64,000 nt of DNA, from assembly GCF_028583545.1 (NCBI RefSeq), contig NZ_CP087106.1:5563001-5627000 (forward strand). The letters run 5' to 3'. Positions 1 to 64,000 of the stretch are shown here, piece after piece. The position numbers were made by a program, and so were the translations under genes. How positions within the stretch are numbered: position 1 is the stretch's first letter; every line of letters starts with the position of its first letter. The DNA comes from Methylobacterium sp. NMS14P (GTDB lineage Bacteria > Pseudomonadota > Alphaproteobacteria > Rhizobiales > Beijerinckiaceae). Below the pieces are notes generated by a model. That model was not told the origin of the DNA. It saw nothing but the letters and a program-made list of their open reading frames with translations, and did not search any database.

Positions 1-289
1 TGAACCCGATCACGGCGGCCGGGAAGGCGTCGATCAGGATGCCGGCGCTCGGCAGGCCGTAGAAGATCACGAACAGCTGCACGAGGAGCGGCGTGCCCCG
101 GAAGATCCACACGTAGAACCAGGCCAGGGCCGCCAGGGGCCGGGGCGCGAACAGGCGCACGAGGGCGGTCCCGAGTCCCAGCGCGAGGCCCAGCGCGAAG
201 GTGATGAGCGTCAGCGGCACGGTGAAGCGCAGGCCGGCCGCGAGCAGCGGCCCCAGCGACTGGAGCATGAGGTCGAGCCAGTGCGGCAC
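1..289 (-). CDS. Polar amino-acid ABC transporter permease (3' part off the window)
   Basis: The N-terminal part of an inner-membrane permease of the HisM/GlnP type, cut by the window edge. The first ~96 residues are visible. They hold a first hydrophobic helix (about residues 12-33) followed by the signature region with IFRGTPLLVQLF, which is typical of amino-acid ABC permeases. I chose GTG at 289 because a TAGGAG-like ribosome binding site lies upstream; an in-frame ATG at 268 is the alternative. It lies 93 bases downstream of the binding-protein gene on the same strand, so the two are probably one operon. The substrate class (polar or basic amino acid) is inferred from the family only. Confidence 0.85.
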   Translation of the reverse strand, partial: MPHWLDLMLQSLGPLLAAGLRFTVPLTLITFALGLALGLGTALVRLFAPRPLAALAWFYVWIFRGTPLLVQLFVIFYGLPSAGILIDAFPAAVIGF

Positions 290-382
290 GGGGCGGCGTC
301 TCCTACCGGGCGATCGAAGCGAGGGGCTGTACGGGATCGGCGCCCGGGCGGGACTCGTCCGGGCGGACCCTCTGCGGACGGG

Positions 383-1168
383 TTACTTGGAGACGTCGGC
401 CCCGAAGTACTTCTGGGCGATCGCCGCGTAGCTGCCGTCGGCCCTGATCGCCTCCAGCGCCTTGTCGATCGCGGCCTTCAGCCCCGGGTTGTTCTTGCGC
501 ATGATGATCCCGGAGGCGTCCGCGTCGGCCTGCTCGGCGGCGATCTTCACGGGGGCGTTCGGCTTCTGCTTGTGGAAGTCCAGGAACGACAGGCTGTCGT
601 TGACGGTGGCGTCGGCGCGGCCGGTGAGGACGAGCTGGATCGACTGGTCGAAGCCGTCCGTCCCGACGAGTTCGGCGCCGGACTGCTCGGCGAGGCGCGC
701 GAAGTTGCTGGAGAGGCTCTGGGCGGCCTTCCTGCCCTTGAGGTCGGCGAAGGACTTGATGTCGGATCGGTCCGCCCGGGTGATCAGCACGGCCCGGGCG
801 CGGATGTAGGGCTCGGAGAAGTCGAACTTCGCCCGCCGTTCCTTTGTGATGCCGACCTGGTTGATCACCACGTCGTAGCGCTTGCCGTCGAGGCCGGCGA
901 TCAGCCCGTCCCACTTGCCCTCGAGGAATTGCGGCGTGACGCCCAGCTGCTCGGCGACCTTGCGGCCGATCTCGACGTCGAAGCCGACGAGCTGCCCGGA
1001 CGCGTCGTGGAACGTGAAGGGCGCGTAGGTGCCCTCGGTGCCGATGCGCAGGGTCTTGGCGGCGCGAATCGCGTCGAGATCGTCGGCCCGCGCGGGCGCG
1101 GCGAAGGGCACGGCGAGGAGCGTAGCGACGACGAGGGCCGCGACGCGGCCGGCGGAGAAGAATCTCAT
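383..1168 (-). CDS. Amino-acid ABC transporter periplasmic binding protein
   Basis: A family 3 (polar amino acid) solute-binding protein of 261 residues that would capture ligand in the periplasm for the adjacent permease. The start at 1168 gives a clean signal peptide (MRFFSAGRVAALVVATLLAV, with cleavage near APARA-DD). A longer in-frame start at 1240 would bury this signal and was rejected. The mature protein opens with LRIGTEGTYAPFTFHD and has the YDVVINQVGIT segment typical of the family. The C-terminus ends with AIAQKYFGADVSK, as in many cystine- or glutamine-type binding proteins. The exact ligand cannot be read from the sequence. Confidence 0.9.
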   Translation of the reverse strand: MRFFSAGRVAALVVATLLAVPFAAPARADDLDAIRAAKTLRIGTEGTYAPFTFHDASGQLVGFDVEIGRKVAEQLGVTPQFLEGKWDGLIAGLDGKRYDVVINQVGITKERRAKFDFSEPYIRARAVLITRADRSDIKSFADLKGRKAAQSLSSNFARLAEQSGAELVGTDGFDQSIQLVLTGRADATVNDSLSFLDFHKQKPNAPVKIAAEQADADASGIIMRKNNPGLKAAIDKALEAIRADGSYAAIAQKYFGADVSK

Positions 1169-1407
1169 TACAGTAGACCTCGAAAAGAAAGCGCTGTTCT
1201 CGCGCGGTCGCCGGGCATGATCTCGACGGTCGATCGACAAAGCAAAGAAGATCTTGGCCGTACAGGAAAGCCGGTGGGCTTGTCGACAGCGCGGTGCGCG
1301 CGGTCCGGAACGCGCCAGGACCGAGGCCGCGTGCTAAGAGGCGGCCGGATCCCGCCCACGGACACGGCCGTCCGCCGGGATGCCCGATCCCGGCAGAAGG
1401 ACCGCGC

Positions 1408-2334
1408 ATGACCTCCTCCGTCCCCGCCTATCGCGGCGTCTTCCCGGTCGCCCCCACGGTCTTCGACGCCGCGGGCGCCCTCGACCTCGACGGGCAGCGT
1501 CGGGCCGTCGACTTCATGATCGACGCCGGCAGCCAGGGCCTGTGCATCCTGGCCAACTTCTCCGAGCAGTTCGTCCTCACCGACGACGAGCGCGAGCGGG
1601 TGATGCACGCCGTGCTGGAGCACGTGGCCGGCCGCGTGCCGGTGATCGTGACGACGACGCACTTCGCCACGCAGGTCTGCGCCGAGCGCTCGCGCCGCGC
1701 CCAGGAGGCCGGCGCCGCGATGGTGATGATCATGCCGCCCTATCACGGCGCCACGATCCGCGTGCCGGAGCTCGGCCTCTTCGACTTCTTCCGCGCGGTC
1801 TCGGACGCGATCTCGATCCCGATCATGATCCAGGACGCGCCGGTGGCGGGCACGCCGCTGTCGGCGCCGCTCCTTGCGCGCATGGCCCGGGAGATCGCCA
1901 ACGTCGCCTACTTCAAGATCGAGACCGCGGGCGCCGCGTCCAAGCTCCGCGAGCTGATCGCGCTCGGCGGCGACGCCGTCGTGGGCCCGTGGGACGGCGA
2001 GGAGGCGATCACCCTGATGGCCGACCTCGACGCCGGCGCGACGGGTGCGATGACCGGCGGCGGCTACCCGGACGGCATCCGCCAGATCACCGACGCCTAC
2101 GCGGCCGGCCGCCGGGACGAGGCGATGGACGCCTACGCGCGCTGGCTGCCGCTGATCAACTACGAGAACCGGCAGTGCGGCCTGCTCGCCTGCAAGGCGC
2201 TGATGGCCGAGGGCGGGGTCATCGCGAGCGAGACCGCGCGGCTGCCGATCCAGCCCCTGCACCCGGCGACGCGGGCCGGCCTGATCGAGCTCGCCCGGCG
2301 GAACGACGCGCTGGTCCTGCGCTGGGGCCGCTGA
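1408..2334 (+). CDS. araD: L-2-keto-3-deoxyarabonate dehydratase (DapA superfamily)
   Basis: A 308-residue class I aldolase-fold protein. Lys170 in AYFKIET is the Schiff-base lysine. The usual catalytic Tyr region reads MPPYHGAT rather than the PYY of DapA, so this is not dihydrodipicolinate synthase. From memory the sequence closely tracks the Azospirillum enzyme that converts L-2-keto-3-deoxyarabonate to alpha-ketoglutarate semialdehyde in non-phosphorylative L-arabinose oxidation (shared blocks ILANFSEQF, VTTTH, GPWDGEEAI, TGAMTGGGYPDGI). The start at 1408 has AGAAGGA just upstream; the reading frame extends upstream of it without a good site. No other arabinose gene is visible nearby. Function is inferred from resemblance. 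Confidence 0.8.
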   Translation: MTSSVPAYRGVFPVAPTVFDAAGALDLDGQRRAVDFMIDAGSQGLCILANFSEQFVLTDDERERVMHAVLEHVAGRVPVIVTTTHFATQVCAERSRRAQEAGAAMVMIMPPYHGATIRVPELGLFDFFRAVSDAISIPIMIQDAPVAGTPLSAPLLARMAREIANVAYFKIETAGAASKLRELIALGGDAVVGPWDGEEAITLMADLDAGATGAMTGGGYPDGIRQITDAYAAGRRDEAMDAYARWLPLINYENRQCGLLACKALMAEGGVIASETARLPIQPLHPATRAGLIELARRNDALVLRWGR

Positions 2335-2350
2335 GCCGCCCCCGCCCGAC

Positions 2351-3571
2351 TCAGTGCGCCGCCGCGGCCGGCGCCCGGGTCCCGAGCACGCCCGCGAGCC
2401 GGCGCACCGCCTCCCGCGCCAGGTCCGGGCTGATGGCGAAGCACATCCGCACCAGACCCTCGCCCTCGGGCCCGAAGGCGGTGCCCGGCGCCACGCCGAC
2501 CTTGGCCTCCCGCAGCAGGCGCAGCGCCAGGTCGAGGCTCGGCTCGTCGCCGCCCATCCGGGCCATGAGGTAGAAGGCCCCGTCCGGCGGCGCGACCGTG
2601 ACACCCGGCAGGCGCGACAGCCCCTCCACCAGGATCGCCCGGGCCTCGGCGCAGCGGTCCACCATCGTGCGGATGAAGCCGTCGCCCTCCTCGAGGGCCG
2701 CGATGCAGGCGTGCTGGACGAAGGTCGGGATCGAGGTGGTGCTGTACTGCCCGAGCTTGGCGAAGGTCGGCGCGAGGCCGCGGGGATAGATCACCCAGCC
2801 GGCCCGCCAGCCGGTCATCGCCCAGTTCTTCGAGAAGGTGTTGGTCACGATCAGCCGGTCGTCCTCGGTGCAGATCTGCAGGAAGGACGGCGCGATCCGG
2901 TTGCCGTAGGTGAAGTGGGCGTAGACCTCGTCCGAGAGGATCCAGAGGCCGCGCTCCCGGGCGAGGTCGCGCAGGGCCGTCATCTCGGCGCGCGGCATGG
3001 TCCAGCCGGTCGGGTTCGAGGGCGAGTTCACCATGATCACCCGGGTGCGCGGCGTGATCGCGGCCGCGATGTCGGCGAGCGGCAGCGCGAAGCGCCCGTC
3101 TGGCAGGCGGCGGTACGGCACCGTCACCGGCACGCCGCCGGCGATGCGGACCGCCTCGCCGAGATTGGGCCAGGCCGGGGAGGGGATGATCATCTCGTCG
3201 CCCGGCTCCAGCAGAACCTGGGCCGCCTGCATGATCGCGTTCATGCCGCCCGCCGTGACGCCGAACCGGTCCGGCGGGATCTCCACGCCCCAGTGGCGGG
3301 CGTGGTAGGCCCCGAGCGCCGCGCGCAGCGCCGGCAGCCCCAGCGACGTGGTGTAGCGGGTGTGCCCGGCCAGCATCGCCCGGTGCGCGGCCTCGACGAT
3401 GAAGGGCGGCGTCGGCAGGTCGCCCTCGCCGATCCACAGCTTCACCACCTCCGGGTCGTCCCGCCCGCGATCCGCCACGAGGCCGATCTGGCTCGTGCCG
3501 ATGCCGCGGATGCGCGCCGAGAGCGCGGCGGCGAGATCGGCGGGCGCGGCGGAGACGAGGGTGTCGGCCAT
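2351..3571 (-). CDS. Class I/II pyridoxal-phosphate aminotransferase
   Basis: A 406-residue fold-type I aminotransferase, cytoplasmic. The key residues are present: SPSNPTG (Asn186), DEVY (Asp214, Tyr217), the PLP lysine Lys248 in NTFSKNWAMTGWRAGW, and a C-terminal arginine region (VRMCFAIS) for the substrate carboxylate. It resembles aspartate- or aromatic-type transaminases, but the substrate is not determinable. It converges on the dehydratase gene (16 bases between stops), so the two are not one operon. An AGGAG motif lies a little far upstream of the ATG, so the start is likely but not certain. Confidence 0.88.
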   Translation of the reverse strand: MADTLVSAAPADLAAALSARIRGIGTSQIGLVADRGRDDPEVVKLWIGEGDLPTPPFIVEAAHRAMLAGHTRYTTSLGLPALRAALGAYHARHWGVEIPPDRFGVTAGGMNAIMQAAQVLLEPGDEMIIPSPAWPNLGEAVRIAGGVPVTVPYRRLPDGRFALPLADIAAAITPRTRVIMVNSPSNPTGWTMPRAEMTALRDLARERGLWILSDEVYAHFTYGNRIAPSFLQICTEDDRLIVTNTFSKNWAMTGWRAGWVIYPRGLAPTFAKLGQYSTTSIPTFVQHACIAALEEGDGFIRTMVDRCAEARAILVEGLSRLPGVTVAPPDGAFYLMARMGGDEPSLDLALRLLREAKVGVAPGTAFGPEGEGLVRMCFAISPDLAREAVRRLAGVLGTRAPAAAAH

Positions 3572-3778
3572 GGCGGCGCGTGCTCTCCTTGCGTCGGGAC
3601 GCGGCGTGCCGTCGCGCGGCGCGCGTCCAGGGGCCTGCCCGACCTGTAGGGAATGCCCCGACCCTGACGCGTTCGGGCGCGGACGTCCAGACCCCCGGTG
3701 CCCGGATCACTCTCGGATGCCGGCGCCCGCGCCGGCGCGCGCGGCCGGGCGGTGCGCGGGCTGCAGTTTTTTTCGACT

Positions 3779-3796
3779 TTTCAGATATTTCTGAAA
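3779..3796. promoter_or_regulatory. 18-bp perfect palindrome in the promoter of the bd oxidase operon
   Basis: TTTCAGA-TATT-TCTGAAA, 7-bp perfect arms with a 4-bp spacer. It sits in an AT-rich patch that stands out from the GC-rich surroundings. A possible -10 (TATACG, 3801-3806) lies just downstream, and the corresponding -35 position would fall inside the left arm. A bound protein would therefore block RNA polymerase. The best local candidate to bind it is the GbsR/MarR-type regulator encoded at the end of the same operon; this is inference. Confidence 0.6.
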
Positions 3797-3836
3797 TTGC
3801 TATACGCCGAGTCGCGCCCAGAGCCGGAGGCCCGAC

Positions 3837-5255
3837 GTGCTCGCCAACCTCGATCCCCTGATCCTCGCCCGCGTCCAGTTCGGGTTCACGGTGGCCTTCC
3901 ACATCGTGTTCCCGGCCTTCTCGATCGGCCTCGCGAGCTTCCTCGCCGTGCTGGAGGGGCTCTGGCTCGCCACCGGGCGCCAGGTCTTCCTGGACCTGTT
4001 CAAGTACTGGCTGAAGATCTTCGCCATCGCCTTCGCGATGGGCGTCGTGTCCGGGCTGGTGATGTCCTACCAGTTCGGCACGAACTGGTCGGTCTTCTCG
4101 GACAAGACCGGCCCGGTGCTGGGCCCGATGATGGCCTACGAGGTGCTCTCGGCCTTCTTCCTCGAGGCGGGCTTCCTCGGCGTGATGCTGTTCGGGATGC
4201 GCAAGGTCGGGCCGCGGCTGCACTTCGCGGCGACGCTGATGGTGGCGGTCGGGACCTGCTTCTCGGCGTTCTGGATCCTGGCGGTGAACTCGTGGATGCA
4301 GACGCCGGCGGGCTACGGCACGAACGCCGAGGGCCAGTTCGTGCCGCTGGACTGGTGGGCGATCGTGTTCAACCCGTCCTTCCCGTACCGCCTCGTGCAC
4401 ATGGTGCTGGCCGCCTACCTCACGACGGCCCTGGTGGTGGGCGCGGTCGGCGCGTGGCACCTGCTGCGCGACCGGGCCAACCCGGCCGCCCGGACGATGT
4501 TCTCGATGGCGATGTGGATGGCCGCCCTGGTCGCGCCGGTCCAGATCCTCGCGGGCGACGCGCACGGCCTCAACACCCTGGAGCACCAGCCCGCCAAGGT
4601 CATGGCCATGGAGGGCCACTTCCGGAGCCACCCGGACGGCGCGCCGCTGGTGCTGTTCGGCCTGCCCGATCAGGAGGCCGGCACCGTGCGCTACGCGGTC
4701 GAGATCCCGAAGCTGTCGTCGCTGGTGCTGAAGCACGCCCTCGACGCGCCCCTGAAGGGGCTCGACAGCCTGCCGCGGTCGGAATGGCCGCCGGTGCCGA
4801 TCGTGTTCTGGTCGTTCCGCATCATGGTCGGCCTCGGCATGCTGATGCTGCTCCTGGGCGCCCTCAGCCTCCTCGCCCGCTGGCGCGGCACCCTCTACGC
4901 GTGGCGCCCGCTGCACCGCTTCGCGGTGGCCATGGGCCCGGCGGGCTTCGTGGCGGTGCTGGCCGGCTGGATCACCACCGAGGTCGGGCGCCAGCCCTAC
5001 ACGGTCTACGGCCTGCTGCGCACGGCGCAGTCGGCCTCGCCGCTGCACGCGCCGGCGGTGGCGGCCTCGCTCACCGCCTTCGTGGTGATCTACTTCGCGG
5101 TCTTCGCCATGGGCACCGGCTACATCCTGCGCCTGATGGGCCAGCCCCCGCATGCCGGCGAGAGCGGGATCGAGCCCGGCGCACCGATCCGGACGGCGGG
5201 CATCACGCCCGCCCCGGCGATCGATCCCGACCGTCACCTCCAGCCGGCCGAGTGA
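3837..5255 (+). CDS. cioA: Cytochrome bd-type (cyanide-insensitive) quinol oxidase subunit I
   Basis: A 472-residue inner-membrane protein, the haem-bearing subunit of a bd-type terminal oxidase that oxidises quinol and reduces O2 to water. Haem ligand candidates are His22 (AFHIVF), His188 (RLVHMV) and Met330 (FRIMVGLG), which match the E. coli pattern of His19/His186/Met393. The Q-loop is short and the GRQPYTVYG block is conserved, as in the CIO subfamily. It starts at GTG 3837 with CCGGAGG seven bases upstream. Subunit II follows 7 bases after the stop. About nine transmembrane helices are expected. Confidence 0.95.
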   Translation: MLANLDPLILARVQFGFTVAFHIVFPAFSIGLASFLAVLEGLWLATGRQVFLDLFKYWLKIFAIAFAMGVVSGLVMSYQFGTNWSVFSDKTGPVLGPMMAYEVLSAFFLEAGFLGVMLFGMRKVGPRLHFAATLMVAVGTCFSAFWILAVNSWMQTPAGYGTNAEGQFVPLDWWAIVFNPSFPYRLVHMVLAAYLTTALVVGAVGAWHLLRDRANPAARTMFSMAMWMAALVAPVQILAGDAHGLNTLEHQPAKVMAMEGHFRSHPDGAPLVLFGLPDQEAGTVRYAVEIPKLSSLVLKHALDAPLKGLDSLPRSEWPPVPIVFWSFRIMVGLGMLMLLLGALSLLARWRGTLYAWRPLHRFAVAMGPAGFVAVLAGWITTEVGRQPYTVYGLLRTAQSASPLHAPAVAASLTAFVVIYFAVFAMGTGYILRLMGQPPHAGESGIEPGAPIRTAGITPAPAIDPDRHLQPAE

Positions 5256-5262
5256 GGGACCC

Positions 5263-6270
5263 ATGGCCTACAGCTTCGACCTCACGGTGATCTGGGCGCT
5301 CGTGATCGCGTTCGCGGTCTTCGCCTACATCGTCATGGACGGCTTCGATCTCGGCATCGGCCTCCTGTTCCCGGTCCTGCGGCCGGGCGCGGAGCGCGAC
5401 ACCGCCATGAACTCGGTCGCCCCGGTCTGGGACGGCAACGAGACCTGGCTGGTGCTGGGCGGCGGCGGCTTGTTCGCCGTCTTCCCGCTGGCCTACGCGG
5501 TGATCCTGCCGGCGCTCTACGCGCCGATCATCGCGATGCTGCTCGGGCTGATCTTCCGCGGCGTCGCCTTCGAGTTCCGCTGGCGCGATCCCCGCCACCG
5601 CGCCGCCTGGGACGTCGCCTTCGCGGGCGGGTCGCTGGTGGCGTCCCTCGCCCAGGGCATCACGCTGGGCGCGCTCCTGCAGGGCATCGCGGTCGAGGGG
5701 CGGGCCTATGCCGGCGGCTGGTGGGACTGGCTCACGCCCTTCAGCGTCCTCGTCGGCGCGAGCCTGGTCGTCGCCTACGCGCTGCTCGGGGCGACGTGGC
5801 TGGTGATGCGGACCGAGGGCCTGCTCCAGCTGCGGGCCCGGCGCCTGGCCCTGCGCCTCACCGCGGCGACGGTGGCGGCCATCGCCCTCGTCAGCGCGGT
5901 GACGCCGTTCCTCCAGGGCCGCTACTACGAGCGCTGGCTGGCGATGCCGAACGTGCTCGTCACCGCGCAGGTGCCGCTGCTCGTGGCGCTCGCGGCCTTC
6001 GCCCTGTGGCGCACCCTGCGGGGCGGCGCCGAGCGGGCGCCCTTCCTGATCGCGCTGGGGCTGTTCGCCCTGACCTTCGTGGGCCTGGGCATCAGCATCT
6101 TCCCCGACGTCGTGCCGGGCCGGATCACGATCTGGCAGGCTGCCGCCCCCGAGGCGAGCCAGATCTTCCTGCTCGCCGGCGCATCGGTATTGATCCCGAT
6201 CATACTCTCCTACACCGCGTACTCGTACTGGGTCTTCCGCGGCAAGGTCGACGCGCACGGATATCACTGA
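5263..6270 (+). CDS. cioB: Cytochrome bd-type quinol oxidase subunit II
   Basis: A 335-residue multi-spanning membrane protein that pairs with subunit I. The N-terminus carries the conserved block YIVMDGFDLGIG and then WDGNETWLVLGGGGLFAVFPLAY, diagnostic of CydB/CioB. ATG 5263 follows GTGAGGGACCC, with GAGGG as ribosome binding site; earlier in-frame starts lie inside subunit I. The stop TGA shares its last base with the ATG of the next small gene, so the three genes are translationally coupled. Confidence 0.95.
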   Translation: MAYSFDLTVIWALVIAFAVFAYIVMDGFDLGIGLLFPVLRPGAERDTAMNSVAPVWDGNETWLVLGGGGLFAVFPLAYAVILPALYAPIIAMLLGLIFRGVAFEFRWRDPRHRAAWDVAFAGGSLVASLAQGITLGALLQGIAVEGRAYAGGWWDWLTPFSVLVGASLVVAYALLGATWLVMRTEGLLQLRARRLALRLTAATVAAIALVSAVTPFLQGRYYERWLAMPNVLVTAQVPLLVALAAFALWRTLRGGAERAPFLIALGLFALTFVGLGISIFPDVVPGRITIWQAAAPEASQIFLLAGASVLIPIILSYTAYSYWVFRGKVDAHGYH

Positions 6271-6392
6271 TGGCACCCGCAGCAGCACAGCCCCTCTGGA
6301 AGCGCCTCGCGTGGTTCGCGGGGCTCTGGGCCTCGAGCATCGTCGGCCTCGGCTTCGTCGCGACGGTCCTCCGGTATTGGCTCAAGAGCTGA
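6270..6392 (+). CDS. DUF2474-type small membrane protein of the bd oxidase operon
   Basis: A 40-residue single-span protein (MAPAAAQPLWKRLAWFAG...). It has a basic N-terminus and one hydrophobic helix (about residues 13-33), and ends in RYWLKS. Small proteins of this kind follow cydB/cioB in many alphaproteobacteria and are thought to stabilise the oxidase, comparable with CydX. The overlap with cioB supports it as real despite its size. Confidence 0.85.
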   Translation: MAPAAAQPLWKRLAWFAGLWASSIVGLGFVATVLRYWLKS

Positions 6393-6440
6393 TAGACCGG
6401 GGGGCGCCCGCCTGACCTCTCCCCGCGTCGGATCCCTGCC

Positions 6441-7019
6441 GTGCAGCTGCCCCCGCTCGTCCAGACCTTCGTGCTGCATTTCGGCGAGATGGGCTCGCGC
6501 TGGGGCATCAACCGGACCGTGGGGCAGATCTACGCCCTGCTGTTCGTGGCCGAGCGGCCGCTCAACGCCGACGAGATCGTCGAGCGGCTCGGCGTGTCGC
6601 GCTCCAACGTCAGCATGGGCCTGAAGGAGCTCCAGGCCTGGAACCTCGTCCGGCTCCAGCACAGGCCCGGCGACCGGCGCGACTACTTCACGACGCCCGA
6701 GGACATCTGGCAGATCGTCCGCACGCTGGTCGAGGAGCGCAAGAAGCGCGAGGTCGACCCGACCCTGACCCTCCTGCGCGAGCTCCTGATGCAGGAGCCC
6801 GGGACCGAGGAGGAGCGGCACGCCCAGGCGCGCCTCCGGGAGATGCACGACCTCTTCGAGCTGTTCGCCGGCTGGTACGCGGACGTGCGCCGCCTCGACA
6901 CCGAGCGCCTCGTCCAGCTCCTGACCCTCGGCTCGAAGGTCCAGAAGGTGCTGGAGATGAAGGATCGCCTGACCCGCCTGCCGGGCCGGATCGGCGGCCG
7001 GTCGGCCAAGTCAGACTGA
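6441..7019 (+). CDS. GbsR/MarR family transcriptional regulator
   Basis: A 192-residue winged-helix DNA-binding protein. The helix-turn-helix reads LNADEIVERLGVSRSNVSMGLKEL (about residues 41-64), followed by a wing (HRPGDRRDYF) and a long helical C-terminal dimerisation half, as in GbsR/YvaV-like proteins. GTG 6441 is the only start that keeps the whole N-terminal helix. It lies 48 bases after the DUF2474 gene on the same strand and is probably cotranscribed. It is the natural candidate repressor for the palindrome at 3779-3796; the ligand is unknown. Confidence 0.88.
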   Translation: MQLPPLVQTFVLHFGEMGSRWGINRTVGQIYALLFVAERPLNADEIVERLGVSRSNVSMGLKELQAWNLVRLQHRPGDRRDYFTTPEDIWQIVRTLVEERKKREVDPTLTLLRELLMQEPGTEEERHAQARLREMHDLFELFAGWYADVRRLDTERLVQLLTLGSKVQKVLEMKDRLTRLPGRIGGRSAKSD

Positions 7020-7064
7020 GTCGGCCGGACTGAACCGCCCGGGCGCGCCGGGCGCGGTCCCCGC

Positions 7065-7760
7065 TCAGGCCTCGGCGAGCGCGCCCCGGTAGAGGGCGAT
7101 CAGAGAGGCGCCGACATGCTCGATGTGGCGCCGCAGGCACGCGGCCGCCGCGTCGAACGTGCGGGCCTCGCACAGGGCCAGGATCTGCGCGTGCTCGCTG
7201 ACCGCGCGGGTCGCGTCCTCGGAGGTCGAGATCTGCAGCCGCGTCGGCCGCTCGCAATCCTGCAGGAGCGCGGACACGATCGCCAGGGACCGCGGCCGGC
7301 CGGCGTGCCGGATCAGGTCGAGGTGGAAGCGGCTGTTCAGGTCGCCCCACCGGAGGACCTGACCGGTCTCCAGCGCCGCGCCGTACTCCTTGGAGAGGGC
7401 GTCGAGATCGCGGATGTCGTCGGGGGTCAGGTGCGGGGCCGAGAGCAGGAGCAGTTGCGGCTCGAGCTGGACGCGCAGCTGGAAGATGTCCTCGACCTCC
7501 TGCAGCGACAGGCCCGTCACGACCGCCCCGCGATGCGGCATGATCCGCACGAGCTTGCTGGCTTCCAGCTGCAGCAGGGCTTCGCGAACCGGGATCCGGC
7601 TGATCCCGAATTCCTCCGCCAGGGCGTCCTGGCGCAACTGCACCCCCGGCGGCAGATCCCCGTTCAGGATCTGCTCGCGCAGCGAGTCGGCGACGGCCGC
7701 CGCCACGGTCTTGTGCCGCAATCGGTCGGGTGCGGGGCGTCCGGGGACCGCAGGGGACAT
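7065..7760 (-). CDS. GntR family regulator with FCD ligand domain
   Basis: A 231-residue protein. The N-terminal winged helix (VAAAVADSLREQILNGDLPPG, then LAEEFGISRIPVREALLQLE) is followed by an all-helical FCD domain. Metal or ligand histidines are visible in SRFHLDLIRHAG and CLRRHIEHV. The ATG at 7760 was chosen because it places the palindrome at 7779-7792 in the untranslated leader; an in-frame ATG at 7802 would cover the palindrome. FCD regulators usually answer to small organic acids or sugar acids. The target is likely its own gene plus an unidentified locus. Confidence 0.88.
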   Translation of the reverse strand: MSPAVPGRPAPDRLRHKTVAAAVADSLREQILNGDLPPGVQLRQDALAEEFGISRIPVREALLQLEASKLVRIMPHRGAVVTGLSLQEVEDIFQLRVQLEPQLLLLSAPHLTPDDIRDLDALSKEYGAALETGQVLRWGDLNSRFHLDLIRHAGRPRSLAIVSALLQDCERPTRLQISTSEDATRAVSEHAQILALCEARTFDAAAACLRRHIEHVGASLIALYRGALAEA

Positions 7761-7778
7761 CAACGCCTCAGGGAAACC

Positions 7779-7792
7779 GTATACAATTATAC
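7779..7792. promoter_or_regulatory. Probable GntR/FCD operator (GTATACAATTATAC)
   Basis: A 14-bp inverted repeat, GTATA-CAAT-TATAC, with perfect 5-bp arms, 18 bases upstream of the ATG of the GntR gene. The ATTGTATAC core (minus strand) is of the kind often bound by FCD-type GntR proteins. Its position fits negative autoregulation. Confidence 0.55.
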
Positions 7793-8051
7793 AGGACTCC
7801 CTCATGCCTGGAAAACGCGCGCCTGTCCAATGCCAGATTGTCCTAAATAAACCTGAGGTTAGTTCGTCCGCGCGTCTGCACCTTGGAGGTCGGCCGCGTG
7901 CGCCGTTCGGGACCTGCGCCCGCAAGGAACAGGCCGCGGCGGCGACGCGCCTGTCTTCGCCGATATCGCACCGGCGCGAATACGGCACTGATCCAAGTGA
8001 ATGACGGCCCTGGATCCGAAACCGGCGTCGCGCCGGGCACCGTTGCGGGGC

Positions 8052-8990
8052 CTATCTGTCCGCTAGGTCGCGCCGATGCTGCGGGGCGGCCCAGGGCGCC
8101 TGACCGAGGGTCTGGGCGAGATGGGCGATCAGGGCCGTGACCCGCGCCGGACGCGGATCGCCCGGCGGCGTGACGAGGTGCAGGGCGATCGGCGGCGGCG
8201 ACCAGTCCGGCAGCACCCGCTCGAGGCGCCCGGATTCGAGGTCGTCCCAGATCATGAAGTCGGGTTGCAGGGCGAGGCCGAGGCCGGCCCGCAGCGCCGG
8301 CGCCAGGGCCTCGGCGTTGTTCGCCCGAAGCTGACCCGCCGGCACCACGACGGCCTCCGCGCCGCTCCCGTCCACGAATCGCCAGCGGTCGGGTGTCGGC
8401 AGGTAGGCGTAGCCGAGGCAGGTGTGGTGGACGAGGTCGTCCGGGTGCTCGGGCCGGCCGTGCCGGTCGAGATAGGCGGGGGTGGCGACCAGCGAGCGGC
8501 GGACGTCGCAGAGCCGGCGCGCGCGCAGGGAGGAATCGGGCAGGGCCGCGATGCGCAGCCCGATGTCGAACCCGCCGCCGACGAGGTCGACGACCGCGTC
8601 CGACAGGTGGAGATCCACCGACACGGCCGGATACTCCCGGAGGAAGGGCGGCAGGATCGGCGCCACGTGCATCACCCCGAAGGTCATCGGCGCCGCGAGC
8701 CGCACGAGGCCGCGCGGCTCCGCGGCACCGGCCGTGGCGAGGGCTTCCGCGGCCTCGCCCTCGGCCAGGATGCGCGCGGCGCCGTCCTTGGCGGCCTGCC
8801 CGGCCTCGGTGAGGGCGAGCTTCCGCGACGTGCGGTTGAACAGGCGGGCGCCGATCCGGAGTTCGAGCCGGCTCACCGCCTTCGAGACCGTGGCTTTCGA
8901 CAGGCCGAGCTCCGCGGCGGCGCGCCCGAAGGAGCCGGTCTCCACCACCTTGGCGAACACGGCCCAGGCCTCGAAATCGGGCAGTCTCAT
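8052..8990 (-). CDS. LysR family transcriptional regulator
   Basis: A 312-residue protein. The N-terminal winged helix ([32 protein letters not shown]) is followed by a periplasmic-binding-protein-like effector domain ([24 protein letters not shown], then [11 protein letters not shown]). I prefer ATG 8990 (MRLPDFEAW) over the upstream ATG at 9020, because the latter lies inside the inverted repeat 9002-9027, which looks like the operator. The gene is divergent from the dioxygenase operon, the usual LysR arrangement, so it probably controls that operon in response to a quinone-like or aromatic electrophile (inference). Confidence 0.9.
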
Positions 8991-9001
8991 CGGTTGCTTC
9001 C

Positions 9002-9027
9002 AGAAACGATAGGTTTCCATCGTTTCT
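9002..9027. promoter_or_regulatory. 26-bp inverted repeat, probable LysR operator
   Basis: Arms AGAAACGAT and ATCGTTTCT are perfect complements of 9 bp, separated by 8 bp. The site lies between the LysR gene and the divergent dioxygenase operon, the position expected for a LysR-type operator controlling both directions. Confidence 0.65.
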
Positions 9028-9109
9028 ATTTTCGCCGCTCATGGCAAGGGGCACATTCCCGTCATCGCAACAGGCCGCCCGTCGCGGCCTTCCGTCGGGA
9101 GACATCGCC

Positions 9110-10033
9110 ATGGTTCAGACCGGCCTCCACCACGTCACGGCCTTCTCCGGGCCGGCCCTGCGCAACCTCGACTTCCACACCCGCGTCCTCGGGCTGCGGC
9201 TGGTGAAGAAGACCGTCAATTTCGACGATCCGGGCACCTACCACCTGTACTACGGCGACGCGGCTGGTCGGCCCGGCACGATCCTGACCTTCTTCCCCGT
9301 CGAGCACGCCGCGCCGGGCCGCGTCGGGATCGGCGAGACCCAGGAGACGGCCTTCCGGGTTCCCCGCGCCTCCATCGGCTGGTGGACGCACCGGCTCATC
9401 GAGAAGGGCGTGGCCCACGAGCCGCTGGTCCAGGTCTTCGGCGCGCCGACACTGCGCTTCCGCGACCCGGACGGCATGATGCTCGCGCTGGTGGGCGTCG
9501 ATGTCGGCGACGCGGAGGGCTGGGCGTCGAGCGAGGTGCCGGCCGAGCACGCGATCCGCGGCCTGCACAGCGTCACGCTCCTTCTCGACAGGGCCGAGGC
9601 GACCGCCGCGATCCTCACGGAGGTGCTCGGGCTGGAGGAGGTCGGCCGCGAGGGCAACCTGATCCGCTTCGCGGGCAGCGCCGAGCTCGGCGGTCTCGTC
9701 ACCCTGCGGGCCGTCGGCGGGTTCCTGCCCGGCCGCCCGGGGGCGGGCTCGGTCCACCACATCGCGTTCCGGGCGGCGGACGACGCCGCGCAGGCCGCGA
9801 TGGGCCAGGCGCTCGCGGCGCGGGGGCTCCACGTGACCGAGCAGCGCGACCGCCAGTACTTCCGCTCGATCTACTTCCGCGAGCCCGGCGGCGTGCTGTT
9901 CGAGATCGCCACCGACTCGCCCGGCTTCGCGGTGGACGAGCCGGTCGAGGCCCTCGGCCAGGCCCTCAAGCTCCCCGCCGGCCTTGAGCCGCACCGGGCC
10001 GAGATCGAGGCCGTGCTGCCCAAGGTCGCCTGA
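9110..10033 (+). CDS. Ring-cleaving dioxygenase, glyoxalase superfamily (MhqO-like)
   Basis: A 307-residue protein with two vicinal-oxygen-chelate modules. The first opens with TGLHHVTAFSG and ends in FRDPDGMMLALVG. The second has GLHSVTLLL, then SVHHIAFR, and EPGGVLFEIATD. Histidines and the Glu of FEIA form the usual metal triad. Relatives (MhqO, MhqA) open hydroquinone-type or catechol rings. It is the first gene of a + strand run with an alpha/beta hydrolase and DoxX, the same trio as the Bacillus mhq genes. The start at ATG 9110 is in the VQTGLHHVT context typical of the family; an upstream in-frame ATG at 9041 is less likely. Confidence 0.88.
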   Translation: MVQTGLHHVTAFSGPALRNLDFHTRVLGLRLVKKTVNFDDPGTYHLYYGDAAGRPGTILTFFPVEHAAPGRVGIGETQETAFRVPRASIGWWTHRLIEKGVAHEPLVQVFGAPTLRFRDPDGMMLALVGVDVGDAEGWASSEVPAEHAIRGLHSVTLLLDRAEATAAILTEVLGLEEVGREGNLIRFAGSAELGGLVTLRAVGGFLPGRPGAGSVHHIAFRAADDAAQAAMGQALAARGLHVTEQRDRQYFRSIYFREPGGVLFEIATDSPGFAVDEPVEALGQALKLPAGLEPHRAEIEAVLPKVA

Positions 10034-10048
10034 GCCGCGACCCCCACG

Positions 10049-10074
10049 CCCGCCCCGCACCCGCGCGGGGCGGG
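10049..10074 (+). promoter_or_regulatory. Intercistronic 10-bp stem-loop
   Basis: A perfect 10-bp GC stem (CCCGCCCCGC / GCGGGGCGGG) with a 6-base loop lies between the dioxygenase stop and the hydrolase start. No T run follows, so it is more likely an mRNA stability or processing element, or a weak attenuator, than a classical terminator. Confidence 0.45.
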
Positions 10075-10102
10075 ACCTCCCCCCGTCACCCGTGAGGCCA
10101 TC

Positions 10103-10735
10103 ATGACCCAGGACACCGCCGGCTTCATCCACCGCTTCGAGCCCGGTCCCGACACCGCGCGTCCGCTGCTGCTCCTGCACGGGACCGGCGGCGACGAGAC
10201 CGACCTCCTGCCCCTCGGCCGCACGGTCGCGCCGGAGGCCGCCCTGCTCGCGCCCCGCGGCGCCGTCAGCGAGAACGGCATGCCGCGCTTCTTCCGGCGC
10301 CTGGCGGAGGGCGTCTTCGACGAGGCGGACCTGCGCCGCCGCACCGGCGACCTCGCGGCCTTCGTGGCGGCGTCCCGCGCGCGGTACGGGATCGGGGCGC
10401 CCGTGGCGCTGGGCTTCTCGAACGGCGCCAACATCGCCGCGTCGCTGCTGCTGCTGCGGCCGGAGACCCTGGCGGGCGCGGTCCTGATCCGCCCGATGGT
10501 GCCGTTCGCCGAGCCCCCGGCCGCGGATCTCGCCGGCCGGCCGGTCCTGATCCTCTCCGGGGCGATGGACCCGATCGTGCCCGCCGAGAACGCGCGGCGC
10601 CTCGCGCAGCAGCTCACCGCGGCCGGAGCCCGCGTCGAGCACCGGATCCTGCCGACGGGCCACGGCCTGTCGCAGGCCGATATCGGCCTGGCCCTGAACT
10701 GGCTTCGCGGCCTCGCACTTCCCGAAGCGGCCTGA
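10103..10735 (+). CDS. Alpha/beta hydrolase, phospholipase/carboxylesterase type (MhqD-like)
   Basis: A 210-residue cytoplasmic serine hydrolase. The oxyanion region is LLLHGTGGDETDLLPLG. The nucleophile elbow is GFSNGANIA (Ser), the acid is in LSGAMDPIVP (Asp) and the base is in TGHGLS (His). Length and motifs match the YodD/MhqD esterase group that accompanies the glyoxalase-type dioxygenase in quinone-detoxification operons. It is followed 34 bases later by DoxX. Confidence 0.88.
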   Translation: MTQDTAGFIHRFEPGPDTARPLLLLHGTGGDETDLLPLGRTVAPEAALLAPRGAVSENGMPRFFRRLAEGVFDEADLRRRTGDLAAFVAASRARYGIGAPVALGFSNGANIAASLLLLRPETLAGAVLIRPMVPFAEPPAADLAGRPVLILSGAMDPIVPAENARRLAQQLTAAGARVEHRILPTGHGLSQADIGLALNWLRGLALPEAA

Positions 10736-10769
10736 CCCGGCCGCGCACGACAGGACGGAGCGTTCGACG

Positions 10770-11180
10770 ATGTCCCCGATCTCCTCTTCCAGCGCGACCG
10801 CCCTGCTGCCGGTGACCGGCCGGGTCCTGATGAGCGCGATCTTCCTCGTGAGCGGCGCCGGCAAGCTCGCGGCCCCGGCCGCGACGCTCGCCACCATCGA
10901 GGCGGCCCACCTGCCGCTGCCGCCGCTCGCCTACGCGGCGGCGACCTCCGTGGAGGTCGTCGGCGGGCTGCTGCTCGTCGCCGGCTACCGCACCCGGCTG
11001 GTCGCCCTGGCCCTCGCGCTCTTCGCGGTGGCCACCGCGGTGACCTTCCACGCGGCCCTCGGCGACCAGAACCAGATGTTCCACTTCCTGAAGAACCTCG
11101 CCATGGCCGGCGGCTTGCTTCAGGTCGCGGCCTTCGGGGCCGGCCCGTTCAGCCTCGACGCGCGGCGGGGCCGGGCCTGA
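10770..11180 (+). CDS. DoxX family membrane protein (MhqP/CatD-like)
   Basis: A 136-residue inner-membrane protein with about four helices. The first contains [20 protein letters not shown], the DoxX signature, and a later block reads [17 protein letters not shown]. DoxX/MhqP proteins are thought to work with ring-cleaving dioxygenases at the quinone-bearing membrane. GGACGGAG precedes the ATG. It is third in the putative quinone-response operon. Confidence 0.88.
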
Positions 11181-11245
11181 CCGGTCCGTCGATCCGCGCG
11201 ACCCTCGCCAAGCGACCTCTGCCTTTCGACCCTCGGGAGACCACG

Positions 11246-12067
11246 ATGCCCTACTTCACCGCGCAGGACGGCACCCAGATCTACTACAAGGACTGGGGCA
11301 CCGGGCAGCCGGTGGTCTTCAGCCACGGCTGGCCGCTCAACGGCGACGCCTGGGAGGACCAGATGCTGTTCCTCGCGGAGCGCGGGTTCCGGGTCATCGC
11401 CCATGATCGTCGCGGGCACGGTCGCTCCGGCCAGCCCTGGTCGGGCAACGACATGGACACCTACGCGGACGATCTGGCCGGGCTCATCGCCCACCTCGAC
11501 CTGCGCGACGCGGTGCTGGTCGGCCACTCCACCGGCGGCGGCAAGGTCGCCCGCACCCTCGGCCGTCACGGCACTGCCCGCGTCGCCAGGGCGGTGCTGG
11601 TCGGCGCCGTGACGCCCCAGATGGTCCGGACCGACGCGAACCCGGGCGGCCTGCCCCGGGACGTGTTCGACGGCATCCGGGACTCGGTCCTGCGCGACCG
11701 GTCCCAGTTCTTCAAGGACCTGAGCGGCCCGTTCTACGGCGCCAACCGCCCGGGCGCCGCGGTCAGCGAGGGCCTGCGCGACACGTTCTGGATGCAGGGC
11801 ATGATGGCCGGCCTGCGGAACGTGCACGCCTGCGTGGCGGCCTTCTCGGAGACCGACTTCACCGAGGACCTGAAGCGCATCGACGTGCCGACCCTGCTCG
11901 TGCACGGCGACGACGACCAGATCGTGCCGATCGACGCCGCCGCGCGCGCCGCCGTCAGGCTCGTGCCGGGCGCCGTGCTGAAGGAGTATCCGGGCGCCCC
12001 GCACGGTCTGGCCGCCACCCACAAGGACCGGCTCAACGCCGACCTGCTCGCCTTCATCCAAGGTTGA
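11246..12067 (+). CDS. Alpha/beta hydrolase, non-haem chloroperoxidase type
   Basis: A 273-residue hydrolase close to cofactor-free haloperoxidases/arylesterases. It opens with [18 protein letters not shown]. The catalytic Ser is in [18 protein letters not shown], the Asp in [14 protein letters not shown], and the His in [12 protein letters not shown]. It lies 65 bases after DoxX on the same strand and may be a fourth gene of the LysR-linked operon. The physiological reaction is probably ester or perhydrolysis rather than halogenation (family knowledge). Confidence 0.9.
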
Positions 12068-12167
12068 GGAGACCAGCGGCCTTTCCCGCGCCGGTCCGGG
12101 CTCCTAAAGCCTGCGACGGGCCGCGCCCCGCGGCCCGACAGACACCAGAAGCCGCACGGATCCCCGC

Positions 12168-13145
12168 ATGCCGACCTCCGACGCACCGCTCGCCCTCGGG
12201 ATCATCGGCGCGGGCATCATGGCCGAGCGCCTGCTCGGCGCGATCCACGGGGCGGCGGACTCGCCCGTGCGGGTCGCGGCGATCTGGGACCCGGCCCCGG
12301 AGGCCCTGGCCCGGATCGGCGCGGCCTTCCCGGCGGTGCCGCGGGTGGCCGATTCCGCCGCCGTCGTGGCGGCGAGCGACTGCGTCTACGTCGCGTCGCC
12401 GCCCGCGTCGCATCTCGGCTACGCCCGCGCCGCCCTGGCCGCCGGCCGGAGCGTCTTCTGCGAGAAGCCGCTGGCCACCGACCGCGCCGACGCCCGCGCC
12501 TTCGTGGCGGAGGCGGGCGGCGCGGGCGCGGTCAATTTCCCGTTCGCCTCGTCGCCGGGTGTCGCCACCCTCGAGCGCTGGATCGCGGCCGGCGCGGTCG
12601 GCACGCCCCGGTCGCTCACCGTCGCGGTGGAATTCGCCCGCTGGCCTCGGCCCTGGCAGGCCGACGCCGCCCGCTGGCTCGACGCGCGCGGCGAGGGCGG
12701 CTTCACCCGCGAGGTGGTCTCGCACTTCCTGTTCCTGGCCCGCCGCCAGCTCGGCCCGCTCGCGGGGCTCGCTGGACGGATCGACTTCCCGGAGCCCGGC
12801 CGGTCCGAGCGCGCGGTCGACGTGACGCTCACGGCGGGCGGGATCCCCGTCACCCTGACCGGCCGGGTCGGGGGCGTCGCGGCCGATGACCACAACACGT
12901 GGACGCTCGAGGGCGACGCCGGCGCCGTCCGGCTGCGCGACTGGGCCATCGCCGAGCGGCGGGGTGCCGACGGGCGCTTCGAGCCGGAGCCCGACGCGAT
13001 TCCGAACGAGCGGCTGCGGCCGATCACGCTCCGGCGCCAGCTCGAGGGCGTCCTGCGCATGGCGCGCGGCGAGCCCCACCACCTCGCCACCTTCGCGGAG
13101 GCGCTCGACGTGCAGGAGGTCGTCGAGGCGATCCTGACCCTGTGA
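12168..13145 (+). CDS. Gfo/Idh/MocA family NAD(P)-dependent oxidoreductase
   Basis: A 325-residue protein. The N-terminal Rossmann fold has GIIGAGIMAERL as nucleotide-binding loop. EKPLATD (about residues 103-109) is the family catalytic/cofactor motif, and an alpha/beta substrate domain follows. Relatives oxidise sugars, inositols or their derivatives; the substrate cannot be read here. It is 100 bases after the chloroperoxidase-like gene and possibly independent. It converges on mutT. Confidence 0.85.
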   Translation: MPTSDAPLALGIIGAGIMAERLLGAIHGAADSPVRVAAIWDPAPEALARIGAAFPAVPRVADSAAVVAASDCVYVASPPASHLGYARAALAAGRSVFCEKPLATDRADARAFVAEAGGAGAVNFPFASSPGVATLERWIAAGAVGTPRSLTVAVEFARWPRPWQADAARWLDARGEGGFTREVVSHFLFLARRQLGPLAGLAGRIDFPEPGRSERAVDVTLTAGGIPVTLTGRVGGVAADDHNTWTLEGDAGAVRLRDWAIAERRGADGRFEPEPDAIPNERLRPITLRRQLEGVLRMARGEPHHLATFAEALDVQEVVEAILTL

Positions 13146-13163
13146 GGGCGGCCCGCGACGGCG

Positions 13164-13604
13164 TCAGGAGTCCAGCAGGTCGATCAGGAACGGGATCAGC
13201 GGCGCGTCGGCGGGCGGCATCGCGAGGTCGCGCAGGGCCTTGGGGCGCACCCACTTGAGCGCCTGCCCCTCCATCGACCGCGGCGTCCCCGTCCAGCGCC
13301 GGCAGATGTAGAGCGGCATCAGCAGGTGGAAGTCCGGGTAGGCGTGGCTCGCGAAGGTCAGCGGCGCGAGGCAGGGCTCCTCGACCCGGATGCCGAGCTC
13401 CTCCGCCAGCTCGCGGATCAGCGTCTGCTCGGGGCGCTCGCCGGGCTCGACCTTGCCGCCGGGGAACTCCCACAGGCCGGCGAGCTGCTTGCCCGCCGGG
13501 CGCTCGCTCACGAGGACGCGGCCGTCGACGTCGACGAGGGCGACGGCGACCACGAGGAGCAGGCGCAGGGGTGCCGCCGCGGGGGCGTTCTCGGGCGCGC
13601 TCAC
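13164..13604 (-). CDS. mutT: NUDIX pyrophosphohydrolase, 8-oxo-dGTP diphosphatase type
   Basis: A 146-residue protein with a full NUDIX box at about residues 50-72 (GKVEPGE...RELAEELGI), preceded by LAGLWEFPGG as in MutT. It sanitises the nucleotide pool by hydrolysing 8-oxo-dGTP. It starts at GTG 13604, whose GTGA overlaps the stop of the SIMPL gene, so the two are translationally coupled. The C-terminal half (ALKWVRPKALRDLAMPPADAPLIPFL) is like the alphaproteobacterial MutT tail. Confidence 0.9.
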   Translation of the reverse strand: MSAPENAPAAAPLRLLLVVAVALVDVDGRVLVSERPAGKQLAGLWEFPGGKVEPGERPEQTLIRELAEELGIRVEEPCLAPLTFASHAYPDFHLLMPLYICRRWTGTPRSMEGQALKWVRPKALRDLAMPPADAPLIPFLIDLLDS

Positions 13605-14320
13605 TGCGCCACCGCGAAGGTGGCCGAGACCTCGGAGGACATCGGGATCGTGCCCGCCTCGAGGGGTACCCGTCGCCCCTTGGCGGCCATCGGCGCCGCG
13701 CGGGCCATCTCCAGCGCCGGGCGGTACGGCGTGCCGGCCGCGGTTGTGCTCAGCGTGCAGAGCGGGCCGAGCTTGGCGCCGACCGCCTCGGCGAGGGCCT
13801 CGGCCCGGCTCCGCGCGTCCCGGGTCGCCGCCACCTGGAGCGCCGCCTCGGTCTTGTCCGGGTCGCGCAGCCCGAAGCTCACGCCGTCGATGCGGTTGGC
13901 GCCGGATTCGAGGGCCTGCCGGAGCAGGTCGCCGAGGCGGTCCATGTCGGCGAGCCGGACGGTGACGAGGTTGCTGGCGCGGTAGCCGTCGGGCTCCTCG
14001 GTGACGGCGCCCCCCGGCCGGGCGACGGTGCGGGTCGCGGCCTGCAGGGTGACGGCGGCCGTGCCGAGATCGGCGGGCGGGACCCCGAGGGCGCGGGCCT
14101 GCGCCGAGACCCCGGCCACCGCCTTCGAGGCCGCGTCGAGGGCGGCCGCAGCGCTCGCGCCGCGCGCCTCGATGCCGACGGTCACCTCGGCGAAGTCCGG
14201 CGCCCGCGTCTCCGACGCGCGCCCGACGACGCCGATGTGGCGCTTGCACGCCGCGTCGTCGGCCCGCGCCGCGGTCGTCAGGCTCAAGACGAGGAGGGCG
14301 CCGGGCAGGATCGCCCTCAC
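13601..14320 (-). CDS. SIMPL (DUF541) domain periplasmic protein
   Basis: A 239-residue exported protein with a signal peptide ([20 protein letters not shown]). It continues into the SIMPL/DUF541 fold: [26 protein letters not shown]..., and [39 protein letters not shown] is diagnostic. Relatives (BP26, YggE) are linked to oxidative-stress protection, but the mechanism is unknown. The GTG start overlaps the argJ stop by GTGA, and its own stop overlaps the mutT start the same way. Confidence 0.88.
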
Positions 14321-15567
14321 GAGCGGTAATCCCCGTTGATCTCGACGTAGGCCTTGGTCAGGTCGCAGGTCCAGACGCGGGCCGTGCCGTCGCCCAGACC
14401 GAGATCGACCCGGACCGTGATCTCCGGCTCGCGCATCACGGCGCTCGCCGCCGCCTCGCTGTAATCGGGGTCGCGGGCGCCCTGGACCGCCACCCGCACG
14501 TCGCCGAACCAGATCGCGAGCCGGTCGCGGTCGGCGGGCTCGCCGGCCTTGCCCACGGCCATCACCACGCGGCCCCAGTTGGCATCCTCGCCGGCCACCG
14601 CGGTCTTCACGAGCGGCGAGTTGGCGATCGACATCGCGATGCGGTGCGCGGAGGCGTCGCTCTCGGCGCCGGTGACCCGCACGGTGACGAACTTGCGCGC
14701 GCCCTCGCCGTCCTTGGCGACGAGCTGGGCCAGCTCGACCAGCAGGCCGTCGAGCGCCTCCCGGAAGCCGGCGAGGCGCGGGTCGGCGGGATCGGTGACC
14801 GCCGGGTTGCCGGCCCTGGCGGTGGCGAACAGCATCAGGGTGTCGGAGGTGGAGGTGTCGCCGTCCACGGTCACGCAGTTGAAGCTCGTCTTCGTCCCGG
14901 CCGACAGGAGCGCCTGCAGCACGTCCTGCGGCAGGGCGGCGTCGGTGAAGACGAAGGACAGCATCGTCGCCATGTCGGGGGCGATCATGCCGGCGCCCTT
15001 GGCGATGCCGTTGATCGTCACGCGCACGCCGTCGATCTCGGCCGTGCGGGTGGCGAGCTTCGGGAAGGTGTCGGTGGTCATGATCGCCTGGGCCGCCGCG
15101 GTCCAGGCGGTCGGCCCGTCCTCGGCCCGGGCCGCGCAATCCGCGAGCACGCCGGCGAAGCGCTCCGCCGGGAGCGGCTCGCCGATCACGCCGGTCGAGG
15201 CGACGTAGACCTCGCGCGCGCCGCAGCCCGCCGCCGACGCGGCGATCTCGACGGTGCGCGCCACCGCGTCGCGCCCGAGCCGGCCCGTGAAGGCGTTGGC
15301 GTTGCCGGAATTCACCACGAGCGCCCGCGCCGAGCCGTCCGCCAGGGCGTCGCGGCACCAGTCCACCGGGGCCGAGGGGCATTTCGAGCGGGTGAACACG
15401 CCGGCCGCCCGGGTCCCGGCCTCGAGGGCGACGTAGAGCACGTCGGTGCGGCCGCTGTAGCGGATCCCCGCCTGCGCGGTGGCGATCCGCACGCCTGGCA
15501 GGGGCGGCAGGTCGGGCATCGCGGTGGGCGCCAGCGGGGAGACGGGAGGGGCTTTCGCGGACGACAT
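14317..15567 (-). CDS. argJ: Bifunctional glutamate N-acetyltransferase / N-acetylglutamate synthase
   Basis: A 416-residue cytoplasmic enzyme of the acetyl-cycling arginine pathway; it transfers acetyl from N-acetylornithine to glutamate. The self-cleavage motif [14 protein letters not shown] is present. Thr201 is the nucleophile, with cleavage after Ala200 giving alpha and beta chains. [10 protein letters not shown] and [10 protein letters not shown] are further family blocks. Promoter-proximal gene of the coupled argJ-SIMPL-mutT unit. Confidence 0.97.
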
Positions 15568-15797
15568 CGGCTCGGGCTCCGGCAGCGCGCGGCTCAGGTC
15601 CCGCGGCGGCCCGGTGTTGCCCGCGCGACCCCGCCGGCGTCAACTCCGTGCTCAGCCTATGATCAGGCAGCCGGAGTGCTTCGCCATTGTGCAACGGCGG
15701 CGCCGAATGCGGCGCGATCACGGCGCCGGGCTTGCGTGTGGATTGCATCCCAGCTTAGCATGCTGCATCGCAAAGCCAGCGCGAAGTCGAGTGCGGA

Positions 15798-16232
15798 ATG
15801 CCCCCAGCCGACGTCGAGACTGCCTCGAACAGCCTTCCCCAGGGCAGCTGCTACCGGATCCAGGTCCTGGTGGTCGGCCGCCACAAGCGCTGGCGCGACG
15901 AGGTCTCGGCCCAGGTCCGGATGCTCGGCTATCAGGTGACGGCCTGCGACCGCGGCGTCGACGCCATGACGGTGCTGGCCCTGGGCCTGCCGGTGGACGT
16001 GATGGTGGTCGATTCCGCGCTCCAGGGCGGCCTGTGCTGCGCTCAGCTCGCCGTCGAGGCCCGGGCCCTGCGCCCGGCCCTGCGCATCATCCTCGCCAGC
16101 GACCCGGTCGACGCGATCGGGCCGGAAGCGTCGGCCCGCGTGCCCGACGTGCTGCTCGTCCCGCGCGATCAGCTCCAGAACGGGATGGTCGCCACGACCA
16201 TGCGCGAGGCGCTGGCGAACCGCGCGGCCTGA
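15798..16232 (+). CDS. Single-domain receiver-like protein, probably a pseudo-receiver
   Basis: A 144-residue protein that follows the CheY-like alternation (IQVLVVGRH..., VDVMVVDSALQG, ALRIILASDP, VLLVPRDQL). The phospho-acceptor aspartate appears present in VVDSAL. The acidic pair after the first strand is replaced by Gly-Arg, and the conserved lysine is an arginine or absent. Phosphorylation by the usual chemistry is therefore doubtful. The 'LGYQVTACDRGVDAM' stretch is typical of receivers. It is divergent from argJ and upstream of a chemoreceptor; no link is proven. Confidence 0.7.
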   Translation: MPPADVETASNSLPQGSCYRIQVLVVGRHKRWRDEVSAQVRMLGYQVTACDRGVDAMTVLALGLPVDVMVVDSALQGGLCCAQLAVEARALRPALRIILASDPVDAIGPEASARVPDVLLVPRDQLQNGMVATTMREALANRAA

Positions 16233-16744
16233 GGTCCGGCGCGGCGGCCTGATCGACCCGGACGGCCCGCGGCTGGGGGCCGCGCGATTCGTCGATCGCG
16301 TGGCGGCCGACGCGACTCGCGGCGGCGCGGCGCCTTCCTGCGGGTTCGGGATTGTCGAGATCGAGGCTTCCTGTCCGATGTCAGCAACGCGGGCCGGGCC
16401 GCGCGGCAATCCAAGTGCAGCGTCCGCGTAATCCAGACATGCGGGCGCCGCCTCGGAGTACAGCGCCGCGCGGTGGTGCACACGCGCAAGGCGAAGGTGT
16501 CGGTCGGCCCGGGACGCGCCCTCAGAACTGATCCATCGCGACGAGAACGTGCCGATTGCGGTCTGCGAGGGCGGCTCGGCGTCTGTGGTCGCCGCGCGCC
16601 CCCAAAAACGTCAGGTTCATCCTCAAATATTGTGGTCGAATATCCGTAGTGCAAGTTGAACTTGCTCGCGCGACACGATGTTGTCATGATGGTATCGTCT
16701 ATCAGGTGGCCGAGAGATCGGCCTGTTCTGTGGAAGATACGTCT
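16233..16744. other. Gap between the receiver-like gene and the chemoreceptor
   Basis: No convincing gene. The left half is ordinary GC-rich DNA. The right half (about 16600-16744) is AT-rich and holds the palindrome at 16651-16665 and presumably the chemoreceptor promoter. Confidence 0.6.
16651..16665. promoter_or_regulatory. 15-bp palindrome upstream of the chemoreceptor
   Basis: GCAAGTT-G-AACTTGC has perfect 7-bp arms around one central base. It lies about 80 bases before the chemoreceptor start, in an AT-rich zone. It is a probable operator; the protein is unknown. Confidence 0.5.
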
Positions 16745-18742
16745 GTGAGAACTGGGATACGCGCTCGCCTCTACGCGGGATTTGCGATGCTCGTCATGAT
16801 CACGGGCATCATCGGTGCATTCGCGATCTACCAGCAGGGCGTGATCAGCGAAGACTACGCGCTTCAGGAGCGCGTGGGGCGGGGATCGCAATCGGTCCTG
16901 ATGATCGACGGGCATGCCGCACGCCTCATCGGGACGGCCGAACGGTACCGGCTCCAGCCGGATCCCGATCTGATCGCCGCGATGGAGCAGACCCGGCAGG
17001 CGATCGAGCAGACCTGCGACAAGTACTTCTCGCTGGCCATGACGGACGGGGGACGGAAGCTGTACGACGACGTGCGGGAGAGCGCCCGGGCGATGAAGCC
17101 GGAACTGGAGCGCCTCGCGGCGACGGGCGCGAGGCTGCGTGAGGCCAAGGCGAAGCTGTTCGAGGTGGGCAACACACTCACTGCCCTGCTCGGAAGCCTG
17201 CTCGCGGACGTGCGCGCCCGCGCCAGCGAGACCATGCTCGCGCGGATCGAGCGCATCGAGAATGCCGTCCTGCGATCCCGCATCGCGTCGGCCCGCTTCG
17301 TGATCGGCCTGGACCCGCAGGATCGCAAAACCTCCGAGGAGCGGATCGATCAGGCGCTGTCGGCCATGGACGCGTTCAGGGAGATGCCGGGCGGCGCGGT
17401 CTTCGCGCCGCAGATCAGGGCCGTCCACGACGCGCTGGTCGCGACCGCGGCCGCCTTGCGCGCGTACGATGAGGCGGTGGCTTCGGCGAAGGCGACGTTC
17501 GAGACCGGGATCAAGCCCCACACCGACGCGATCGAACGCCTCGGCATCGCGCTGCGCGACCGGATCGTGGCCGCCGGCGAGAAAATCTCCGGGGACACCG
17601 CGCTGGCCGCGTCGCGCGCCCGATACATCCTGATCGGCCTCGTCGCCGCGGCCCTGCTCCTCGGTGCCGCCCTGGCCTTCGTGCTGGCCCGCAGCATCAT
17701 CCGGCCGGTCGCCGGCATGACGGAGGCGATGACGCGGCTGGCCGGCGGCGACCTTCGGGTCGTGGTGCCGTACCGCGACGCGACCGACGAGATGGGCGCG
17801 ATGGCCGAAGCCGTCGACATCTTCCGCCAGAACGCGGTCGCCCGAGCGGAGCTCGAGGCGGCGCAGGCCGCCGAGCGGGAGGCCCGCCTGCGCCGGGCCG
17901 AGCGGGTCGAGCAGCGCGTCCACGCCTTCCAGGCGAAGATCGCCGCCTCGCTCGACATCGTCACGGCGGCGACCAGCGAACTCGACGCGACCGCGCAGGC
18001 GATGACCCGGGTGGCCGACAACACCAACACCCAGGCGATGACGTCGAGCTCGGCCGCCGCCCAGACCTCGGCCAACGTCCAGACCGTCGCGGCCGCCGCC
18101 GAGGAGATGGTCTCCTCGCTCCAAGAGATCGAGCGGCAGGTCGTGCGCTCCAACGCGGTGGCCGGTCACGCCGCCCACGAGGCCGAGGCGACCAACGCCG
18201 CCATGGCGAGCCTGCGCGCCGCCGCCGAGCAGATCGGCGCCGCGGTGATCATGATCTCCGGCATCGCGAACCAGACCAACCTGCTGGCCCTCAACGCCAC
18301 CATCGAGGCGGCGCGGGCCGGCGAGGCGGGGCGCGGCTTCGCCGTCGTGGCCTCCGAGGTGAAGGAGCTCGCCGCCCAGACGGCGCGCGCCACCGAGGCG
18401 ATCGGCGGCCAGATCGCCGCGATCCAGGCGTCCTCCGGGCAGGCCGCGGAGGCGATGGCGCAGATCGCCCGCACGATCGCCGCCGTGAACGAGATCAGCG
18501 GCGCCATCGCGGCGACGGTGGTGCAGCAGACGGCGGCTACCGGCGAGATCTCGCGCAATGCCGGCGAGGCGGCGCGGGGCACGGAGGGCGTCTCGGCCAA
18601 CGTGGCGCGCGTGCTGGCCGCCGCCCGCGAGGCCGGCAGCGCCGCCGCACAGGTTCAGAGCGCGGCGTCCGAGCTGGCGACGCAGTCTCTGACGGTCAAG
18701 CGCGAGGTCGACAGCTTCCTCAGCGACATCCAGGCCGCGTGA
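16745..18742 (+). CDS. Methyl-accepting chemotaxis protein
   Basis: A 665-residue transmembrane chemoreceptor. TM1 is at about residues 9-28 and a helical periplasmic sensor domain at about 30-290. TM2 is at about 292-316 ([20 protein letters not shown]), followed by HAMP ([22 protein letters not shown]). The cytoplasmic domain has the hairpin tip [25 protein letters not shown] near residue 508. No CheR-binding pentapeptide is seen at the C-terminus (SDIQAA). GTG 16745 with GGAAGA upstream was chosen, since longer in-frame starts add a hydrophilic, poorly coding tail before TM1. Ligand unknown. Confidence 0.9.
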
Positions 18743-18751
18743 GCGGCCGGC

Positions 18752-19606
18752 CTAGATGGCGGCGGCGGGATCGCTCTCGTCGCCGTCGCGGCCCCGCCGC
18801 TCGCGCGGCCGCCGGTCCAGGAACGAGCGGCCGATGGCGCGCAGCGGCGCCGTCAGCCGGCGGACATCCTCGGCGCGCTCCATGATGCGCTCGCCGTTGC
18901 GGATCTCCTTGTCGAGCCGCGCCATCGTCCGGGCCAGGGCCGGGTCGTCGTCGTCCAGCCAGACCTGGGTCACGCGGGCGAAGGCGATGACCACGCCCTG
19001 GAGCTTGAGCTGCCCGAGCGACCCTTCGGTGTCGATCCCGGCCGCCGCCAGCATGTAGCGGTGCGAGTTCAGCATGACGCCGTTCAGCGCCAGCATCGAG
19101 AGCGGCTCGCCGCGGAGCGCGTAGGCGATCCGGCGCAGCGCCGGCTTGTAGGGCTCCATGGCGTCGAGGCGGCGCATCAGCACGTCGAACAGCCGCTCCC
19201 GGGTCGGCTCCTCCTCCAGGCCGGTGAGGTCGCCCTCCAGGACCTTGCGGTCGATGATGCGGGTCAGGCCGCCGAGGACGGCCCCCTTCGACGGGAAGAG
19301 ATCGCGCAGCTCGGCGAGCGTCAGGCCCGCCTCGCGGGCGATGTCGCTGACCTCGATGTCGTTCCAGGGCTGCTCGGCGGCGAGGCGCATCAGGGCCTCG
19401 ACGGCGGCCTCCCGGGGCGACAGCTTCGGCGCGCCGTCCTTCGTCCCCGCATCGGCAGCCTCGGCCGCGCCGTCCCGGGCGGCGGCCCCCGGCGCGACGT
19501 TGTCGTGCGCGACGCTCGCGTGGGCAGCGCTCTCCTGGAGGGTGTCCGCCTTGGCGGGGGGCGCGGTCTTGCGAGGCCGCTTCGAGGGGGCTTTGCTGTC
19601 GGTCAT
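18752..19606 (-). CDS. TetR-like regulator, C-terminal half COQ9-like
   Basis: A 284-residue protein. The first ~65 residues are a low-complexity Lys/Ala-rich tail. The TetR-type helix-turn-helix follows: AAVEALMRLAAEQPWNDIEVSDIAREAGLTLAELRDLFPSKGAVL. The C-terminal helical half, with VTQVWLDDDDPALARTMARLDKEI, recalls COQ9-type domains. The start at ATG 19606 begins MTDSKAPSKRPRKT. It could be a repressor or a COQ9-related lipid-binding protein; I lean to a regulator, at moderate certainty. It converges on the chemoreceptor gene (9 bases). Confidence 0.75.
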   Translation of the reverse strand: MTDSKAPSKRPRKTAPPAKADTLQESAAHASVAHDNVAPGAAARDGAAEAADAGTKDGAPKLSPREAAVEALMRLAAEQPWNDIEVSDIAREAGLTLAELRDLFPSKGAVLGGLTRIIDRKVLEGDLTGLEEEPTRERLFDVLMRRLDAMEPYKPALRRIAYALRGEPLSMLALNGVMLNSHRYMLAAAGIDTEGSLGQLKLQGVVIAFARVTQVWLDDDDPALARTMARLDKEIRNGERIMERAEDVRRLTAPLRAIGRSFLDRRPRERRGRDGDESDPAAAI

Positions 19607-19722
19607 AAGTCGGTCGCCCGGTCTGATCGGTCGTGTCGCCTCATGTAGGCGGGCGGGCCGCGAAGGGCAGGTCTGTCGCGCGGCCATGCCGCACGGACGC
19701 CGCCCGATGTCAGCTCCCGATA

Positions 19723-20556
19723 TCAGCCGGACAGTTCCCCCGCCCGCCGACGGGCCGCGGCCACCGCCTCCCGCATCAGCGCGCCGAGGCCGTCCGGCCG
19801 CATCAGCACGTCGAGGGCCGCCGCGGTCGTGCCGCCGGGCGACGTGACGTTGCGGCGCAACTCCGCCGCCTCGGCCGGGCTGGCATCGAGGAGCGCGCCG
19901 GCCCCCGCCACGGTCGCCCGGGCGAGGCTGCGGGCGACGTCGGGTTCCAGGCCGGCCGCGATGCCGGCCTCCGCGAGGGTCTCGGCCAGCAGGAAAACGT
20001 AGGCCGGCCCGGAGCCCGAGACCGCCGTCACCGCGTCGACCTGCGCCTCGTCGGCGAGCCACGCCACCGCGCCGTTCGCCGCGAACAGCGCCTCGGCGGC
20101 CGCCCGCTGCGCGGGCGTGACCTCGGAACTCGCGCAGGCGCCGGTAGCACCCCGGCCGATGCTCGCCGGCAGGTTCGGCATCGCCCGGACGATCGCGCGC
20201 GCCCGCGGCAGGCGGCCGCGGAGATCCGCGACGGTCTTGCCGGCCAAGATCGAGACGAGGAGCGTGTCGCGGCCGATGAGCCGGTCGAGCCCGGGGGCCG
20301 CCGTGTCCAGGCCCTGCGGCTTGATCCCCAGGACCAGGACGGCGCCGGGCTCGGGATCGGGCGGGTTCAGGGCGATGCCGCGGTCGGTGCAGAGATCCAC
20401 GATCGGGCGCGCGGGCACCGGGTCGATGATGGTGGTGCGGCGTGGGTCGAGGCCCGCGTCCAGCCAGCCCGCCAGCATCGCGCCGCCCATCTTGCCGGCC
20501 CCGGCCAGGACCAGGGAGGCCGGCATCCGCGCCGCCGAGGCGCCCGGGCCGGTCAC
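19723..20556 (-). CDS. proC: Pyrroline-5-carboxylate reductase
   Basis: About 277 residues. It catalyses the last step of proline synthesis, reducing 1-pyrroline-5-carboxylate with NAD(P)H. The Rossmann loop is LVLAGAGKMGGAML. The C-terminal signature is GSGPAYVFLLAETLAEAGIAAGL and then RNVTSPGGTTAAALDVL. GTG 20556 overlaps the stop of the YbjN gene (GTGA) and was chosen by that coupling; ATG 20526 (MPASLVLAG) is the alternative start. Confidence 0.94.
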   Translation of the reverse strand: MTGPGASAARMPASLVLAGAGKMGGAMLAGWLDAGLDPRRTTIIDPVPARPIVDLCTDRGIALNPPDPEPGAVLVLGIKPQGLDTAAPGLDRLIGRDTLLVSILAGKTVADLRGRLPRARAIVRAMPNLPASIGRGATGACASSEVTPAQRAAAEALFAANGAVAWLADEAQVDAVTAVSGSGPAYVFLLAETLAEAGIAAGLEPDVARSLARATVAGAGALLDASPAEAAELRRNVTSPGGTTAAALDVLMRPDGLGALMREAVAAARRRAGELSG

Positions 20557-21062
20557 GCCTCGCCTTCGGTCTCGAACAGGACGGCGTCGAGGGCCTCGCG
20601 CGCGCTCTTGCCGGCCCAGAGGACGAACTGGAACGCCTGGAAGTAGCGCTCGCAGGCGTCGACCGCCGTCTTCATCATGGTGGCGCATTGCGGATGGGTC
20701 GGGACGGCGCCGCCGGTCAGCAGGAGGGCGTGCCGGAACATCACCACGCTGTCGGTCGTCCAGAGGTCGAAGTGGCCGACCCAGAGCTGCTCGTTGATCA
20801 GCGCGATCAGGCGCATCACCTCGGTGCGCTGCCGCTCCGGCACCTTCAGGTCGAACGCGCAGGCGACGTGCAGCGCCTCGACGTCCTCGATCCACGTGAA
20901 GGCGACGTTGTAGTCGGTCCAGCGGCCGGGGCTCGTGACCGACATCTCGTCGGTCTCGGCCCGGTCGAAGATCCAGTCGCGCAGGGAGGCCAGCCGCTCG
21001 ACGACGTCGAGCGGATGCTCGTTCCGGTCCGGGTCGTGGAAGTCGACGTTGAGAAGCGGCAT
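20553..21062 (-). CDS. YbjN domain-containing protein
   Basis: A 169-residue cytoplasmic protein. It starts MPLLNVDFHDPDRNEHPLDVVERL and continues with blocks typical of the alphaproteobacterial YbjN group that precedes proC (FDLKVPERQRTEVMRLIALINEQLWVGHFDLW). YbjN folds resemble type III secretion chaperones, but the role is not known. An in-frame ATG 27 bases upstream (21089) is less typical. Its stop overlaps the proC start, so the two are cotranslated. Confidence 0.88.
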   Translation of the reverse strand: MPLLNVDFHDPDRNEHPLDVVERLASLRDWIFDRAETDEMSVTSPGRWTDYNVAFTWIEDVEALHVACAFDLKVPERQRTEVMRLIALINEQLWVGHFDLWTTDSVVMFRHALLLTGGAVPTHPQCATMMKTAVDACERYFQAFQFVLWAGKSAREALDAVLFETEGEA

Positions 21063-21324
21063 GACGATCCAAAAGGACGACCCGGACAAGATCCGGCCCG
21101 ACGTGGCGGTGACGCGAAACCGGAGCGCGAGAACACTCCGAGAACTTGAACGACCGGCAGATCTAGGCCGGCGGTGATGCGATCGACTGTCGAAGCTCTG
21201 CGGACATCGCCCCGCAGCCCCCGAATCACCCTATGCCCGACTATAGACCGGCCGTGACTCGCGACACAAAGTGCAGGTCACATTCAGTGAACAGGAAACC
21301 GGATCGTCGATGCCGCTTCCTGTG

Positions 21325-21348
21325 TAAAAGCCCGCGGCGTTGCCGCGG
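21325..21348 (-). terminator. Rho-independent terminator after the UbiK-like gene
   Basis: On the minus strand a 7-bp GC stem (CCGCGGC / GCCGCGG, loop AAC) is followed by GCTTTT. It lies just downstream of the UbiK-like stop. Confidence 0.6.
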
Positions 21349-21352
21349 AGAC

Positions 21353-21637
21353 TCAGACCACCTCGCTCAGGCCCGCGGCGCCCGCTCCGGCGCTCCCGGA
21401 TCGCGCCTCCAGGGCCGCCACGCGGGCCGTCAGGGCCTCGTTCTGTGCCTGGAGCTGGGTCACGAGGTCGCGGAGCACGTCGAGCTCCTCGCGGGAGGCG
21501 ATGTCGAGGTCGCGGACGACGCGCTCGAGCTGCGCCCGGACCACGGTCTCGGCCTCGCGGCGGACGCCCTGCGCGGCGCCGGCGGCGTCGGTCATCAGGC
21601 GGGCGAGGTCGTCGAACAGTCGATTGGAGGGGGGCAT
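21353..21637 (-). CDS. UbiK/BMFP-family accessory factor
   Basis: A 94-residue, almost fully helical protein. It opens MPPSNRLFDDLARLMTDAAGAAQGVRREAETVVRAQLERVV, which matches the YqiC/UbiK (DUF526) family. The second half is a coiled coil (REELDVLRDLVTQLQAQNEALTARVAALEA). Family members help ubiquinone biosynthesis under air and have membrane-fusogenic activity in vitro. The start at 21637 follows a GGGAGACCCC-type site; a longer frame to 21727 lacks family similarity. Confidence 0.85.
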   Translation of the reverse strand: MPPSNRLFDDLARLMTDAAGAAQGVRREAETVVRAQLERVVRDLDIASREELDVLRDLVTQLQAQNEALTARVAALEARSGSAGAGAAGLSEVV

Positions 21638-21797
21638 CGGGGTCTCCCGGATCGGCCGGCTGCCGCGGCGGCCGCCTGACGGCGCGATTCGAGACGACGA
21701 GATAGGAATCTTCGCGATGCGGAGCAACGCCCGCCCCGGCCAGGGGTCGGCCGGGGAGGCGGAGCAGGGCTGGTCGAGGCCCGCTCCGCCGACGCCA

Positions 21798-22046
21798 TCA
21801 CATGTGGCGCATCGAGCGGCCGTGCATGCGGCGATGCATCATGCGGCGCTCCATCCGGCGGTGCATCATGCGATGCTCCATGCGCCGGTGCATCATGCGG
21901 CGCTCCATCGGGGTCATGCGGACGTGGGTCACCGCGTCCGGGGCCGCGACGGCGCCGGGCATCGCGGGGGCGGCCGAGGCCGGCTGGACGAGGGCGGCGC
22001 CGCCGAGCGAGGCCAGCACGGCGAAGGCGAAGGTCAGTTTCCTCAC
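21798..22046 (-). CDS. Small exported Met/His/Arg-repeat protein
   Basis: An 82-residue protein, not recognised. It has a good signal peptide (RKLTFAFAVLASLGGAALVQ, with cleavage near ASA-AP). A short Ala/Pro linker follows, then a tail of 9-residue repeats of the type ERRMMHRRM / EHRMMHRRM / ERRMMHRRM. The mature tail is extremely rich in Met, His and Arg and has no Cys. Met/His clusters suggest binding of copper or another soft metal in the periplasm; the Arg content would alternatively suit anionic polymer binding. GTG 22046 has GGAG 7 bases upstream. It lies downstream of phoH on the same strand. Confidence 0.7.
   Translation of the reverse strand: MRKLTFAFAVLASLGGAALVQPASAAPAMPGAVAAPDAVTHVRMTPMERRMMHRRMEHRMMHRRMERRMMHRRMHGRSMRHM
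21837..21917. repeat. Tandem 27-bp repeat, three copies, inside the Met/His/Arg protein
   Basis: Three consecutive 27-bp units, each beginning CATCATGCG on the + strand; units 1 and 3 share the first 18 bases. They encode the 9-residue protein repeats. The third unit diverges at its end. Confidence 0.85.
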
Positions 22047-22179
22047 GAGGAGACTCCAGTTCTCTGAAGGCCGGGTTTGGCGCCCGGTTCATCCTCCCGG
22101 ACGGGAGGTGCGGAGAGTCGTCTCGTGCCGGGGGACGGCACGGCGGGTCTGCGAGGACCCGCCGCCATCAACTTTCAAC

Positions 22180-22896
22180 TCAGAGATTCGTTTCCTCGAA
22201 CGCCTTCACCCACTCGGCGCAGATGCCCGAGCGGACGATGTCGTTGCGGGTGAACTCCACCACCGGGATCGGCATCATCCGGCTCTTGACCATGTGCATG
22301 ACGGTGCGCAGGCCCGAGGTCTCGCGGAGATCCGTCTGCGAGACGTCGCCGTTGATGATGACCTGGCAATCGTCGCCGATGCGGGTCAGGAACATCTTGA
22401 TCTCGTTGATCGTGGTGTTCTGCGCCTCGTCGAGGATCACGAGGCAGTTCTTGAAGGTCCGGCCGCGCATCACCTCGAAGGGGACGATCTCGATGTCGCC
22501 GGTCTTCAGGGCGATCTCGAAGGCGGCGGCGCCCATGCGCTCCTTCATGGCCTCGGTGAGCGGGGCGACCCAGGGGGCGATCTTCTCTTCCAGGGTGCCG
22601 GGGAAGTAGCCGAGGGACCGGCCCGAGGGCACGTTCGGGCGGGTGATGACCACCTTGGCGATGCGGCGCTGGCGGAGCTGGTCCGCCGCGCGGGTGCCGG
22701 CGATGAAGGTCTTGCCGGTGCCGGCGGGCCCCAGGACGATGACCTGCGGCGAGCGGGCGAGGGCGTCGAGATACTCGGCTTGGCGTTCGGTGAGCGGCTG
22801 GATGGGGGCGAGATTGCGTTCTTCGTCGAAGCGTGTGCGATGAATGCGGGACGTGCGGTCTTCAACCAGTTCAAGTCGTGCGCGGCGTCTCTTCAT
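22180..22896 (-). CDS. PhoH family ATPase
   Basis: A 238-residue P-loop protein. Walker A is GPAGTGKT (residues 56-63) and Walker B is VILDEAQN, with the family blocks VIINGDVSQTDL and SGL before it. It resembles the PhoH2-like short family, without the KH domain of the ybeZ type. The N-terminus is basic (MKRRRARLEL), which would suit RNA binding. Probable RNA helicase or NTPase of unknown target. ATG 22896 is preferred over 22911 (MECTS). Confidence 0.92.
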   Translation of the reverse strand: MKRRRARLELVEDRTSRIHRTRFDEERNLAPIQPLTERQAEYLDALARSPQVIVLGPAGTGKTFIAGTRAADQLRQRRIAKVVITRPNVPSGRSLGYFPGTLEEKIAPWVAPLTEAMKERMGAAAFEIALKTGDIEIVPFEVMRGRTFKNCLVILDEAQNTTINEIKMFLTRIGDDCQVIINGDVSQTDLRETSGLRTVMHMVKSRMMPIPVVEFTRNDIVRSGICAEWVKAFEETNL

Positions 22897-23472
22897 GGAT
22901 GTACACTCCAACGGGACTTGCCAACCTGGATCTGTATCTGAACTGCCGTTTACCTGCTTGCTCCCGGGTCTACTCGCTTGCGGAACTTAATACCGGCCCC
23001 AGGCCGAAGGTTCCGCCCCGCGCTCGTCCGCCTGTGGAGAGCGTCACGACGTTCCGTGCGCGGCCGAATACGCGATGCAACTGGCGCACCACCGCGATTC
23101 GCGCTCGACGATTGCGCGTCGGGTGTGACTAAGGGGTGACGGTCGCTGGAGAGGCTTCGAAAAAGCCGCGCGGCTGGCGCGGATGCATCAGCGGTGGGCC
23201 GCGCGATACGACGTCCGGTCGATGGATCGCCGCCGTCTTTGCGAGTGGAGCGAAGCAATCCAGTTGGCGCCAGGCTCACCGATGTCGGGCTACCCTGGAT
23301 TGCTTCGCTGCGCCCGCGAGGACGGTGCAGGCTGCATGGACAGAAGACTTCGACCGGAAACCGTATCAGACGGGATGGTGCGGCAACCGGCACGATCTCC
23401 GATCCTCCCCGCCCGCACGGGCGAAGCCGGCCGACCCTGCCGCCCTGACACGTCCGGGCTTGGTCGGCGGGA
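22897..23472. other. Long intergenic region between phoH and the helicase gene
   Basis: No convincing gene. It contains the dispersed palindromic repeat at 23233-23325 and the phoH promoter region. Small open frames here have no family features. Confidence 0.6.
23233..23325. repeat. Dispersed imperfect palindromic repeat, copy 1
   Basis: The left arm has GCGAGTGGAGCGAAGCAATCC. The right arm has the inverted counterpart GGATTGCTTCGCTGCGCCCGC, and the ends are CCGTC... and ...GACGG. The whole can fold into a long hairpin. A second copy lies at 56081-56172. This is the 'GCGAAGCAATCC' intergenic element that recurs in many alphaproteobacterial genomes (family knowledge). Confidence 0.8.
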
Positions 23473-25872
23473 CTAGCTCGATCCGGCCTGGACGAAGCTG
23501 TCGAGGACCATCTTCCGGCCGGCCTTGTCGAAGTCAACGGTCAGCTTGTTGCCGTCGACCGCCGCGACCGTTCCAGGGCCGAACTTGGTGTGGAAGACCC
23601 GCTGGCCGCCCTGGAAAGCCGAGGGCGCGCCCGTCGACTTGGCGATCAGCTCGCCCTCGATCTGGCGGGGGCCGCCGGAATGGCCGCCGGACCGGCCGCC
23701 CGGGCCAGCCGAGCGGAAGCCGCCGGAGGACCCGGAGCCGAACCCGGACCGGCCGCCCGGCGCGGTGTTGGCCTGCGCGCGCTGCCAGCCCGGCGTGCCG
23801 TAGCTCGATCCGAACGGCGCCGGGTTGCGGTCGAACCGCGAGGCGCCGGCGGAGAAGTGGGCGGGGGCCTCGACCACGTCGACCGCCGTCTCGGGCAGCT
23901 CGTCGATGAACCGGGACGGGATGGTCGAGGACCAGAGCCCGTGGATGCGCCGGTTGACCGCGAAGGACAGCTTCGCGCGCTTGCGCGCCCGGGTCAGCCC
24001 GACATGCGCGAGGCGCCGCTCCTCCTCCAGGCCCGCCCGGCCGCTCTCGTCGAGCGCCCGCTGGTTCGGGAACAGGCCGTCCTCCCAGCCGGGGAGGAAC
24101 ACGGTGTCGAACTCGAGCCCCTTGGCGGCGTGGAGCGTCATCAGCGAGACGCGCTCGGCGCCCTCCGCCTCGGAGGCCTCCATCACCAGGGAGACGTGCT
24201 CCAGGAAGGCCGCGAGGTCGGGGAATTCCTCCATCGAGCGGACGAACTCCTTCAGGTTCTCCAGCCGGCCGGCGGCGTCGGCGGAGCGGTCCTTCTGCCA
24301 CATCTCGGTGTAGCCGGATTCCTCCAGGATGGTCTGCGCGACCTCGCTGTGCGGCTGCGACTCCACGAGCCGCGCCCAGCGGGCGAAGCTCTCGGTCAGC
24401 GCCCGCAGGGTCGAGCGGACCCGGGGCTTCAGCTCGTCGGTCTCGCACAGGCGCTCCGCGGCGATCCGGAGCGGCAGCCGGTTGGCCCGGCCGTAGGTGT
24501 GGAGCTGCTGCAGGGTGGCGTCGCCCAGGCCGCGCTTCGGCGTGTTCACGATCCGCTCGAAGGCGAGGTCGTCGCTGACGTTCACGGTGGCGCGCAGGTA
24601 GGCCAGCGCGTCGCGGATCTCGGCGCGCTCGTAGAAGCGCGGGCCGCCGATGACCCGGTAGGGCAGCCCGAGCTGGACGAACCGGTCCTCGATCTCGCGC
24701 ATCTGCGCGGAGATCCGCACCAGCACGGCGATCTCCGACAGGGGATGCTGCTTCGACTGGAGGGACTCGATCGATTCGGCGAGCATCCGCGCCTCCTCCT
24801 CGGAATCCCACGCCCCCGTCACGGTGACGCGCTCGCCCGGCTCGTCGTCGGTGCGCAGGGTCTTGCCGAGGCGGCTCTCGTTCTTGGCGATCAGCCCGGA
24901 GGCGGCGGCGAGGATGTGGCCGGTGGAGCGGTAGTTGCGCTCCAGCCGCACCACCACCGCGCCGGGGAAATCGTGCTCGAAGCGCAGGATGTTGTCGACC
25001 TCGGCGCCGCGCCAGCCGTAGATCGACTGGTCGTCGTCGCCCACGCAGGCGATGTTCTTCCGGGACTGCGCCAGCAGCCGCAGCCACAGGTACTGGGCGA
25101 CGTTGGTGTCCTGGTACTCGTCGACCAGGATGTAGCGGAACCGGTCCTGGTAATTGGCCAGGACGTCGGGGTTCTCCCGCCAGAGCTTGAGGCAGAGCAG
25201 CAGGAGATCGCCGAAATCGACGGCGTTCAGCGTCGCGAGCCGGGCCTGGTAGGCGGTGTAGAGGGCGCCGCCCTTGCCGAACGCGAAGGCCGAGGCCTCG
25301 CCCGGGGGCACCTGCTCGGGGCCGAGGCCGCGGTTCTTCCAGCCGTCGATGGCGTGGGACAGGGCCCGGGCCGGCCAGCGCTTCTCGTCGACGTTCTGGT
25401 CGGCGATGACCTGCTTCATCAGCCGGAGCTGGTCGTCGGTGCCGAGGATGGTGAAGTCGGATTTGAGCCCGACCAGCTCGGCGTGGCGGCGCAGGATCTT
25501 GGTGCCGATGGCGTGGAAGGTGCCGAGCCAGGGCATGCCCTCGCCGGCCGGCCCGATCAGCGCGCCGATCCGGTGCTTCATCTCCCGGGCGGCCTTGTTG
25601 GTGAAGGTCACCGACAGGATGTCGAAGGGGCGCGCCCGGCCGGTGGCGATCAGGTGGGCGATGCGGGTGGTCAGCACCCGGGTCTTGCCGGTGCCGGCTC
25701 CGGCCAGCACCAGGATCGGGCCCTCCGTGGTCTCGACGGCGCGGCGCTGCTCGGGGTTCAGCCCCTCGAGGTAGCCGGCCGCCTCGCGGCGGAGGGCGCC
25801 CATGGCGCGGGCGGCGATGGACGTGGCGGGCGCGCCGTCCCCGGCGGACTGCGGATGCGGGGGGTTCTGCAT
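23473..25872 (-). CDS. uvrD: UvrD/PcrA-type superfamily 1 DNA helicase
   Basis: A 799-residue ATP-dependent 3'-5' helicase for repair and replication-fork clearing. Motif I is GAGTGKT (58-64), motif II is VDEYQDTN, motif III is GDDDQSIYGWRGA, motif IV is RLERNYRST, and motifs V/VI are TLHAAKGLEFD and VGLTRARKRA. A Gly/Ser/Arg-rich linker near the end (SGSSGGFRSAGPGGRSGG) joins a C-terminal Tudor-like piece (GQRVFHTKFGPGTVAAVDGNKLTVDFDKAG), as in UvrD. I prefer ATG 25872, which has GGGAAG upstream; longer in-frame starts up to 26058 add low-complexity sequence. Confidence 0.95.
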   Translation of the reverse strand: MQNPPHPQSAGDGAPATSIAARAMGALRREAAGYLEGLNPEQRRAVETTEGPILVLAGAGTGKTRVLTTRIAHLIATGRARPFDILSVTFTNKAAREMKHRIGALIGPAGEGMPWLGTFHAIGTKILRRHAELVGLKSDFTILGTDDQLRLMKQVIADQNVDEKRWPARALSHAIDGWKNRGLGPEQVPPGEASAFAFGKGGALYTAYQARLATLNAVDFGDLLLLCLKLWRENPDVLANYQDRFRYILVDEYQDTNVAQYLWLRLLAQSRKNIACVGDDDQSIYGWRGAEVDNILRFEHDFPGAVVVRLERNYRSTGHILAAASGLIAKNESRLGKTLRTDDEPGERVTVTGAWDSEEEARMLAESIESLQSKQHPLSEIAVLVRISAQMREIEDRFVQLGLPYRVIGGPRFYERAEIRDALAYLRATVNVSDDLAFERIVNTPKRGLGDATLQQLHTYGRANRLPLRIAAERLCETDELKPRVRSTLRALTESFARWARLVESQPHSEVAQTILEESGYTEMWQKDRSADAAGRLENLKEFVRSMEEFPDLAAFLEHVSLVMEASEAEGAERVSLMTLHAAKGLEFDTVFLPGWEDGLFPNQRALDESGRAGLEEERRLAHVGLTRARKRAKLSFAVNRRIHGLWSSTIPSRFIDELPETAVDVVEAPAHFSAGASRFDRNPAPFGSSYGTPGWQRAQANTAPGGRSGFGSGSSGGFRSAGPGGRSGGHSGGPRQIEGELIAKSTGAPSAFQGGQRVFHTKFGPGTVAAVDGNKLTVDFDKAGRKMVLDSFVQAGSS

Positions 25873-26277
25873 CCCGCTTCCCTGGACCAAATCGCGAACG
25901 GCGTCGAGGCCGTTCGCGCCGCGAAGGGGGGTCGGAGCCATGAAGCGCGGCCGTCCGCGCCGGGGTGATCCGCGCCCTTCGGATCCCCGCGCGGCCGGCT
26001 CCGCGGCGGCGCCTTCGCCTCGGCGGCCGCGGAGCGCGACGAGCCCCCTCTCCCGCATGTTAGAGGGGACCCTGCCCGGTCCGGAGGCCCCAGGCCCGGC
26101 GTGCCGCGAGCAGCCTCGCGCGTGCCCCGAAAACCGCTCGGGGCCGTGGCATCGCCGCCCTGGCGCCCCCAGGGGCTTATCGTGCTATGGCCGTGGCGAC
26201 TGACTCGCGGGGGCACGCGGGGCACGGCGGCACGGTGAGGCCGCGGCCTCGCGCAGAGATGGTGCGGAACGGGACCA
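25873..26277. other. Divergent promoter region of helicase and AsmA genes
   Basis: 405 bases without a convincing gene. It presumably holds the promoters for uvrD (minus) and the AsmA gene (plus). No clear palindrome or terminator was seen. Confidence 0.5.
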
Positions 26278-29200
26278 TTGCGTGATCTTCTGACCGCGCT
26301 GGCGTGCGCCGTCATCCTGGTTCTCGTGGCGGCGCTCGCGGTTCCGCCCTTCGTCGACTGGCAGGCCCATCGCGGTCTCGTCGACCGGGCGCTCGCCCGG
26401 TCCCTCGGCGTTCCGGTCCGGACCGACGGCCGGATCGAGGTCCGCCTGCTGCCCTCTCCGCGGCTGCGCGTGGACCGCCTGCATCTCGGCGGCGACCCGG
26501 ACCGCCCGAGCCTGGATGCCCGGTTCGTCAAGGCCGAGATCGCCCTCGCGCCGCTCCTGAAGGGCGAGTTCCGCTTCACCGAGACCCGGATCGGCCGGGC
26601 CGAGATCAAGCTCCCGGTCGCCGGCCCGGACACGCTGAAGCTGCCGCCCGATTTCGGCGGGGCCCTGCGCGACCGCGACCTCGCCATCGAGAACCTGCAG
26701 ATCCAGCAGTTCCTCGTCACCACGCAGGTCCCCGCCACCGGGCGGACAGACCAGCTCTACGTCCAAGACCTGCGCCTGCAGGCACCGGCCCTGGTCGGAC
26801 CCTGGCGGATCGAGGGGACGAGCGGCGGCATCCCGTTCCGGGCGGCCAGCGGCACGCCGGGGCCGGACGGGCGCCTCGCCGCCAAGATCTCGGGCGGCGG
26901 CGACGCGACGCCGCGCTTCGAGGCGGACGCGCGGTTCGGCCTCGTGCCCGCCGAAGCCGGCGGCGCCCAGGTCGAGGCCGAGGGCTCCGCCCGCCTCGTC
27001 GTCGGGCCGCCGACCCAGGCGGCCGGCGCCTACCTGCCGTTCTCGCTGGCCGGCACCTTCAAGGCCCGGGGCACGCAGGTGCGGTTCGAGGCCGTCGACC
27101 TCGCGATCGATCCCGGCGGCCGGGCCCTGCGGCTCGGCGGCACCGGCCGGCTCGACCTGCGCCAGTGGCGCGCCGGCCTGACCCTGGACGCCCGCCGCCT
27201 CGACCTCGACGCCTTCCTGGCCTCGGCGGAGGGGCAGAACCTGATCGCCCGCGGCCTGCCGCGCTCGGCCGGCAGCCTGCCGGCGATGCTCGACCTCGAC
27301 CTCACGGTGGGCAGCGCCGTGCTGGGCGGCGAGGAATGGTCGAACCTCGCCCTCACCGGCACCCTGGAGCGGGCCGGCGGCCTGCTGCTGCGCCGCTTCG
27401 CGGTGACCGGCCCGGCCGAGTCCGCCGTCACGGCGAGCGGGCAGGTCGAGACGGCGCCGCTGCGCTTCTCCGGCCCGGTGGCGCTCGCCGCCCCCGACTC
27501 GGAGGCGCTCGGCCGCTACCTGCGCCGCCTCGGCGCCGAGGGGCCGCTCGTCGCGCTCCTCGACGGGCGGAAGATCGAGGCCGCCGCCGACCTGTCGGCC
27601 GCCGGCAACGGCCTGTCCCTGCGCAACATGCGCCTCGGCCTCGGGCCGGCGCGGATCACCGGCAACGCCCGCTACACCGCCGCCGAGGGCGCCGAGCGCG
27701 GCCGGTTCGAGGCGCAGATCCGCGCCACCGGCCTCGACATCGCCGGCCTGCCGCCCCTCGGGACGGCCCTCGGCACCCTGCGCGACACCGACCTCGCCCT
27801 GACGCTCGAGGCGAAGGACGTCCGGTTCGGCGCCACGGGCTCCGGCACCGGCACGATCGCGGCGCGGATCCAGTCGGACGGCGCCGGCCTCACGGTCGAC
27901 AGCCTCGACGTCACCGACCTCGCCGGCGCCAGCGCCCGGCTGTCCGGGCAGATCGGCGCGGACGGGACCGGCCGCGTCTCCGGGCGCCTGAAGGCGCCGG
28001 CGGCGGCGCCGCTGCTCGGCCTGCTCGAGCGGGTCTGGGTGGGCGAGATCCGCCTGCTGCCCGCCTTCCTGAGGGACGCGCCCCTCGACCTCGCAGTCAC
28101 CCTCGACCGGGAGGGCGGCGCTGCCGCGGCCCTGCGGACCCAGGCCCGCGGCAGCGCCGGCGGCGGTAGCCTCGACCTGACGCTCGCGAGCCGCGGCGCG
28201 CGGATCGAGGGCGGCACCGCCACCCTCGCGGCGCCGCGGGCGGGGGCGTGGTTCGGCCGCACCGACATCGCGGGCCTCCAGCAGCCCGCCGAGCTGCACC
28301 TGACCGCCGAGCGGCCGGACGGCCAGGCCCTCGCCCTGACGGCGAACGGCACGGTCGCGGGCCTGCGGCTCGCCACCGGCCGCCCGATCCTGGTCGGTCC
28401 CGACTTCGTCCCCACCGCCGGCACGCTCCGCGCCGACACGGCCGACCTGGCGCCGTTCCTGACGCTGGCCGGCGCCGCGACCCTGGCGCCGGGGGCGTGG
28501 CCGGCCGACCTCGCCGTCACGCTGTCGCGGCAGCAGGGCGAGGCCGCCGCCGCGCTCGCCGGCACGGTGGCGGGCGCGGGGGTGAACGGCACGCTGCTGC
28601 GGGCGGCGGGCGGCGCCCTGCACGGCCGCCTCGCCCTCGACCGGCTGTCGATCCCGCAGCTCGCCGCCGCCCTGGTGATCCCGCCGGGGGCGAACGGCAC
28701 GTTCGGCCCGCCGGCCACCCACCCGGCCCTGTCCCTCGACGCCCGCGTGGCCAGCCTGGATCTCGGCCGCGGCCTCGTCGCCACCGACGCGACCGCCGCC
28801 CTCGGCCTCGCCGACGCCGGCCTGACCCTGCGCGACCTGACCGGCAAGCTCGCCGGCGGCCGGCTCGCGGGCTCGGTGACGATCGCCCGGCTCGGGTCCG
28901 GCGCCTCGGTCTCGGTCTCGGGCTCGGGCAGCCTCGACGGCGCGGCGCTGCCGACGCTGGCCGGCGGACCGTTCGGCGGCCGCCTGAGCGCCGACCTGCG
29001 CTTCGCCGCCACGGCCGAGACCCTGCCGGGCCTCGCCGACAGCCTCTCGGGCAGCGGCGCACTCACCCTGACCGACCTGAGCCTGCCCGCGGCCGATCCC
29101 GCGGCCCTCGGCCGGGCGCTGGCCCGGGCGGCCGAGATGGACGACCCGCTCCGCGAGGGGCGGCTCCAGGCGCTCGTCACCGAGGAGCTCGCCCGGGGCG

Positions 29201-29724
29201 GCGCGCAGACGCGCGGATCCGCCCGGGCCGCCGTCACGATCGTGGGGGGCGTGCTGCGGGCCGGACCGTTCGACCTCGATCTCGGGCCGGCCCGCTGGGC
29301 CGGCACCGTCGGCTACGACCTGCGCGCCGGCCGCCTCGACGCCCGCGGCACCCTCGTGGGCGGCCCGGTGCCCCGCGGCTGGAATGCCGGGCCGCCCGCG
29401 GTCCAGTTCGGCCTGACCGGGCCGCTGGGCGCGCCGGAGCGGGTGCTGGACGTCGGCACCCTGTCGAACGGCCTCGCGGCCTTCGTGCTGCAGCGCGAGC
29501 TGGAGACGATCGAGCTGACCGAGGCCGACCAGGTGGAGCGGCAGCGCCGCCGCAATCGTATCGAGATGGACAAGGCGCGCGCGGCTGCCCTCAAGGCCGC
29601 GGCCGAGAAGGCCGCCGCGGACAGGACTGCCGCCGACAAGGCCGCCGAGGAGGCGGCGAGGCGGCCGCGCAACCCGGAGGAGGGGGCTGCCCAGCCACAG
29701 GCGCCGGCCGAGGCCCGGCCGTGA
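26278..29724 (+). CDS. AsmA family envelope protein
   Basis: A 1148-residue protein. The N-terminal anchor helix (LLTALACAVILVLVAALAVPPFVDW) is followed by the AsmA opening (HRGLVDRALARSLGVPVRTDGRIEVRLLPSPRLRVDRLHLG). A long beta-repeat body follows, and a C-terminal AsmA_2-like part (LSGSGALTLTDLSLPAADPAALGRAL). The last 60 residues are an Ala/Lys coiled coil ending in a Pro-rich tail. AsmA-like proteins are thought to bridge inner and outer membranes for phospholipid transport. The start is TTG 26278, since no ATG or GTG is available in frame after the last upstream stop. Confidence 0.88.
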   Translation: MRDLLTALACAVILVLVAALAVPPFVDWQAHRGLVDRALARSLGVPVRTDGRIEVRLLPSPRLRVDRLHLGGDPDRPSLDARFVKAEIALAPLLKGEFRFTETRIGRAEIKLPVAGPDTLKLPPDFGGALRDRDLAIENLQIQQFLVTTQVPATGRTDQLYVQDLRLQAPALVGPWRIEGTSGGIPFRAASGTPGPDGRLAAKISGGGDATPRFEADARFGLVPAEAGGAQVEAEGSARLVVGPPTQAAGAYLPFSLAGTFKARGTQVRFEAVDLAIDPGGRALRLGGTGRLDLRQWRAGLTLDARRLDLDAFLASAEGQNLIARGLPRSAGSLPAMLDLDLTVGSAVLGGEEWSNLALTGTLERAGGLLLRRFAVTGPAESAVTASGQVETAPLRFSGPVALAAPDSEALGRYLRRLGAEGPLVALLDGRKIEAAADLSAAGNGLSLRNMRLGLGPARITGNARYTAAEGAERGRFEAQIRATGLDIAGLPPLGTALGTLRDTDLALTLEAKDVRFGATGSGTGTIAARIQSDGAGLTVDSLDVTDLAGASARLSGQIGADGTGRVSGRLKAPAAAPLLGLLERVWVGEIRLLPAFLRDAPLDLAVTLDREGGAAAALRTQARGSAGGGSLDLTLASRGARIEGGTATLAAPRAGAWFGRTDIAGLQQPAELHLTAERPDGQALALTANGTVAGLRLATGRPILVGPDFVPTAGTLRADTADLAPFLTLAGAATLAPGAWPADLAVTLSRQQGEAAAALAGTVAGAGVNGTLLRAAGGALHGRLALDRLSIPQLAAALVIPPGANGTFGPPATHPALSLDARVASLDLGRGLVATDATAALGLADAGLTLRDLTGKLAGGRLAGSVTIARLGSGASVSVSGSGSLDGAALPTLAGGPFGGRLSADLRFAATAETLPGLADSLSGSGALTLTDLSLPAADPAALGRALARAAEMDDPLREGRLQALVTEELARGGAQTRGSARAAVTIVGGVLRAGPFDLDLGPARWAGTVGYDLRAGRLDARGTLVGGPVPRGWNAGPPAVQFGLTGPLGAPERVLDVGTLSNGLAAFVLQRELETIELTEADQVERQRRRNRIEMDKARAAALKAAAEKAAADRTAADKAAEEAARRPRNPEEGAAQPQAPAEARP

Positions 29725-29817
29725 GGCCGGCCGCGTCCTGAGGGCGGGGGTGGGGCTGGCCACCGTGACGGCCTCAGGCGCGGCACCCCGTGGGGCGCCG
29801 CGCCCGCATGTCCGGCT

Positions 29818-31953
29818 CTACGCCTTCCCCACCGCCATGAGCGCGAAGGCGTAGATCAGCGCCACCTCCTCCAGCCGGTCGAACCGGCCGGCGGCGCCGC
29901 CGTGGCCGGCCTCCATGTTGATCCGCAGGAGCACCGGCCCGCCGCCCGTCATGGTGGCGCGCAGCCGCGCGACCCACTTGGCCGGCTCCCAGTAGGTCAC
30001 CCGCGGGTCGGTCAGCCCGCCGAGCGCCAGGATCGCCGGGTAGTCCCTGGCGGCGACGTTGTCGTAGGGCGAGTACGACAGGATCGTCCGGAAGGCGGCC
30101 TCGCTCTCGCCCGGGTTGCCCCATTCGGGCCATTCCGGCGGGGTCAGGGGCAGCTCCGCGTCCAGCATGGTGTTGAGCACGTCGACGAAGGGCACGTCGG
30201 CGACGATCCCGGCGAACAGCTCCGGCGCGAGGTTGGCCACCCCCCCCATCAGCATCCCGCCCGCCGACCCGCCGTGGGCGACGATGCGCTTCTCGGACGT
30301 GTAGCGGGCCTCGATTAGCGCCCGCGCGCAGGCGATGAAGTCCGTGAAGGTGTTGGGCTTCTTCTCGCGCTTGCCGTCGAGGTACCAGCGCCAGCCCTTC
30401 TCGGTGCCGCCGCGGATATGGGCGATGGCGTAGACGAAGCCGCGGTCGACGAGGCTCAGCAGGTTCGTGCGGAACGCCGCCGGCATCAGGGTGCCGTAGG
30501 AGCCGTAGCCGTACAGCAGCAGCGGCGCGCTGCCGTCGAGGGCGAGGTCCCGGCGGTGCAGGAGCGAGACCGGCACCTGCTCGCCGTCGGGCGCGGTGGC
30601 GAAGAGCCGCCGGGTCACGTAGGCGGCCGGGTCGTGGCCGCTCGGCACCGCCTGCCGCTTGCGCAGGAGCCGGGTGCGGGCCGCGCAGTCGTAGTCCCAG
30701 GTCTCCGACGGGGTCGTCATCGACGAGTAGACGAAGCGGATCGCGGCCGTGTCGAAGGCGAGGCCGGCCCGCAGGCCGAGGGAGTAGGCCTCCTCGGCGA
30801 AGGCGACCGTGTGCTCGGTGCCGTCGGCGAGGTCGCGCACGACGATCCGCGGCCTGGCGTTCTCGATCTCCAGCCGGATCAGGTGGCCGGCGAGGAGGTG
30901 CAGGTGGCGGATCATCACCCCGGACCGGTGCGGCACGAGGTCGGTCCAGTTGGCCCGGCCCGGATCGTCGAGCGGCGCGGTGCCGATCTTGAAGTCCTCG
31001 GCGCCGTCCGCGTTGGTGCGGATGAACAGGCGGTCGCCGCGGTGCTCGACCCCGTAGATCAGCAGCGGCGTGCGCGGCTCGACGAGGCGCAGGGGGGCGT
31101 CCTCCGCGTGCCGGTCGAGCAGCCGGACCTCGGAGGTCTCGTGGTCGCTCACCGTCACGTCGAGGAAGGCGCCGGACTGCGTCTTGCCGATGTGGACGAA
31201 GTAGCCGGCGTCGGCCTCCGTGTAGACGGTCTCGTCCTCGCTCTGCCCCGTGCCGACGCGGTGGCGCATCACCTTGGCGGGGCGGTGGTTGGCGTCCACC
31301 GCCACGTACCAGAAGCTCGCGCCGTCCGCGGCCCAGACCGCCTCGCCGGAGGTCGCCTCGACGCGGTCGTCCAGGTCGAGGCCGGTGGCGACGTCGCGCA
31401 CCCGGATCGTGTAGAGTTCCGAGCCCTTGGTGTCGGCGCTCCAGGCGAGGCGCGCGTGGTCGTCGGAATGCACCGCGGCGGCGATCTCGAAGAACGGCAG
31501 GCCTTCGCCCTCGCGGTCGCCGTCGATGAGGATCGTCTCGTCCAGATCCGGGCCCGACTCGGGCACGTCGGGGGCGGTGGCCGGCCGCCGGCAGATCAGC
31601 GGGTGCTGCCCGCCCTCGCGGTGGCGCGTGTAGTAGGCGAAGGGCCCGTCCGGCTCGGGGACGCCGCTCTCGTCCTCCTGGATCCGCCCGCGCATCTCGG
31701 CGACGAGCTGCCGACGGAGTTCCGCACTCCCGGCGAGCGCCGCCTCGGCGAAGGCGTTCTCGGCCTTCAGGTAGGCGGCGATGTCGTCCGGCAGCGCGGC
31801 CGGGTCCTTCAGGACCGTCTGCCAGTTCTCGGCCTTCAGCCACGCGTAGTCATCGGTGATCTCCTGCCCGTGGACGCTGAAGCGTCGCGGCCGGGCCTCG
31901 GCCACCGGCGCGCCGGTCCTGTGAGCGAGCAAGCCGTGGCCGATCTCCGTCAT
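29818..31953 (-). CDS. ptrB: Oligopeptidase B (S9A serine peptidase)
   Basis: A 711-residue prolyl-oligopeptidase-fold enzyme that cleaves small peptides after Arg/Lys. The N-terminal beta-propeller begins RPRRFSVHGQEITDDYAWLKAENW. The catalytic domain has Ser563 (GGSAGGMLMG), Asp649 (GLTDPRV) and His684 (EAGHGG), with almost the spacing of E. coli OpdB. ATG 31953 has GGGAGAGACG directly upstream; the frame stays open to 32481, but that extension looks non-coding. It converges on the AsmA gene. Confidence 0.94.
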   Translation of the reverse strand: MTEIGHGLLAHRTGAPVAEARPRRFSVHGQEITDDYAWLKAENWQTVLKDPAALPDDIAAYLKAENAFAEAALAGSAELRRQLVAEMRGRIQEDESGVPEPDGPFAYYTRHREGGQHPLICRRPATAPDVPESGPDLDETILIDGDREGEGLPFFEIAAAVHSDDHARLAWSADTKGSELYTIRVRDVATGLDLDDRVEATSGEAVWAADGASFWYVAVDANHRPAKVMRHRVGTGQSEDETVYTEADAGYFVHIGKTQSGAFLDVTVSDHETSEVRLLDRHAEDAPLRLVEPRTPLLIYGVEHRGDRLFIRTNADGAEDFKIGTAPLDDPGRANWTDLVPHRSGVMIRHLHLLAGHLIRLEIENARPRIVVRDLADGTEHTVAFAEEAYSLGLRAGLAFDTAAIRFVYSSMTTPSETWDYDCAARTRLLRKRQAVPSGHDPAAYVTRRLFATAPDGEQVPVSLLHRRDLALDGSAPLLLYGYGSYGTLMPAAFRTNLLSLVDRGFVYAIAHIRGGTEKGWRWYLDGKREKKPNTFTDFIACARALIEARYTSEKRIVAHGGSAGGMLMGGVANLAPELFAGIVADVPFVDVLNTMLDAELPLTPPEWPEWGNPGESEAAFRTILSYSPYDNVAARDYPAILALGGLTDPRVTYWEPAKWVARLRATMTGGGPVLLRINMEAGHGGAAGRFDRLEEVALIYAFALMAVGKA

Positions 31954-32417
31954 CGTCTCTCCCGTCGGGTCCCGTCGCGCGCGGGTGTCGCGTCCGGGTG
32001 AGGGGATGTGTCCCGCCGGGCGCGCGGATGCAAGGCGTCCTGAGGCGGGGCCGGGGTTGGAGACCCGTGTCGCCGGCCGGGCCGGCGCGGCCGTGAACCC
32101 TGCGCCGACCCGTTGCTCTACGGCATCGGTAGTGCGGGAAACGGTCGGGCTGACGACGCGAGCGGCCGGCCCGGCTCCGCGCCGGAGCGGCGTCCGGAGC
32201 CTTGCCGGGGCGGCCCGTTCGGGCGGTCTCGCCGGGGGCCGCGAACCCGCCAGGGACTTGGCGCAGCGGCCGATTTCGGCCTCGCCCCGGCTCGGGAACG
32301 CCGCGGTCGCCCCATAGAGCGTGACAAGTCGAGCCGAGCATAGGCCCGAGAAAACCGGCCCGGGATTATCCGGCTCCGCGATCCGTCCGACATGAAGGGG
32401 GACTTGCGGATGGTGGA
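31954..32417. other. Divergent promoter region of ptrB and porin 1
   Basis: 464 bases with no convincing gene. It probably holds the promoters of both flanking genes; no strong inverted repeat was recognised. Confidence 0.5.
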
Positions 32418-34115
32418 ATGGCCGATTCGATGCATGTTTTGTGTGCGGAGTACCGGAAACATCGTACGAAGCGGGGGACAACGGGCGTTCTGGCGGGTGT
32501 AGCGGGGTTGCTGAGTCTGCCGGTGGGAGCGGCGGAACTTCCCGATCGGCGGAAATCTCAGCTCATCGAGCACGTGCGGGTCTGCTCGGCCTACGGCCAG
32601 GCCTTCTTCTTCATTCCCGGCACGGACACCTGCCTGCGCCTCTCCGGCCGCGCGCGCTACGAGTACGCCTACCAGCCCTCCTACAGCCGCTCGGGGAGCG
32701 CGACCGCCACACCGGGGGATTACAGCGGCTACCAGGGTCGCCTCCGGATCAACCTCGATGCCCGGAGCCAGACGTCCTACGGAATCCTGCGCGCCTTCCT
32801 CCGCCTCGACGCCGGGAGCCGGACCGGCTTCGCTACCATGCATGCCGGCGCGCTGAACCGGATCGGCGCCTCCTTCCCGGCCCTGGGCGTCGACCAGTTC
32901 GGGCGGGCCCAGCAGCAGTTCAACGTCGACAAGGCCTTCATCCAGTTCGCCGGCATCACCGCCGGCCGCGCCTCCTCGTTCTTCGATTTCTACGCCCACG
33001 ACTTCGAGTTCATCGTCGCCTCTCTCGGCTCGGACAATCCCTCGACCAACCTCGCCGCCTACACGGCGACGCTGGGCAAGGGCCTGTCCGCCTCGCTCGC
33101 GGTGGAGGACCCGATGTTCCGCCGCACGCCGGTCTACTCGCCCCAGAACGCCGCGGCCTCGGCATTCCCGAACCCCGGCGCGATCCTGTCGCCCGGGAAC
33201 CCCGTCACCCCGATCTTCGTCGGGTACGACGCCGCCGGCCGCCCGACCGGCGTGGGCTTCGTCGACACGGTCCAGCGCAGCCGCATGCCCGACATCGTCG
33301 GCGTGCTGCGCTCCGACCAGTCCTGGGGCTCCGCGCAGCTCTCCGGGGCCGTGCACGAGGTCAACCACGGCCTGCTCAGCAGCGTCTCGTTCGCCGGCAC
33401 GAACCTCGGCGCGCCCGTCTCGGTGGGCAACAACCGCACCCCGGGCGGCGCGGCCTCCGCCCTCGGCTGGGCCGTGCAGGGGGGCGTGAAGATCAACCTG
33501 CCGGCGATAGCGACCGGCGATACCCTCTACCTGCAGGGCGCCTACGGGGAGGGCACCGCCCTGTATACCGGCCTGCCGGCCTATAACGGCCCCTGGGCGC
33601 AGTCGGCCACCGCGGTGCAGGGGGCGGCCTTCTCGCAGTTCTTCAACGACGGCGTGATCAACCCCTTCACCCAGCGCCTGGAGCTGTCGACGAGCTACTC
33701 GTTCACGGCGGCGATGCTGCACTACTGGACGCCCGCGGTCCGCTCCGCCTTCTTCGGCTCCTACGGCGCCCTGAGCTTCGCCCGCGGCGCCCGCGCGGCG
33801 CAGGGCGCCTATTTCGGCGTGACCGGGACCGGGCCGGGCACCCCCGGGACGCGGTTCTTCGACCTGAGCCAGATCCTGCGGGACAGCTACCGCTTCGTCG
33901 TCGGCGGCAACCTGATCTGGTCGCCGGTGAAGGAGTTCGATATCGGCGTCGAGGCGATCTACACGCGCTACGGGCCGCAGAACGGCCGCATCCTCGACCT
34001 GGGCCGGTATCCCAACCAGAACGCGGCCTACGTCAACAACCCCGCCAACCCGGTCTCGACCGCCCGCCACGTCGACGTCATCCAGGTGCGCGCGCGCGTG
34101 CAGCGGGACTTCTGA
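32418..34115 (+). CDS. Alphaproteobacterial outer-membrane porin (copy 1)
   Basis: A 565-residue beta-barrel porin of the porin_2 type. After a signal-like segment (GVLAGVAGLLSLPVGAAELP) it has the family opening VRVCSAYGQAFFFIPGTDTCLRLSGRARYEY. It ends ...VDVIQVRARVQRDF with a C-terminal Phe, the outer-membrane insertion signal. It shares long blocks with the second porin at 45931-47586 (IPGTDTCLRLSGRAR, GRASSFFDFYAHDFEF, YLQGAYG). The first ~20 residues before the signal are unusually long and charged; ATG 32430 is an alternative start. Confidence 0.9.
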   Translation: MADSMHVLCAEYRKHRTKRGTTGVLAGVAGLLSLPVGAAELPDRRKSQLIEHVRVCSAYGQAFFFIPGTDTCLRLSGRARYEYAYQPSYSRSGSATATPGDYSGYQGRLRINLDARSQTSYGILRAFLRLDAGSRTGFATMHAGALNRIGASFPALGVDQFGRAQQQFNVDKAFIQFAGITAGRASSFFDFYAHDFEFIVASLGSDNPSTNLAAYTATLGKGLSASLAVEDPMFRRTPVYSPQNAAASAFPNPGAILSPGNPVTPIFVGYDAAGRPTGVGFVDTVQRSRMPDIVGVLRSDQSWGSAQLSGAVHEVNHGLLSSVSFAGTNLGAPVSVGNNRTPGGAASALGWAVQGGVKINLPAIATGDTLYLQGAYGEGTALYTGLPAYNGPWAQSATAVQGAAFSQFFNDGVINPFTQRLELSTSYSFTAAMLHYWTPAVRSAFFGSYGALSFARGARAAQGAYFGVTGTGPGTPGTRFFDLSQILRDSYRFVVGGNLIWSPVKEFDIGVEAIYTRYGPQNGRILDLGRYPNQNAAYVNNPANPVSTARHVDVIQVRARVQRDF

Positions 34116-34258
34116 GGGCGGCTGCGGATCCGGGGTGATCCACGAGGGCGGGCGCGGGCGGCGATACCGGCTCGGCCGGGAGCCGGTTCCGACCTCGGGC
34201 GTTGAACCGCCGGCCGCGGCCTCGACCGCGGTCGCCGGTTCGATCCCGAGGTGCCGAC

Positions 34259-34480
34259 ATGGACGCGATCCCCGATCCGCAGCCGGATCTGCAGGACGAT
34301 CACCCCGCCGCGGACCTGGAGCGCGTGAACGACATCCTCGCCACCTGGGCGGCGCGCTCCGCCGCCGAGAGCGACGCGCTGATCGACCGGTTCGAGGCGA
34401 TGGGCTACGAGGTCCGCGGCAAGTCGGAGACCGAGATCGCCGACGTCTTGCACCGGCCGCCGACGCGCGCCGCGAGATAG
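34259..34480 (+). CDS. Small acidic hypothetical protein
   Basis: 73 residues, acidic in the first half (DAIPDPQPDLQDDHPAADLERVNDIL), helical, ending in a basic Pro/Arg tail. GAGG upstream supports the ATG. I do not recognise the family. It lies between porin 1 and the DUF6456 gene on the same strand. Confidence 0.55.
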   Translation: MDAIPDPQPDLQDDHPAADLERVNDILATWAARSAAESDALIDRFEAMGYEVRGKSETEIADVLHRPPTRAAR

Positions 34481-34573
34481 CTGTGGGTTGTAGGTAAAAA
34501 AGCCTTGACCTGCTAAGTTTTCCTGAGAAACTGGAGGCTTCGCACGTCCGTCGTAGCACCCACGGAACAAAAC

Positions 34574-35422
34574 ATGAACAAACTTTGCAAGGGCGGCCGT
34601 TCAGCCAGCGCGGGGGCGCGGCCGCGCGGCGCCGCCGCGGTCGACCTCCCGGCGGAGGTGTCGCGCCTGCTGGCGCGGCTCGGCGAGCCGGGCGCCTACG
34701 CGCGGCCCGACCCCCTGGTCGAGGAGGCGCTGGTGACCCGTCGCGGGGGCGACGGGATCTCGGTGGGGAGCGGGCGTTTCGCGGCCGCCTCCGGGCGGGC
34801 CCTGGCGTCGGCCGATCTGGCGGCGTGGAACGCGGCCGGCACGCGCCTGACGATCAGCGAGGCCGGGCGGGCGCGCCTGCGCCGCGCGGCCCGGCCGGGC
34901 GACCTGGCCTTCGCGGACCAGCACCGCGACCTCGCCGTCGTGGAGGGCGGCGCCGGGCCGACCCTGCGCAACGCCGCCGAGAACCCCCTGGCCTGGATGG
35001 TGCGCCGGCGCGACCGGGACGGCGCGCCGCTCATCGACGCGGCCGCTTTCGAGGCCGGGGAGCGGCTGCGGCGGGACATGACCACCGCCGCCCTGCTGCC
35101 GCGGATGGGCGCGGATCTCGGGGCGCCCCGGATCGACGGCGGCGGCCCGCGCGACCCGGCCGCCGCGGCCGACCACGTGATCGCGGCCCGGCAACGGGTG
35201 CGCGGCGCCCTCGACGCGGTCGGGAGCGACCTCTCGGGCCTGCTGATCGACCTCTGCGGCTTCCTGAAGGGCCTGGAGCGGATCGAGGCGGAGCGGCGCT
35301 GGCCGGCCCGGTCCGCCAAGGTCGTGGCCCGCATCGCCCTGGGGCGGCTCGCCGAGCATTACGGGCTGGAGCGGGAGGCGACCGGTCCGGACCGGGCCCG
35401 CCTGCGCCTCTGGCGCGGGTGA
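34574..35422 (+). CDS. DUF6456 domain protein
   Basis: A 282-residue protein, basic N-terminus. The C-terminal half has the DUF6456 blocks NPLAWMVRRRDRDGAPLIDAAAF, then AARQRVRGALDAVG and LLIDLCGFLKGLERIEAERRWPARSAKVV. The N-terminal half may carry a winged helix. The family is common in Rhizobiales with no firm function; a DNA-related role is often guessed. It converges on sufE (6 bases). Confidence 0.82.
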   Translation: MNKLCKGGRSASAGARPRGAAAVDLPAEVSRLLARLGEPGAYARPDPLVEEALVTRRGGDGISVGSGRFAAASGRALASADLAAWNAAGTRLTISEAGRARLRRAARPGDLAFADQHRDLAVVEGGAGPTLRNAAENPLAWMVRRRDRDGAPLIDAAAFEAGERLRRDMTTAALLPRMGADLGAPRIDGGGPRDPAAAADHVIAARQRVRGALDAVGSDLSGLLIDLCGFLKGLERIEAERRWPARSAKVVARIALGRLAEHYGLEREATGPDRARLRLWRG

Positions 35423-35428
35423 GGCCGC

Positions 35429-35857
35429 TCAGGCCTCGGCGGCGAGCCGGACCGCGTCGCGGTGGATGCGCTCCGCCATCGCCCGCACGCCGTTGGAGCG
35501 CTTCGAGGTCACGTGGGCGCCGAAGCGGAGCTGCCGGAACAGGTCGAGGCCGTCGGTCTCGGCGGCCTCCCGGGGCGTCTTGCCGGTGTAGAGCGCGATC
35601 ATCAGCGCCACGAAGCCGCGGACGATGAACGAGTCGCTGAAGCCGTGCAGGACGAGGCGCGGCGTCCCGTCCGCCCGCTCCGCCCGCGTGTCGATCCAGA
35701 CCTGGCTCTCGCAGCCGTGGACGCGGTTCGCCTCGGTCCGCTCGGCCTCGGGCATGGGCGGCAGGGCGCGGCCGAGTTCGATCAGGTACTCCAGCCGCAT
35801 GTCGTCGTCTTCGACGATCTCGAAATTCTCGATGATGGTGTCGATCGGAGGGAGCAT
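35429..35857 (-). CDS. sufE: SufE family sulfur acceptor
   Basis: A 142-residue cytoplasmic protein that takes persulfide sulfur from a SufS-type cysteine desulfurase for Fe-S cluster assembly. The acceptor is Cys49 in NRVHGCESQVW, and the conserved FVALMIALYTGKTP block follows. It stands alone here, without sufS or sufBCD, as often in alphaproteobacteria. Confidence 0.93.
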   Translation of the reverse strand: MLPPIDTIIENFEIVEDDDMRLEYLIELGRALPPMPEAERTEANRVHGCESQVWIDTRAERADGTPRLVLHGFSDSFIVRGFVALMIALYTGKTPREAAETDGLDLFRQLRFGAHVTSKRSNGVRAMAERIHRDAVRLAAEA

Positions 35858-35937
35858 GCTCGGCCGGGTCCGGAAAGGTCTGCGCCGCTATAGGCCGGCC
35901 GCGGCGCCGTGGCGACGGGGCCCGGCGCCGCGGGCGC

Positions 35938-37029
35938 TCATTGCGCGCCGGGCCGCGTCGGCGGCAGGGTCAGCCACAGGGGGTCGCCCGGGCTGGCATC
36001 GCCCGCGACGGTGATCTCCGCCTGGGCCGCGTAGGCGGCGATGAGGCGGGGGCCGAGCTTCGGGACGTTCGGCCGCCCGGACTCGGCCATGTCGCTCACC
36101 CCCGAGACGATCGACAGGCGCTGGGGCGCGCCGGCCTCGATGTCGATGGCGATGGAGCAGGCGACGTGCTCGGCGGTGGCGTCGAGGCACTCGGCCACGA
36201 TCTCCGCGACGATCATGCCCAGCGCGTTGGCGGTGCGCGGCTCCACGAGGCCGTTCCCGGAGCCGCCGACCTGGACGCTGATCCGCCCGGCGCGCCGGAG
36301 CTGCCCGAGCCCGGAGGCGAGGCGGTGCAGGTAGTCCTTGAGGTCGATCGACGCGATGTGCGGCGCCTCGTGCAGGTGCTGCTGCACCAGCGCGATCGCC
36401 CGGACCCGCTGGCCGAGCGCCTCGAAGCTGCCGCGGCAGGCGTCCGGGGCGGCCCGCCCGTAGAGGCCGATCAGGCTGACCATCACCTGGAGGTTGTTGC
36501 GGACCCGGTGGTAGACCTCGGCCAGCAGCGCCTCCTTCTCGGCCAGCGCGTGCTCGATGTGCTCCTCCGCGTGCTTGCGGTCGGTGATGTCGAAGCAGGA
36601 GCCGAGATAGCCCTGGAACCTTCCGTCCTCCACGAGGGGCCGGGCCGTGTCGAGGAGCCAGCGGTACTCGCCGTCGTGCCGCCGCAGGCGGAACTCGACG
36701 GTGAAGGGCGCCTGCGCCTCGAAGGCCTCGGCGACGATCCGGGCATGGCGCTCGAAATCCTCGGGATGCAGCCCGCTGCGCCAGCCGAGGCCGAGCTCCG
36801 CCTCCAGCGGGCGCCCGGTGAATTCCAGCCAGCACTCGTTGTGGTGGATCGCGTGGCCGGCCTCGTCGGAGCGCCACATCATCAGCGGCACGACGTCGGC
36901 GAATCGCTTGAAGCTCTCGCTCAGGGCGGCGGCTTCCGCGGTGCCCTGTGCCGGACCCCGACCAGGGCTCCCCGAGGGGCCGTTGCCCAGCGGGTCTTCC
37001 GCGCCGGACCCTGGTGGCTCACCGACCAT
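35938..37029 (-). CDS. PAS sensor histidine kinase, HisKA_2/HWE type, with degenerate ATPase domain
   Basis: A 363-residue soluble sensor. The PAS domain (about 38-150) has FADVVPLMMWRSDEAGHAIHHNECWLEFTGR and ends in FDITDRKHAEE. The HisKA_2 helix has the phospho-acceptor His174 in EVYHRVRNNLQV. In the ATP-binding part (about 255-360) the N-box expected near residue 280 reads EIVAECLDAT instead of the usual NELxxNAxKH, so the Mg/ATP asparagine is missing. The G-box regions are also weak. It may be an inactive kinase or a phosphorelay partner. Ligand and partner unknown. Confidence 0.8.
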   Translation of the reverse strand: MVGEPPGSGAEDPLGNGPSGSPGRGPAQGTAEAAALSESFKRFADVVPLMMWRSDEAGHAIHHNECWLEFTGRPLEAELGLGWRSGLHPEDFERHARIVAEAFEAQAPFTVEFRLRRHDGEYRWLLDTARPLVEDGRFQGYLGSCFDITDRKHAEEHIEHALAEKEALLAEVYHRVRNNLQVMVSLIGLYGRAAPDACRGSFEALGQRVRAIALVQQHLHEAPHIASIDLKDYLHRLASGLGQLRRAGRISVQVGGSGNGLVEPRTANALGMIVAEIVAECLDATAEHVACSIAIDIEAGAPQRLSIVSGVSDMAESGRPNVPKLGPRLIAAYAAQAEITVAGDASPGDPLWLTLPPTRPGAQ

Positions 37030-37434
37030 TCTGTACCCGATTCACTCTGACGAACTGCGTGATAGGCGACGCCTGCGTGCGGATGGCGCCGGTCAACGTG
37101 TCGACCGGACGGCCGTTCCGGTCCTGAACCGCCTTCAAATCTGCCATTCACCGGGACATTAGCGGCAATACCTTTCGAGCCCGTTCAGCATCCCGCCGTC
37201 GTGCGGTTCCGCACAGAGCGCGCGGTGCGGCGCGCGGTGCGGCGCGCGGCCGGTGGGCGGCCAGCGGGCGGGCGCGGCGAGGAGCCGGTCGCGCGACCCG
37301 CCGCTAGGCCCGGCCCACCCGCCGCCCGCGACCCGCTCGCACAACCTGTAGCCGGCGATGGGATAACCACAGATAGTTCGTAACGCCTCGCATCGGTTGT
37401 GTCTGTTGGCATTCGACACAACCTTGAGGATGCC
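37030..37434. other. Intergenic region upstream of the DUF3761 gene
   Basis: About 400 bases without a supported gene. It includes a run of near-repeated GCGCGCGGTGCGGC units at about 37218-37250. No terminator with a T run was seen. Confidence 0.5.
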
Positions 37435-37770
37435 GTGCTGCCTGTCCCGACCGCGACAACCGCCGTCCGCCGCGACGGGACTCCGTCCCGAAGCGCCGCC
37501 CGCTGGTCGGTGCTCGCCGGCCTCGTCCTCCTCGGCCTGTCCGGCGGCGCCGTCGCCCGGCCGTTCTCGGAACCCGACGACCGGAACCTCGACCGCCACG
37601 GCCATTACCGCAGCCGGGACGGGTCCGACGTCCACCAGCCGGCCAGGAGCCTCGACGGCCGGAAGCCCGCGGGGGCCACGGCCAAGTGCCGGGACGGGAC
37701 GTGGAGCTTCAGCCACACGCATCGCGGCACCTGCTCGCGCCACGGCGGCGTGGCGCACTGGGAAGGCTGA
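37435..37770 (+). CDS. DUF3761 exported protein
   Basis: A 111-residue protein. The signal peptide is RWSVLAGLVLLGLSGGAVA, followed by the DUF3761 core (GHYRSRDGSDVHQPARSL, then GATAKCRDGTWSFSHTHRGTCSRHGGVAHW) with two conserved Cys. The function is not known. GTG 37435 has TTGAGGA upstream; GTG 37399 is an alternative. Confidence 0.75.
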   Translation: MLPVPTATTAVRRDGTPSRSAARWSVLAGLVLLGLSGGAVARPFSEPDDRNLDRHGHYRSRDGSDVHQPARSLDGRKPAGATAKCRDGTWSFSHTHRGTCSRHGGVAHWEG

Positions 37771-37821
37771 GGCCTGCCTCTGCCTTAAGTCCTAAAATGG
37801 GCGACAAATAGGAATTTGAGC

Positions 37822-37850
37822 TTGACACCGGCGCGCTGCCGGGGTATCAA
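37822..37850 (+). promoter_or_regulatory. Sigma70-like promoter of the GTA cluster
   Basis: TTGACA (37822-37827), 17-base spacer, TATCAA (37845-37850). The spacer holds an inverted repeat CCGGC-GCGCT-GCCGG. It lies 35 bases before the small terminase start and is the most consensus-like promoter I saw in the window. Confidence 0.65.
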
Positions 37851-37885
37851 CCGGGCACGGTCGAGACGTGTGCGGAGAGACCCCG

Positions 37886-38554
37886 ATGTGGCCACCCCCT
37901 CCCAGCAGGGCGGACAGCCGCGCCGAGGCCCTGACGCTCCTGCGCGAGACCGACCTGACGTGCGACGCGATCGCGGCCCGCCTCGGCGTCCACCCGAAGA
38001 CGGTGCATACCTGGAACGCCCGGGCCGGCTGGCCGAGGCCGCGGCAGCAACGGCCGCGGCTCCTGACGGGGCGCTGGCCGGCGGCGCGCCGGGCCGCCCT
38101 GATCCGCCTGCTGTGCACGCCGGGCGCCGATCCCGGCGACGTCACCGAGATCCTGGGTCTCGGCCGGCTCGACCCGGCGATGATGGCCACGGCCTTCGGG
38201 GCGGACCTGCCGCTGCCGCCGGCGGTCACCGGGCGCGGCGACCCGGCGGCGGACCCGGCGACCCTGCGGGCGCGTCTGCGCGCCCACATCGCCCGGCAGA
38301 TCGCCGCCTTCGACGCGGCTCTGAGCGGGGCGGGGCCGGGCGCGCGCGAGTCCGCCCGGGTCCTGCGCGACCTCGGTGGGCTCAAGCGGCTCCTCGACAC
38401 GGTGGATGCGGAAGGCGCGCGCGCCGCCGCGGGGGAGGGGGGCGATGGCACCGGACCCAACGCTGAACCCGGCACCGAACCCGACCTGCCCGCCCTGCGC
38501 GCGGAGATCGCGCGACGCGTTGCTGGCTTTGTCGGCGGCCGGCCGGCTGCCTGA
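37886..38554 (+). CDS. Small terminase-like protein of the gene transfer agent (g1 position)
   Basis: A 222-residue protein. The N-terminal helix-turn-helix (EALTLLRETDLTCDAIAARLGVHPKTVHTWNARAGWPRP) fits DNA-recognising small terminases. The rest is helical. Position, strand and overlap with the large terminase assign it. ATG 37886 has GGAGAG 6 bases upstream; GTG 37868 is the other start. It would recognise DNA for packaging; in GTAs this choice is nearly random. Confidence 0.75.
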   Translation: MWPPPPSRADSRAEALTLLRETDLTCDAIAARLGVHPKTVHTWNARAGWPRPRQQRPRLLTGRWPAARRAALIRLLCTPGADPGDVTEILGLGRLDPAMMATAFGADLPLPPAVTGRGDPAADPATLRARLRAHIARQIAAFDAALSGAGPGARESARVLRDLGGLKRLLDTVDAEGARAAAGEGGDGTGPNAEPGTEPDLPALRAEIARRVAGFVGGRPAA

Positions 38555-39827
38555 CTTCCTCGGGACGCTGCCGCCGGACCTCCTCCGGGCGCTGGCGGGC
38601 GACTGGCTGCACCAGGCCCGGCCGGACCAGCTGCCGCCGCCCGACGCGGCGCCCTGGACCACCTGGGCGGTGATCGGCGGCCGCGGCAGCGGCAAGACCC
38701 GCACCGGGGCCGAGTGGGTCGACGCCCTGGCGCGGGGCGACCCGGCCTTCGCGGGCGCGCCGGTCGGGCGGATCGCCCTGGTGGGCGAGACCCATCTCGA
38801 CGTGCGCGACGTGATGGTCGAGGGCCCCTCCGGCCTGCTCGGTCTCCCGGCGCGGGGGCGGGCGCGGCCCACGTGGTCGCCGAGCCGCCGCCGGGTGGAG
38901 TGGAGCAACGGCGCCGTCGCGCTCGCCTTCTCGGCGGAGGAGCCCGACGCGCTGCGCGGCCCGCAATTCGGCGCCGCGTGGTGCGACGAGGCCGCCAAGT
39001 GGCGCCGGCCCGAGGCGGCCTTCGACATGCTGCAATTCGGCCTCCGCCTCGGCGCCCGGCCGCGCAACCTCGTGACGACGACGCCCCGGCCGGTGCCGCT
39101 GATCCGCCGCCTGCTCGCCGACCCGCGCACGGTGGTGAGCCGCGCCCGGACCCACGACAACGCCGCGCATCTCGCGCCCGACTTTCTCGAGCAGGTGGTC
39201 GGGCGCTACGCCGGCACGCGGCTCGGCCGGCAGGAACTCGACGGCGAGCTCATCGCCGACCGGGACGACGCCCTGTGGACGCGCGCCGCCCTGGAGGCGG
39301 GCCGGATCGCCGCCGCGCCCGATCTCGGCCGGATCGTCGTGGCGGTGGACCCGCCCGCCGCCTCGGGCGCGCGCTCGGATGCCTGCGGGATCGTGGCGGC
39401 CGGGCGCGCCGGCGGGCACGCCTACGTGCTGGCCGACGCGAGCCTCGCCCGCGCCACCCCGCAGGCCTGGGCGGCCGCGGCGCTGGCGCTCTACCACCGG
39501 CTCCGGGCGGACGCCCTCGTGGTCGAGGTCAACCAGGGCGGCGAGATGGCCGCCGCCGTGCTGGGCCAGTGCGACCCGGCCGTGCCGGTCACCCGGGTCC
39601 ACGCCACGCGGGGCAAGTACCTGCGCGCCGAGCCGGTCTCGCTGCTCTACGCCCGCGGGCTGGTCCACCACGTCGGCGCCTTCCCGGCGCTGGAGGACGA
39701 GCTGTGCGATTTCGGGCCGGAGGGCCTGTCCGGCGGGGCCTCGCCCGACCGCCTCGACGCCCTGGTCTGGGCGCTCACGCACCTGATGCTGGAGACCCGG
39801 GCCGCGCCTCGGATCCGGCGGCTGTGA
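38445..39827 (+). CDS. GTA large terminase (g2)
   Basis: About 460 residues. The ATPase has Walker A GGRGSGKT (78-85) and Walker B AWCDEA (Asp181, Glu182). The C-terminal RNase H-like nuclease has VVAVDPPAASG, VVEVNQGGEMAAAV and DALVWALTHL. ATG 38445 with a GGAGGGGGG site would overlap the small terminase gene by 110 bases. TTG 38520 (LLALSAAGRL) is an alternative that better matches the usual GTA terminase N-terminus. It cuts and pumps host DNA into the capsid. Confidence 0.93.
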   Translation: MAPDPTLNPAPNPTCPPCARRSRDALLALSAAGRLPDFLGTLPPDLLRALAGDWLHQARPDQLPPPDAAPWTTWAVIGGRGSGKTRTGAEWVDALARGDPAFAGAPVGRIALVGETHLDVRDVMVEGPSGLLGLPARGRARPTWSPSRRRVEWSNGAVALAFSAEEPDALRGPQFGAAWCDEAAKWRRPEAAFDMLQFGLRLGARPRNLVTTTPRPVPLIRRLLADPRTVVSRARTHDNAAHLAPDFLEQVVGRYAGTRLGRQELDGELIADRDDALWTRAALEAGRIAAAPDLGRIVVAVDPPAASGARSDACGIVAAGRAGGHAYVLADASLARATPQAWAAAALALYHRLRADALVVEVNQGGEMAAAVLGQCDPAVPVTRVHATRGKYLRAEPVSLLYARGLVHHVGAFPALEDELCDFGPEGLSGGASPDRLDALVWALTHLMLETRAAPRIRRL

Positions 39828-40164
39828 CGGCTTCCGCGTGGGCGACCACCCGAAACAATTCGGCGCGCTTCGGGAGAAGCGCGCCGGAGTCGGTTCGTGG
39901 TCTCTGGAACGAACTGCATGCTGTATACACAATGTCGTGCGCCAAATCTGTAGCGATCAGGTCACGGCGTCCGGTCCTGAGGTGGGAATCCCCACCGTAG
40001 TTCTCCGTATTGCGCGGCGGCGGCGGCCGGTTTGAGCGGCGCGTTTGTCGGGTTGATCCGCGCCGTCCTTCCGGGGCGCCGCGGGCGGACCCTGAATCCT
40101 GAACCGTCGTCGATGCCCGACTCCGGCACAACGGGGTGCCCGGATCCCGGGCGCCCGATCGCGC
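39828..40164. other. Gap between the large terminase and the antisense genes
   Basis: No convincing gene. It contains an AT-richer patch with TGTATACA (39922-39929), reminiscent of GntR-type sites, but nothing more supports it. Confidence 0.45.
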
Positions 40165-40410
40165 TCAATCACCGCCACCGCCACCGCCGCCATCACCGCC
40201 GCCCCCGTCGCCGCAGCCGCCGCCGTCACCGCCGTGACAGCCGCCATCGCCGAAGCCGGCGCCGCCGTCGCCGCCGGAGCCCGAAGCATAGCTGACGGAG
40301 CCGGAGCGGCGGGGGCCCTGGGAGCGCCTCGCGGCGGGCATGAGGCAGCGGAGGAAGGGGACGAGCGCGATGACGAAGATCGCGAGTTCGAGGGCCTGCT
40401 TCCTGTCCAT
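40165..40410 (-). CDS. Small membrane protein with Gly/Asp/Cys-rich tail
   Basis: An 81-residue protein. It has a short N-terminal hydrophobic helix (LELAIFVIALVPFLRCL), a basic linker, and a tail of ~35 residues made almost only of Gly and Asp with a few Cys (GGDGGAGFGDGGCHGG...). ATG 40410 has GGAGG upstream. Not recognised. It is antisense to the GTA genes. Confidence 0.6.
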   Translation of the reverse strand: MDRKQALELAIFVIALVPFLRCLMPAARRSQGPRRSGSVSYASGSGGDGGAGFGDGGCHGGDGGGCGDGGGGDGGGGGGGD

Positions 40411-40468
40411 CGGAACCTCCATCGGTTCGTCGGTCCGGACAGTCTAGCACAGGCGGGGGCGGCGGCCG

Positions 40469-41485
40469 TCACGGGGGCGCGGTCAGGCTCCGCAGGGCCG
40501 CCCGGACGTCGGCGAGGGCGCCGACCAGGGCGTAGCAGGCGAGATCGTGGGCGCCGGCGGCGGCGTTCGCCAGCCGGAAGCGGCAGCTGAGGCGGTTCGC
40601 ACCGGCCTCGGGGGCGACCGCGAAACTGGGCCGCGGCGCGTCGGGCTCCTGCTCCGGCGGGCCCGGCGCCCAGACCGCGAGGGCGTGCGAGCCCTCCGGC
40701 GTCGCCAGGATCACGGGGTCCGGCCGCTCCCCCGCTCCGGGGTCGAGGGGCGCGATCCCGCCGGTGGCCGGGTCGAAGCGCCAGACCGCGGAGAAGTCCG
40801 CCGGCACGGCGGCGGCGAGGGGTTCGAGCCGGAGCGCCGCCGCGGGCTCGGCCAGGACGAAACTCGCCTGCACCTCCACGGCGTTGCCGAGGCCCGGCAG
40901 GCCGAGGGCGACCCGCTTGCGGAGGATCGGGGCCTGGATCGGGGAGCTCGCAACCGCGGTCGGGCAGTCCGAGGGGGGCTCGTCGGCCGGGTCGGCGGGG
41001 CCGTCCCAGGCCATGCGGGTCTCGGTCTCGGCCCAGCTCCGGCCGGCGCGCAGGGCGCGGAGCCGGTGGGCCGCGGGCGCGCCGGTCCCGTCCTGCGGGG
41101 TGCCGGCCTCGCTCGCCCGGCGGCACCCGGCCCCTGACCCGATCTCCGCCCGCGCCTGCAGGGCGTCGCCGGGCTCGGTGTCGGCCAGGAAAGTGACGCC
41201 GTCCCAGGTCAGCGTGTCCACCGCGCCGGCGACCCGCCGGGACAGGCGCAGGCTGATCTCGGACCGGCCGAAGGGGCGCGCCAGGATCAGGGTCCCGTCG
41301 GGCTCCGGCCAGAGGGGCGCGGCCGCGGGCGCATCCCCGGCCCGGGCCGGCGCGGCCAGGGGCGCGGCGACGAGCGCTGGGACGAGCGCTGGGACGAGCG
41401 CTGCGATCCGTGCTGCGACGCGGGCACCTGCCCGGACCCGCCCTCGGAACCGCGCCTGGGGCCGTGTGGGGATCCGGGGCTGCAT
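40469..41485 (-). CDS. Hypothetical exported protein in the GTA cluster
   Basis: A 338-residue protein. An N-terminal basic segment and Ala/Val-rich signal (AARIAALVPALVPALVAAPLAAPARA) precede a beta-rich mature protein with scattered Cys. Not recognised as a family. The start ATG 41485 is divergent from the portal gene, with 30 bases between the two starts. Confidence 0.6.
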   Translation of the reverse strand: MQPRIPTRPQARFRGRVRAGARVAARIAALVPALVPALVAAPLAAPARAGDAPAAAPLWPEPDGTLILARPFGRSEISLRLSRRVAGAVDTLTWDGVTFLADTEPGDALQARAEIGSGAGCRRASEAGTPQDGTGAPAAHRLRALRAGRSWAETETRMAWDGPADPADEPPSDCPTAVASSPIQAPILRKRVALGLPGLGNAVEVQASFVLAEPAAALRLEPLAAAVPADFSAVWRFDPATGGIAPLDPGAGERPDPVILATPEGSHALAVWAPGPPEQEPDAPRPSFAVAPEAGANRLSCRFRLANAAAGAHDLACYALVGALADVRAALRSLTAPP

Positions 41486-41515
41486 CGCGTGACCATAGCT
41501 CAGGAACGGACCGGC

Positions 41516-42706
41516 ATGTCGACCCTCCTCGAACGCCTGGCGCGGGTCGCGCGCCGCCCCGCCGGCGGTGCGACCCTCGCCACCAAGGCCGCGGCCCCGG
41601 CCTTCGCCCTCTACGCGGAGGGCCGGGCCAGCTGGACGCCCCGCGATCCGGCGGCGCTCGCCCGGGCCGGCTACCAGGCCAACCCGGTGGTCCACCGGGT
41701 GGTGCGGCTCGTCGCCGAGAGCGCCGCGAGCCTGCCGCTGATCGCCACCGGTCCCGGTGCCGAGCGCGCGGGCGACCTGCTGGCCCTGCTGGCGCGGCCG
41801 AACCCCCGGGAGAGCGGGCCGCACCTCCTGGAGACGCTCTACGCCGACCTCCTCCTCACCGGCACGGCCTACCTGGAGGCGGTGAGCCTCGACGGGCGGG
41901 TCGCCGCGCTCCAGGCCCTGCGGCCCGGGCGGATGCGGGCGCTGCCGGGCCCGGACGGCTGGCCGGCGGCCTACCTGTACACGGCGGGCGGGCGCAGCCG
42001 CCGGTTCGACCTGCCCGAGCCGGGCGCCGCGGTGGCGCCGATCCTCGCGCTGGCGCTGTTCCACCCGGAGGACGAGACCGGCGGCCTCGCCCCGATCGCG
42101 GCGGCGGCCGCCGCCCTCGACATCCACAACGCCGCGAGCGCCTGGAACAAGGCGCTGCTCGACAACGCCGCCCGGCCGTCCGGCGCCCTGGTCTTCGCCG
42201 GGGCGACGCTGTCCGAGCCGCAGTTCGACCGGCTGAAGGCGGAGCTGGAGGCGAACTACCAGGGCGCCGCCAATGCCGGCCGGCCGCTGCTGCTGGAGGG
42301 CGGCCTCGACTGGAAGCCCCTGGCGCTCTCGCCGCGGGACATGGACTTCGTGGCGGCCAAGGACGCGGCCGCCCGGGAGATCGCCCTGGCCTTCGGCGTG
42401 CCGCCCCTGCTGCTCGGCCTCGCCGGCGACAACACCCACGCCAACTACGCCGAGGCCAACCGCGCCCTCTACCGCCAGACCCTGATCCCCCTCGCGGCCC
42501 GCACCGCCCGGGCGCTGGCCGGCTGGCTGGAACCCGCCTTCGGGGCGATCGACCTGGAGCCGGACCTCGACCGGATCGAGGCGCTCGCCGGCGAGCGGGA
42601 ATCCCTGTGGCGCCGGGTCCAGGCGGCGGACTTCCTGTCGGTCGCGGAGAAGCGGGAGGCCGTGGGCTACCCGCCCGCGATGCCGCGGGCGCCGGGCACG
42701 CCGTGA
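41516..42706 (+). CDS. GTA portal protein (g3)
   Basis: A 396-residue HK97-type portal. It opens MSTLLERLARVARRPAGG. The blocks NPVVHRVVRLVAESAASLPL, ANYQGAANAGRPLLLEGGLDWKPL and GVPPLLLGLAGDNTHANYAEANRAL are typical. It forms the dodecameric DNA gate of the particle. ATG 41516 has GGAACGGA upstream. Confidence 0.94.
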   Translation: MSTLLERLARVARRPAGGATLATKAAAPAFALYAEGRASWTPRDPAALARAGYQANPVVHRVVRLVAESAASLPLIATGPGAERAGDLLALLARPNPRESGPHLLETLYADLLLTGTAYLEAVSLDGRVAALQALRPGRMRALPGPDGWPAAYLYTAGGRSRRFDLPEPGAAVAPILALALFHPEDETGGLAPIAAAAAALDIHNAASAWNKALLDNAARPSGALVFAGATLSEPQFDRLKAELEANYQGAANAGRPLLLEGGLDWKPLALSPRDMDFVAAKDAAAREIALAFGVPPLLLGLAGDNTHANYAEANRALYRQTLIPLAARTARALAGWLEPAFGAIDLEPDLDRIEALAGERESLWRRVQAADFLSVAEKREAVGYPPAMPRAPGTP

Positions 42707-42768
42707 GGCGCGGGTCTCCGCTCCAGCGGCGAGGCCCGCTCCCTCACCGACCCACCCGAGGATCCGCC

Positions 42769-43299
42769 ATGGACGGCCACTTCTCCGGCTATGCCAGCCT
42801 GTTCGGCGTGCCCGATCTCGGCCGCGACGTGGTGGTGCCGGGCGCCTTCGCGGCGAGCCTCGCCCGCCGCGGGGCCGCGGGCGTGCGGCTCCTGTTCCAG
42901 CACGATCCCGCCGAGCCGATCGGCCGCTGGCTCGCCCTGCGCGAGGACGGCCGCGGCCTGTTCGCGGAGGGCCAGCTGAACCTCGCGGTGCAGCGCGCCC
43001 GCGAGGTCGACGCCCTGATGCGCGGCGGCGGCCTCGACGGGCTCTCGATCGGCTTCCGCACGCTGCGCGCCCGGAAGGGCGCCGGCGGCGAGCGCCGGCT
43101 GCAGCAGGTCGACCTCTGGGAGATCTCGCTCGTGACCTTCCCGCTGCAGCCGGGGGCCCGGGCGAGCCCAGGTCCGATCCCGGGCCCCGATTCGGAGGCC
43201 GACGCGATCCGCGGCCTCGCCGGCCTGATCGCGCCGCCGCGTCCCGCGAGACCCGCCGCGAGACCCCCCGCTCGGCCGCTTCCGGCCGCGCGGTCCTGA
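42769..43299 (+). CDS. GTA prohead protease (g4)
   Basis: A 176-residue HK97-type protease. It opens MDGHFSGYASLFGVPDLGRDVVVPGAF. The serine/histidine core has LLFQHDPAEPIGRW (His) and GGLDGLSIGFRT (Ser), and then EISLVTFPLQPGA. It trims the scaffolding part of the capsid protein. It follows the portal stop by 62 bases, with no small g3.5-type gene between them. Confidence 0.92.
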   Translation: MDGHFSGYASLFGVPDLGRDVVVPGAFAASLARRGAAGVRLLFQHDPAEPIGRWLALREDGRGLFAEGQLNLAVQRAREVDALMRGGGLDGLSIGFRTLRARKGAGGERRLQQVDLWEISLVTFPLQPGARASPGPIPGPDSEADAIRGLAGLIAPPRPARPAARPPARPLPAARS

Positions 43300-43323
43300 C
43301 TTCCAGCCCCGACGAGGCCCGCC

Positions 43324-44616
43324 ATGGACGCCCACACCCCGATCGCCGATCCCGCCCTCGCGCCGCCGTGCGGCCTGCCGCCGCTGGAGAACAAGGCCGC
43401 CCGGCCCGAGGGCGGCCCGGTCCGCTCCGCCCTCGACGAGCTCGCCGCCGCCTTCGCGGCCTTCAAGGAGACGAACGACGCGCGGATCGACCGGATCAAG
43501 GGCCGCCTCGGCGTCGACGTGCTCACCGAGGAGAAGCTCGCCCGGATCGACGCGGCCCTCGACGCCGCCCGCACCCGCCTCGACCGGATCGCCCTGGAGC
43601 GGGCCCGGCCGCCCCTCGGGCAGCCGGACGTCCGGGAGACGGGGGCCGCGCACGAGCACAAGGCCGCCTTCGACCTCTACGTCCGGGCGGGCGAGAGCGC
43701 CGGGCTCAAGCGCCTCGAGGCCAAGGCGCTCTCGGCCGGCTCCGGGCCGGACGGCGGCTACCTCGTCCCCGACACGATCGAGCGGACCGTGCTGGCGCGC
43801 CTCGGCCAGGTCTCGCCGATCCGGTCGATCGCCAGCGTGCAGCCGATCTCGGGCGCCCAGTACAAGCGCGCCGTGTCGGTCGGCGCGCCGGTCACCGGCT
43901 GGGCCGCCGAGACCGCGCCGCGGCCCGAGACCGCCGCGCCGGCCCTGTCGGAGATCGCGTTCCCCGCCATGGAGCTCTACGCGATGCCGGCCGCCACCCA
44001 GACGCTCCTCGACGACGCCGTGGTCGATCTCGACGCGTGGCTCTCGGCCGAGGTGGAGACCGCCTTCGCCGAGCAGGAGGGCGTCGCCTTCGTGTCGGGC
44101 AACGGCGCGAGCCGCCCGCGGGGCTTCCTGAGCTACGACACGGTCGCCAACGCCGCCTGGGTGCCGGGCAAGATCGGCACGGTCGCCACTGGGGCGGCCG
44201 GGGCGTTCCCGTCGGCCAGCCCGGGGGACGTGCTGTTCGACCTGATCTACGGGCTGCGGGCGGCCTACCGGCAGAACGCCGGCTTCGTCATGAACCGCCG
44301 CACCCAGAGCGCGATCCGCAAGTTCAAGGATTCGGAGGGCAACTATCTCTGGCAGCCGCCGCTCGCCGCCGGCCGGGCCGCGACGCTGGTCGGCTTCCCG
44401 GTCACCGAGGCCGAGGCGATGCCGGATCTCGCCAAGGACAGCCTGTCGGTGGCCTTCGGGGATTTCCGCCGGGGCTACCTCGTGGTCGACCGCACCGGGA
44501 TGCGGGTGCTGCGCGACCCGTACTCGGCCAAGCCCTACGTGCTGTTCTACACCACCAAGCGCGTCGGCGGCGGGGTGCAGGATTTCGACGCGCTCAAGCT
44601 CCTGAAGTTCTCCTGA
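43324..44616 (+). CDS. GTA major capsid protein (g5), HK97 fold
   Basis: A 430-residue protein. The N-terminal ~110 residues form a coiled-coil scaffolding region (DELAAAFAAFKETNDARIDRIKG...), expected to be cleaved by the protease. The capsid domain has GSGPDGGYLVPDTIERTVLARL, QTLLDDAVVDLDAWLSAEVETAF and RRGYLVVDRTGMRVLRDPY, typical of HK97-like GTA capsids. Confidence 0.95.
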   Translation: MDAHTPIADPALAPPCGLPPLENKAARPEGGPVRSALDELAAAFAAFKETNDARIDRIKGRLGVDVLTEEKLARIDAALDAARTRLDRIALERARPPLGQPDVRETGAAHEHKAAFDLYVRAGESAGLKRLEAKALSAGSGPDGGYLVPDTIERTVLARLGQVSPIRSIASVQPISGAQYKRAVSVGAPVTGWAAETAPRPETAAPALSEIAFPAMELYAMPAATQTLLDDAVVDLDAWLSAEVETAFAEQEGVAFVSGNGASRPRGFLSYDTVANAAWVPGKIGTVATGAAGAFPSASPGDVLFDLIYGLRAAYRQNAGFVMNRRTQSAIRKFKDSEGNYLWQPPLAAGRAATLVGFPVTEAEAMPDLAKDSLSVAFGDFRRGYLVVDRTGMRVLRDPYSAKPYVLFYTTKRVGGGVQDFDALKLLKFS

Positions 44617-44660
44617 CGCGCGGGGCCGGGACCGGGGTCTGGGCCGCCACGGCGGCGGTC

Positions 44661-45230
44661 CTAGCCGGCGCAGGTCGCGCGGTCGCAGCCCGCGAGCCGC
44701 CCGGCCTGCTGCTTGGCCCGCTCGAAATTGGTGCGGGCGGTGACGAGCCGCTCGCTGGCTTCCCGGCGGATCCGCACCGAGGTTCCCGGCTTCGCCTCGC
44801 GGACGTCCACGGCCTCCCAGTAGGCCATCGCAGCCTGCAGCTCGGCCTGCGCCTCCTTGAGGGTCGGGACCGGCGGCTGGGGCATCTCGGGCATCTCGGT
44901 GAGCCGGCCCTCCAGCACGGCCCGCGCCACGGCGATCTCGAACCGCCGGTCGACGCCGAACTGCGCCATCCGCTCCAGGTTCGGCTCGATCATCTGGAGG
45001 AGCGCGAGGGTCGGGACGACCAGCTGGTGCGCGTCCCCGCCCCAGCCCGGGTCGCACCTCTCGCCGTTGACCGCCCAGAAGACGCCGCGCGCGGTGGCGA
45101 TGCGGCCGTTCCGCGCCTCGCGGACGCGCAGGAAGAAGAAGCGCTCGCCGTAGATCGGGTCGAGCGAGCGGACACAGGCCAGGCTGCCGGTTCCGGCTGC
45201 CTGATAGTAGGTCTCAAGATCGATTTCCAC
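44661..45230 (-). CDS. Hypothetical protein in the GTA cluster
   Basis: A 189-residue soluble protein without signal peptide. It opens MEIDLETYYQAAGTGSLACV and has an alpha/beta N-half and a helical C-half with a coiled coil. Three of its Cys are near the end. I do not recognise the family. It begins the second interruption of the GTA cluster, antisense to it. Confidence 0.55.
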   Translation of the reverse strand: MEIDLETYYQAAGTGSLACVRSLDPIYGERFFFLRVREARNGRIATARGVFWAVNGERCDPGWGGDAHQLVVPTLALLQMIEPNLERMAQFGVDRRFEIAVARAVLEGRLTEMPEMPQPPVPTLKEAQAELQAAMAYWEAVDVREAKPGTSVRIRREASERLVTARTNFERAKQQAGRLAGCDRATCAG

Positions 45231-45930
45231 TGACGTCTCACAATTTCAAGAGCTGCATGACGCGGATCCGCTCGGGCGGACGCGCGGAAATCATGGAAAC
45301 GCTGAAACGGTACGCGGACGACTCGGGCGTGGAACTGTGTGAAACCAAGCGCTGCGCATTGGCTGCTCGCGTAGGGCCGGTCGGCCGTGCCGGTCGACCC
45401 GATGGGGTGAGAGGGTGCCGGGACCCCGGCGCCGCATCCCGATGCGGCGCATTCCGGGTCCGGTCCCGTCGGCAGATCCCCGTCACTGCGGGCCCCGCGG
45501 ACCGCGCGAGGCGGCGCGGTCCTGCAGGGCGATCGGATCCGCGTCCGAGCCGGCCCGTGAGCGCTCCGAGGCCGAATACCCGTTCATTTCCGGTAGATCA
45601 ATACGACTTGAGGGCGGACAACAACGTTTCTGCCGGAAACATCGCGCGTTAGTACGCTTTCTGTCCGAAATGCTCAAGGTTTGTCTGTTTCCGAAAGACA
45701 AGAAAATCTAATTTCTGTGGCCGACCTGCAACCCAATACCCCGGCGCGGGCCGGCGTTCCGATTTGGGATTGATGGCGCCGGTCATTTGCGGGAACTTAT
45801 TTGGACAGGGCTCGAAAGAACCAGAGCTCATCGGCAAAACGAAGCAATTCGGCCGAAACGAATAATAGCAGCACGGCCTGCATGGCTGAATGCTGTCTCC
45901 AATATGGGTCTCGACGTTTTGGGGAAATCG
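45231..45930. other. Regulatory region of porin 2
   Basis: 700 bases with no supported gene. From about 45650 the DNA is clearly AT-richer than its neighbours. It contains the inverted repeat TTGTCT...AGACAA (45681-45701) and probably the promoter and a long untranslated leader of porin 2. Confidence 0.55.
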
Positions 45931-47586
45931 ATGAGGATCTTGAAGCACACGCTCCTCTGTTCCGCTGCGGCTCTGTCCGCAGCGAGCGCAGCGCAGGCGG
46001 CTGATCTGCCGGTCAAGAAAGCTGTCCCGATCGAGTATGTCCGCGTCTGCGGCGCGTACGGCGCGGGCTTCTTCTACATCCCCGGCACCGACACCTGCCT
46101 GCGTCTCTCCGGCCGCGCCCGGTTCGAGGGCGGCTACATGACAAGCTACTCGCGGCAGAACGGCTCGAACGTCGGTGATACGTCGGGCTATCAGGGCCGG
46201 ATGCGCATCAACCTCGATGCCCGCACCCAGACCGCCTACGGCACGCTGCGCGCCTTCGTCCGCCTCGATGCCGGCTCCCGCACCGGCTACTCCGGCGTCG
46301 GCCAGTCGGGCACCCAGCAGCGCATCGGCCAGGCCTTCCCGGCTCTCGGCATCGACCAGTTCGGCCGCGCCTCGCAGTTCGTGAACGTCGACAAGGCGTT
46401 CATCCAGTTCGCCGGCATGACCGCCGGTCGCGCCTCGTCGTTCTTCGACTTCTACGCCCACGACTTCGAGTTCGCCGGCGCCACGCTCGGCTCCGACATC
46501 GCCTCGACCAACCTGCTCGCCTACACGGCCACGCTCGGCAACGGCCTGTCCGCCACGATCTCGGCCGAAGACCCGGTCTTCCGCCGCAGCCCGATCTTCT
46601 CGCAGACCAACAACCCGGCCGGCGTGACGAACAACTCCAACATCGTCAATTTCGCTCAGACGAACGCTCCGGCCGAGGTGTTCATCGGCTACACCGGCGG
46701 CGTGCCGACCCGGTACAGCTTCGTCGACGTGATCCAGCGGACCCGCATGCCCGACGTCGTCGGCGCCCTGCGCCTCGACCAGGCCTGGGGTTCGGCGCAG
46801 CTGTCGGCGGCCGTCCACGAGCTCGACGTCGGCAACGTCGCCAACGGCGCCGGCACCGGCACCGGCTCGAACATCAGCATCCCGCACACCAGCAACTCGT
46901 ACGGCTGGGCGGTGCAGGGCGGCCTGAAGATCAACACGCCGTTCATCGCGCCGGGCGACGCCCTCTACCTGCAGGGCGCCTACGGCTCCGGCTCGCAGAT
47001 GTACACCGGCTACTGCGCGTTCAGCGGCTGCTACTCGCAGAACCCGACGACCATCCAGGGCCAGAAGTTCGCTCAGTACTTCAACGACGCGACGGTGAAC
47101 CCGTTCACCGGCCAGCTGGAGCAGTCGACGAGCTTCACCGCGACGGCCTCGTACCTCCACTACTGGACGCCGGAGTGGCGCTCGGCCTTCTTCGGGTCGT
47201 ACGGTGAGATGAACTACGGCAGCGGGGCCCGTCTCGCCCAGGGCGCGGCCTTCGCGCTGTCCAACCCGGCCGGTGCCAACTCCTTCGGCGTGAACGCCGT
47301 CGGCGTCCCGGGCACCCGGTTCTTCCAGCTGAGCGAGGCGCTGCGCGACACCTACGAGTTCGTGGCGGGCGGCAGCATCATCTGGTCGCCGGTCAAGGAC
47401 CTCGATATCGGTGTCGAGGGCTTCTACACCCAGATCGGCGTCAAGAGCGGCCGCGTGATCGACCGCGACAAGAGCCCGACCGCCTACGCCAACGTCGCCG
47501 GCATCAACAACGGCACCTTCGTGCCGCGGACCACCACGGCGGACAGCGTCTCCACCTTCCGCTTCCGCGTCCAGCGCGACTTCTAG
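45931..47586 (+). CDS. Alphaproteobacterial outer-membrane porin (copy 2)
   Basis: A 551-residue beta-barrel porin. A clean signal peptide (MRILKHTLLCSAAALSAASA, cut after AQA) leads into ADLPVKKAVPIEYVRVCGAYGAGFFY. The C-terminus ends in RFRVQRDF. It is a paralogue of the porin at 32418-34115, with codon use more like a highly expressed gene. ATG 45931 has GGGGA upstream; starts further up (from 45787) lie in the AT-rich leader. It is followed by a strong terminator. Confidence 0.95.
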   Translation: MRILKHTLLCSAAALSAASAAQAADLPVKKAVPIEYVRVCGAYGAGFFYIPGTDTCLRLSGRARFEGGYMTSYSRQNGSNVGDTSGYQGRMRINLDARTQTAYGTLRAFVRLDAGSRTGYSGVGQSGTQQRIGQAFPALGIDQFGRASQFVNVDKAFIQFAGMTAGRASSFFDFYAHDFEFAGATLGSDIASTNLLAYTATLGNGLSATISAEDPVFRRSPIFSQTNNPAGVTNNSNIVNFAQTNAPAEVFIGYTGGVPTRYSFVDVIQRTRMPDVVGALRLDQAWGSAQLSAAVHELDVGNVANGAGTGTGSNISIPHTSNSYGWAVQGGLKINTPFIAPGDALYLQGAYGSGSQMYTGYCAFSGCYSQNPTTIQGQKFAQYFNDATVNPFTGQLEQSTSFTATASYLHYWTPEWRSAFFGSYGEMNYGSGARLAQGAAFALSNPAGANSFGVNAVGVPGTRFFQLSEALRDTYEFVAGGSIIWSPVKDLDIGVEGFYTQIGVKSGRVIDRDKSPTAYANVAGINNGTFVPRTTTADSVSTFRFRVQRDF

Positions 47587-47656
47587 ATCCCCGATCGGGA
47601 CCGGTTCGCTCTCCAAAGCTTCCCGGTCCTGATGTCCCCGTGCAAAGGGACCCCAC

Positions 47657-47683
47657 TGCCCGGCCTCGCGGCCGGGCATTTTC
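47657..47683 (+). terminator. Rho-independent terminator of porin 2
   Basis: A perfect 9-bp stem (TGCCCGGCC / GGCCGGGCA) with loop TCGC is followed by TTTTCG. It lies 71 bases after the porin stop. Confidence 0.8.
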
Positions 47684-47723
47684 GTTTCTCCGGTCGCCCC
47701 CGCCCGAAGGCGGGGCGCCGGGC

Positions 47724-48269
47724 TCAGCGGCCCGCGTTGCCGTCGCGCAGGGTGCCGGTCGGCTCCTGCACGTGCGCCTCGAGGAACCAGAGGTGCTTGT
47801 CGACGGCCCGCGAGATCTCGGTGAACAGGTCGGCCGTGTCGGGATCGCCGGCCTCGTCGGTCTCGTCGATGTTCTGCCGCACCGCGTTGGCGTAGGCGGC
47901 GTAGCTGTCGATCAGCGCGGCGATGTGGTCGGCGATGGCGTAGATGCCGGTCGGGTAGGCCGGCAGCTTGGTGCGCTCGGCGACCGCCTGGGTCGAGCCG
48001 AACGCCGTGGCGCCGAGCTGGACCGCGCGCTCGGCGACGCTGTCGTTCAGCTCGTCGAGCTGGGTGCGGAACCCGTCGAGCATCTCGTGGACGCCGATGA
48101 ATTGCGGGCCCTTGAGGTTCCAGTGGGCCTGCTTGATCGCCAGCGCGAGGTCGATGCCGTCCGCGAGCCGCGCGTTGAGCGCCTCGATCGAGACCTTCTT
48201 GGCGTTCGAGTCGGTGTTGTTGCGGGTCTTGTGCGTCCGCGGGGTGTTGCTGGTGCCGGTGTCGGCCAT
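47724..48269 (-). CDS. dps: Dps family DNA-protecting ferritin-like protein
   Basis: A 181-residue protein that forms a 12-mer, binds DNA and oxidises Fe(II) with peroxide. Ferroxidase residues His49, His61, Asp76 and Glu80 are all present (KQAHWNLKG, HEMLDGF, NDSVAERAVQLG), each shifted by two from E. coli Dps. The N-terminal ~25 residues are Lys/Thr-rich and could bind DNA. Confidence 0.95.
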   Translation of the reverse strand: MADTGTSNTPRTHKTRNNTDSNAKKVSIEALNARLADGIDLALAIKQAHWNLKGPQFIGVHEMLDGFRTQLDELNDSVAERAVQLGATAFGSTQAVAERTKLPAYPTGIYAIADHIAALIDSYAAYANAVRQNIDETDEAGDPDTADLFTEISRAVDKHLWFLEAHVQEPTGTLRDGNAGR

Positions 48270-48383
48270 GCTCTCGCTCCGTGAGCCGGGAAGGTTCGGA
48301 TGCGAAAAGTGCCGATCGGCCCCCGGGTTCCCGCAGGCGCGAAGGATCCGGGGAAAGGCGGCGGCTTTGCCGCGGCGGGCCGC

Positions 48384-49295
48384 CTAGCGGCGGCGGCCGG
48401 GACGGGCCATCCAGTCCGACCGGTTGCCGCGGGGCACGGCCTCGCCGACCTGGATGCGCGACAGCTCCGCCGAGCGCGCGGCGATCCAGCCGGCATGCTC
48501 CGCCACCGGCGTCACCGCGGTGAAGCCGCCGCAGGCGGTCCGGCGCGCGCCCTGCTGCAGGGCGCCGCTCGACCAGCTCACCACGCCGACGATCCGGTAG
48601 CCGCCGGGGCCGCCGGTCAGGATCGGGCCGCCGGAATCGCCCAGGCAGGCGCCGGCACCGGAGGTCTCGGCCATGCGCCGCCGGTCGGTCACGACGGTCA
48701 CCCGGTTGGCGACCTGGAGCGAGCCGATCGACACGAGGTGGGCGAGCCGCAGGATCCGCGCCGAGTTCCGCCGGTTCTCGGCCACCACGCCGAAGCCCGC
48801 GATGTCCACGGGCTGCCCGTCGGTGATCGAGGCCGCGCCGCGGGGATCGAGGGGCGCGAAGTCGTTGCCGAGCGGCTGCTCGAGCTTGAGCAGCGCCAGG
48901 TCGACGCCGGGCTGGTCCTCGGGGGTCGTCCCCGGCACGAAGTCCGGGTGCATGGAGGCGGTGATCACCGCGGTCCTGTGCTGGCGGAAGTTCCGGTCGA
49001 CGCCGATCACCGTGTAGCCGGCCGGCCGCATCACGCAGTGGGCCGCGCTGAGCACGAGGTCCGGAGCGATCAGCGTCCCCGAGCAGATCTCGCCCTCGGT
49101 GCTCTCGATCCGCACCACGAAGCTGCGCGCCCCGTTCGGGTCCCGCGTCGTCGTGCCGTTGATCACCGCCGCCGCGGGCGTGGGGAGCAGGCCGCCGAGG
49201 GCGCCGAGCAGCGATAGGCCCAGGATCCCGCCCCACAGGCCGCCGCGCAGGCTGCGCTCGCGGGGACCGGCCTTTCGGATCGGGCGAGGAGACAT
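48384..49295 (-). CDS. Trypsin-like serine protease (copy A)
   Basis: A 303-residue exported S1 protease. A hydrophobic signal (GILGLSLLGALGGLL) precedes the mature start VINGTTTRDPNG. The triad is His86 (SAAHC), Asp132 (DLALL) and Ser221 (GDSGGP). A C-terminal basic tail follows. It is a paralogue of the next gene downstream in the window, probably secreted and active outside the cytoplasm. Confidence 0.9.
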   Translation of the reverse strand: MSPRPIRKAGPRERSLRGGLWGGILGLSLLGALGGLLPTPAAAVINGTTTRDPNGARSFVVRIESTEGEICSGTLIAPDLVLSAAHCVMRPAGYTVIGVDRNFRQHRTAVITASMHPDFVPGTTPEDQPGVDLALLKLEQPLGNDFAPLDPRGAASITDGQPVDIAGFGVVAENRRNSARILRLAHLVSIGSLQVANRVTVVTDRRRMAETSGAGACLGDSGGPILTGGPGGYRIVGVVSWSSGALQQGARRTACGGFTAVTPVAEHAGWIAARSAELSRIQVGEAVPRGNRSDWMARPGRRR

Positions 49296-49348
49296 CGGGA
49301 ACTCCGGGCGCGCGGAGGCGCGGGTGTGTGACGCCGGGCGCGGCGCCG

Positions 49349-49393
49349 AGTGAGCCTAGGGCAGGGGACCCTAGATCTAGTGAGCCTAGAGCA
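49349..49393. repeat. 15-bp direct repeat pair
   Basis: AGTGAGCCTAGGGCA at 49349-49363 and AGTGAGCCTAGAGCA at 49379-49393, one mismatch, 30-bp period. It lies in the short gap upstream of protease copy A. Confidence 0.6.
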
Positions 49394-49444
49394 AGGCAAT
49401 AGCCCGGCCAAGCTGAGGTTCCCTGCGCACGAGGCGCCGCGCCG

Positions 49445-50206
49445 CTACTCCGCCCAGCGCGCCGTCCGGTCCCAGCCGCCGAGCACGCGGTCGATCCAGC
49501 CCCGCTGCGGCCCGACCAGGACGCCCTGAGTCAGGCCGCCGCAGGCGCCGCCGATCCAGGCCGACAGGGCGAGCACCGCCCCGTCCGGTCCCGCGATCGG
49601 GCCGCCGGAATCGCCTTGGCAGGCGCCGCCGCCCGCGCCCTTCAGCCAGACCAGGATGCGGCTCGGCCCGTAGGGCTCGATCACCGGCAGGCCGAGGCTG
49701 CGATACGTGCCGGTGGAGCGCGGGTCGCCGGGCTTGGCCGCGCCGTAGCCCGCCAGGGTCAGGGTCTCGCCCGCCCGCGCCGGGGCGGCGCTCAGGGTCA
49801 CGGGCGCGAAGCGCCCCGGCAGCGGCGTCGAGGTGCGCAGCAGCGCGAGATCGACGGAGCGCCGCCGGGAAGCGGCCGCGCCGGCATCGTAGCCCGGATG
49901 GAGCGCCTGCGCGGCGACGTCGATCAGCACCGGCGCCCCGGCGGGGTCGCGAAAATGGACGCGGTGCTCCTTGGCGTCGGCGAGGCAGTGGCCCGCGGTC
50001 AGCACCGTGTCGGGGGCCAGCACCACGCCGGTGCAGACGCCGCCCTTCGACGACAGGACCATCACGGCCCCGCCGGCCGGCGCCTCGGTGCCGCCGACGA
50101 TCGCCCGCGCCGGGACGGCCGCGAGCGCCAGGATCGCCGTCAGGATCGCCGTCAGGGTCGCCACCCGCGCGGTGCGGGCCGCCGGGCGGCGCTTCGAGAT
50201 CGGCAT
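49445..50206 (-). CDS. Trypsin-like serine protease (copy B)
   Basis: A 253-residue exported S1 protease. A signal (VATLTAILTAILALAAVPARA) is followed by IVGGTEAP, the typical activated N-terminus. The triad is His73 (TAGHC), Asp119 (VDLALL) and Ser200 (CQGDSGGP). AGGTGG precedes ATG 50206. It is on the minus strand, next to but divergent from the GTA connector gene. Confidence 0.9.
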   Translation of the reverse strand: MPISKRRPAARTARVATLTAILTAILALAAVPARAIVGGTEAPAGGAVMVLSSKGGVCTGVVLAPDTVLTAGHCLADAKEHRVHFRDPAGAPVLIDVAAQALHPGYDAGAAASRRRSVDLALLRTSTPLPGRFAPVTLSAAPARAGETLTLAGYGAAKPGDPRSTGTYRSLGLPVIEPYGPSRILVWLKGAGGGACQGDSGGPIAGPDGAVLALSAWIGGACGGLTQGVLVGPQRGWIDRVLGGWDRTARWAE

Positions 50207-50231
50207 CGGACCACCTGCAGAGAGACGCGCG

Positions 50232-50795
50232 ATGATCCCGTTACGCATCGCCGCCGCCGCCGTCGAGCCGGTGGGCGTGCCGGACCTGCGCGCCTACCTG
50301 CGCGTCGACTCCGACGCGGGCGCCGACGAGGACGGCCTGCTCCAGGCCCTGATCGCGGCGGCCCGCGCGAGCCTGGAGATCGAGACCCGCCGGATCCTGG
50401 TCCCGGGCCGGTACCGGATCGCCCTGTCCGCCTGGCCGCCGGACGGGCAGGTGCCGCTGCCCCTGAGCCCGCTGGTCGCGGTCCTCCGCGCCGGCCTCGC
50501 GGATCCGTCCGGGGCCGTCACCGACCTCGACGCCGGGCTGGTGCGCCTCGGCCCCGACCCGGACGCGGCGCCGTCCCTGCGGGTCGATCCGGCCGCGCCG
50601 GATCCCGCCGGCCGCACCGTCCTGATCGAGGTCGCGGCCGGGTACGGCGGCGACGGGCCGCCGCTCCCCGAACCCCTGCGCCTCGCGATCCTGCGCCTCG
50701 CCGCCGCCCGCTACGAGCATCGCGGCGACGAGCCCGACGCCGCCCGCATCGACGCCGCCGCGCTCGCCGCGCCGTTCCGGCGCCTGCGGCTGTGA
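50232..50795 (+). CDS. GTA head-tail connector (g6)
   Basis: A 187-residue helical adaptor of the phage gp6 / phiE125 gp8 type (VGVPDLRAYLRVDSDAGADEDGLLQALIAAARASLEIETRRILV). It joins portal to stopper in the particle neck. It restarts the GTA run after a 5.6-kb interruption and is divergent from protease copy B. Confidence 0.88.
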   Translation: MIPLRIAAAAVEPVGVPDLRAYLRVDSDAGADEDGLLQALIAAARASLEIETRRILVPGRYRIALSAWPPDGQVPLPLSPLVAVLRAGLADPSGAVTDLDAGLVRLGPDPDAAPSLRVDPAAPDPAGRTVLIEVAAGYGGDGPPLPEPLRLAILRLAAARYEHRGDEPDAARIDAAALAAPFRRLRL

Positions 50796-50818
50796 TCCTC
50801 GCACCCGGAGCTGCCCCG

Positions 50819-51172
50819 ATGGCGATCTCGCCCCGACGCCCAGCCCTCGGCGCGCGGCGGCGCCGCTTCGTGCTCGAGCGGCCCCTGGAGGAGCCGGACG
50901 GGTTCGGCGGCGTCCTGCGCCGCTACGTGGCCGGCCCGGTCCTGTGGGGCGGCATGGCCCCGGCGGGCACGGTCGAGAGACCGGCCGGCGGGCGCACCGA
51001 CACGCTGCCCGCCTACCGCGTGACCCTGCGGAGCCGGGCCGCGGTCGACCCGACCATGCGGCTCGCCGTCGGGCCGCGCCGCTTCGCGATCCGCGCCGTC
51101 GCCGAGCCGGACGCGCGGGGCCGCGACCTGATCTGCCACGTCGAGGAACTGCCCGGGGAGGGCCGGTCGTGA
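50819..51172 (+). CDS. GTA head-tail stopper/adaptor (g7)
   Basis: A 117-residue beta-rich protein (RRFVLERPLEEPDGFGGVLRRYVAGPVLWGGMAPAG, then YRVTLRSRAAVDPTMRL), like phage head-closure proteins. Its last bases overlap the start of the next gene (GTGA). Confidence 0.82.
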   Translation: MAISPRRPALGARRRRFVLERPLEEPDGFGGVLRRYVAGPVLWGGMAPAGTVERPAGGRTDTLPAYRVTLRSRAAVDPTMRLAVGPRRFAIRAVAEPDARGRDLICHVEELPGEGRS

Positions 51173-51597
51173 GCGGCCCCGGCCCGCTCCTGGCGCTCCG
51201 CGCCGGCCTGATCGCCCGCTTCGCCGCCGACGCCGCCCTGGCCGCCCTGCTGGGCGGCCGCGTCCGGCTCTACGACGAGCCGCCGCGCGGCACGCTCCCG
51301 GTCTACGCGCTGTTCGGCGATGCCGAGATCACCGACGAGTCCGTCGACGGCGCCGAGCGCCACCGGCACAGCCACGCGATCGTGGTGATCGCTCAGGCCG
51401 GCTCCGTGCGCACCGCCCTCGACGCCGCGGCGCGGATGGCGGCGCTGCTCGCGGACGGGGCGACGCCCCTCGTGCTGCCGCTGGCCGGCTGCCGGCTCGT
51501 CACCCTCCGGGTGCGGGCCGTCAGCGCCCGCCGCGACGCCCGGACCGGCGAGGCGCGGGCGCGCCTGACGGTCGAGGCCGTCACCGAGAACCTGTGA
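51169..51597 (+). CDS. GTA tail terminator (g8), DUF3168 type
   Basis: A 142-residue protein (LLALRAGLIARFAADAALAALLGGRVRLYDEPPRGTLPVYALFG), matching DUF3168 tail-terminator proteins. It starts at GTG overlapping the previous stop. Confidence 0.85.
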   Translation: MSGPGPLLALRAGLIARFAADAALAALLGGRVRLYDEPPRGTLPVYALFGDAEITDESVDGAERHRHSHAIVVIAQAGSVRTALDAAARMAALLADGATPLVLPLAGCRLVTLRVRAVSARRDARTGEARARLTVEAVTENL

Positions 51598-51608
51598 GGA
51601 GGGGGCCG

Positions 51609-52019
51609 ATGGGCGCGCAGAAGGGCAAGGACCTGCTGATCCGGGCCGGCGACGGCGCGGGCGGCTTCGTGGCGGTGGCGGGCCTGCGCAGCCGCCAGAT
51701 CACGCTCAACGCCGAGACCGTCGACGTCACCAACGCCGATTCCGCCGGGCGCTGGCGCGAGCTGCTCGCCGGGGCCGGGGTGCGGCGGGCCGCGATCGCC
51801 GGCTCCGGGGTGTTCCGCGACCAGGCCTCGGACGCGCGCCTGCGGCTGCTGTTCTTCGAGGGCGCGGTCGAGGCGTTCCAGATCGTGATCCCGGCCTTCG
51901 GAATCCTGGAGGGCCCGTTCCAGATCGCGAGCCTGGAGTACCGGGGCGACCATGCCGGCGAGGTCACCTTCGACATGAGCCTCGAATCCGGCGGTGCGCT
52001 CGCCTTCGCGGCGGTCTGA
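51609..52019 (+). CDS. GTA major tail tube protein (g9), TP901-1 type
   Basis: A 136-residue protein, MGAQKGKDLLIRAGDGAGGFVAVAGLRSRQITLNAETVDVTN. This is the typical opening of TP901-1-like tail tube proteins. AGGAGG stands before ATG 51609. It polymerises to the tail tube. Confidence 0.93.
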   Translation: MGAQKGKDLLIRAGDGAGGFVAVAGLRSRQITLNAETVDVTNADSAGRWRELLAGAGVRRAAIAGSGVFRDQASDARLRLLFFEGAVEAFQIVIPAFGILEGPFQIASLEYRGDHAGEVTFDMSLESGGALAFAAV

Positions 52020-52024
52020 GCGCC

Positions 52025-52387
52025 GTGGCCAACCGGATCCGCGGCGAGGTGCCGCTCACCCTCGGCGGGCGGCGCTACACCCTCTGCCTCACCCTCGGGG
52101 CGCTCGCCGAGCTGGAGGCCGCGCTCCAGGCCGGCGACCTCGCGGGCCTCGCCGCGCGCTTCGCGGGCGGGCGCGTCTCGGCCCGCGACCTGATCGCCCT
52201 CCTGGGCGTCGCCCTGCGGGGCGGCGGCCACGATCTCGACGACGCGGCGGTGGCGCGGCTGCCGCTGGCGGGCGGGCTCGACGCCGTCTCGGTCGCCCTG
52301 GGCGACGTCCTGGCGGCCGCCTTCGGGGAAGCTCAGGGCGGGGAGGGTCTGGGCCGGGAGGCGCCGGGCCCGGCAAACCCTCCCTAG
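52025..52387 (+). CDS. GTA tail assembly chaperone (g10)
   Basis: A 120-residue protein. RGEVPLTLGGRRYTLCLTLGALAELEAAL is the GTA gp10 family opening. The Gly/Pro-rich end (GEGLGREAPGPANPP) runs into the stop at 52387. It starts at GTG 52025. The next chaperone ORF continues in the -1 frame without its own usual start. Confidence 0.88.
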   Translation: MANRIRGEVPLTLGGRRYTLCLTLGALAELEAALQAGDLAGLAARFAGGRVSARDLIALLGVALRGGGHDLDDAAVARLPLAGGLDAVSVALGDVLAAAFGEAQGGEGLGREAPGPANPP

Positions 52388-52605
52388 GGCCGGACGCGGA
52401 TCCGCCGCCGCGTCCGGCCCCGGGCCGCTTCCCCTGGGACGACGCCCTGGCCCTCGGCCTCGGCGCGCTGGGCTGGCGGCCCCGGGATTTCTGGTCGGCG
52501 ACGCCGTGGGAGTTCGCCGCCGCGCTCGGCCGGCGCGCCGGCCCGGAACCCTTGTCCCGCGCCGCCTTCGCGCGGCTCCTCGCCGCCCATCCCGACCCAC
52601 CGTGA
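52387..52605 (+). CDS. Second GTA tail assembly chaperone (g10.1), start unclear
   Basis: About 70 residues with the block FPWDDALALGLGALGWRPRDFWSATPWEFAAALG, typical of rcc01693-like chaperones. In its frame no ATG, GTG or TTG is usable near its N-terminus; the frame is open back to 51994 inside other genes. It is -1 relative to g10. Expression by ribosomal frameshift from g10, or by a rare start codon, is possible. The start given is only the point where it leaves the g10 frame. Confidence 0.7.
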   Translation, partial: GPDADPPPRPAPGRFPWDDALALGLGALGWRPRDFWSATPWEFAAALGRRAGPEPLSRAAFARLLAAHPDPP

Positions 52606-52614
52606 GGCACCGCC

Positions 52615-53205
52615 ATGGCCGAGACCGACCCGCAGGCCGCCCCGCTCGCCGACCCGCTCGCCGACGACCGGATCCGGCAGCTCGAGACCCTGGACCGGCT
52701 GGCGCAGAGTTTCGGGCGCAGCCTCGACACGGCGCTGACCCGCGGGGCCGCGTCCGGCCGCAGCCTCGACGGCGTGCTCGGGACGATCGGGGCGCGCCTC
52801 GCCGGCGCGGCGGCGCGGGCGGCGGCCGGGCCGATCCAGTCGGGCCTGACGGGCCTCGTCGGCGCGATGCTGGGCTCCGGCGCGGAGACGGGCTTCGCCC
52901 GGGGCGGCGTGTTCCGGGGCGGCCGCGTCCAGCCCTTCGCCGCCGGCGGCGTCGTGGCCGCGCCGACCTACTTCCCCATGGCGGGCGGCGCCGGCCTCAT
53001 GGGCGAGGCCGGCCCGGAGGCGATCCTGCCCCTCGGCCGCGGGCCGGACGGCCGCCTCGGCGTCGCCGCGGGCGGCGCCGCGGCGCGGCCGGTCTCCGTG
53101 ACGGTCAACATCGCGACCCCCGATCCGGGGGCCTTCCGCCGCTCGGAGGCGCAGGTGACCGCGAGCCTCGCCCGGGCGGTGGCGCGCGGCCAGCGGGCGA
53201 CGTGA
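52615..53205 (+). CDS. GTA tape measure protein (g11), short
   Basis: A 196-residue protein. DRLAQSFGRSLDTALTRGAASGRSLDGVLGTIGARLAG is followed by Gly/Ala-rich GGVFRGGRVQPFAAGGVVAAPTYFPMAGG and LMGEAGPEAILPLGRG. This is the short GTA type of tape measure, consistent with a short tail. Confidence 0.9.
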   Translation: MAETDPQAAPLADPLADDRIRQLETLDRLAQSFGRSLDTALTRGAASGRSLDGVLGTIGARLAGAAARAAAGPIQSGLTGLVGAMLGSGAETGFARGGVFRGGRVQPFAAGGVVAAPTYFPMAGGAGLMGEAGPEAILPLGRGPDGRLGVAAGGAAARPVSVTVNIATPDPGAFRRSEAQVTASLARAVARGQRAT

Positions 53206-53237
53206 GGCTCCCCGGGGCGGGGCGGCGGCGCGCGGCC

Positions 53238-54020
53238 TCACCCGGGCGGCGCGCACGGCACCAGGGTGACGAGCTTGTAGTCGGGCCGCTCGGCCGGGCT
53301 GAAGGTGTGCTGCGTGTAGGTGAGAGGGCCGTCCGCCGGGTGCCGGAAGGTCCGCGCGCCGCCCTCCCGCGCCATCACGGATTGCGCCTCCCACTCGGAC
53401 GCGAACAGGTCCGACTCGGTCTTCAGCGTCGCGATCAGGTCGTTCAGGCCGGGATCGTCGATCAGGCGGGCGTAATCCGCGCGGAACTCGGCCAGGACGC
53501 GCCGCGCCCGCTCGCGCCAATCCGGCAGCAGGTCGCGCGCCGACGGGGCGAGGAACGTGTAGCGAAGCAGGTTCCTCTGCCGTCCGTCGCCCAGCCAGTC
53601 GGCGAACAGGCGTTCCGCCGCCGCGTTCCAGCAGCAGGCGTTCCACTGCCGGTCCAGACCGTAGGCGGGGCAGGCCAGCGCGCCGACCAGCGCGGTGATC
53701 GCCTCGGGGGCCGGTGAGGCCGGCCGGGATTGCGGCGCGTCGGGATCGCGGCGCCCGGCCAGCTCGAACAGGTAGGCGCGCTCGGCCGGGGTCAGCGCCA
53801 GGGCGATCGCCAGGCGGGACAGCGTCCCCGGCGAGACGCTCACGTCGCGCCCCTGCTCGATCCAGGCGCACCACGTCACCCCGATGCCGGCCCGGGCCGC
53901 CAGTTCCTCGCGCCGCAGGCCGGGCGTCCGTCGCCGCCGCCCCGGCAGGTCGGGGGCGACGCGCTCCCTGTGCGAGCGGACGAACCGTCCCAGCAATCGG
54001 CGCTGCGCGTCGGTGGTCAT
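53238..54020 (-). CDS. XRE-type regulator with MmyB-like ligand domain
   Basis: A 260-residue protein. The N-terminal helix-turn-helix is RTPGLRREELAARAGIGVTWCAWIEQGRDVSVS. The C-terminal part is a MmyB-like PAS fold (GLDRQWNACCWNAAAERLFADWLG, then ERRPDYKLV-type ending). ATG 54020 is divergent from the methyltransferase gene, and it probably regulates that neighbour and itself. Confidence 0.9.
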   Translation of the reverse strand: MTTDAQRRLLGRFVRSHRERVAPDLPGRRRRTPGLRREELAARAGIGVTWCAWIEQGRDVSVSPGTLSRLAIALALTPAERAYLFELAGRRDPDAPQSRPASPAPEAITALVGALACPAYGLDRQWNACCWNAAAERLFADWLGDGRQRNLLRYTFLAPSARDLLPDWRERARRVLAEFRADYARLIDDPGLNDLIATLKTESDLFASEWEAQSVMAREGGARTFRHPADGPLTYTQHTFSPAERPDYKLVTLVPCAPPG

Positions 54021-54027
54021 GGTGGAG

Positions 54028-54061
54028 CTTATAACAGGATAAGATTGTCCCTTGTAACAGG
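54028..54061. promoter_or_regulatory. Probable operator between XRE gene and methyltransferase
   Basis: An AT-rich divergent promoter of 81 bases. CTTAT-AACAGG-ATAAG (54028-54043) is an inverted repeat, and TAACAGG recurs as a direct repeat at 54032 and 54055 (23-bp spacing). Confidence 0.5.
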
Positions 54062-54101
54062 TTGAGTGCTCGGGTCTGTCGAGGGCGGAGGAGAACGATC
54101 C

Positions 54102-54884
54102 ATGCCCCGACCCCACGAGACCGTCGTCGCCGACCAGTTCGGCACCCGCGCCCGCGCCTACGTGACGAGCGCGGTCCATGCCGCCGGTGAGGATCTCGAC
54201 GCCCTGGAGGCGGCCGCCGCGCGCGAGAAGCCCGAGCGCGCCATCGATCTCGGCACCGGCGGCGGGCACGTCGCCTACCGGCTCGCGCCCCATGCCCGGT
54301 CCGTGACCGCCGTCGATCTCGCGCAGGCGATGACGGAGGCCGTCGCGAGCACGGCGCGGGAGCGCGGCCTGTCGAACATCGGCACGCAGGTCGCGGCGGC
54401 CGAGCGCCTGCCGTTCGACGACGCGGCCTTCGACTTCCTCGGCTGCCGGTTCTCGGCCCATCACTGGCGCGATTTCGAGGGCGGCCTGAAGCAGGCGCGG
54501 CGGGTCCTGCGAGACGGGGCCACCGCGATCTTCATCGACGTCGTGTCCCCGGGGCATGCCGCGCTCGACACGCATCTCCAGGCCGTCGAGGTCCTGCGCG
54601 ATCCCTCGCACGCCCGCAACTACACGGGCGCCGAGTGGCAGGCGGCGCTGACGCGTGCCGGCTTCCGCGTGCGGGCCACGCACGCCCGCCGGCTGCGCAT
54701 GCACTATCCGGTCTGGGTGGACCGCATGCAGACGCCCGAGTCCCATCGCGCGGCGATCCGCTCGCTGCAACGAGGCGCCGCCAGCGAGACGGCGACGCAT
54801 TTCGAGATCGGGCCGGACGGCTCGTTCACGCTCGACGTGCTCTCCGTCGAAGCATCGGCGTGCCGGGCGCGGTCGGCCTGCTGA
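54102..54884 (+). CDS. Class I SAM-dependent methyltransferase
   Basis: A 260-residue protein of the UbiE/Methyltransf_11 type. The SAM loop is RAIDLGTGGGHVAYRLAP, with VTAVDLAQAMTEAV as second strand and RLPFDDAAFDFLGCRFSAHHW. The substrate is unknown. It is controlled in all likelihood by the divergent XRE gene; no phage connection is evident. Confidence 0.88.
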   Translation: MPRPHETVVADQFGTRARAYVTSAVHAAGEDLDALEAAAAREKPERAIDLGTGGGHVAYRLAPHARSVTAVDLAQAMTEAVASTARERGLSNIGTQVAAAERLPFDDAAFDFLGCRFSAHHWRDFEGGLKQARRVLRDGATAIFIDVVSPGHAALDTHLQAVEVLRDPSHARNYTGAEWQAALTRAGFRVRATHARRLRMHYPVWVDRMQTPESHRAAIRSLQRGAASETATHFEIGPDGSFTLDVLSVEASACRARSAC

Positions 54885-54921
54885 GCCGAACGGGGAGCCG
54901 GGATCCGGCTCCCTCCTTCCC

Positions 54922-55839
54922 TCACGCCGCCTTCCGCGCCTCGGTCTCCCGCGCCCGGCTGGTGCGGCCGTCGACGCTCACCGGCGCGACGCCCTGGATC
55001 GTCACGCGACGGACCACGCGGGGCGCCTCGCCGTAATCGTCCACCGCCCGGTGGACCGTGGCGCGGTTGTCCCAGATCGCCACGTCACCCGTCCGCCACG
55101 ACCAGCGCACGGTGTTCTCGGGCCGGGTCGCGTGGTCGTGGAAGATCGCCAGCAGATGCTGCGAATCCGCGGTGGTGAGGCCCAGGATCCGCTGGATGAA
55201 GTGGCCGACGATCAGCGAGCGCTCGCCGGTCTCCGGGTGGACGTGGACCAGCGGGTGCTCGGTCTCGAACACGGTCTTGGTGAACACCTCGTCGTAGCGC
55301 CGCCGCCCGGCCTCCGACACGTTCACGCGGCCGCCGACGTAGTCGTAGACGTTGGAGTGCAGCGCCCAGAGCTTGTCGGCGAGGTCGCGCAGGGGCTCGG
55401 GCAGGTCCGCGTAGGCCGCCGCCGTGTTGGCCCAGAGCGTGTCGCCGCCGTAGGGCGGCAGCGTCACGGCCCGCAGGATCGAGAGCGCCGGGTAGGCCGG
55501 CACGAAGGTCACGTCGGTGTGCCAGGAACTCGCCCGCTCGCCCCGGCTGCCGTCGATGTCGAGGATTCCCGCCGTGCCGGCGAGCGAGGGCACGGTCGGG
55601 TGCGGGACGAGGTCGCCGAGGCGCCGGCCGAAGGCCTCCTGCCCGGCCTCATCGAGATCCTGGTCGCGGAAGAACACGACCTTGTGGGTGTTCAGCGCCT
55701 GCCGGATCGCCGCGACCGTCCCGTCGTCGAGCGCTCCCGAGAGGGCGACGCCGCGGATCTCCGCGCCGATGCGGCCGGCGACGCGGCGGATGTCGAGGGC
55801 GGGGCCAGACGCGTGGAGGGGCTGAGGGATGGCGCTCAT
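54922..55839 (-). CDS. TauD/TfdA family Fe(II)/2-oxoglutarate dioxygenase
   Basis: A 305-residue enzyme. Iron ligands are His107 and Asp109 (SSWHTDVTF) and His263 (NRATVHRAV). The 2-oxoglutarate arginine lies near 274-278 (APRVVRRVT). Homologues desulfonate taurine or cleave alkyl sulfates; the substrate here is undetermined. ATG 55839 was chosen, since longer frames run into intergenic DNA. Confidence 0.9.
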   Translation of the reverse strand: MSAIPQPLHASGPALDIRRVAGRIGAEIRGVALSGALDDGTVAAIRQALNTHKVVFFRDQDLDEAGQEAFGRRLGDLVPHPTVPSLAGTAGILDIDGSRGERASSWHTDVTFVPAYPALSILRAVTLPPYGGDTLWANTAAAYADLPEPLRDLADKLWALHSNVYDYVGGRVNVSEAGRRRYDEVFTKTVFETEHPLVHVHPETGERSLIVGHFIQRILGLTTADSQHLLAIFHDHATRPENTVRWSWRTGDVAIWDNRATVHRAVDDYGEAPRVVRRVTIQGVAPVSVDGRTSRARETEARKAA

Positions 55840-56228
55840 CGAAAGGTTTCCCTGGCAGGGCGGCGTCGCGGCGCGCAGATCGCGCGATGAACCGAGATGT
55901 TCGGGCCGAGAGGATTTCGGAGAACATCCGCTTCGGTGTAGCGATCTTCGATCAACTGCCATCTTGTGTCGATGAATGGCGCTTTTGATTTTCCGGCGCA
56001 TCTCGGAAGACTTTTTTCAGCTGCTCCGACTCGGCAGCGATACCATTCCCCGACGCCGCGCGGGATCTGCGGCCCGGCCTCCGTCCTTGCGAGCGGAGCG
56101 AAGCAATCCAGGAGCGCCACGGACACGGATGTCGCGCTGCCCCGGGTCGCTTCGCCGCGCTCGCGATGACGGTGAGGACCCGGAGGACCGACGCGGCACC
56201 AGCGCGACCCGAACCGGAGAGGCCCGCC
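55840..56228. other. Gap between the dioxygenase gene and GTA g12
   Basis: No supported gene. It holds the dispersed repeat copy 2 (56081-56172) and an AT-richer patch around 55920-56030 that may be the dioxygenase promoter. Confidence 0.55.
56081..56172. repeat. Dispersed imperfect palindromic repeat, copy 2
   Basis: CCGTCCTTGCGAGCGGAGCG on the left, with AAGCAATCCAGG following. The inverted counterpart GGGTCGCTTCGCCGCGCTCG and ATGACGG close it on the right. It is the same element as at 23233-23325. It lies 56 bases before the g12 start. Confidence 0.8.
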
Positions 56229-56870
56229 ATGGCCGACGATTTCCACGAGGTGCTGTTCCCCCTCGACGTGTCCCTGCGCGCCGGCGGCGGCCCGCAGCGG
56301 CTGACCGAGATCGTGACCCTGGCCTCGGGCCGGGAGCACCGGAACGGCCGCTGGGCCGATTCGCGTCGCCGCTACGAGGCCGGATTCGGGATGCGCGGCC
56401 TCGACGCCCTGCACGCCGTGCTGGCCTTCTTCGAGGAGCGGCGCGGGCGGCTCTACGGCTTCCGGTTCCGCGACCGGGTCGACAGCCGCTCCGGGCCGCC
56501 CGGCCGGCCGATCGGCCCCCTCGACCAGCCGCTGGGCACCGGCGACGGCACCACCGCGTCCTTCCCGCTGTTCAAGACCTACGGGTCCGGCTTCGCGCCC
56601 TATCGCCGCCGGATCGCCAAGCCGGTGGCGGGCAGCGTCCGGGTAGCGGTGGCGGGCCGGGAGGTGGAGCCCGCTGGGTTCGCCTGTGACCCGACGACCG
56701 GCCTCGTCACCTTCGCGGCGGGCCGCGTCCCGCCGCCCGGCGCCGCGGTGACGGCGGGCTTCACCTTCGACGTGCCGGTCCGCTTCGACACCGACGCGCT
56801 GACCATCGACCTCGCCGCCTTCGCGGCCGGGGAGATCCCGCGGGTGCCGCTCGTCGAGATCGTGCCCTGA
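56229..56870 (+). CDS. GTA distal tail protein (g12), DUF2460
   Basis: A 213-residue protein, MADDFHEVLFPLDVSLRAGGGPQRLTEIVTLASGREHRNGRWADSRRRYEAGFG: the DUF2460/TIGR02217 opening. ATG 56229 is 56 bases after the dispersed repeat. It restarts the GTA run after the third interruption. Confidence 0.93.
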   Translation: MADDFHEVLFPLDVSLRAGGGPQRLTEIVTLASGREHRNGRWADSRRRYEAGFGMRGLDALHAVLAFFEERRGRLYGFRFRDRVDSRSGPPGRPIGPLDQPLGTGDGTTASFPLFKTYGSGFAPYRRRIAKPVAGSVRVAVAGREVEPAGFACDPTTGLVTFAAGRVPPPGAAVTAGFTFDVPVRFDTDALTIDLAAFAAGEIPRVPLVEIVP

Positions 56871-56884
56871 GGAGGCGTGACGCC

Positions 56885-57760
56885 ATGCGCGACATCCCGG
56901 AGGCCTTCGCGGCCCATCTCGCCGGCGGTGTGACCACCCTGTGCCGCTGCTGGTCCCTGCGGCGGCGGGACGGGCTCGCCCTCGGCTTCACCGACCACGA
57001 CCGCGACCTGACCGTCGCGGACCTCGTCCACGCCGCCCGCACCGGGCTGGAGGCGGCCGAGGCCAGCGCCGAGCTCGGCTTCGCGGTCTCGGGCGGTGAC
57101 GTGGCGGGAGCGCTCAGCGGCCTCGGGCTCACCGAGGCGGACATCGCCGGCGGCCTCTACGACGGCGCCTCCGTGGAGACCTGGCTGGTCGACTGGAGCA
57201 GCCCCGAGACCCGGCTCCTCCTCGACGTCGCCACCATCGGCGAGGTGCGCCGGGACGGCGACGCCTTCGTGGCGGAGTTGCGCGGCCTCGCGCACCGGCT
57301 CGGCGCCGAGCGGGGCCGCACCTACCGGGCGACCTGCGGCGCCGATCTCGGCGATGCCCGATGCAGGGTGGACCGCGCCGCGTGGACGACGGCCGGCCGC
57401 GTGACGGGCGTCCCGGAGCCGGCGACGCTCGCGGCGACGCTCGCCGGGCCCTTCGCGGACGGCCTGTTCACCGGCGGGCGGCTGACCTGGACGACCGGCG
57501 CCAATGCCGGGCTCGCGGCGGACGTGCGCCTCCAGCTCGGGCCGCTGATCGAGCTCTGGACCGCGCCGCCCCGGCCGGTTGCCCCCGGCGACGGGTTCAG
57601 CCTCACGGCCGGGTGCGACAAGCGCCTCGCCACCTGCCGCGACCGCTTCGCCAACGCGGTCAACTTCCAGGGCTTCCCGCACATGCCCGGCAACGACGCG
57701 GTGATGCGGGCGGTCCCGGGCTCGGACCCCGTCCTCGACGGCGGGAGCCTGTTCCGATGA
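56885..57760 (+). CDS. GTA tail hub protein (g13), DUF2163
   Basis: A 291-residue protein. The N-half is DUF2163 (AAHLAGGVTTLCRCWSLRRRDGLALGFTDHDRDL). The C-half has the Cys-rich BR0599-type segment (TCGADLGDARCRVD, then GCDKRLATCRDRFANAVNFQGFPHMPGND). The Cys pairs recall an Fe-S site reported for the GTA hub in Rhodobacter (from memory). Confidence 0.93.
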   Translation: MRDIPEAFAAHLAGGVTTLCRCWSLRRRDGLALGFTDHDRDLTVADLVHAARTGLEAAEASAELGFAVSGGDVAGALSGLGLTEADIAGGLYDGASVETWLVDWSSPETRLLLDVATIGEVRRDGDAFVAELRGLAHRLGAERGRTYRATCGADLGDARCRVDRAAWTTAGRVTGVPEPATLAATLAGPFADGLFTGGRLTWTTGANAGLAADVRLQLGPLIELWTAPPRPVAPGDGFSLTAGCDKRLATCRDRFANAVNFQGFPHMPGNDAVMRAVPGSDPVLDGGSLFR

Positions 57761-58299
57761 GCGCGACGCGGCGGGAGATCGGCCAAGATGGCGGTGTTGC
57801 GGCGCTCGGCGAGGCGCGGCTGTGGCTGGGCACGCCCTACCGCCACCAGGCGTCGCTGCGCGGCGTGGGCTGCGACTGCCTGGGCCTGCTGCGCGGAGTC
57901 TGGCGCGGGCTCTACGGCGCCGAGCCGGAGTCGCCGCCGCCCTATTCCGGCACCTGGGCGGAATCGGCCGCGCCCGGGACCGACCCGCTCACCGAGGCGG
58001 CCGCCCGCCACCTCGTGCCGGTGCCCGGACCCCTGGCGGACCTGGCGCCGCGGCCGGGCGACGTCCTGCTCTTCGCCTTCCGCCGCCACCTGCCGGCCCG
58101 CCACTGCGCCATCGCCACCGGCGCCGGCGCGATGATCCACGCCCACGACGGGGCCGCCGTCACCGAGGTGGCGCTCACCGGATGGTGGCGGCGGCACGCG
58201 ACGGGGGCGTTCCGGTTTCCGGAGCGCTGCGCCGCGGGGTCCGACCAGCGCGTCGATGGTGAACAGGTCGATCCCGGAGCCCCGCCATGGCGACGCTGA
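57757..58299 (+). CDS. GTA cell-wall peptidase (g14), NlpC/P60 type
   Basis: A 180-residue peptidase. The catalytic Cys is Cys41 in GVGCDCLGLLRGVW and the His is His116 in PARHCAIATG. It hydrolyses murein during DNA entry. ATG 57757 overlaps the g13 stop (ATGA). Its end overlaps the start of g15 by 13 bases. Confidence 0.9.
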   Translation: MSATRREIGQDGGVAALGEARLWLGTPYRHQASLRGVGCDCLGLLRGVWRGLYGAEPESPPPYSGTWAESAAPGTDPLTEAAARHLVPVPGPLADLAPRPGDVLLFAFRRHLPARHCAIATGAGAMIHAHDGAAVTEVALTGWWRRHATGAFRFPERCAAGSDQRVDGEQVDPGAPPWRR

Positions 58300-61200
58300 T
58301 CCTGTCCTCGGCCGGCGCGGCCGTGGGCACCGCCCTCGGCGGACCCATCGGCGGCCTGGTCGGGCGGGCGCTCGGCTCGGTCGCGGGCGCCGCTCTGGGC
58401 GGCGCCCTGTCGGGGGCCGGGCGGCACCCGCGCCTCGTCGAGGGGCCGCGGCTCGCCGACGTCGCCGGGCTCACCTCCACCGAGGGCGATCCGATCCCCC
58501 GGGTCTACGGGCGGGCACGGATCGGCGGCACCCTGATCTGGGCGACCCGACCGCTGGAGGTCGCCAACACCACCGTCGCCCGCGCGGCCGCGCCCGCCAA
58601 GGGCCTGGGCGGGCTCGCGGGCGGCCCGAGGACCGTCACGACCCGCTACAGCTACTTCGCCAACCTCGCGGTCGGCCTGTGCGAGGGCGAGATCGCCTGC
58701 GTCCGCCGGATCTGGGCGGACGGACGGGAGATCGACCAGGTCGGCCTGACCCTGCGGGTCCATACCGGCGGCCCCGGCCAGGAGCCGGACCCGCTGATCG
58801 TCGCCAAGGAGGGGGCCGGGAACGCGCCGGCCTATCGCGGCCTGGCCTACGTGGTGTTCGAGAACCTCGCCCTCGCGGCCTTCGGCAATCGGGTCCCGCA
58901 ATTCGCCTTCGAGGTGATCCGCCCGGTCAACGGCCTGTTCGACCGCGTGCGCGCCGTCGACCTGATCCCCGGCGCCAGCGAGTTCGGCCTCGATCCGGAC
59001 CGCGTCACGGTCGATCTCGGACTCGGCCGCACCGAGGCCGCCAACCGGCACCAGCTCCAGCGCGGGACCGACGTCGTCGCCTCCCTCGACGCCCTCCAGG
59101 CGCTGTGCCCGAACCTGCGCCGGGTCGCCGTGGTGGCGACGTGGTTCGGCACCGACCTGCGGGCGGGATCCTGCCGGGTCGTGCCCAAGGTCGAGGCGGC
59201 CGACAAGCGGGCCCGGCCGGAGGACTGGCGCGTCGCCGGGCTCGCCCGCGACCGGGCCGAGACGGTCTCGACCCTGCCGGACGGCAGCCCGGCCTACGGC
59301 GGCACGCCGGCCGACGCGGGCCTGACCCGGCTGGTCGCCGAGCTGGCGCGCCGGGGGCTGGCGGTGTCGCTCTACCCGTTCGTCATGATGGACGTGCCGG
59401 CCGGCAACGCGCTCCCCGATCCGCACGCCCCCGGCGCCGCCCAGCCCGCCTATCCCTGGCGCGGCCGCATCACCTGCGATCCGGCCCCCGGTCTTCCGGG
59501 GAGCCCGGACGGGACCGCCGCGGCCGACGCGCAGGTCGCGGCCTTCTTCGCGGGCGGATACCGCGACGCGGTCCTGCACTACGCCGACCTCGCGGCCGGC
59601 TGGGCGGCCGCGGGCGCGCCGCTCGCGGCCTTCGTGATCGGCAGCGAGCTCGTCGGCCTGACCCGGGTGCGCGGCGCGACCGGCTACCCGGCGGTGCGCG
59701 CGCTGAGCGACCTCGCCGCCGCGCTCCGCGACCGCCTCGGCCCGGCCGTCACCCTGGTCTACGCGGCGGACTGGACCGAGTACGGCGCCCATGTGGGCGA
59801 CGGCGGCGCCACCGTCCGCTTCCCCCTCGACGACCTGTTCGCCGACCCGAATATCGGCGCCGTCGGGATCGACTGGTACCCGCCCGTCTCCGACTGGCGC
59901 GACGACCCGGACCACGCCGACCTCGCGGTGACGGGCGACATCGCCGACCGGGCCTATCTGAAGGCCCGGGGCGCGTCCGGCGAGGCCTTCGACTGGTACT
60001 ACGCCGACGCGGCCGATCGCGCCGCCCAGGCCCGCCGCCCGATCACCGACGGCGCCGCCGGCAAGCCCTGGATCTACCGGGCCAAGGACCTCGTCGCGTG
60101 GTGGTCGAGCCCGCACGTGGAGCGCGACGGCGGCGTCGAGACCCGCACCACCGCCTGGGTGCCGGCCGGCAAGCCGATCTGGCTCACCGAGATCGGCGTG
60201 CCGGCGGTGGACAAGGGCACCAACGGCCCCAACGTCTTCCCGGACCCGAAATCGTCCGAGAGCGCCTTCCCGCCGGAATCCCGGGCCCTGCGCGACGAGC
60301 TGATCCAGCTCCGCGGGCTGGAGGCCGTGATCGCGCGGTTCGACCCGGCCGCGCCGGGCTTCCGGGAGGCCGACAACCCGGTCTCGCCGGTCTACGGCGG
60401 CCGCATGGTCGATCCCGACGGGATCTTCGTCTGGGCCTGGGACGCGCGGCCCTTCCCGGCCTTCCCGACGGTGCGGGGCGTCTGGGCCGACGCCGCCAAC
60501 TGGCGCGTCGGCCACTGGATCACCGGGCGGATCGAGGGCTGCGACCTCGACCTGCTTGTCCAGCGGATCCTCGCGGATTTCGGCTTCGACGCGCCGGTCT
60601 CCGTGGAGGCCGCCGCCTATCTCGACGGCTACGTGATCGACCGGCCGCTCACGGCGCGGGGCGCCCTGGAGACCCTGGCGCAGGTCTACGGCCTCGACGT
60701 CTCGGCGGTGGCCGGGACCCTGCGGCTGCGCGGTCCCCGCCGCGACCGGCCCGTGATCCTGGCCGAGGCCGACCTCGTCCGGCTGTCCGAGGACCGGCCG
60801 GTCCTGCACCAGGTCCGGGCCGAGGAGAGCGCCCTGCCGCGCTCCGTGGAGCTCGGGATCACCGATTCCGAGAGCCCGGATTACCGCCGCGCCGCGGCCT
60901 CGGCCGTGCGGCCCGCCGGCCTGCGGCGGCGCGAGGCTTGGATCGACGCGGCGATCGTCACCCGCCGGGAGACCGCCGACGGCCTCGCCGAGGCGCTGCT
61001 CGACCGGCTGATCGCGGCCCGCGACACCGCGGTGTTCACCCTGAGCCCGCGCCGGGTCGAGCTGGAGCCCGGCGACCTCCTGGCGGTGCCGGCCGACGTG
61101 CCCGGCGGCACGGTCCTGCGCCGGATCGACCGGATCGACGACGCGCCCACGGGCCGCCGGATCGAGGCGAGCGGCGTGCCGCCCCGGGCGGGGCCCGGGC

Positions 61201-62195
61201 GCGGGCTGCCCCGCGCGATGGCCCGGGCGGCGGTGGCGCCGCCCGCCTTTCCCGGACCGCCGCTCGCCCTGGCCCTCGACCTGCCGGTCGACCGCGGCGA
61301 GCCCACAGTTCTCCAATCCTGCGCGGTGGCGGCCGAGCCCTGGCCCGGCGCCGTCGCGATCTGGCGCGCCGCGGGCGACGGGCCGCTCGCCCTGCACCGC
61401 CTCGTCGACTACCCGGCCTGCCTCGGCCGCACCCTGTCGGCGCTGCCGCCCGGCCCGCTCTGGCGGATCCAGCGGGGCGCGCACCTCGACGTCACCCTGC
61501 GGCGCGGCGCGACCCTCGCGTCGATCGGGGCCGGCGCGATGCTGGCCGGGGGCAACCTGTTCGCCCTGCTCGGCGCGGACGGGACCGTGGAGCTGCTCTG
61601 CGCCGCGTCCTCGGTCCTGACCGGGCCCGACACCTACCGGCTGTCCGGCTTCCTGCGCGGGCTCGCGGGCAGCGAGGCGGCGGCCGGGCGCCTCAGCCCG
61701 GCGGGGAGCCTGATCGTGCGCCTCGACGACGGGGCCGTGACGCCCCTGGTCGACCGGCTGGACGAGGTCGGCCGCGCGTTCCGCTACCGCATCGGGCCGG
61801 CGGACGGCGATCCGGCCGACCCGGCCTTCGCCGAGATCACCGCCACGGCCGGCCTCGCGGCCCTGACGCCGCTGCGGCCGGTCCACCTGCGGGCGCGGCG
61901 CGCGGCGGACGGCGTGCGGCTCACGTGGATCCGGCGGGCCCGCCGCGACGGCGACGCCTGGGAGCCGGCCGAGATCCCGCTCGACGAGCCGGAAGCCTAC
62001 GCGGTGACGGTGTTCTCGGCCGCCGGCGCGGCCCTGCGCACGGTCCGGTCCGAGGCTCAGCACTGCCTCTACGCGGACGAGGCGGCCGATTTCGGCGGCG
62101 CCCAGACGGATCTCGACGTCGCGGTGGCGCAGATCGGGCTGGTCGCCGGCCCCGGACCCGCCTGCCGCGCCCGAATCCCCGTCCACTCGGCCTGA
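58287..62195 (+). CDS. GTA tail tip/host specificity protein (g15), TIM-barrel
   Basis: A 1302-residue protein, the size of its GTA counterparts. The N-terminus (LILSSAGAAVGTALGGPIGGLVGRALGSVAGAALGG) is followed by a hub domain. A glycoside-hydrolase-like TIM-barrel lies at about 440-740 (FVIGSELVGLTRVRG near 449, KPIWLTEIGVPAVDKG near 630), and then a phage-tail domain. It forms the baseplate and contacts the recipient cell. Confidence 0.95.
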   Translation: MATLILSSAGAAVGTALGGPIGGLVGRALGSVAGAALGGALSGAGRHPRLVEGPRLADVAGLTSTEGDPIPRVYGRARIGGTLIWATRPLEVANTTVARAAAPAKGLGGLAGGPRTVTTRYSYFANLAVGLCEGEIACVRRIWADGREIDQVGLTLRVHTGGPGQEPDPLIVAKEGAGNAPAYRGLAYVVFENLALAAFGNRVPQFAFEVIRPVNGLFDRVRAVDLIPGASEFGLDPDRVTVDLGLGRTEAANRHQLQRGTDVVASLDALQALCPNLRRVAVVATWFGTDLRAGSCRVVPKVEAADKRARPEDWRVAGLARDRAETVSTLPDGSPAYGGTPADAGLTRLVAELARRGLAVSLYPFVMMDVPAGNALPDPHAPGAAQPAYPWRGRITCDPAPGLPGSPDGTAAADAQVAAFFAGGYRDAVLHYADLAAGWAAAGAPLAAFVIGSELVGLTRVRGATGYPAVRALSDLAAALRDRLGPAVTLVYAADWTEYGAHVGDGGATVRFPLDDLFADPNIGAVGIDWYPPVSDWRDDPDHADLAVTGDIADRAYLKARGASGEAFDWYYADAADRAAQARRPITDGAAGKPWIYRAKDLVAWWSSPHVERDGGVETRTTAWVPAGKPIWLTEIGVPAVDKGTNGPNVFPDPKSSESAFPPESRALRDELIQLRGLEAVIARFDPAAPGFREADNPVSPVYGGRMVDPDGIFVWAWDARPFPAFPTVRGVWADAANWRVGHWITGRIEGCDLDLLVQRILADFGFDAPVSVEAAAYLDGYVIDRPLTARGALETLAQVYGLDVSAVAGTLRLRGPRRDRPVILAEADLVRLSEDRPVLHQVRAEESALPRSVELGITDSESPDYRRAAASAVRPAGLRRREAWIDAAIVTRRETADGLAEALLDRLIAARDTAVFTLSPRRVELEPGDLLAVPADVPGGTVLRRIDRIDDAPTGRRIEASGVPPRAGPGRGLPRAMARAAVAPPAFPGPPLALALDLPVDRGEPTVLQSCAVAAEPWPGAVAIWRAAGDGPLALHRLVDYPACLGRTLSALPPGPLWRIQRGAHLDVTLRRGATLASIGAGAMLAGGNLFALLGADGTVELLCAASSVLTGPDTYRLSGFLRGLAGSEAAAGRLSPAGSLIVRLDDGAVTPLVDRLDEVGRAFRYRIGPADGDPADPAFAEITATAGLAALTPLRPVHLRARRAADGVRLTWIRRARRDGDAWEPAEIPLDEPEAYAVTVFSAAGAALRTVRSEAQHCLYADEAADFGGAQTDLDVAVAQIGLVAGPGPACRARIPVHSA

Positions 62196-62212
62196 CCGCC
62201 CGGGAGCCGCCC

Positions 62213-63469
62213 ATGTCCGACGTCACGCTCCATCTCGGCCTGCCGCTGATCGCCGCGAGCCAAGCGCAGAAGCACGTCACCCACAACGAGGCGCTCGGCC
62301 TGCTCGACGCGCTCGTCCAGCTCGCCTGCCTGGACAAGGACCTCGCCGCGCCGCCGCCGGGCCCCGCGGAGGGCGATCGCTACCTCGTGGTCGCCGCCGA
62401 GCCCGGGGGCGCCTGGGCGGGGCTGGCGGGCCAGGTGGTGCGCTACGCCGATGGCGTCTGGACCGGCGCGGCGCCGCGGGCCGGCTGGCTCGCCTGGCTG
62501 ATCGACGAGGCCGACCTCTACGTCTACGACGGCGCGGCCTGGACGAGCCTCCGCCGCGCGCTGAGCGCGCTCCAGAGTGTCGGCCGCCTCGGGATCAACA
62601 CGGCGGCCGACGCCAACAACCGCCTCGCGCTGAAGTCCGATTCCGCGCTCCTGACCTGGGACGACACGACGCCGGGCACCGGCGACATGCGGGTCTTCGT
62701 CAACCGGAAATCCGCCGCCCGCGACGCCGCCCTGGTCTTCGAGACCGGCTACGCGGCGCGGGCGCTGCTGGGCACCCTCGGGAGCGACGACTTCACCCTG
62801 AAGGTCTCGCCCGACGGGGCCGCCTTCGCCACGGCGCTCACCGCCTCGGCGCGGACCGGCGGGATCGACTTCGCCTCGGCCGAGGCCGCGCTCGCGGCCG
62901 CCCCCACCACCGACCTCGGCGCGGCCGGCACGCGGCGGGTCCTCGTCACCGGCGCGGCGCGGATCGCGAGCTTCGGCCCCGCGGCCGACCGGGAGCGGTT
63001 CGTGCGCTTCTCCGGCGCCGCGACCCTGGTGCACGATCCCGAGGCCCTGGCGCTGCCGACCCGGGCCGATCTCGTCACGGCCCCCGACGACACCTGCATC
63101 GCCACCTCGGACGGTGCGGGCCGCTGGCGCGTGCGCCATTACCAGCGCGCCGACGGGACGCCGCTCGCGACCGGCGCGCAGGTGATCGGCGCCAACGGGT
63201 CGGTCCGGCTCCCGGGCGGCCTGATCGCGCAATGGGGGCTCGTCACCGCGGCCGAGGCGGATGTCGCGGTGGCGTTCGGCATCGCCTTCCCGGGGAGCTG
63301 CCTCGGCGTCTGGGCGCAGCCGGTCGCCGGCGCCGGCGACGCGCTCCACGCCGCGCAGGTCGGCGACGTGGCGGCCACCGGGTTCACGCTCCGCACCCGC
63401 CGCGCGACGGCCGGTTCGGTGGCGGGCGTCGGGTCGGTGCCGACCTACTGGCTGGCGCTGGGCGCGTGA
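62213..63469 (+). CDS. DUF2793 fibre/spike protein
   Basis: A 418-residue protein. The N-terminus is the DUF2793 signature (LGLPLIAASQAQKHVTHNEALGLLDALVQ) and the middle has a fibre-like repeat-poor beta region. The C-terminus (VADVAVAFGIAFPGSCLGVWAQ-like, GSVPTYWLALGA) looks like a receptor-binding tip. It follows g15 by 17 bases, so it is likely part of the GTA operon as tail fibre or head spike. Confidence 0.85.
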   Translation: MSDVTLHLGLPLIAASQAQKHVTHNEALGLLDALVQLACLDKDLAAPPPGPAEGDRYLVVAAEPGGAWAGLAGQVVRYADGVWTGAAPRAGWLAWLIDEADLYVYDGAAWTSLRRALSALQSVGRLGINTAADANNRLALKSDSALLTWDDTTPGTGDMRVFVNRKSAARDAALVFETGYAARALLGTLGSDDFTLKVSPDGAAFATALTASARTGGIDFASAEAALAAAPTTDLGAAGTRRVLVTGAARIASFGPAADRERFVRFSGAATLVHDPEALALPTRADLVTAPDDTCIATSDGAGRWRVRHYQRADGTPLATGAQVIGANGSVRLPGGLIAQWGLVTAAEADVAVAFGIAFPGSCLGVWAQPVAGAGDALHAAQVGDVAATGFTLRTRRATAGSVAGVGSVPTYWLALGA

Positions 63470-63491
63470 GCGCCCGATCCCGCGGCCGCCG

Positions 63492-64000
63492 TCATTCCGG
63501 AATGGCGTCGAGGGCCCGGAGCATCGCCGGCTCCACGGCCGCGTAGCCCGCGCCGTTGAGGTGGATGCCGTCGTCGGTGAAGTCCCGCCGGAGCGCGCCC
63601 GCCTCCGTGGCGAGCGGCGGCCCGTAATCGACGAGGCGGGCCGGGCCGGCCGCGCAGTAGGCGCGCAGCCACCCGTTCAGGGCGCGGATCCGCGCCACCG
63701 GCCGCAGCTCGGGGCGCCAGCCCCAGAAGTCGCTCGGCATCACGGTGCCGATCGTGAGCGGCAGCCCGGCCGCGAAGGCCATGCGCCCCATGGCCACGAT
63801 GTTCCCGGCGATCGCCCGGTCAGTTACCGGGCCGCCGATCTCCGCGATGTCGTTGATCCCGCACATCAGATGCACGCCCCGGGCGCCGGCCGTATCCCGC
63901 AGGAAGCGCGCCCGGATCTGCCCGCTCGTCTCGCCCGGCACGCCCCGGGCCACGAAGCCGTGGCGCGCGAAGGTCTCGGCCCGCACCGCGCCCCAGGCGG
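63492..64000 (-). CDS. SGNH/GDSL hydrolase (5' end off the window)
   Basis: A partial protein, C-terminal ~169 residues. It has ARGVPGETSGQIRARF (block II type), LMCGINDIAE (block III Asn) and DDGIHLNGAGYAA (Asp and His of block V). The Ser of block I is upstream of the window. Family members deacylate sugars or lipids. It converges on the DUF2793 gene; a connection with the GTA (polysaccharide modification) is possible but unproven. Confidence 0.88.
   Translation of the reverse strand, partial: AWGAVRAETFARHGFVARGVPGETSGQIRARFLRDTAGARGVHLMCGINDIAEIGGPVTDRAIAGNIVAMGRMAFAAGLPLTIGTVMPSDFWGWRPELRPVARIRALNGWLRAYCAAGPARLVDYGPPLATEAGALRRDFTDDGIHLNGAGYAAVEPAMLRALDAIPE

Follow-up and report, generated by a model that had tools for sequence, protein, structure and literature searches.

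The locus examined here raises the question of how a phage-derived gene cluster can persist while split by cellular genes, and what those genes are to it. The window (the whole stretch analysed, 64,000 nucleotides of Methylobacterium sp. NMS14P) carries a complete RcGTA-type gene transfer agent (GTA), with its modules interleaved with ordinary host genes. The best explanation overall, to which we give a probability of roughly three in four, is a vertically inherited GTA lying amid host genes and transcribed from one GafZ-type promoter with read-through. It builds on the observed gene set, gene order, open frames, selection, promoter conservation, gafZ linkage and host gene row, from which we infer read-through, expression and particle production.

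Gene content, inheritance and selection

Window ORFs and profile searches identified a 17-gene RcGTA-type head-tail set, in order, all on the + strand and in open frames, bearing out the first-pass annotation, which had described 17 unbroken structural genes on one strand in Rhodobacter-GTA order. The first module comprises gp1 (TerS-like, 37,886–38,554, assigned from an HTH and position), gp2 (TerL, 38,445–39,827; PF03237, PF17289), which is uninterrupted, gp3 (portal, 41,516–42,706; PF04860), gp4 (prohead protease, 42,769–43,299) and gp5 (major capsid, 43,324–44,616; PF05065). It is followed by gp6, gp7, gp8, gp9, gp10, gp10.1 and gp11 (50,232–53,205; connector, tail tube, chaperones, tape measure), then gp12, gp13, gp14 and gp15 (56,166–62,195; distal tail, hub, NlpC/P60, TIM-barrel) and a DUF2793 fibre-like protein (62,213–63,469; PF10983, PF21882). 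Pfam identified the terminase large subunit, portal, capsid, gp6-type connector, gp8 tail completion, tail tube, GTA-gp10, gp10.1 (TAC_6; start codon uncertain, frame open), gp12 (DUF2460), gp13, gp14 (NlpC/P60), gp15 (GTA TIM-barrel) and DUF2793 proteins. PF05133 was rejected as the portal family, having no match in the window's own genome. The gp11 match to NCBIfam RcGTA_tape is below cut-off (163 vs 220 bits), and the prohead protease (matched in 60 loci) and gp7 (no match in a Pfam search) are assigned from frame, order and conservation. As first annotated, a Pfam scan of selected cluster and island ORFs found neither an integrase nor a replication gene; the XRE gene at 53,238–54,020 is not counted as a phage repressor because it is of MmyB type and present in only 1 of 60 loci.

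These 60 loci (the window and 59 congeneric relatives), each having TerL, capsid, gp9 and gp15 together on a single contig and strand in a span of at most 40 kb, were drawn from the 88 genomes used that have a GTA-type terL, a selection in which broken clusters are under-represented. A terL match was present in 92/111 genomes, of which G062, G132 and G024 (prophage-like) and G074 (two pieces, contig end) were left out. Twenty genomes without a gp9 match, including G133 by deduction, are termed GTA-less; G093 was excluded from this group because a GTA capsid is still present.

The GTA is under purifying selection (pooled dN/dS 0.05–0.28 in the pairs tried; terL 0.16, portal 0.14, capsid 0.18 and gp15 0.20 between G000 and G129). 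This check had been proposed with the idea that selection keeps the agent, which the dN/dS values and a conserved promoter (below) uphold, and the GTA is apparently so kept. Compared with 28 other window genes of our choosing, GTA genes have a higher G+C content at the first and second codon positions (p 7e-5 and 0.006) and not at the third (p 0.15), a pattern published as a GTA signature (PMC7360931); GTA proteins do not contain less side-chain carbon than those of the other window genes (p 0.16). Congruence of protease and GTA trees (below) together with dN/dS supports vertical inheritance under purifying selection, and the agent would have been inherited in this way from the ancestor of the genus's GTA-bearing members, if not from earlier. 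The cluster thus resembles RcGTA of Rhodobacter capsulatus and RcGTA-like clusters in gene content and order (g1–g15), GTA TIM and GTA-gp10 families, codon-position G+C signature and vertical inheritance, but differs from them in its three host-gene islands, nearby gafZ and protease pair fixed at the capsid|gp6 junction.

Promoter, gafZ and probable transcription across the islands

The GTA promoter (37,822–37,850, +) consists of a −35 box (TTGACA), a 17-nt spacer with a conserved SCG-N3-CGCT motif and a −10 box (TATCAA). The pattern has 78 exact matches in the 111 genomes, one per genome and at the GTA start, and no exact match in the 20 GTA-less genomes; 77 lie 283–845 bp upstream of terL on the same strand and the other (G101) adjoins a fragment of TerS where a contig ends. 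A reversed-pattern control allowing ≤1 mismatch gave 0–4 matches per genome, for which reason inexact matches were counted only where they lay at terL. The spacer inverted repeat (AGCG-N3-CGCT) is perfect in 43/78 and imperfect (ACCG) in the remaining 35, including the window. Directly upstream of the −35 box is a dyad (TCCTA-N14-TAGGA; 37,790–37,813, +), a candidate activator site. TCCTA-N-TAGGA was rejected as a universal dyad, as this form precedes TerS in 13/60 loci and the rest, in other species, show different half-sites or no visible ones. The first-pass annotation started the cluster at 37,822, exactly where the −35 box begins, and missed the promoter as such, gafZ and the concentration of islands at certain junctions.

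A putative GTA activator gene of gafZ type (34,574–35,422, +; DUF6456, PF20057, E 6e-40) is located beside sufE, 2.4 kb upstream of the GTA, and its product is predicted to be a GafA/GafZ-type regulator from this domain and neighbour; gafA-sufE synteny is reported for Hyphomicrobiales (PMC9638019). With this gene present, a reading of the locus as lacking any regulator was rejected. In 13 of 20 relatives examined, gafZ precedes the GTA at a distance of ≤12 kb; in the other seven it was not within that distance. The small gene preceding gafZ was considered as GafY (no Pfam match, not DnaA-like by inspection).

Caulobacter GafZ bypasses terminators and depends on an element located between the −35 and −10 boxes (PMC11150451). 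CcGTA of Caulobacter crescentus, as described there, shares with the Methylobacterium locus a GafZ homologue and a single main promoter that has a conserved element in the −35 to −10 interval, but the Methylobacterium promoter differs in its TTGACA −35 box and the dyad directly upstream; CcGTA is controlled by GafY, GafZ and IHF, whereas GafY and IHF sites were not identified here. By analogy, the single GafZ-type promoter at 37,822 most likely starts GTA transcription, and GafZ-like anti-termination would carry it across islands and terminators.

Alternatively, each module after an island might have a separate, different promoter, with no read-through, an arrangement we regard as possible, if the less probable one. 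Each genome has a single exact promoter match, yet antisense genes and a terminator-like hairpin on the + strand after the porin gene (47,657–47,678; weak evidence, because 6 hairpins were found vs 3.9 expected in shuffles) divide the modules. In G051, which belongs to another family, the −35 and spacer motif recurs before capsid but lacks the −10 TA, so read-through may not suffice everywhere, and in G131 and G086 GTA modules are 127–272 kb apart, beyond plausible read-through. Against separate promoters, however, no conserved promoter-like motif was seen upstream of portal, gp6 or gp12 when consensus lines of 19 window-subclade loci were read by eye, and protease 2 and gp6 are ~25 bp apart, which leaves no intergenic room for one.

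Host-gene islands and the protease pair

The three islands of cellular genes are mostly antisense, as first described (8/10 confident genes; porin and methyltransferase are sense). Island 1 (40,165–41,485, −) encodes a small glycine-rich protein (40,165–40,410) and an exported hypothetical protein (40,469–41,485). Island 2 (44,661–50,206) has a lineage-specific part (44,661–48,269) with genes for a hypothetical protein (−), a porin (+, 45,787–47,586) and Dps (−, 47,724–48,269), and an ancient part (48,384–50,206, −) encoding trypsin-like protease 1 (48,384–49,295) and protease 2 (49,445–50,206; PF00089 for the pair). Island 3 (53,238–56,001) encodes the MmyB-type XRE protein (−, 53,238–54,020), a methyltransferase (+, 54,066–54,884) and a TauD dioxygenase (−, 54,922–56,001). 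The orf at 45,257–45,652 is doubtful as a gene (dN/dS 0.96).

Islands cluster at certain junctions: gaps >300 bp were found at TerL|portal in 24 of the 60 loci, portal|protease in 15, capsid|gp6 in 60, gp11|gp12 in 16, gp12|gp13 in 6 and gp14|gp15 in 28, and at each of the remaining ten junctions in 0 or 1. Two kinds of island can be distinguished, the conserved protease pair vs lineage-specific genes (porin, Dps, XRE, methyltransferase, TauD). The antisense protease pair lies between capsid and gp6 in all 60 loci, while XRE and methyltransferase genes are each found in 1, porin in 2, the exported hypothetical in 9, TauD in 15 and Dps in 19, the last two maintained across one subclade. The position check across the 59 congeneric loci, advised at the outset, thus showed the protease pair as the only one conserved in all 60, and normal genome shuffling, one origin first suggested, fits most islands (1–19 of 60 loci). 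Islands other than the proteases are probably later, lineage-specific host insertions where junctions tolerate them.

It had also been suggested that islands became part of GTA regulation or host protection. In this sense island genes, chiefly the proteases, would be accessories that aid release or uptake or that protect the producer, which is unlikely even though position and orientation of the pair are conserved in 60/60 loci and the start codons of protease 2 and gp6 are back to back. The only fully conserved pair is also kept without the GTA, protease 1 in 19/20 and protease 2 in 18/20 GTA-less genomes, and for this reason was rejected as a GTA part; in all ten GTA-less loci read it lies within a host row of S9 peptidase, sufE, HWE kinase, protease 1 and protease 2. 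At order level, nine of ten GTA loci (L112–L117, L119–L121) had no protease match at the junction (E 1e-5) and only G055 has the pair, in distant form (33–35%), while the remaining island genes are lineage-specific. Pooled dN/dS of the proteases (0.19–0.27, window pairs) is similar to that of GTA genes and so does not separate the two. Protease and GTA trees are largely congruent (29/32 supported protease splits present in the GTA tree, 34/48 in the reverse comparison), with correlated identities (r 0.93).

As the proteases are kept in the GTA-less row and the others are lineage-specific, island genes are most likely host genes and not GTA accessories, and the pair probably belongs to the old host row. 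Its position is probably held by the divergent starts of protease 2 and gp6, ~25 bp apart, such that each promoter would sit within the other gene. The GTA-less row could be the ancestral state. With gafZ, TerS to capsid, gp6–gp11 and gp12–DUF2793 as + strand modules alternating with host genes that are mostly on the − strand, the locus shows how a domesticated phage can persist in pieces set among neighbouring host genes, with a single promoter and a regulator close by, and GTA-less relatives provide a natural comparison separating host bystanders from GTA parts.

That the split cluster is a decaying remnant is very improbable. Decay is real elsewhere in the genus (20/111 genomes without GTA; gp6–gp8 and a gp15 piece without gp9 in G093; a gp9 match beginning at residue 26, 272 kb from the head module, in G086; broken frames in G007 and G019) but the window has 17/17 open frames, purifying dN/dS and a retained promoter.

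Insertions in terL and capsid of relatives

Both terL and capsid are recurrent insertion sites in relatives, and the window's own copy is intact. In six relatives, tyrosine-recombinase elements are inserted at terL codon ~420, where the window equivalent of their direct-repeat core (TGCGATTTC; 39,705–39,713, +) is uninterrupted. Both ends, each with the direct repeat, were read on one contig in G131 and G094; in G117, G118 and G034 they come from two different contigs and their join is an inference, and in G022 only the left end was read. PF00589 was shown in 4/6 elements, the other two recombinases being assigned by similarity, and integrase matches in 3/6 (G022, G034, G118) have stops in the matched frame. 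One further insertion at codon ~420 was found in another family, and integrase relatives in G310, G485 and G046 (51–55%) are not at GTA terL.

Two insertions, of Tn7 type in G035 and probably so in G104, lie just after the terL Walker B codons; the window equivalent of their 5-bp target duplication (39,004–39,008, +) is uninterrupted. The G035 insert is Tn7-like, with TnsA, TnsB, TnsC, TniQ, terminal inverted repeats and the 5-bp duplication (Pfam scores of TnsA, TnsB, TnsC and TniQ 1 below cut-offs, TniQ 2 above), and that of G104 has the 5-bp duplication, TGT...ACA ends and an internal TniQ. Two other elements, in two relatives, are inserted at capsid codon ~354 (window codons 352–354, 44,377–44,385).

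GTA terL is probably a standing attachment site, for a recombinase clade at codon ~420 (six independent insertions) and Tn7-type elements at Walker B, with a third type in capsid, and insertion would switch the host GTA off. No relaxed selection was seen in the other GTA genes of those interrupted genomes for which pairs could be formed (G131, G034, G117, G094, G035, G104, G118), so insertions may be recent, reversible or tolerated. Insertions in the portal gene of G094 (8 kb) and G004 (4.7 kb) resemble ordinary transposons by their ends. A literature search that covered papers outside subscription listed none recognised as describing GTA terL insertions or a terminase as a Tn7 site. The comM elements (Tn6022 TnsF, Tsy; PMC10293859, in which the term ‘terminase’ is absent) are similar in that unrelated element classes target one conserved ATPase gene, the Tn7-type insertions here lying just after its Walker B codons, but in the present case the elements target the GTA terminase and the recombinases use a site (codon ~420) elsewhere in the gene. 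If the attachment-site reading is correct, elements disable the host GTA as comM elements may do for natural transformation. Recurrent site-specific interruption of terL and capsid would open a conflict between mobile elements and GTAs to direct test.

Cluster content, selection and islands

Seventeen RcGTA-type genes with open frames lie on the forward strand of the window (genome G000, C1:5563001–5627000; 6.88 Mb in 3 contigs) between 37,886 and 63,469, bearing out the ordered single-strand structural set described in the first-pass annotation; the gp10.1 start is provisional. The closest named match to TerL, in a search from which the window's own record may be absent, is M. fujisawaense DSM 5686 (95% identity), and the best matches come from Methylobacterium and Methylorubrum. 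Elsewhere in this genome, at G000:C1:2264450–2265748, there is another terL of prophage-like type, with 50% identity and one TGA. dN/dS between G000 and congener G129 was 0.16 for terL, 0.14 for portal, 0.18 for capsid and 0.20 for gp15, and elevated for gp14 (0.69), with TerS at 0.31; pooled values against G002 and G129 were 0.18–0.22 (head), 0.23–0.27 (tail) and 0.19–0.27 (proteases). Across the pairs tried, pooled values for the GTA genes ranged from 0.05 to 0.28, in keeping with the earlier suggestion that selection maintains the agent. G+C is elevated solely at codon positions 1 and 2 of the GTA genes, a rise given as a GTA signature in PMC7360931. Side-chain carbon of the window's GTA proteins was not significantly reduced. 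The cluster's gene content, order and selection, and its predicted regulator, place it among the RcGTA-like GTAs, as a putative producer of particles.

The set is interrupted at TerL|portal (40,165–41,485), capsid|gp6 (44,661–50,206) and gp11|gp12 (53,238–56,001). TerL, capsid, gp9 and gp15 were located by whole-genome searches of 111 congeners, and the whole locus was inspected in the window and 59 relatives (60 loci). Compact relatives are contiguous (TerL–capsid ~1.8 kb, gp9–gp15 ~3.2 kb). Gaps >300 bp occur at TerL|portal (24/60), portal|protease (15/60), capsid|gp6 (60/60), gp11|gp12 (16/60), gp12|gp13 (6/60) and gp14|gp15 (28/60), and at the other ten junctions in none or one. The island genes are host genes: XRE and methyltransferase are found in 1/60 loci, the porin and its neighbours in 2, the exported hypothetical in 9, TauD in 15 and Dps in 19. 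The interrupted junctions recur among the loci; of the island genes, the protease pair stands in 60/60 loci, against 1–19 for the others named here. GTA modules are dispersed over about 187 kb in G131 and about 287 kb in G086, where the gp9 match begins at residue 26 (L122, L123 and L096–L098 cover both genomes). G080, an 8.8 Mb genome lacking the GTA, has five gp15-like genes (45% identity) resembling an M. nodulans prophage set described in PMC11409702.

Protease pair and host gene row

Both trypsin-like genes (protease 1, 48,384–49,295; protease 2, 49,445–50,206) are antisense and in constant order at the capsid|gp6 junction of all 60 loci, and G055, from another family, has a distant, possibly orthologous tandem pair there. 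By extrapolation, the protease 2 and gp6 starts are typically 24 bp apart (median; −5 to 156 bp across loci). The protease tree agrees largely with the GTA tree: 29/32 supported protease splits were recovered in the latter and 34/48 supported GTA splits in the former, and protease and GTA identities correlate at 0.93.

Of 20 congeners without a gp9 match (GTA-less), 19 retain protease 1 and 18 protease 2. In all ten GTA-less loci inspected (16 kb each) the row is protease 2, protease 1, HWE kinase, sufE and S9 peptidase, with a small ORF separating protease 1 from the kinase, and neither gafZ nor any window GTA gene was matched. The window has this host row on the reverse strand in the same order. 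There, S9 peptidase and sufE are separated by a porin, a small gene and gafZ, HWE kinase and protease 1 are separated by a DUF3761 gene and the head module, and protease 2 is followed by the tail module. We read the GTA modules as interleaved with the host row and then lost in one species group; the polarity may be the opposite, with modules gained by the row.

Promoter and regulator

A predicted sigma70-like promoter (37,822–37,850; TTGACA-N17-TATCAA, with conserved SCG-N3-CGCT in the spacer) precedes the cluster; as an inverted repeat, the window's copy of the spacer motif is imperfect (ACCG). The exact pattern has 78 matches in the 111 genomes, never more than one per genome; 77 precede terL by 283–845 bp on the same strand, and the remaining one (G101) is next to a piece of TerS where a contig ends. 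Ten terL genomes have no exact match; in eight of them the pattern is found at the equivalent place with one mismatch, whereas G023 and G117 have none before terL even at one mismatch. There was no exact match in the 20 GTA-less genomes; stray one-mismatch matches turn up there as well as in other genomes. The reversed control (≤1 mismatch) gave 0–4 per genome. A looser pattern precedes terL in other families (G040, G046, G048, G051, G053, G055, G187) and was unmatched in G056 and G057. In G051, another genome with a split cluster, the −35 and spacer motif recur before capsid (L116:4652), this copy lacking the −10 TA.

According to PMC11150451, Caulobacter GafZ acts as an anti-terminator and has its element in the spacer that separates the −35 from the −10 box; GafA homologues are annotated DUF6456 or HTH in Rhodobacterales and adjoin sufE in Hyphomicrobiales (PMC9638019). 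The window's DUF6456 gene (gafZ, 34,574–35,422, forward) adjoins sufE 2.4 kb upstream of the promoter and fits a GafA/GafZ-type regulator by this linkage; gafZ lies within 12 kb upstream of the GTA in 13 of 20 relatives examined. Transcription would read through the islands. A vertically inherited GTA interleaved with host genes, with a single GafZ-type promoter and read-through, is the best joint explanation, at a probability of roughly three in four. The small gene before gafZ (34,202–34,480) is 65–91% conserved in relatives and had no family match; in G079 and G030 a gene that reads as MucR-like lies nearby.

Insertions in terL and capsid of relatives

The most surprising result is the insertions in relatives' terL and capsid genes, at sites all unoccupied in the window. 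The two insertion points in terL were found via split TerL matches. In six congeners (G131, G117, G022, G034, G118 and G094; L096, L097, L099, L127–L130, L134–L136, L147) integrative elements cut terL at codon about 420, with a direct repeat of TGCGATTTC type; both ends were read within a single contig for G131 and G094 and across two contigs for G117, G034 and G118, and for G022 the left end alone was read. Relatives of the G131 tyrosine recombinase (integrase) at ≥57% occur in exactly those six of 111 genomes (next best 37%), all at the terL break or within about 4.5 kb. A 397-genome order sample gave four further matches at E 1e-60: the one in G187 (other family) again adjoins an interrupted terL, broken at 423 and read from one end, and the remaining three do not adjoin the GTA terL. 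The seven terL-site recombinases separate from these three at 100/100 in an unrooted ten-row tree with a long G187 row. Among named records, terL is matched only up to residue 423 in M. oxalidis NBRC 107715 and Methylobacterium spp. J-068 and Leaf99. Prim-Pol genes lie near element ends in G034 and G117.

Just past Walker B, at terL codon about 188, G104 (about 187 kb) and G035 (about 59 kb) have inserts that share one exact position, have TGT...ACA ends and are flanked by 5-bp duplications; the G035 insert is Tn7-type and the G104 insert may be (L100, L101, L038, L074, L142–L144). The G035 element encodes TnsA-, TnsB-, TnsC- and TniQ-like proteins and a KAP/QueC/TatD set that resembles the Qat defence system; TniQ relatives (39–42%) lie distant from terL in G108 and G131. 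The capsid gene is interrupted at codon about 354 in G103 (13 kb, one contig) and in G001 (across two contigs), at points no more than 2 bp apart. The two elements have common end sequences and genes, 4-bp duplications and no recognised transposase (L072–L073, L125–L126, L149).

In the head-gene tree each interrupted genome clusters with uninterrupted ones, except neighbours G094 and G035, whose insertions differ; we therefore count six (terL ~420), two (terL ~188) and two (capsid ~354) independent events. The two terL sites are interrupted in 8 of 89 genomes with GTA-type terL, and G007, G017, G019, G074 and G078 have other kinds of broken or split terL matches. These elements resemble the comM elements described in PMC10293859, both striking a conserved gene-exchange ATPase.
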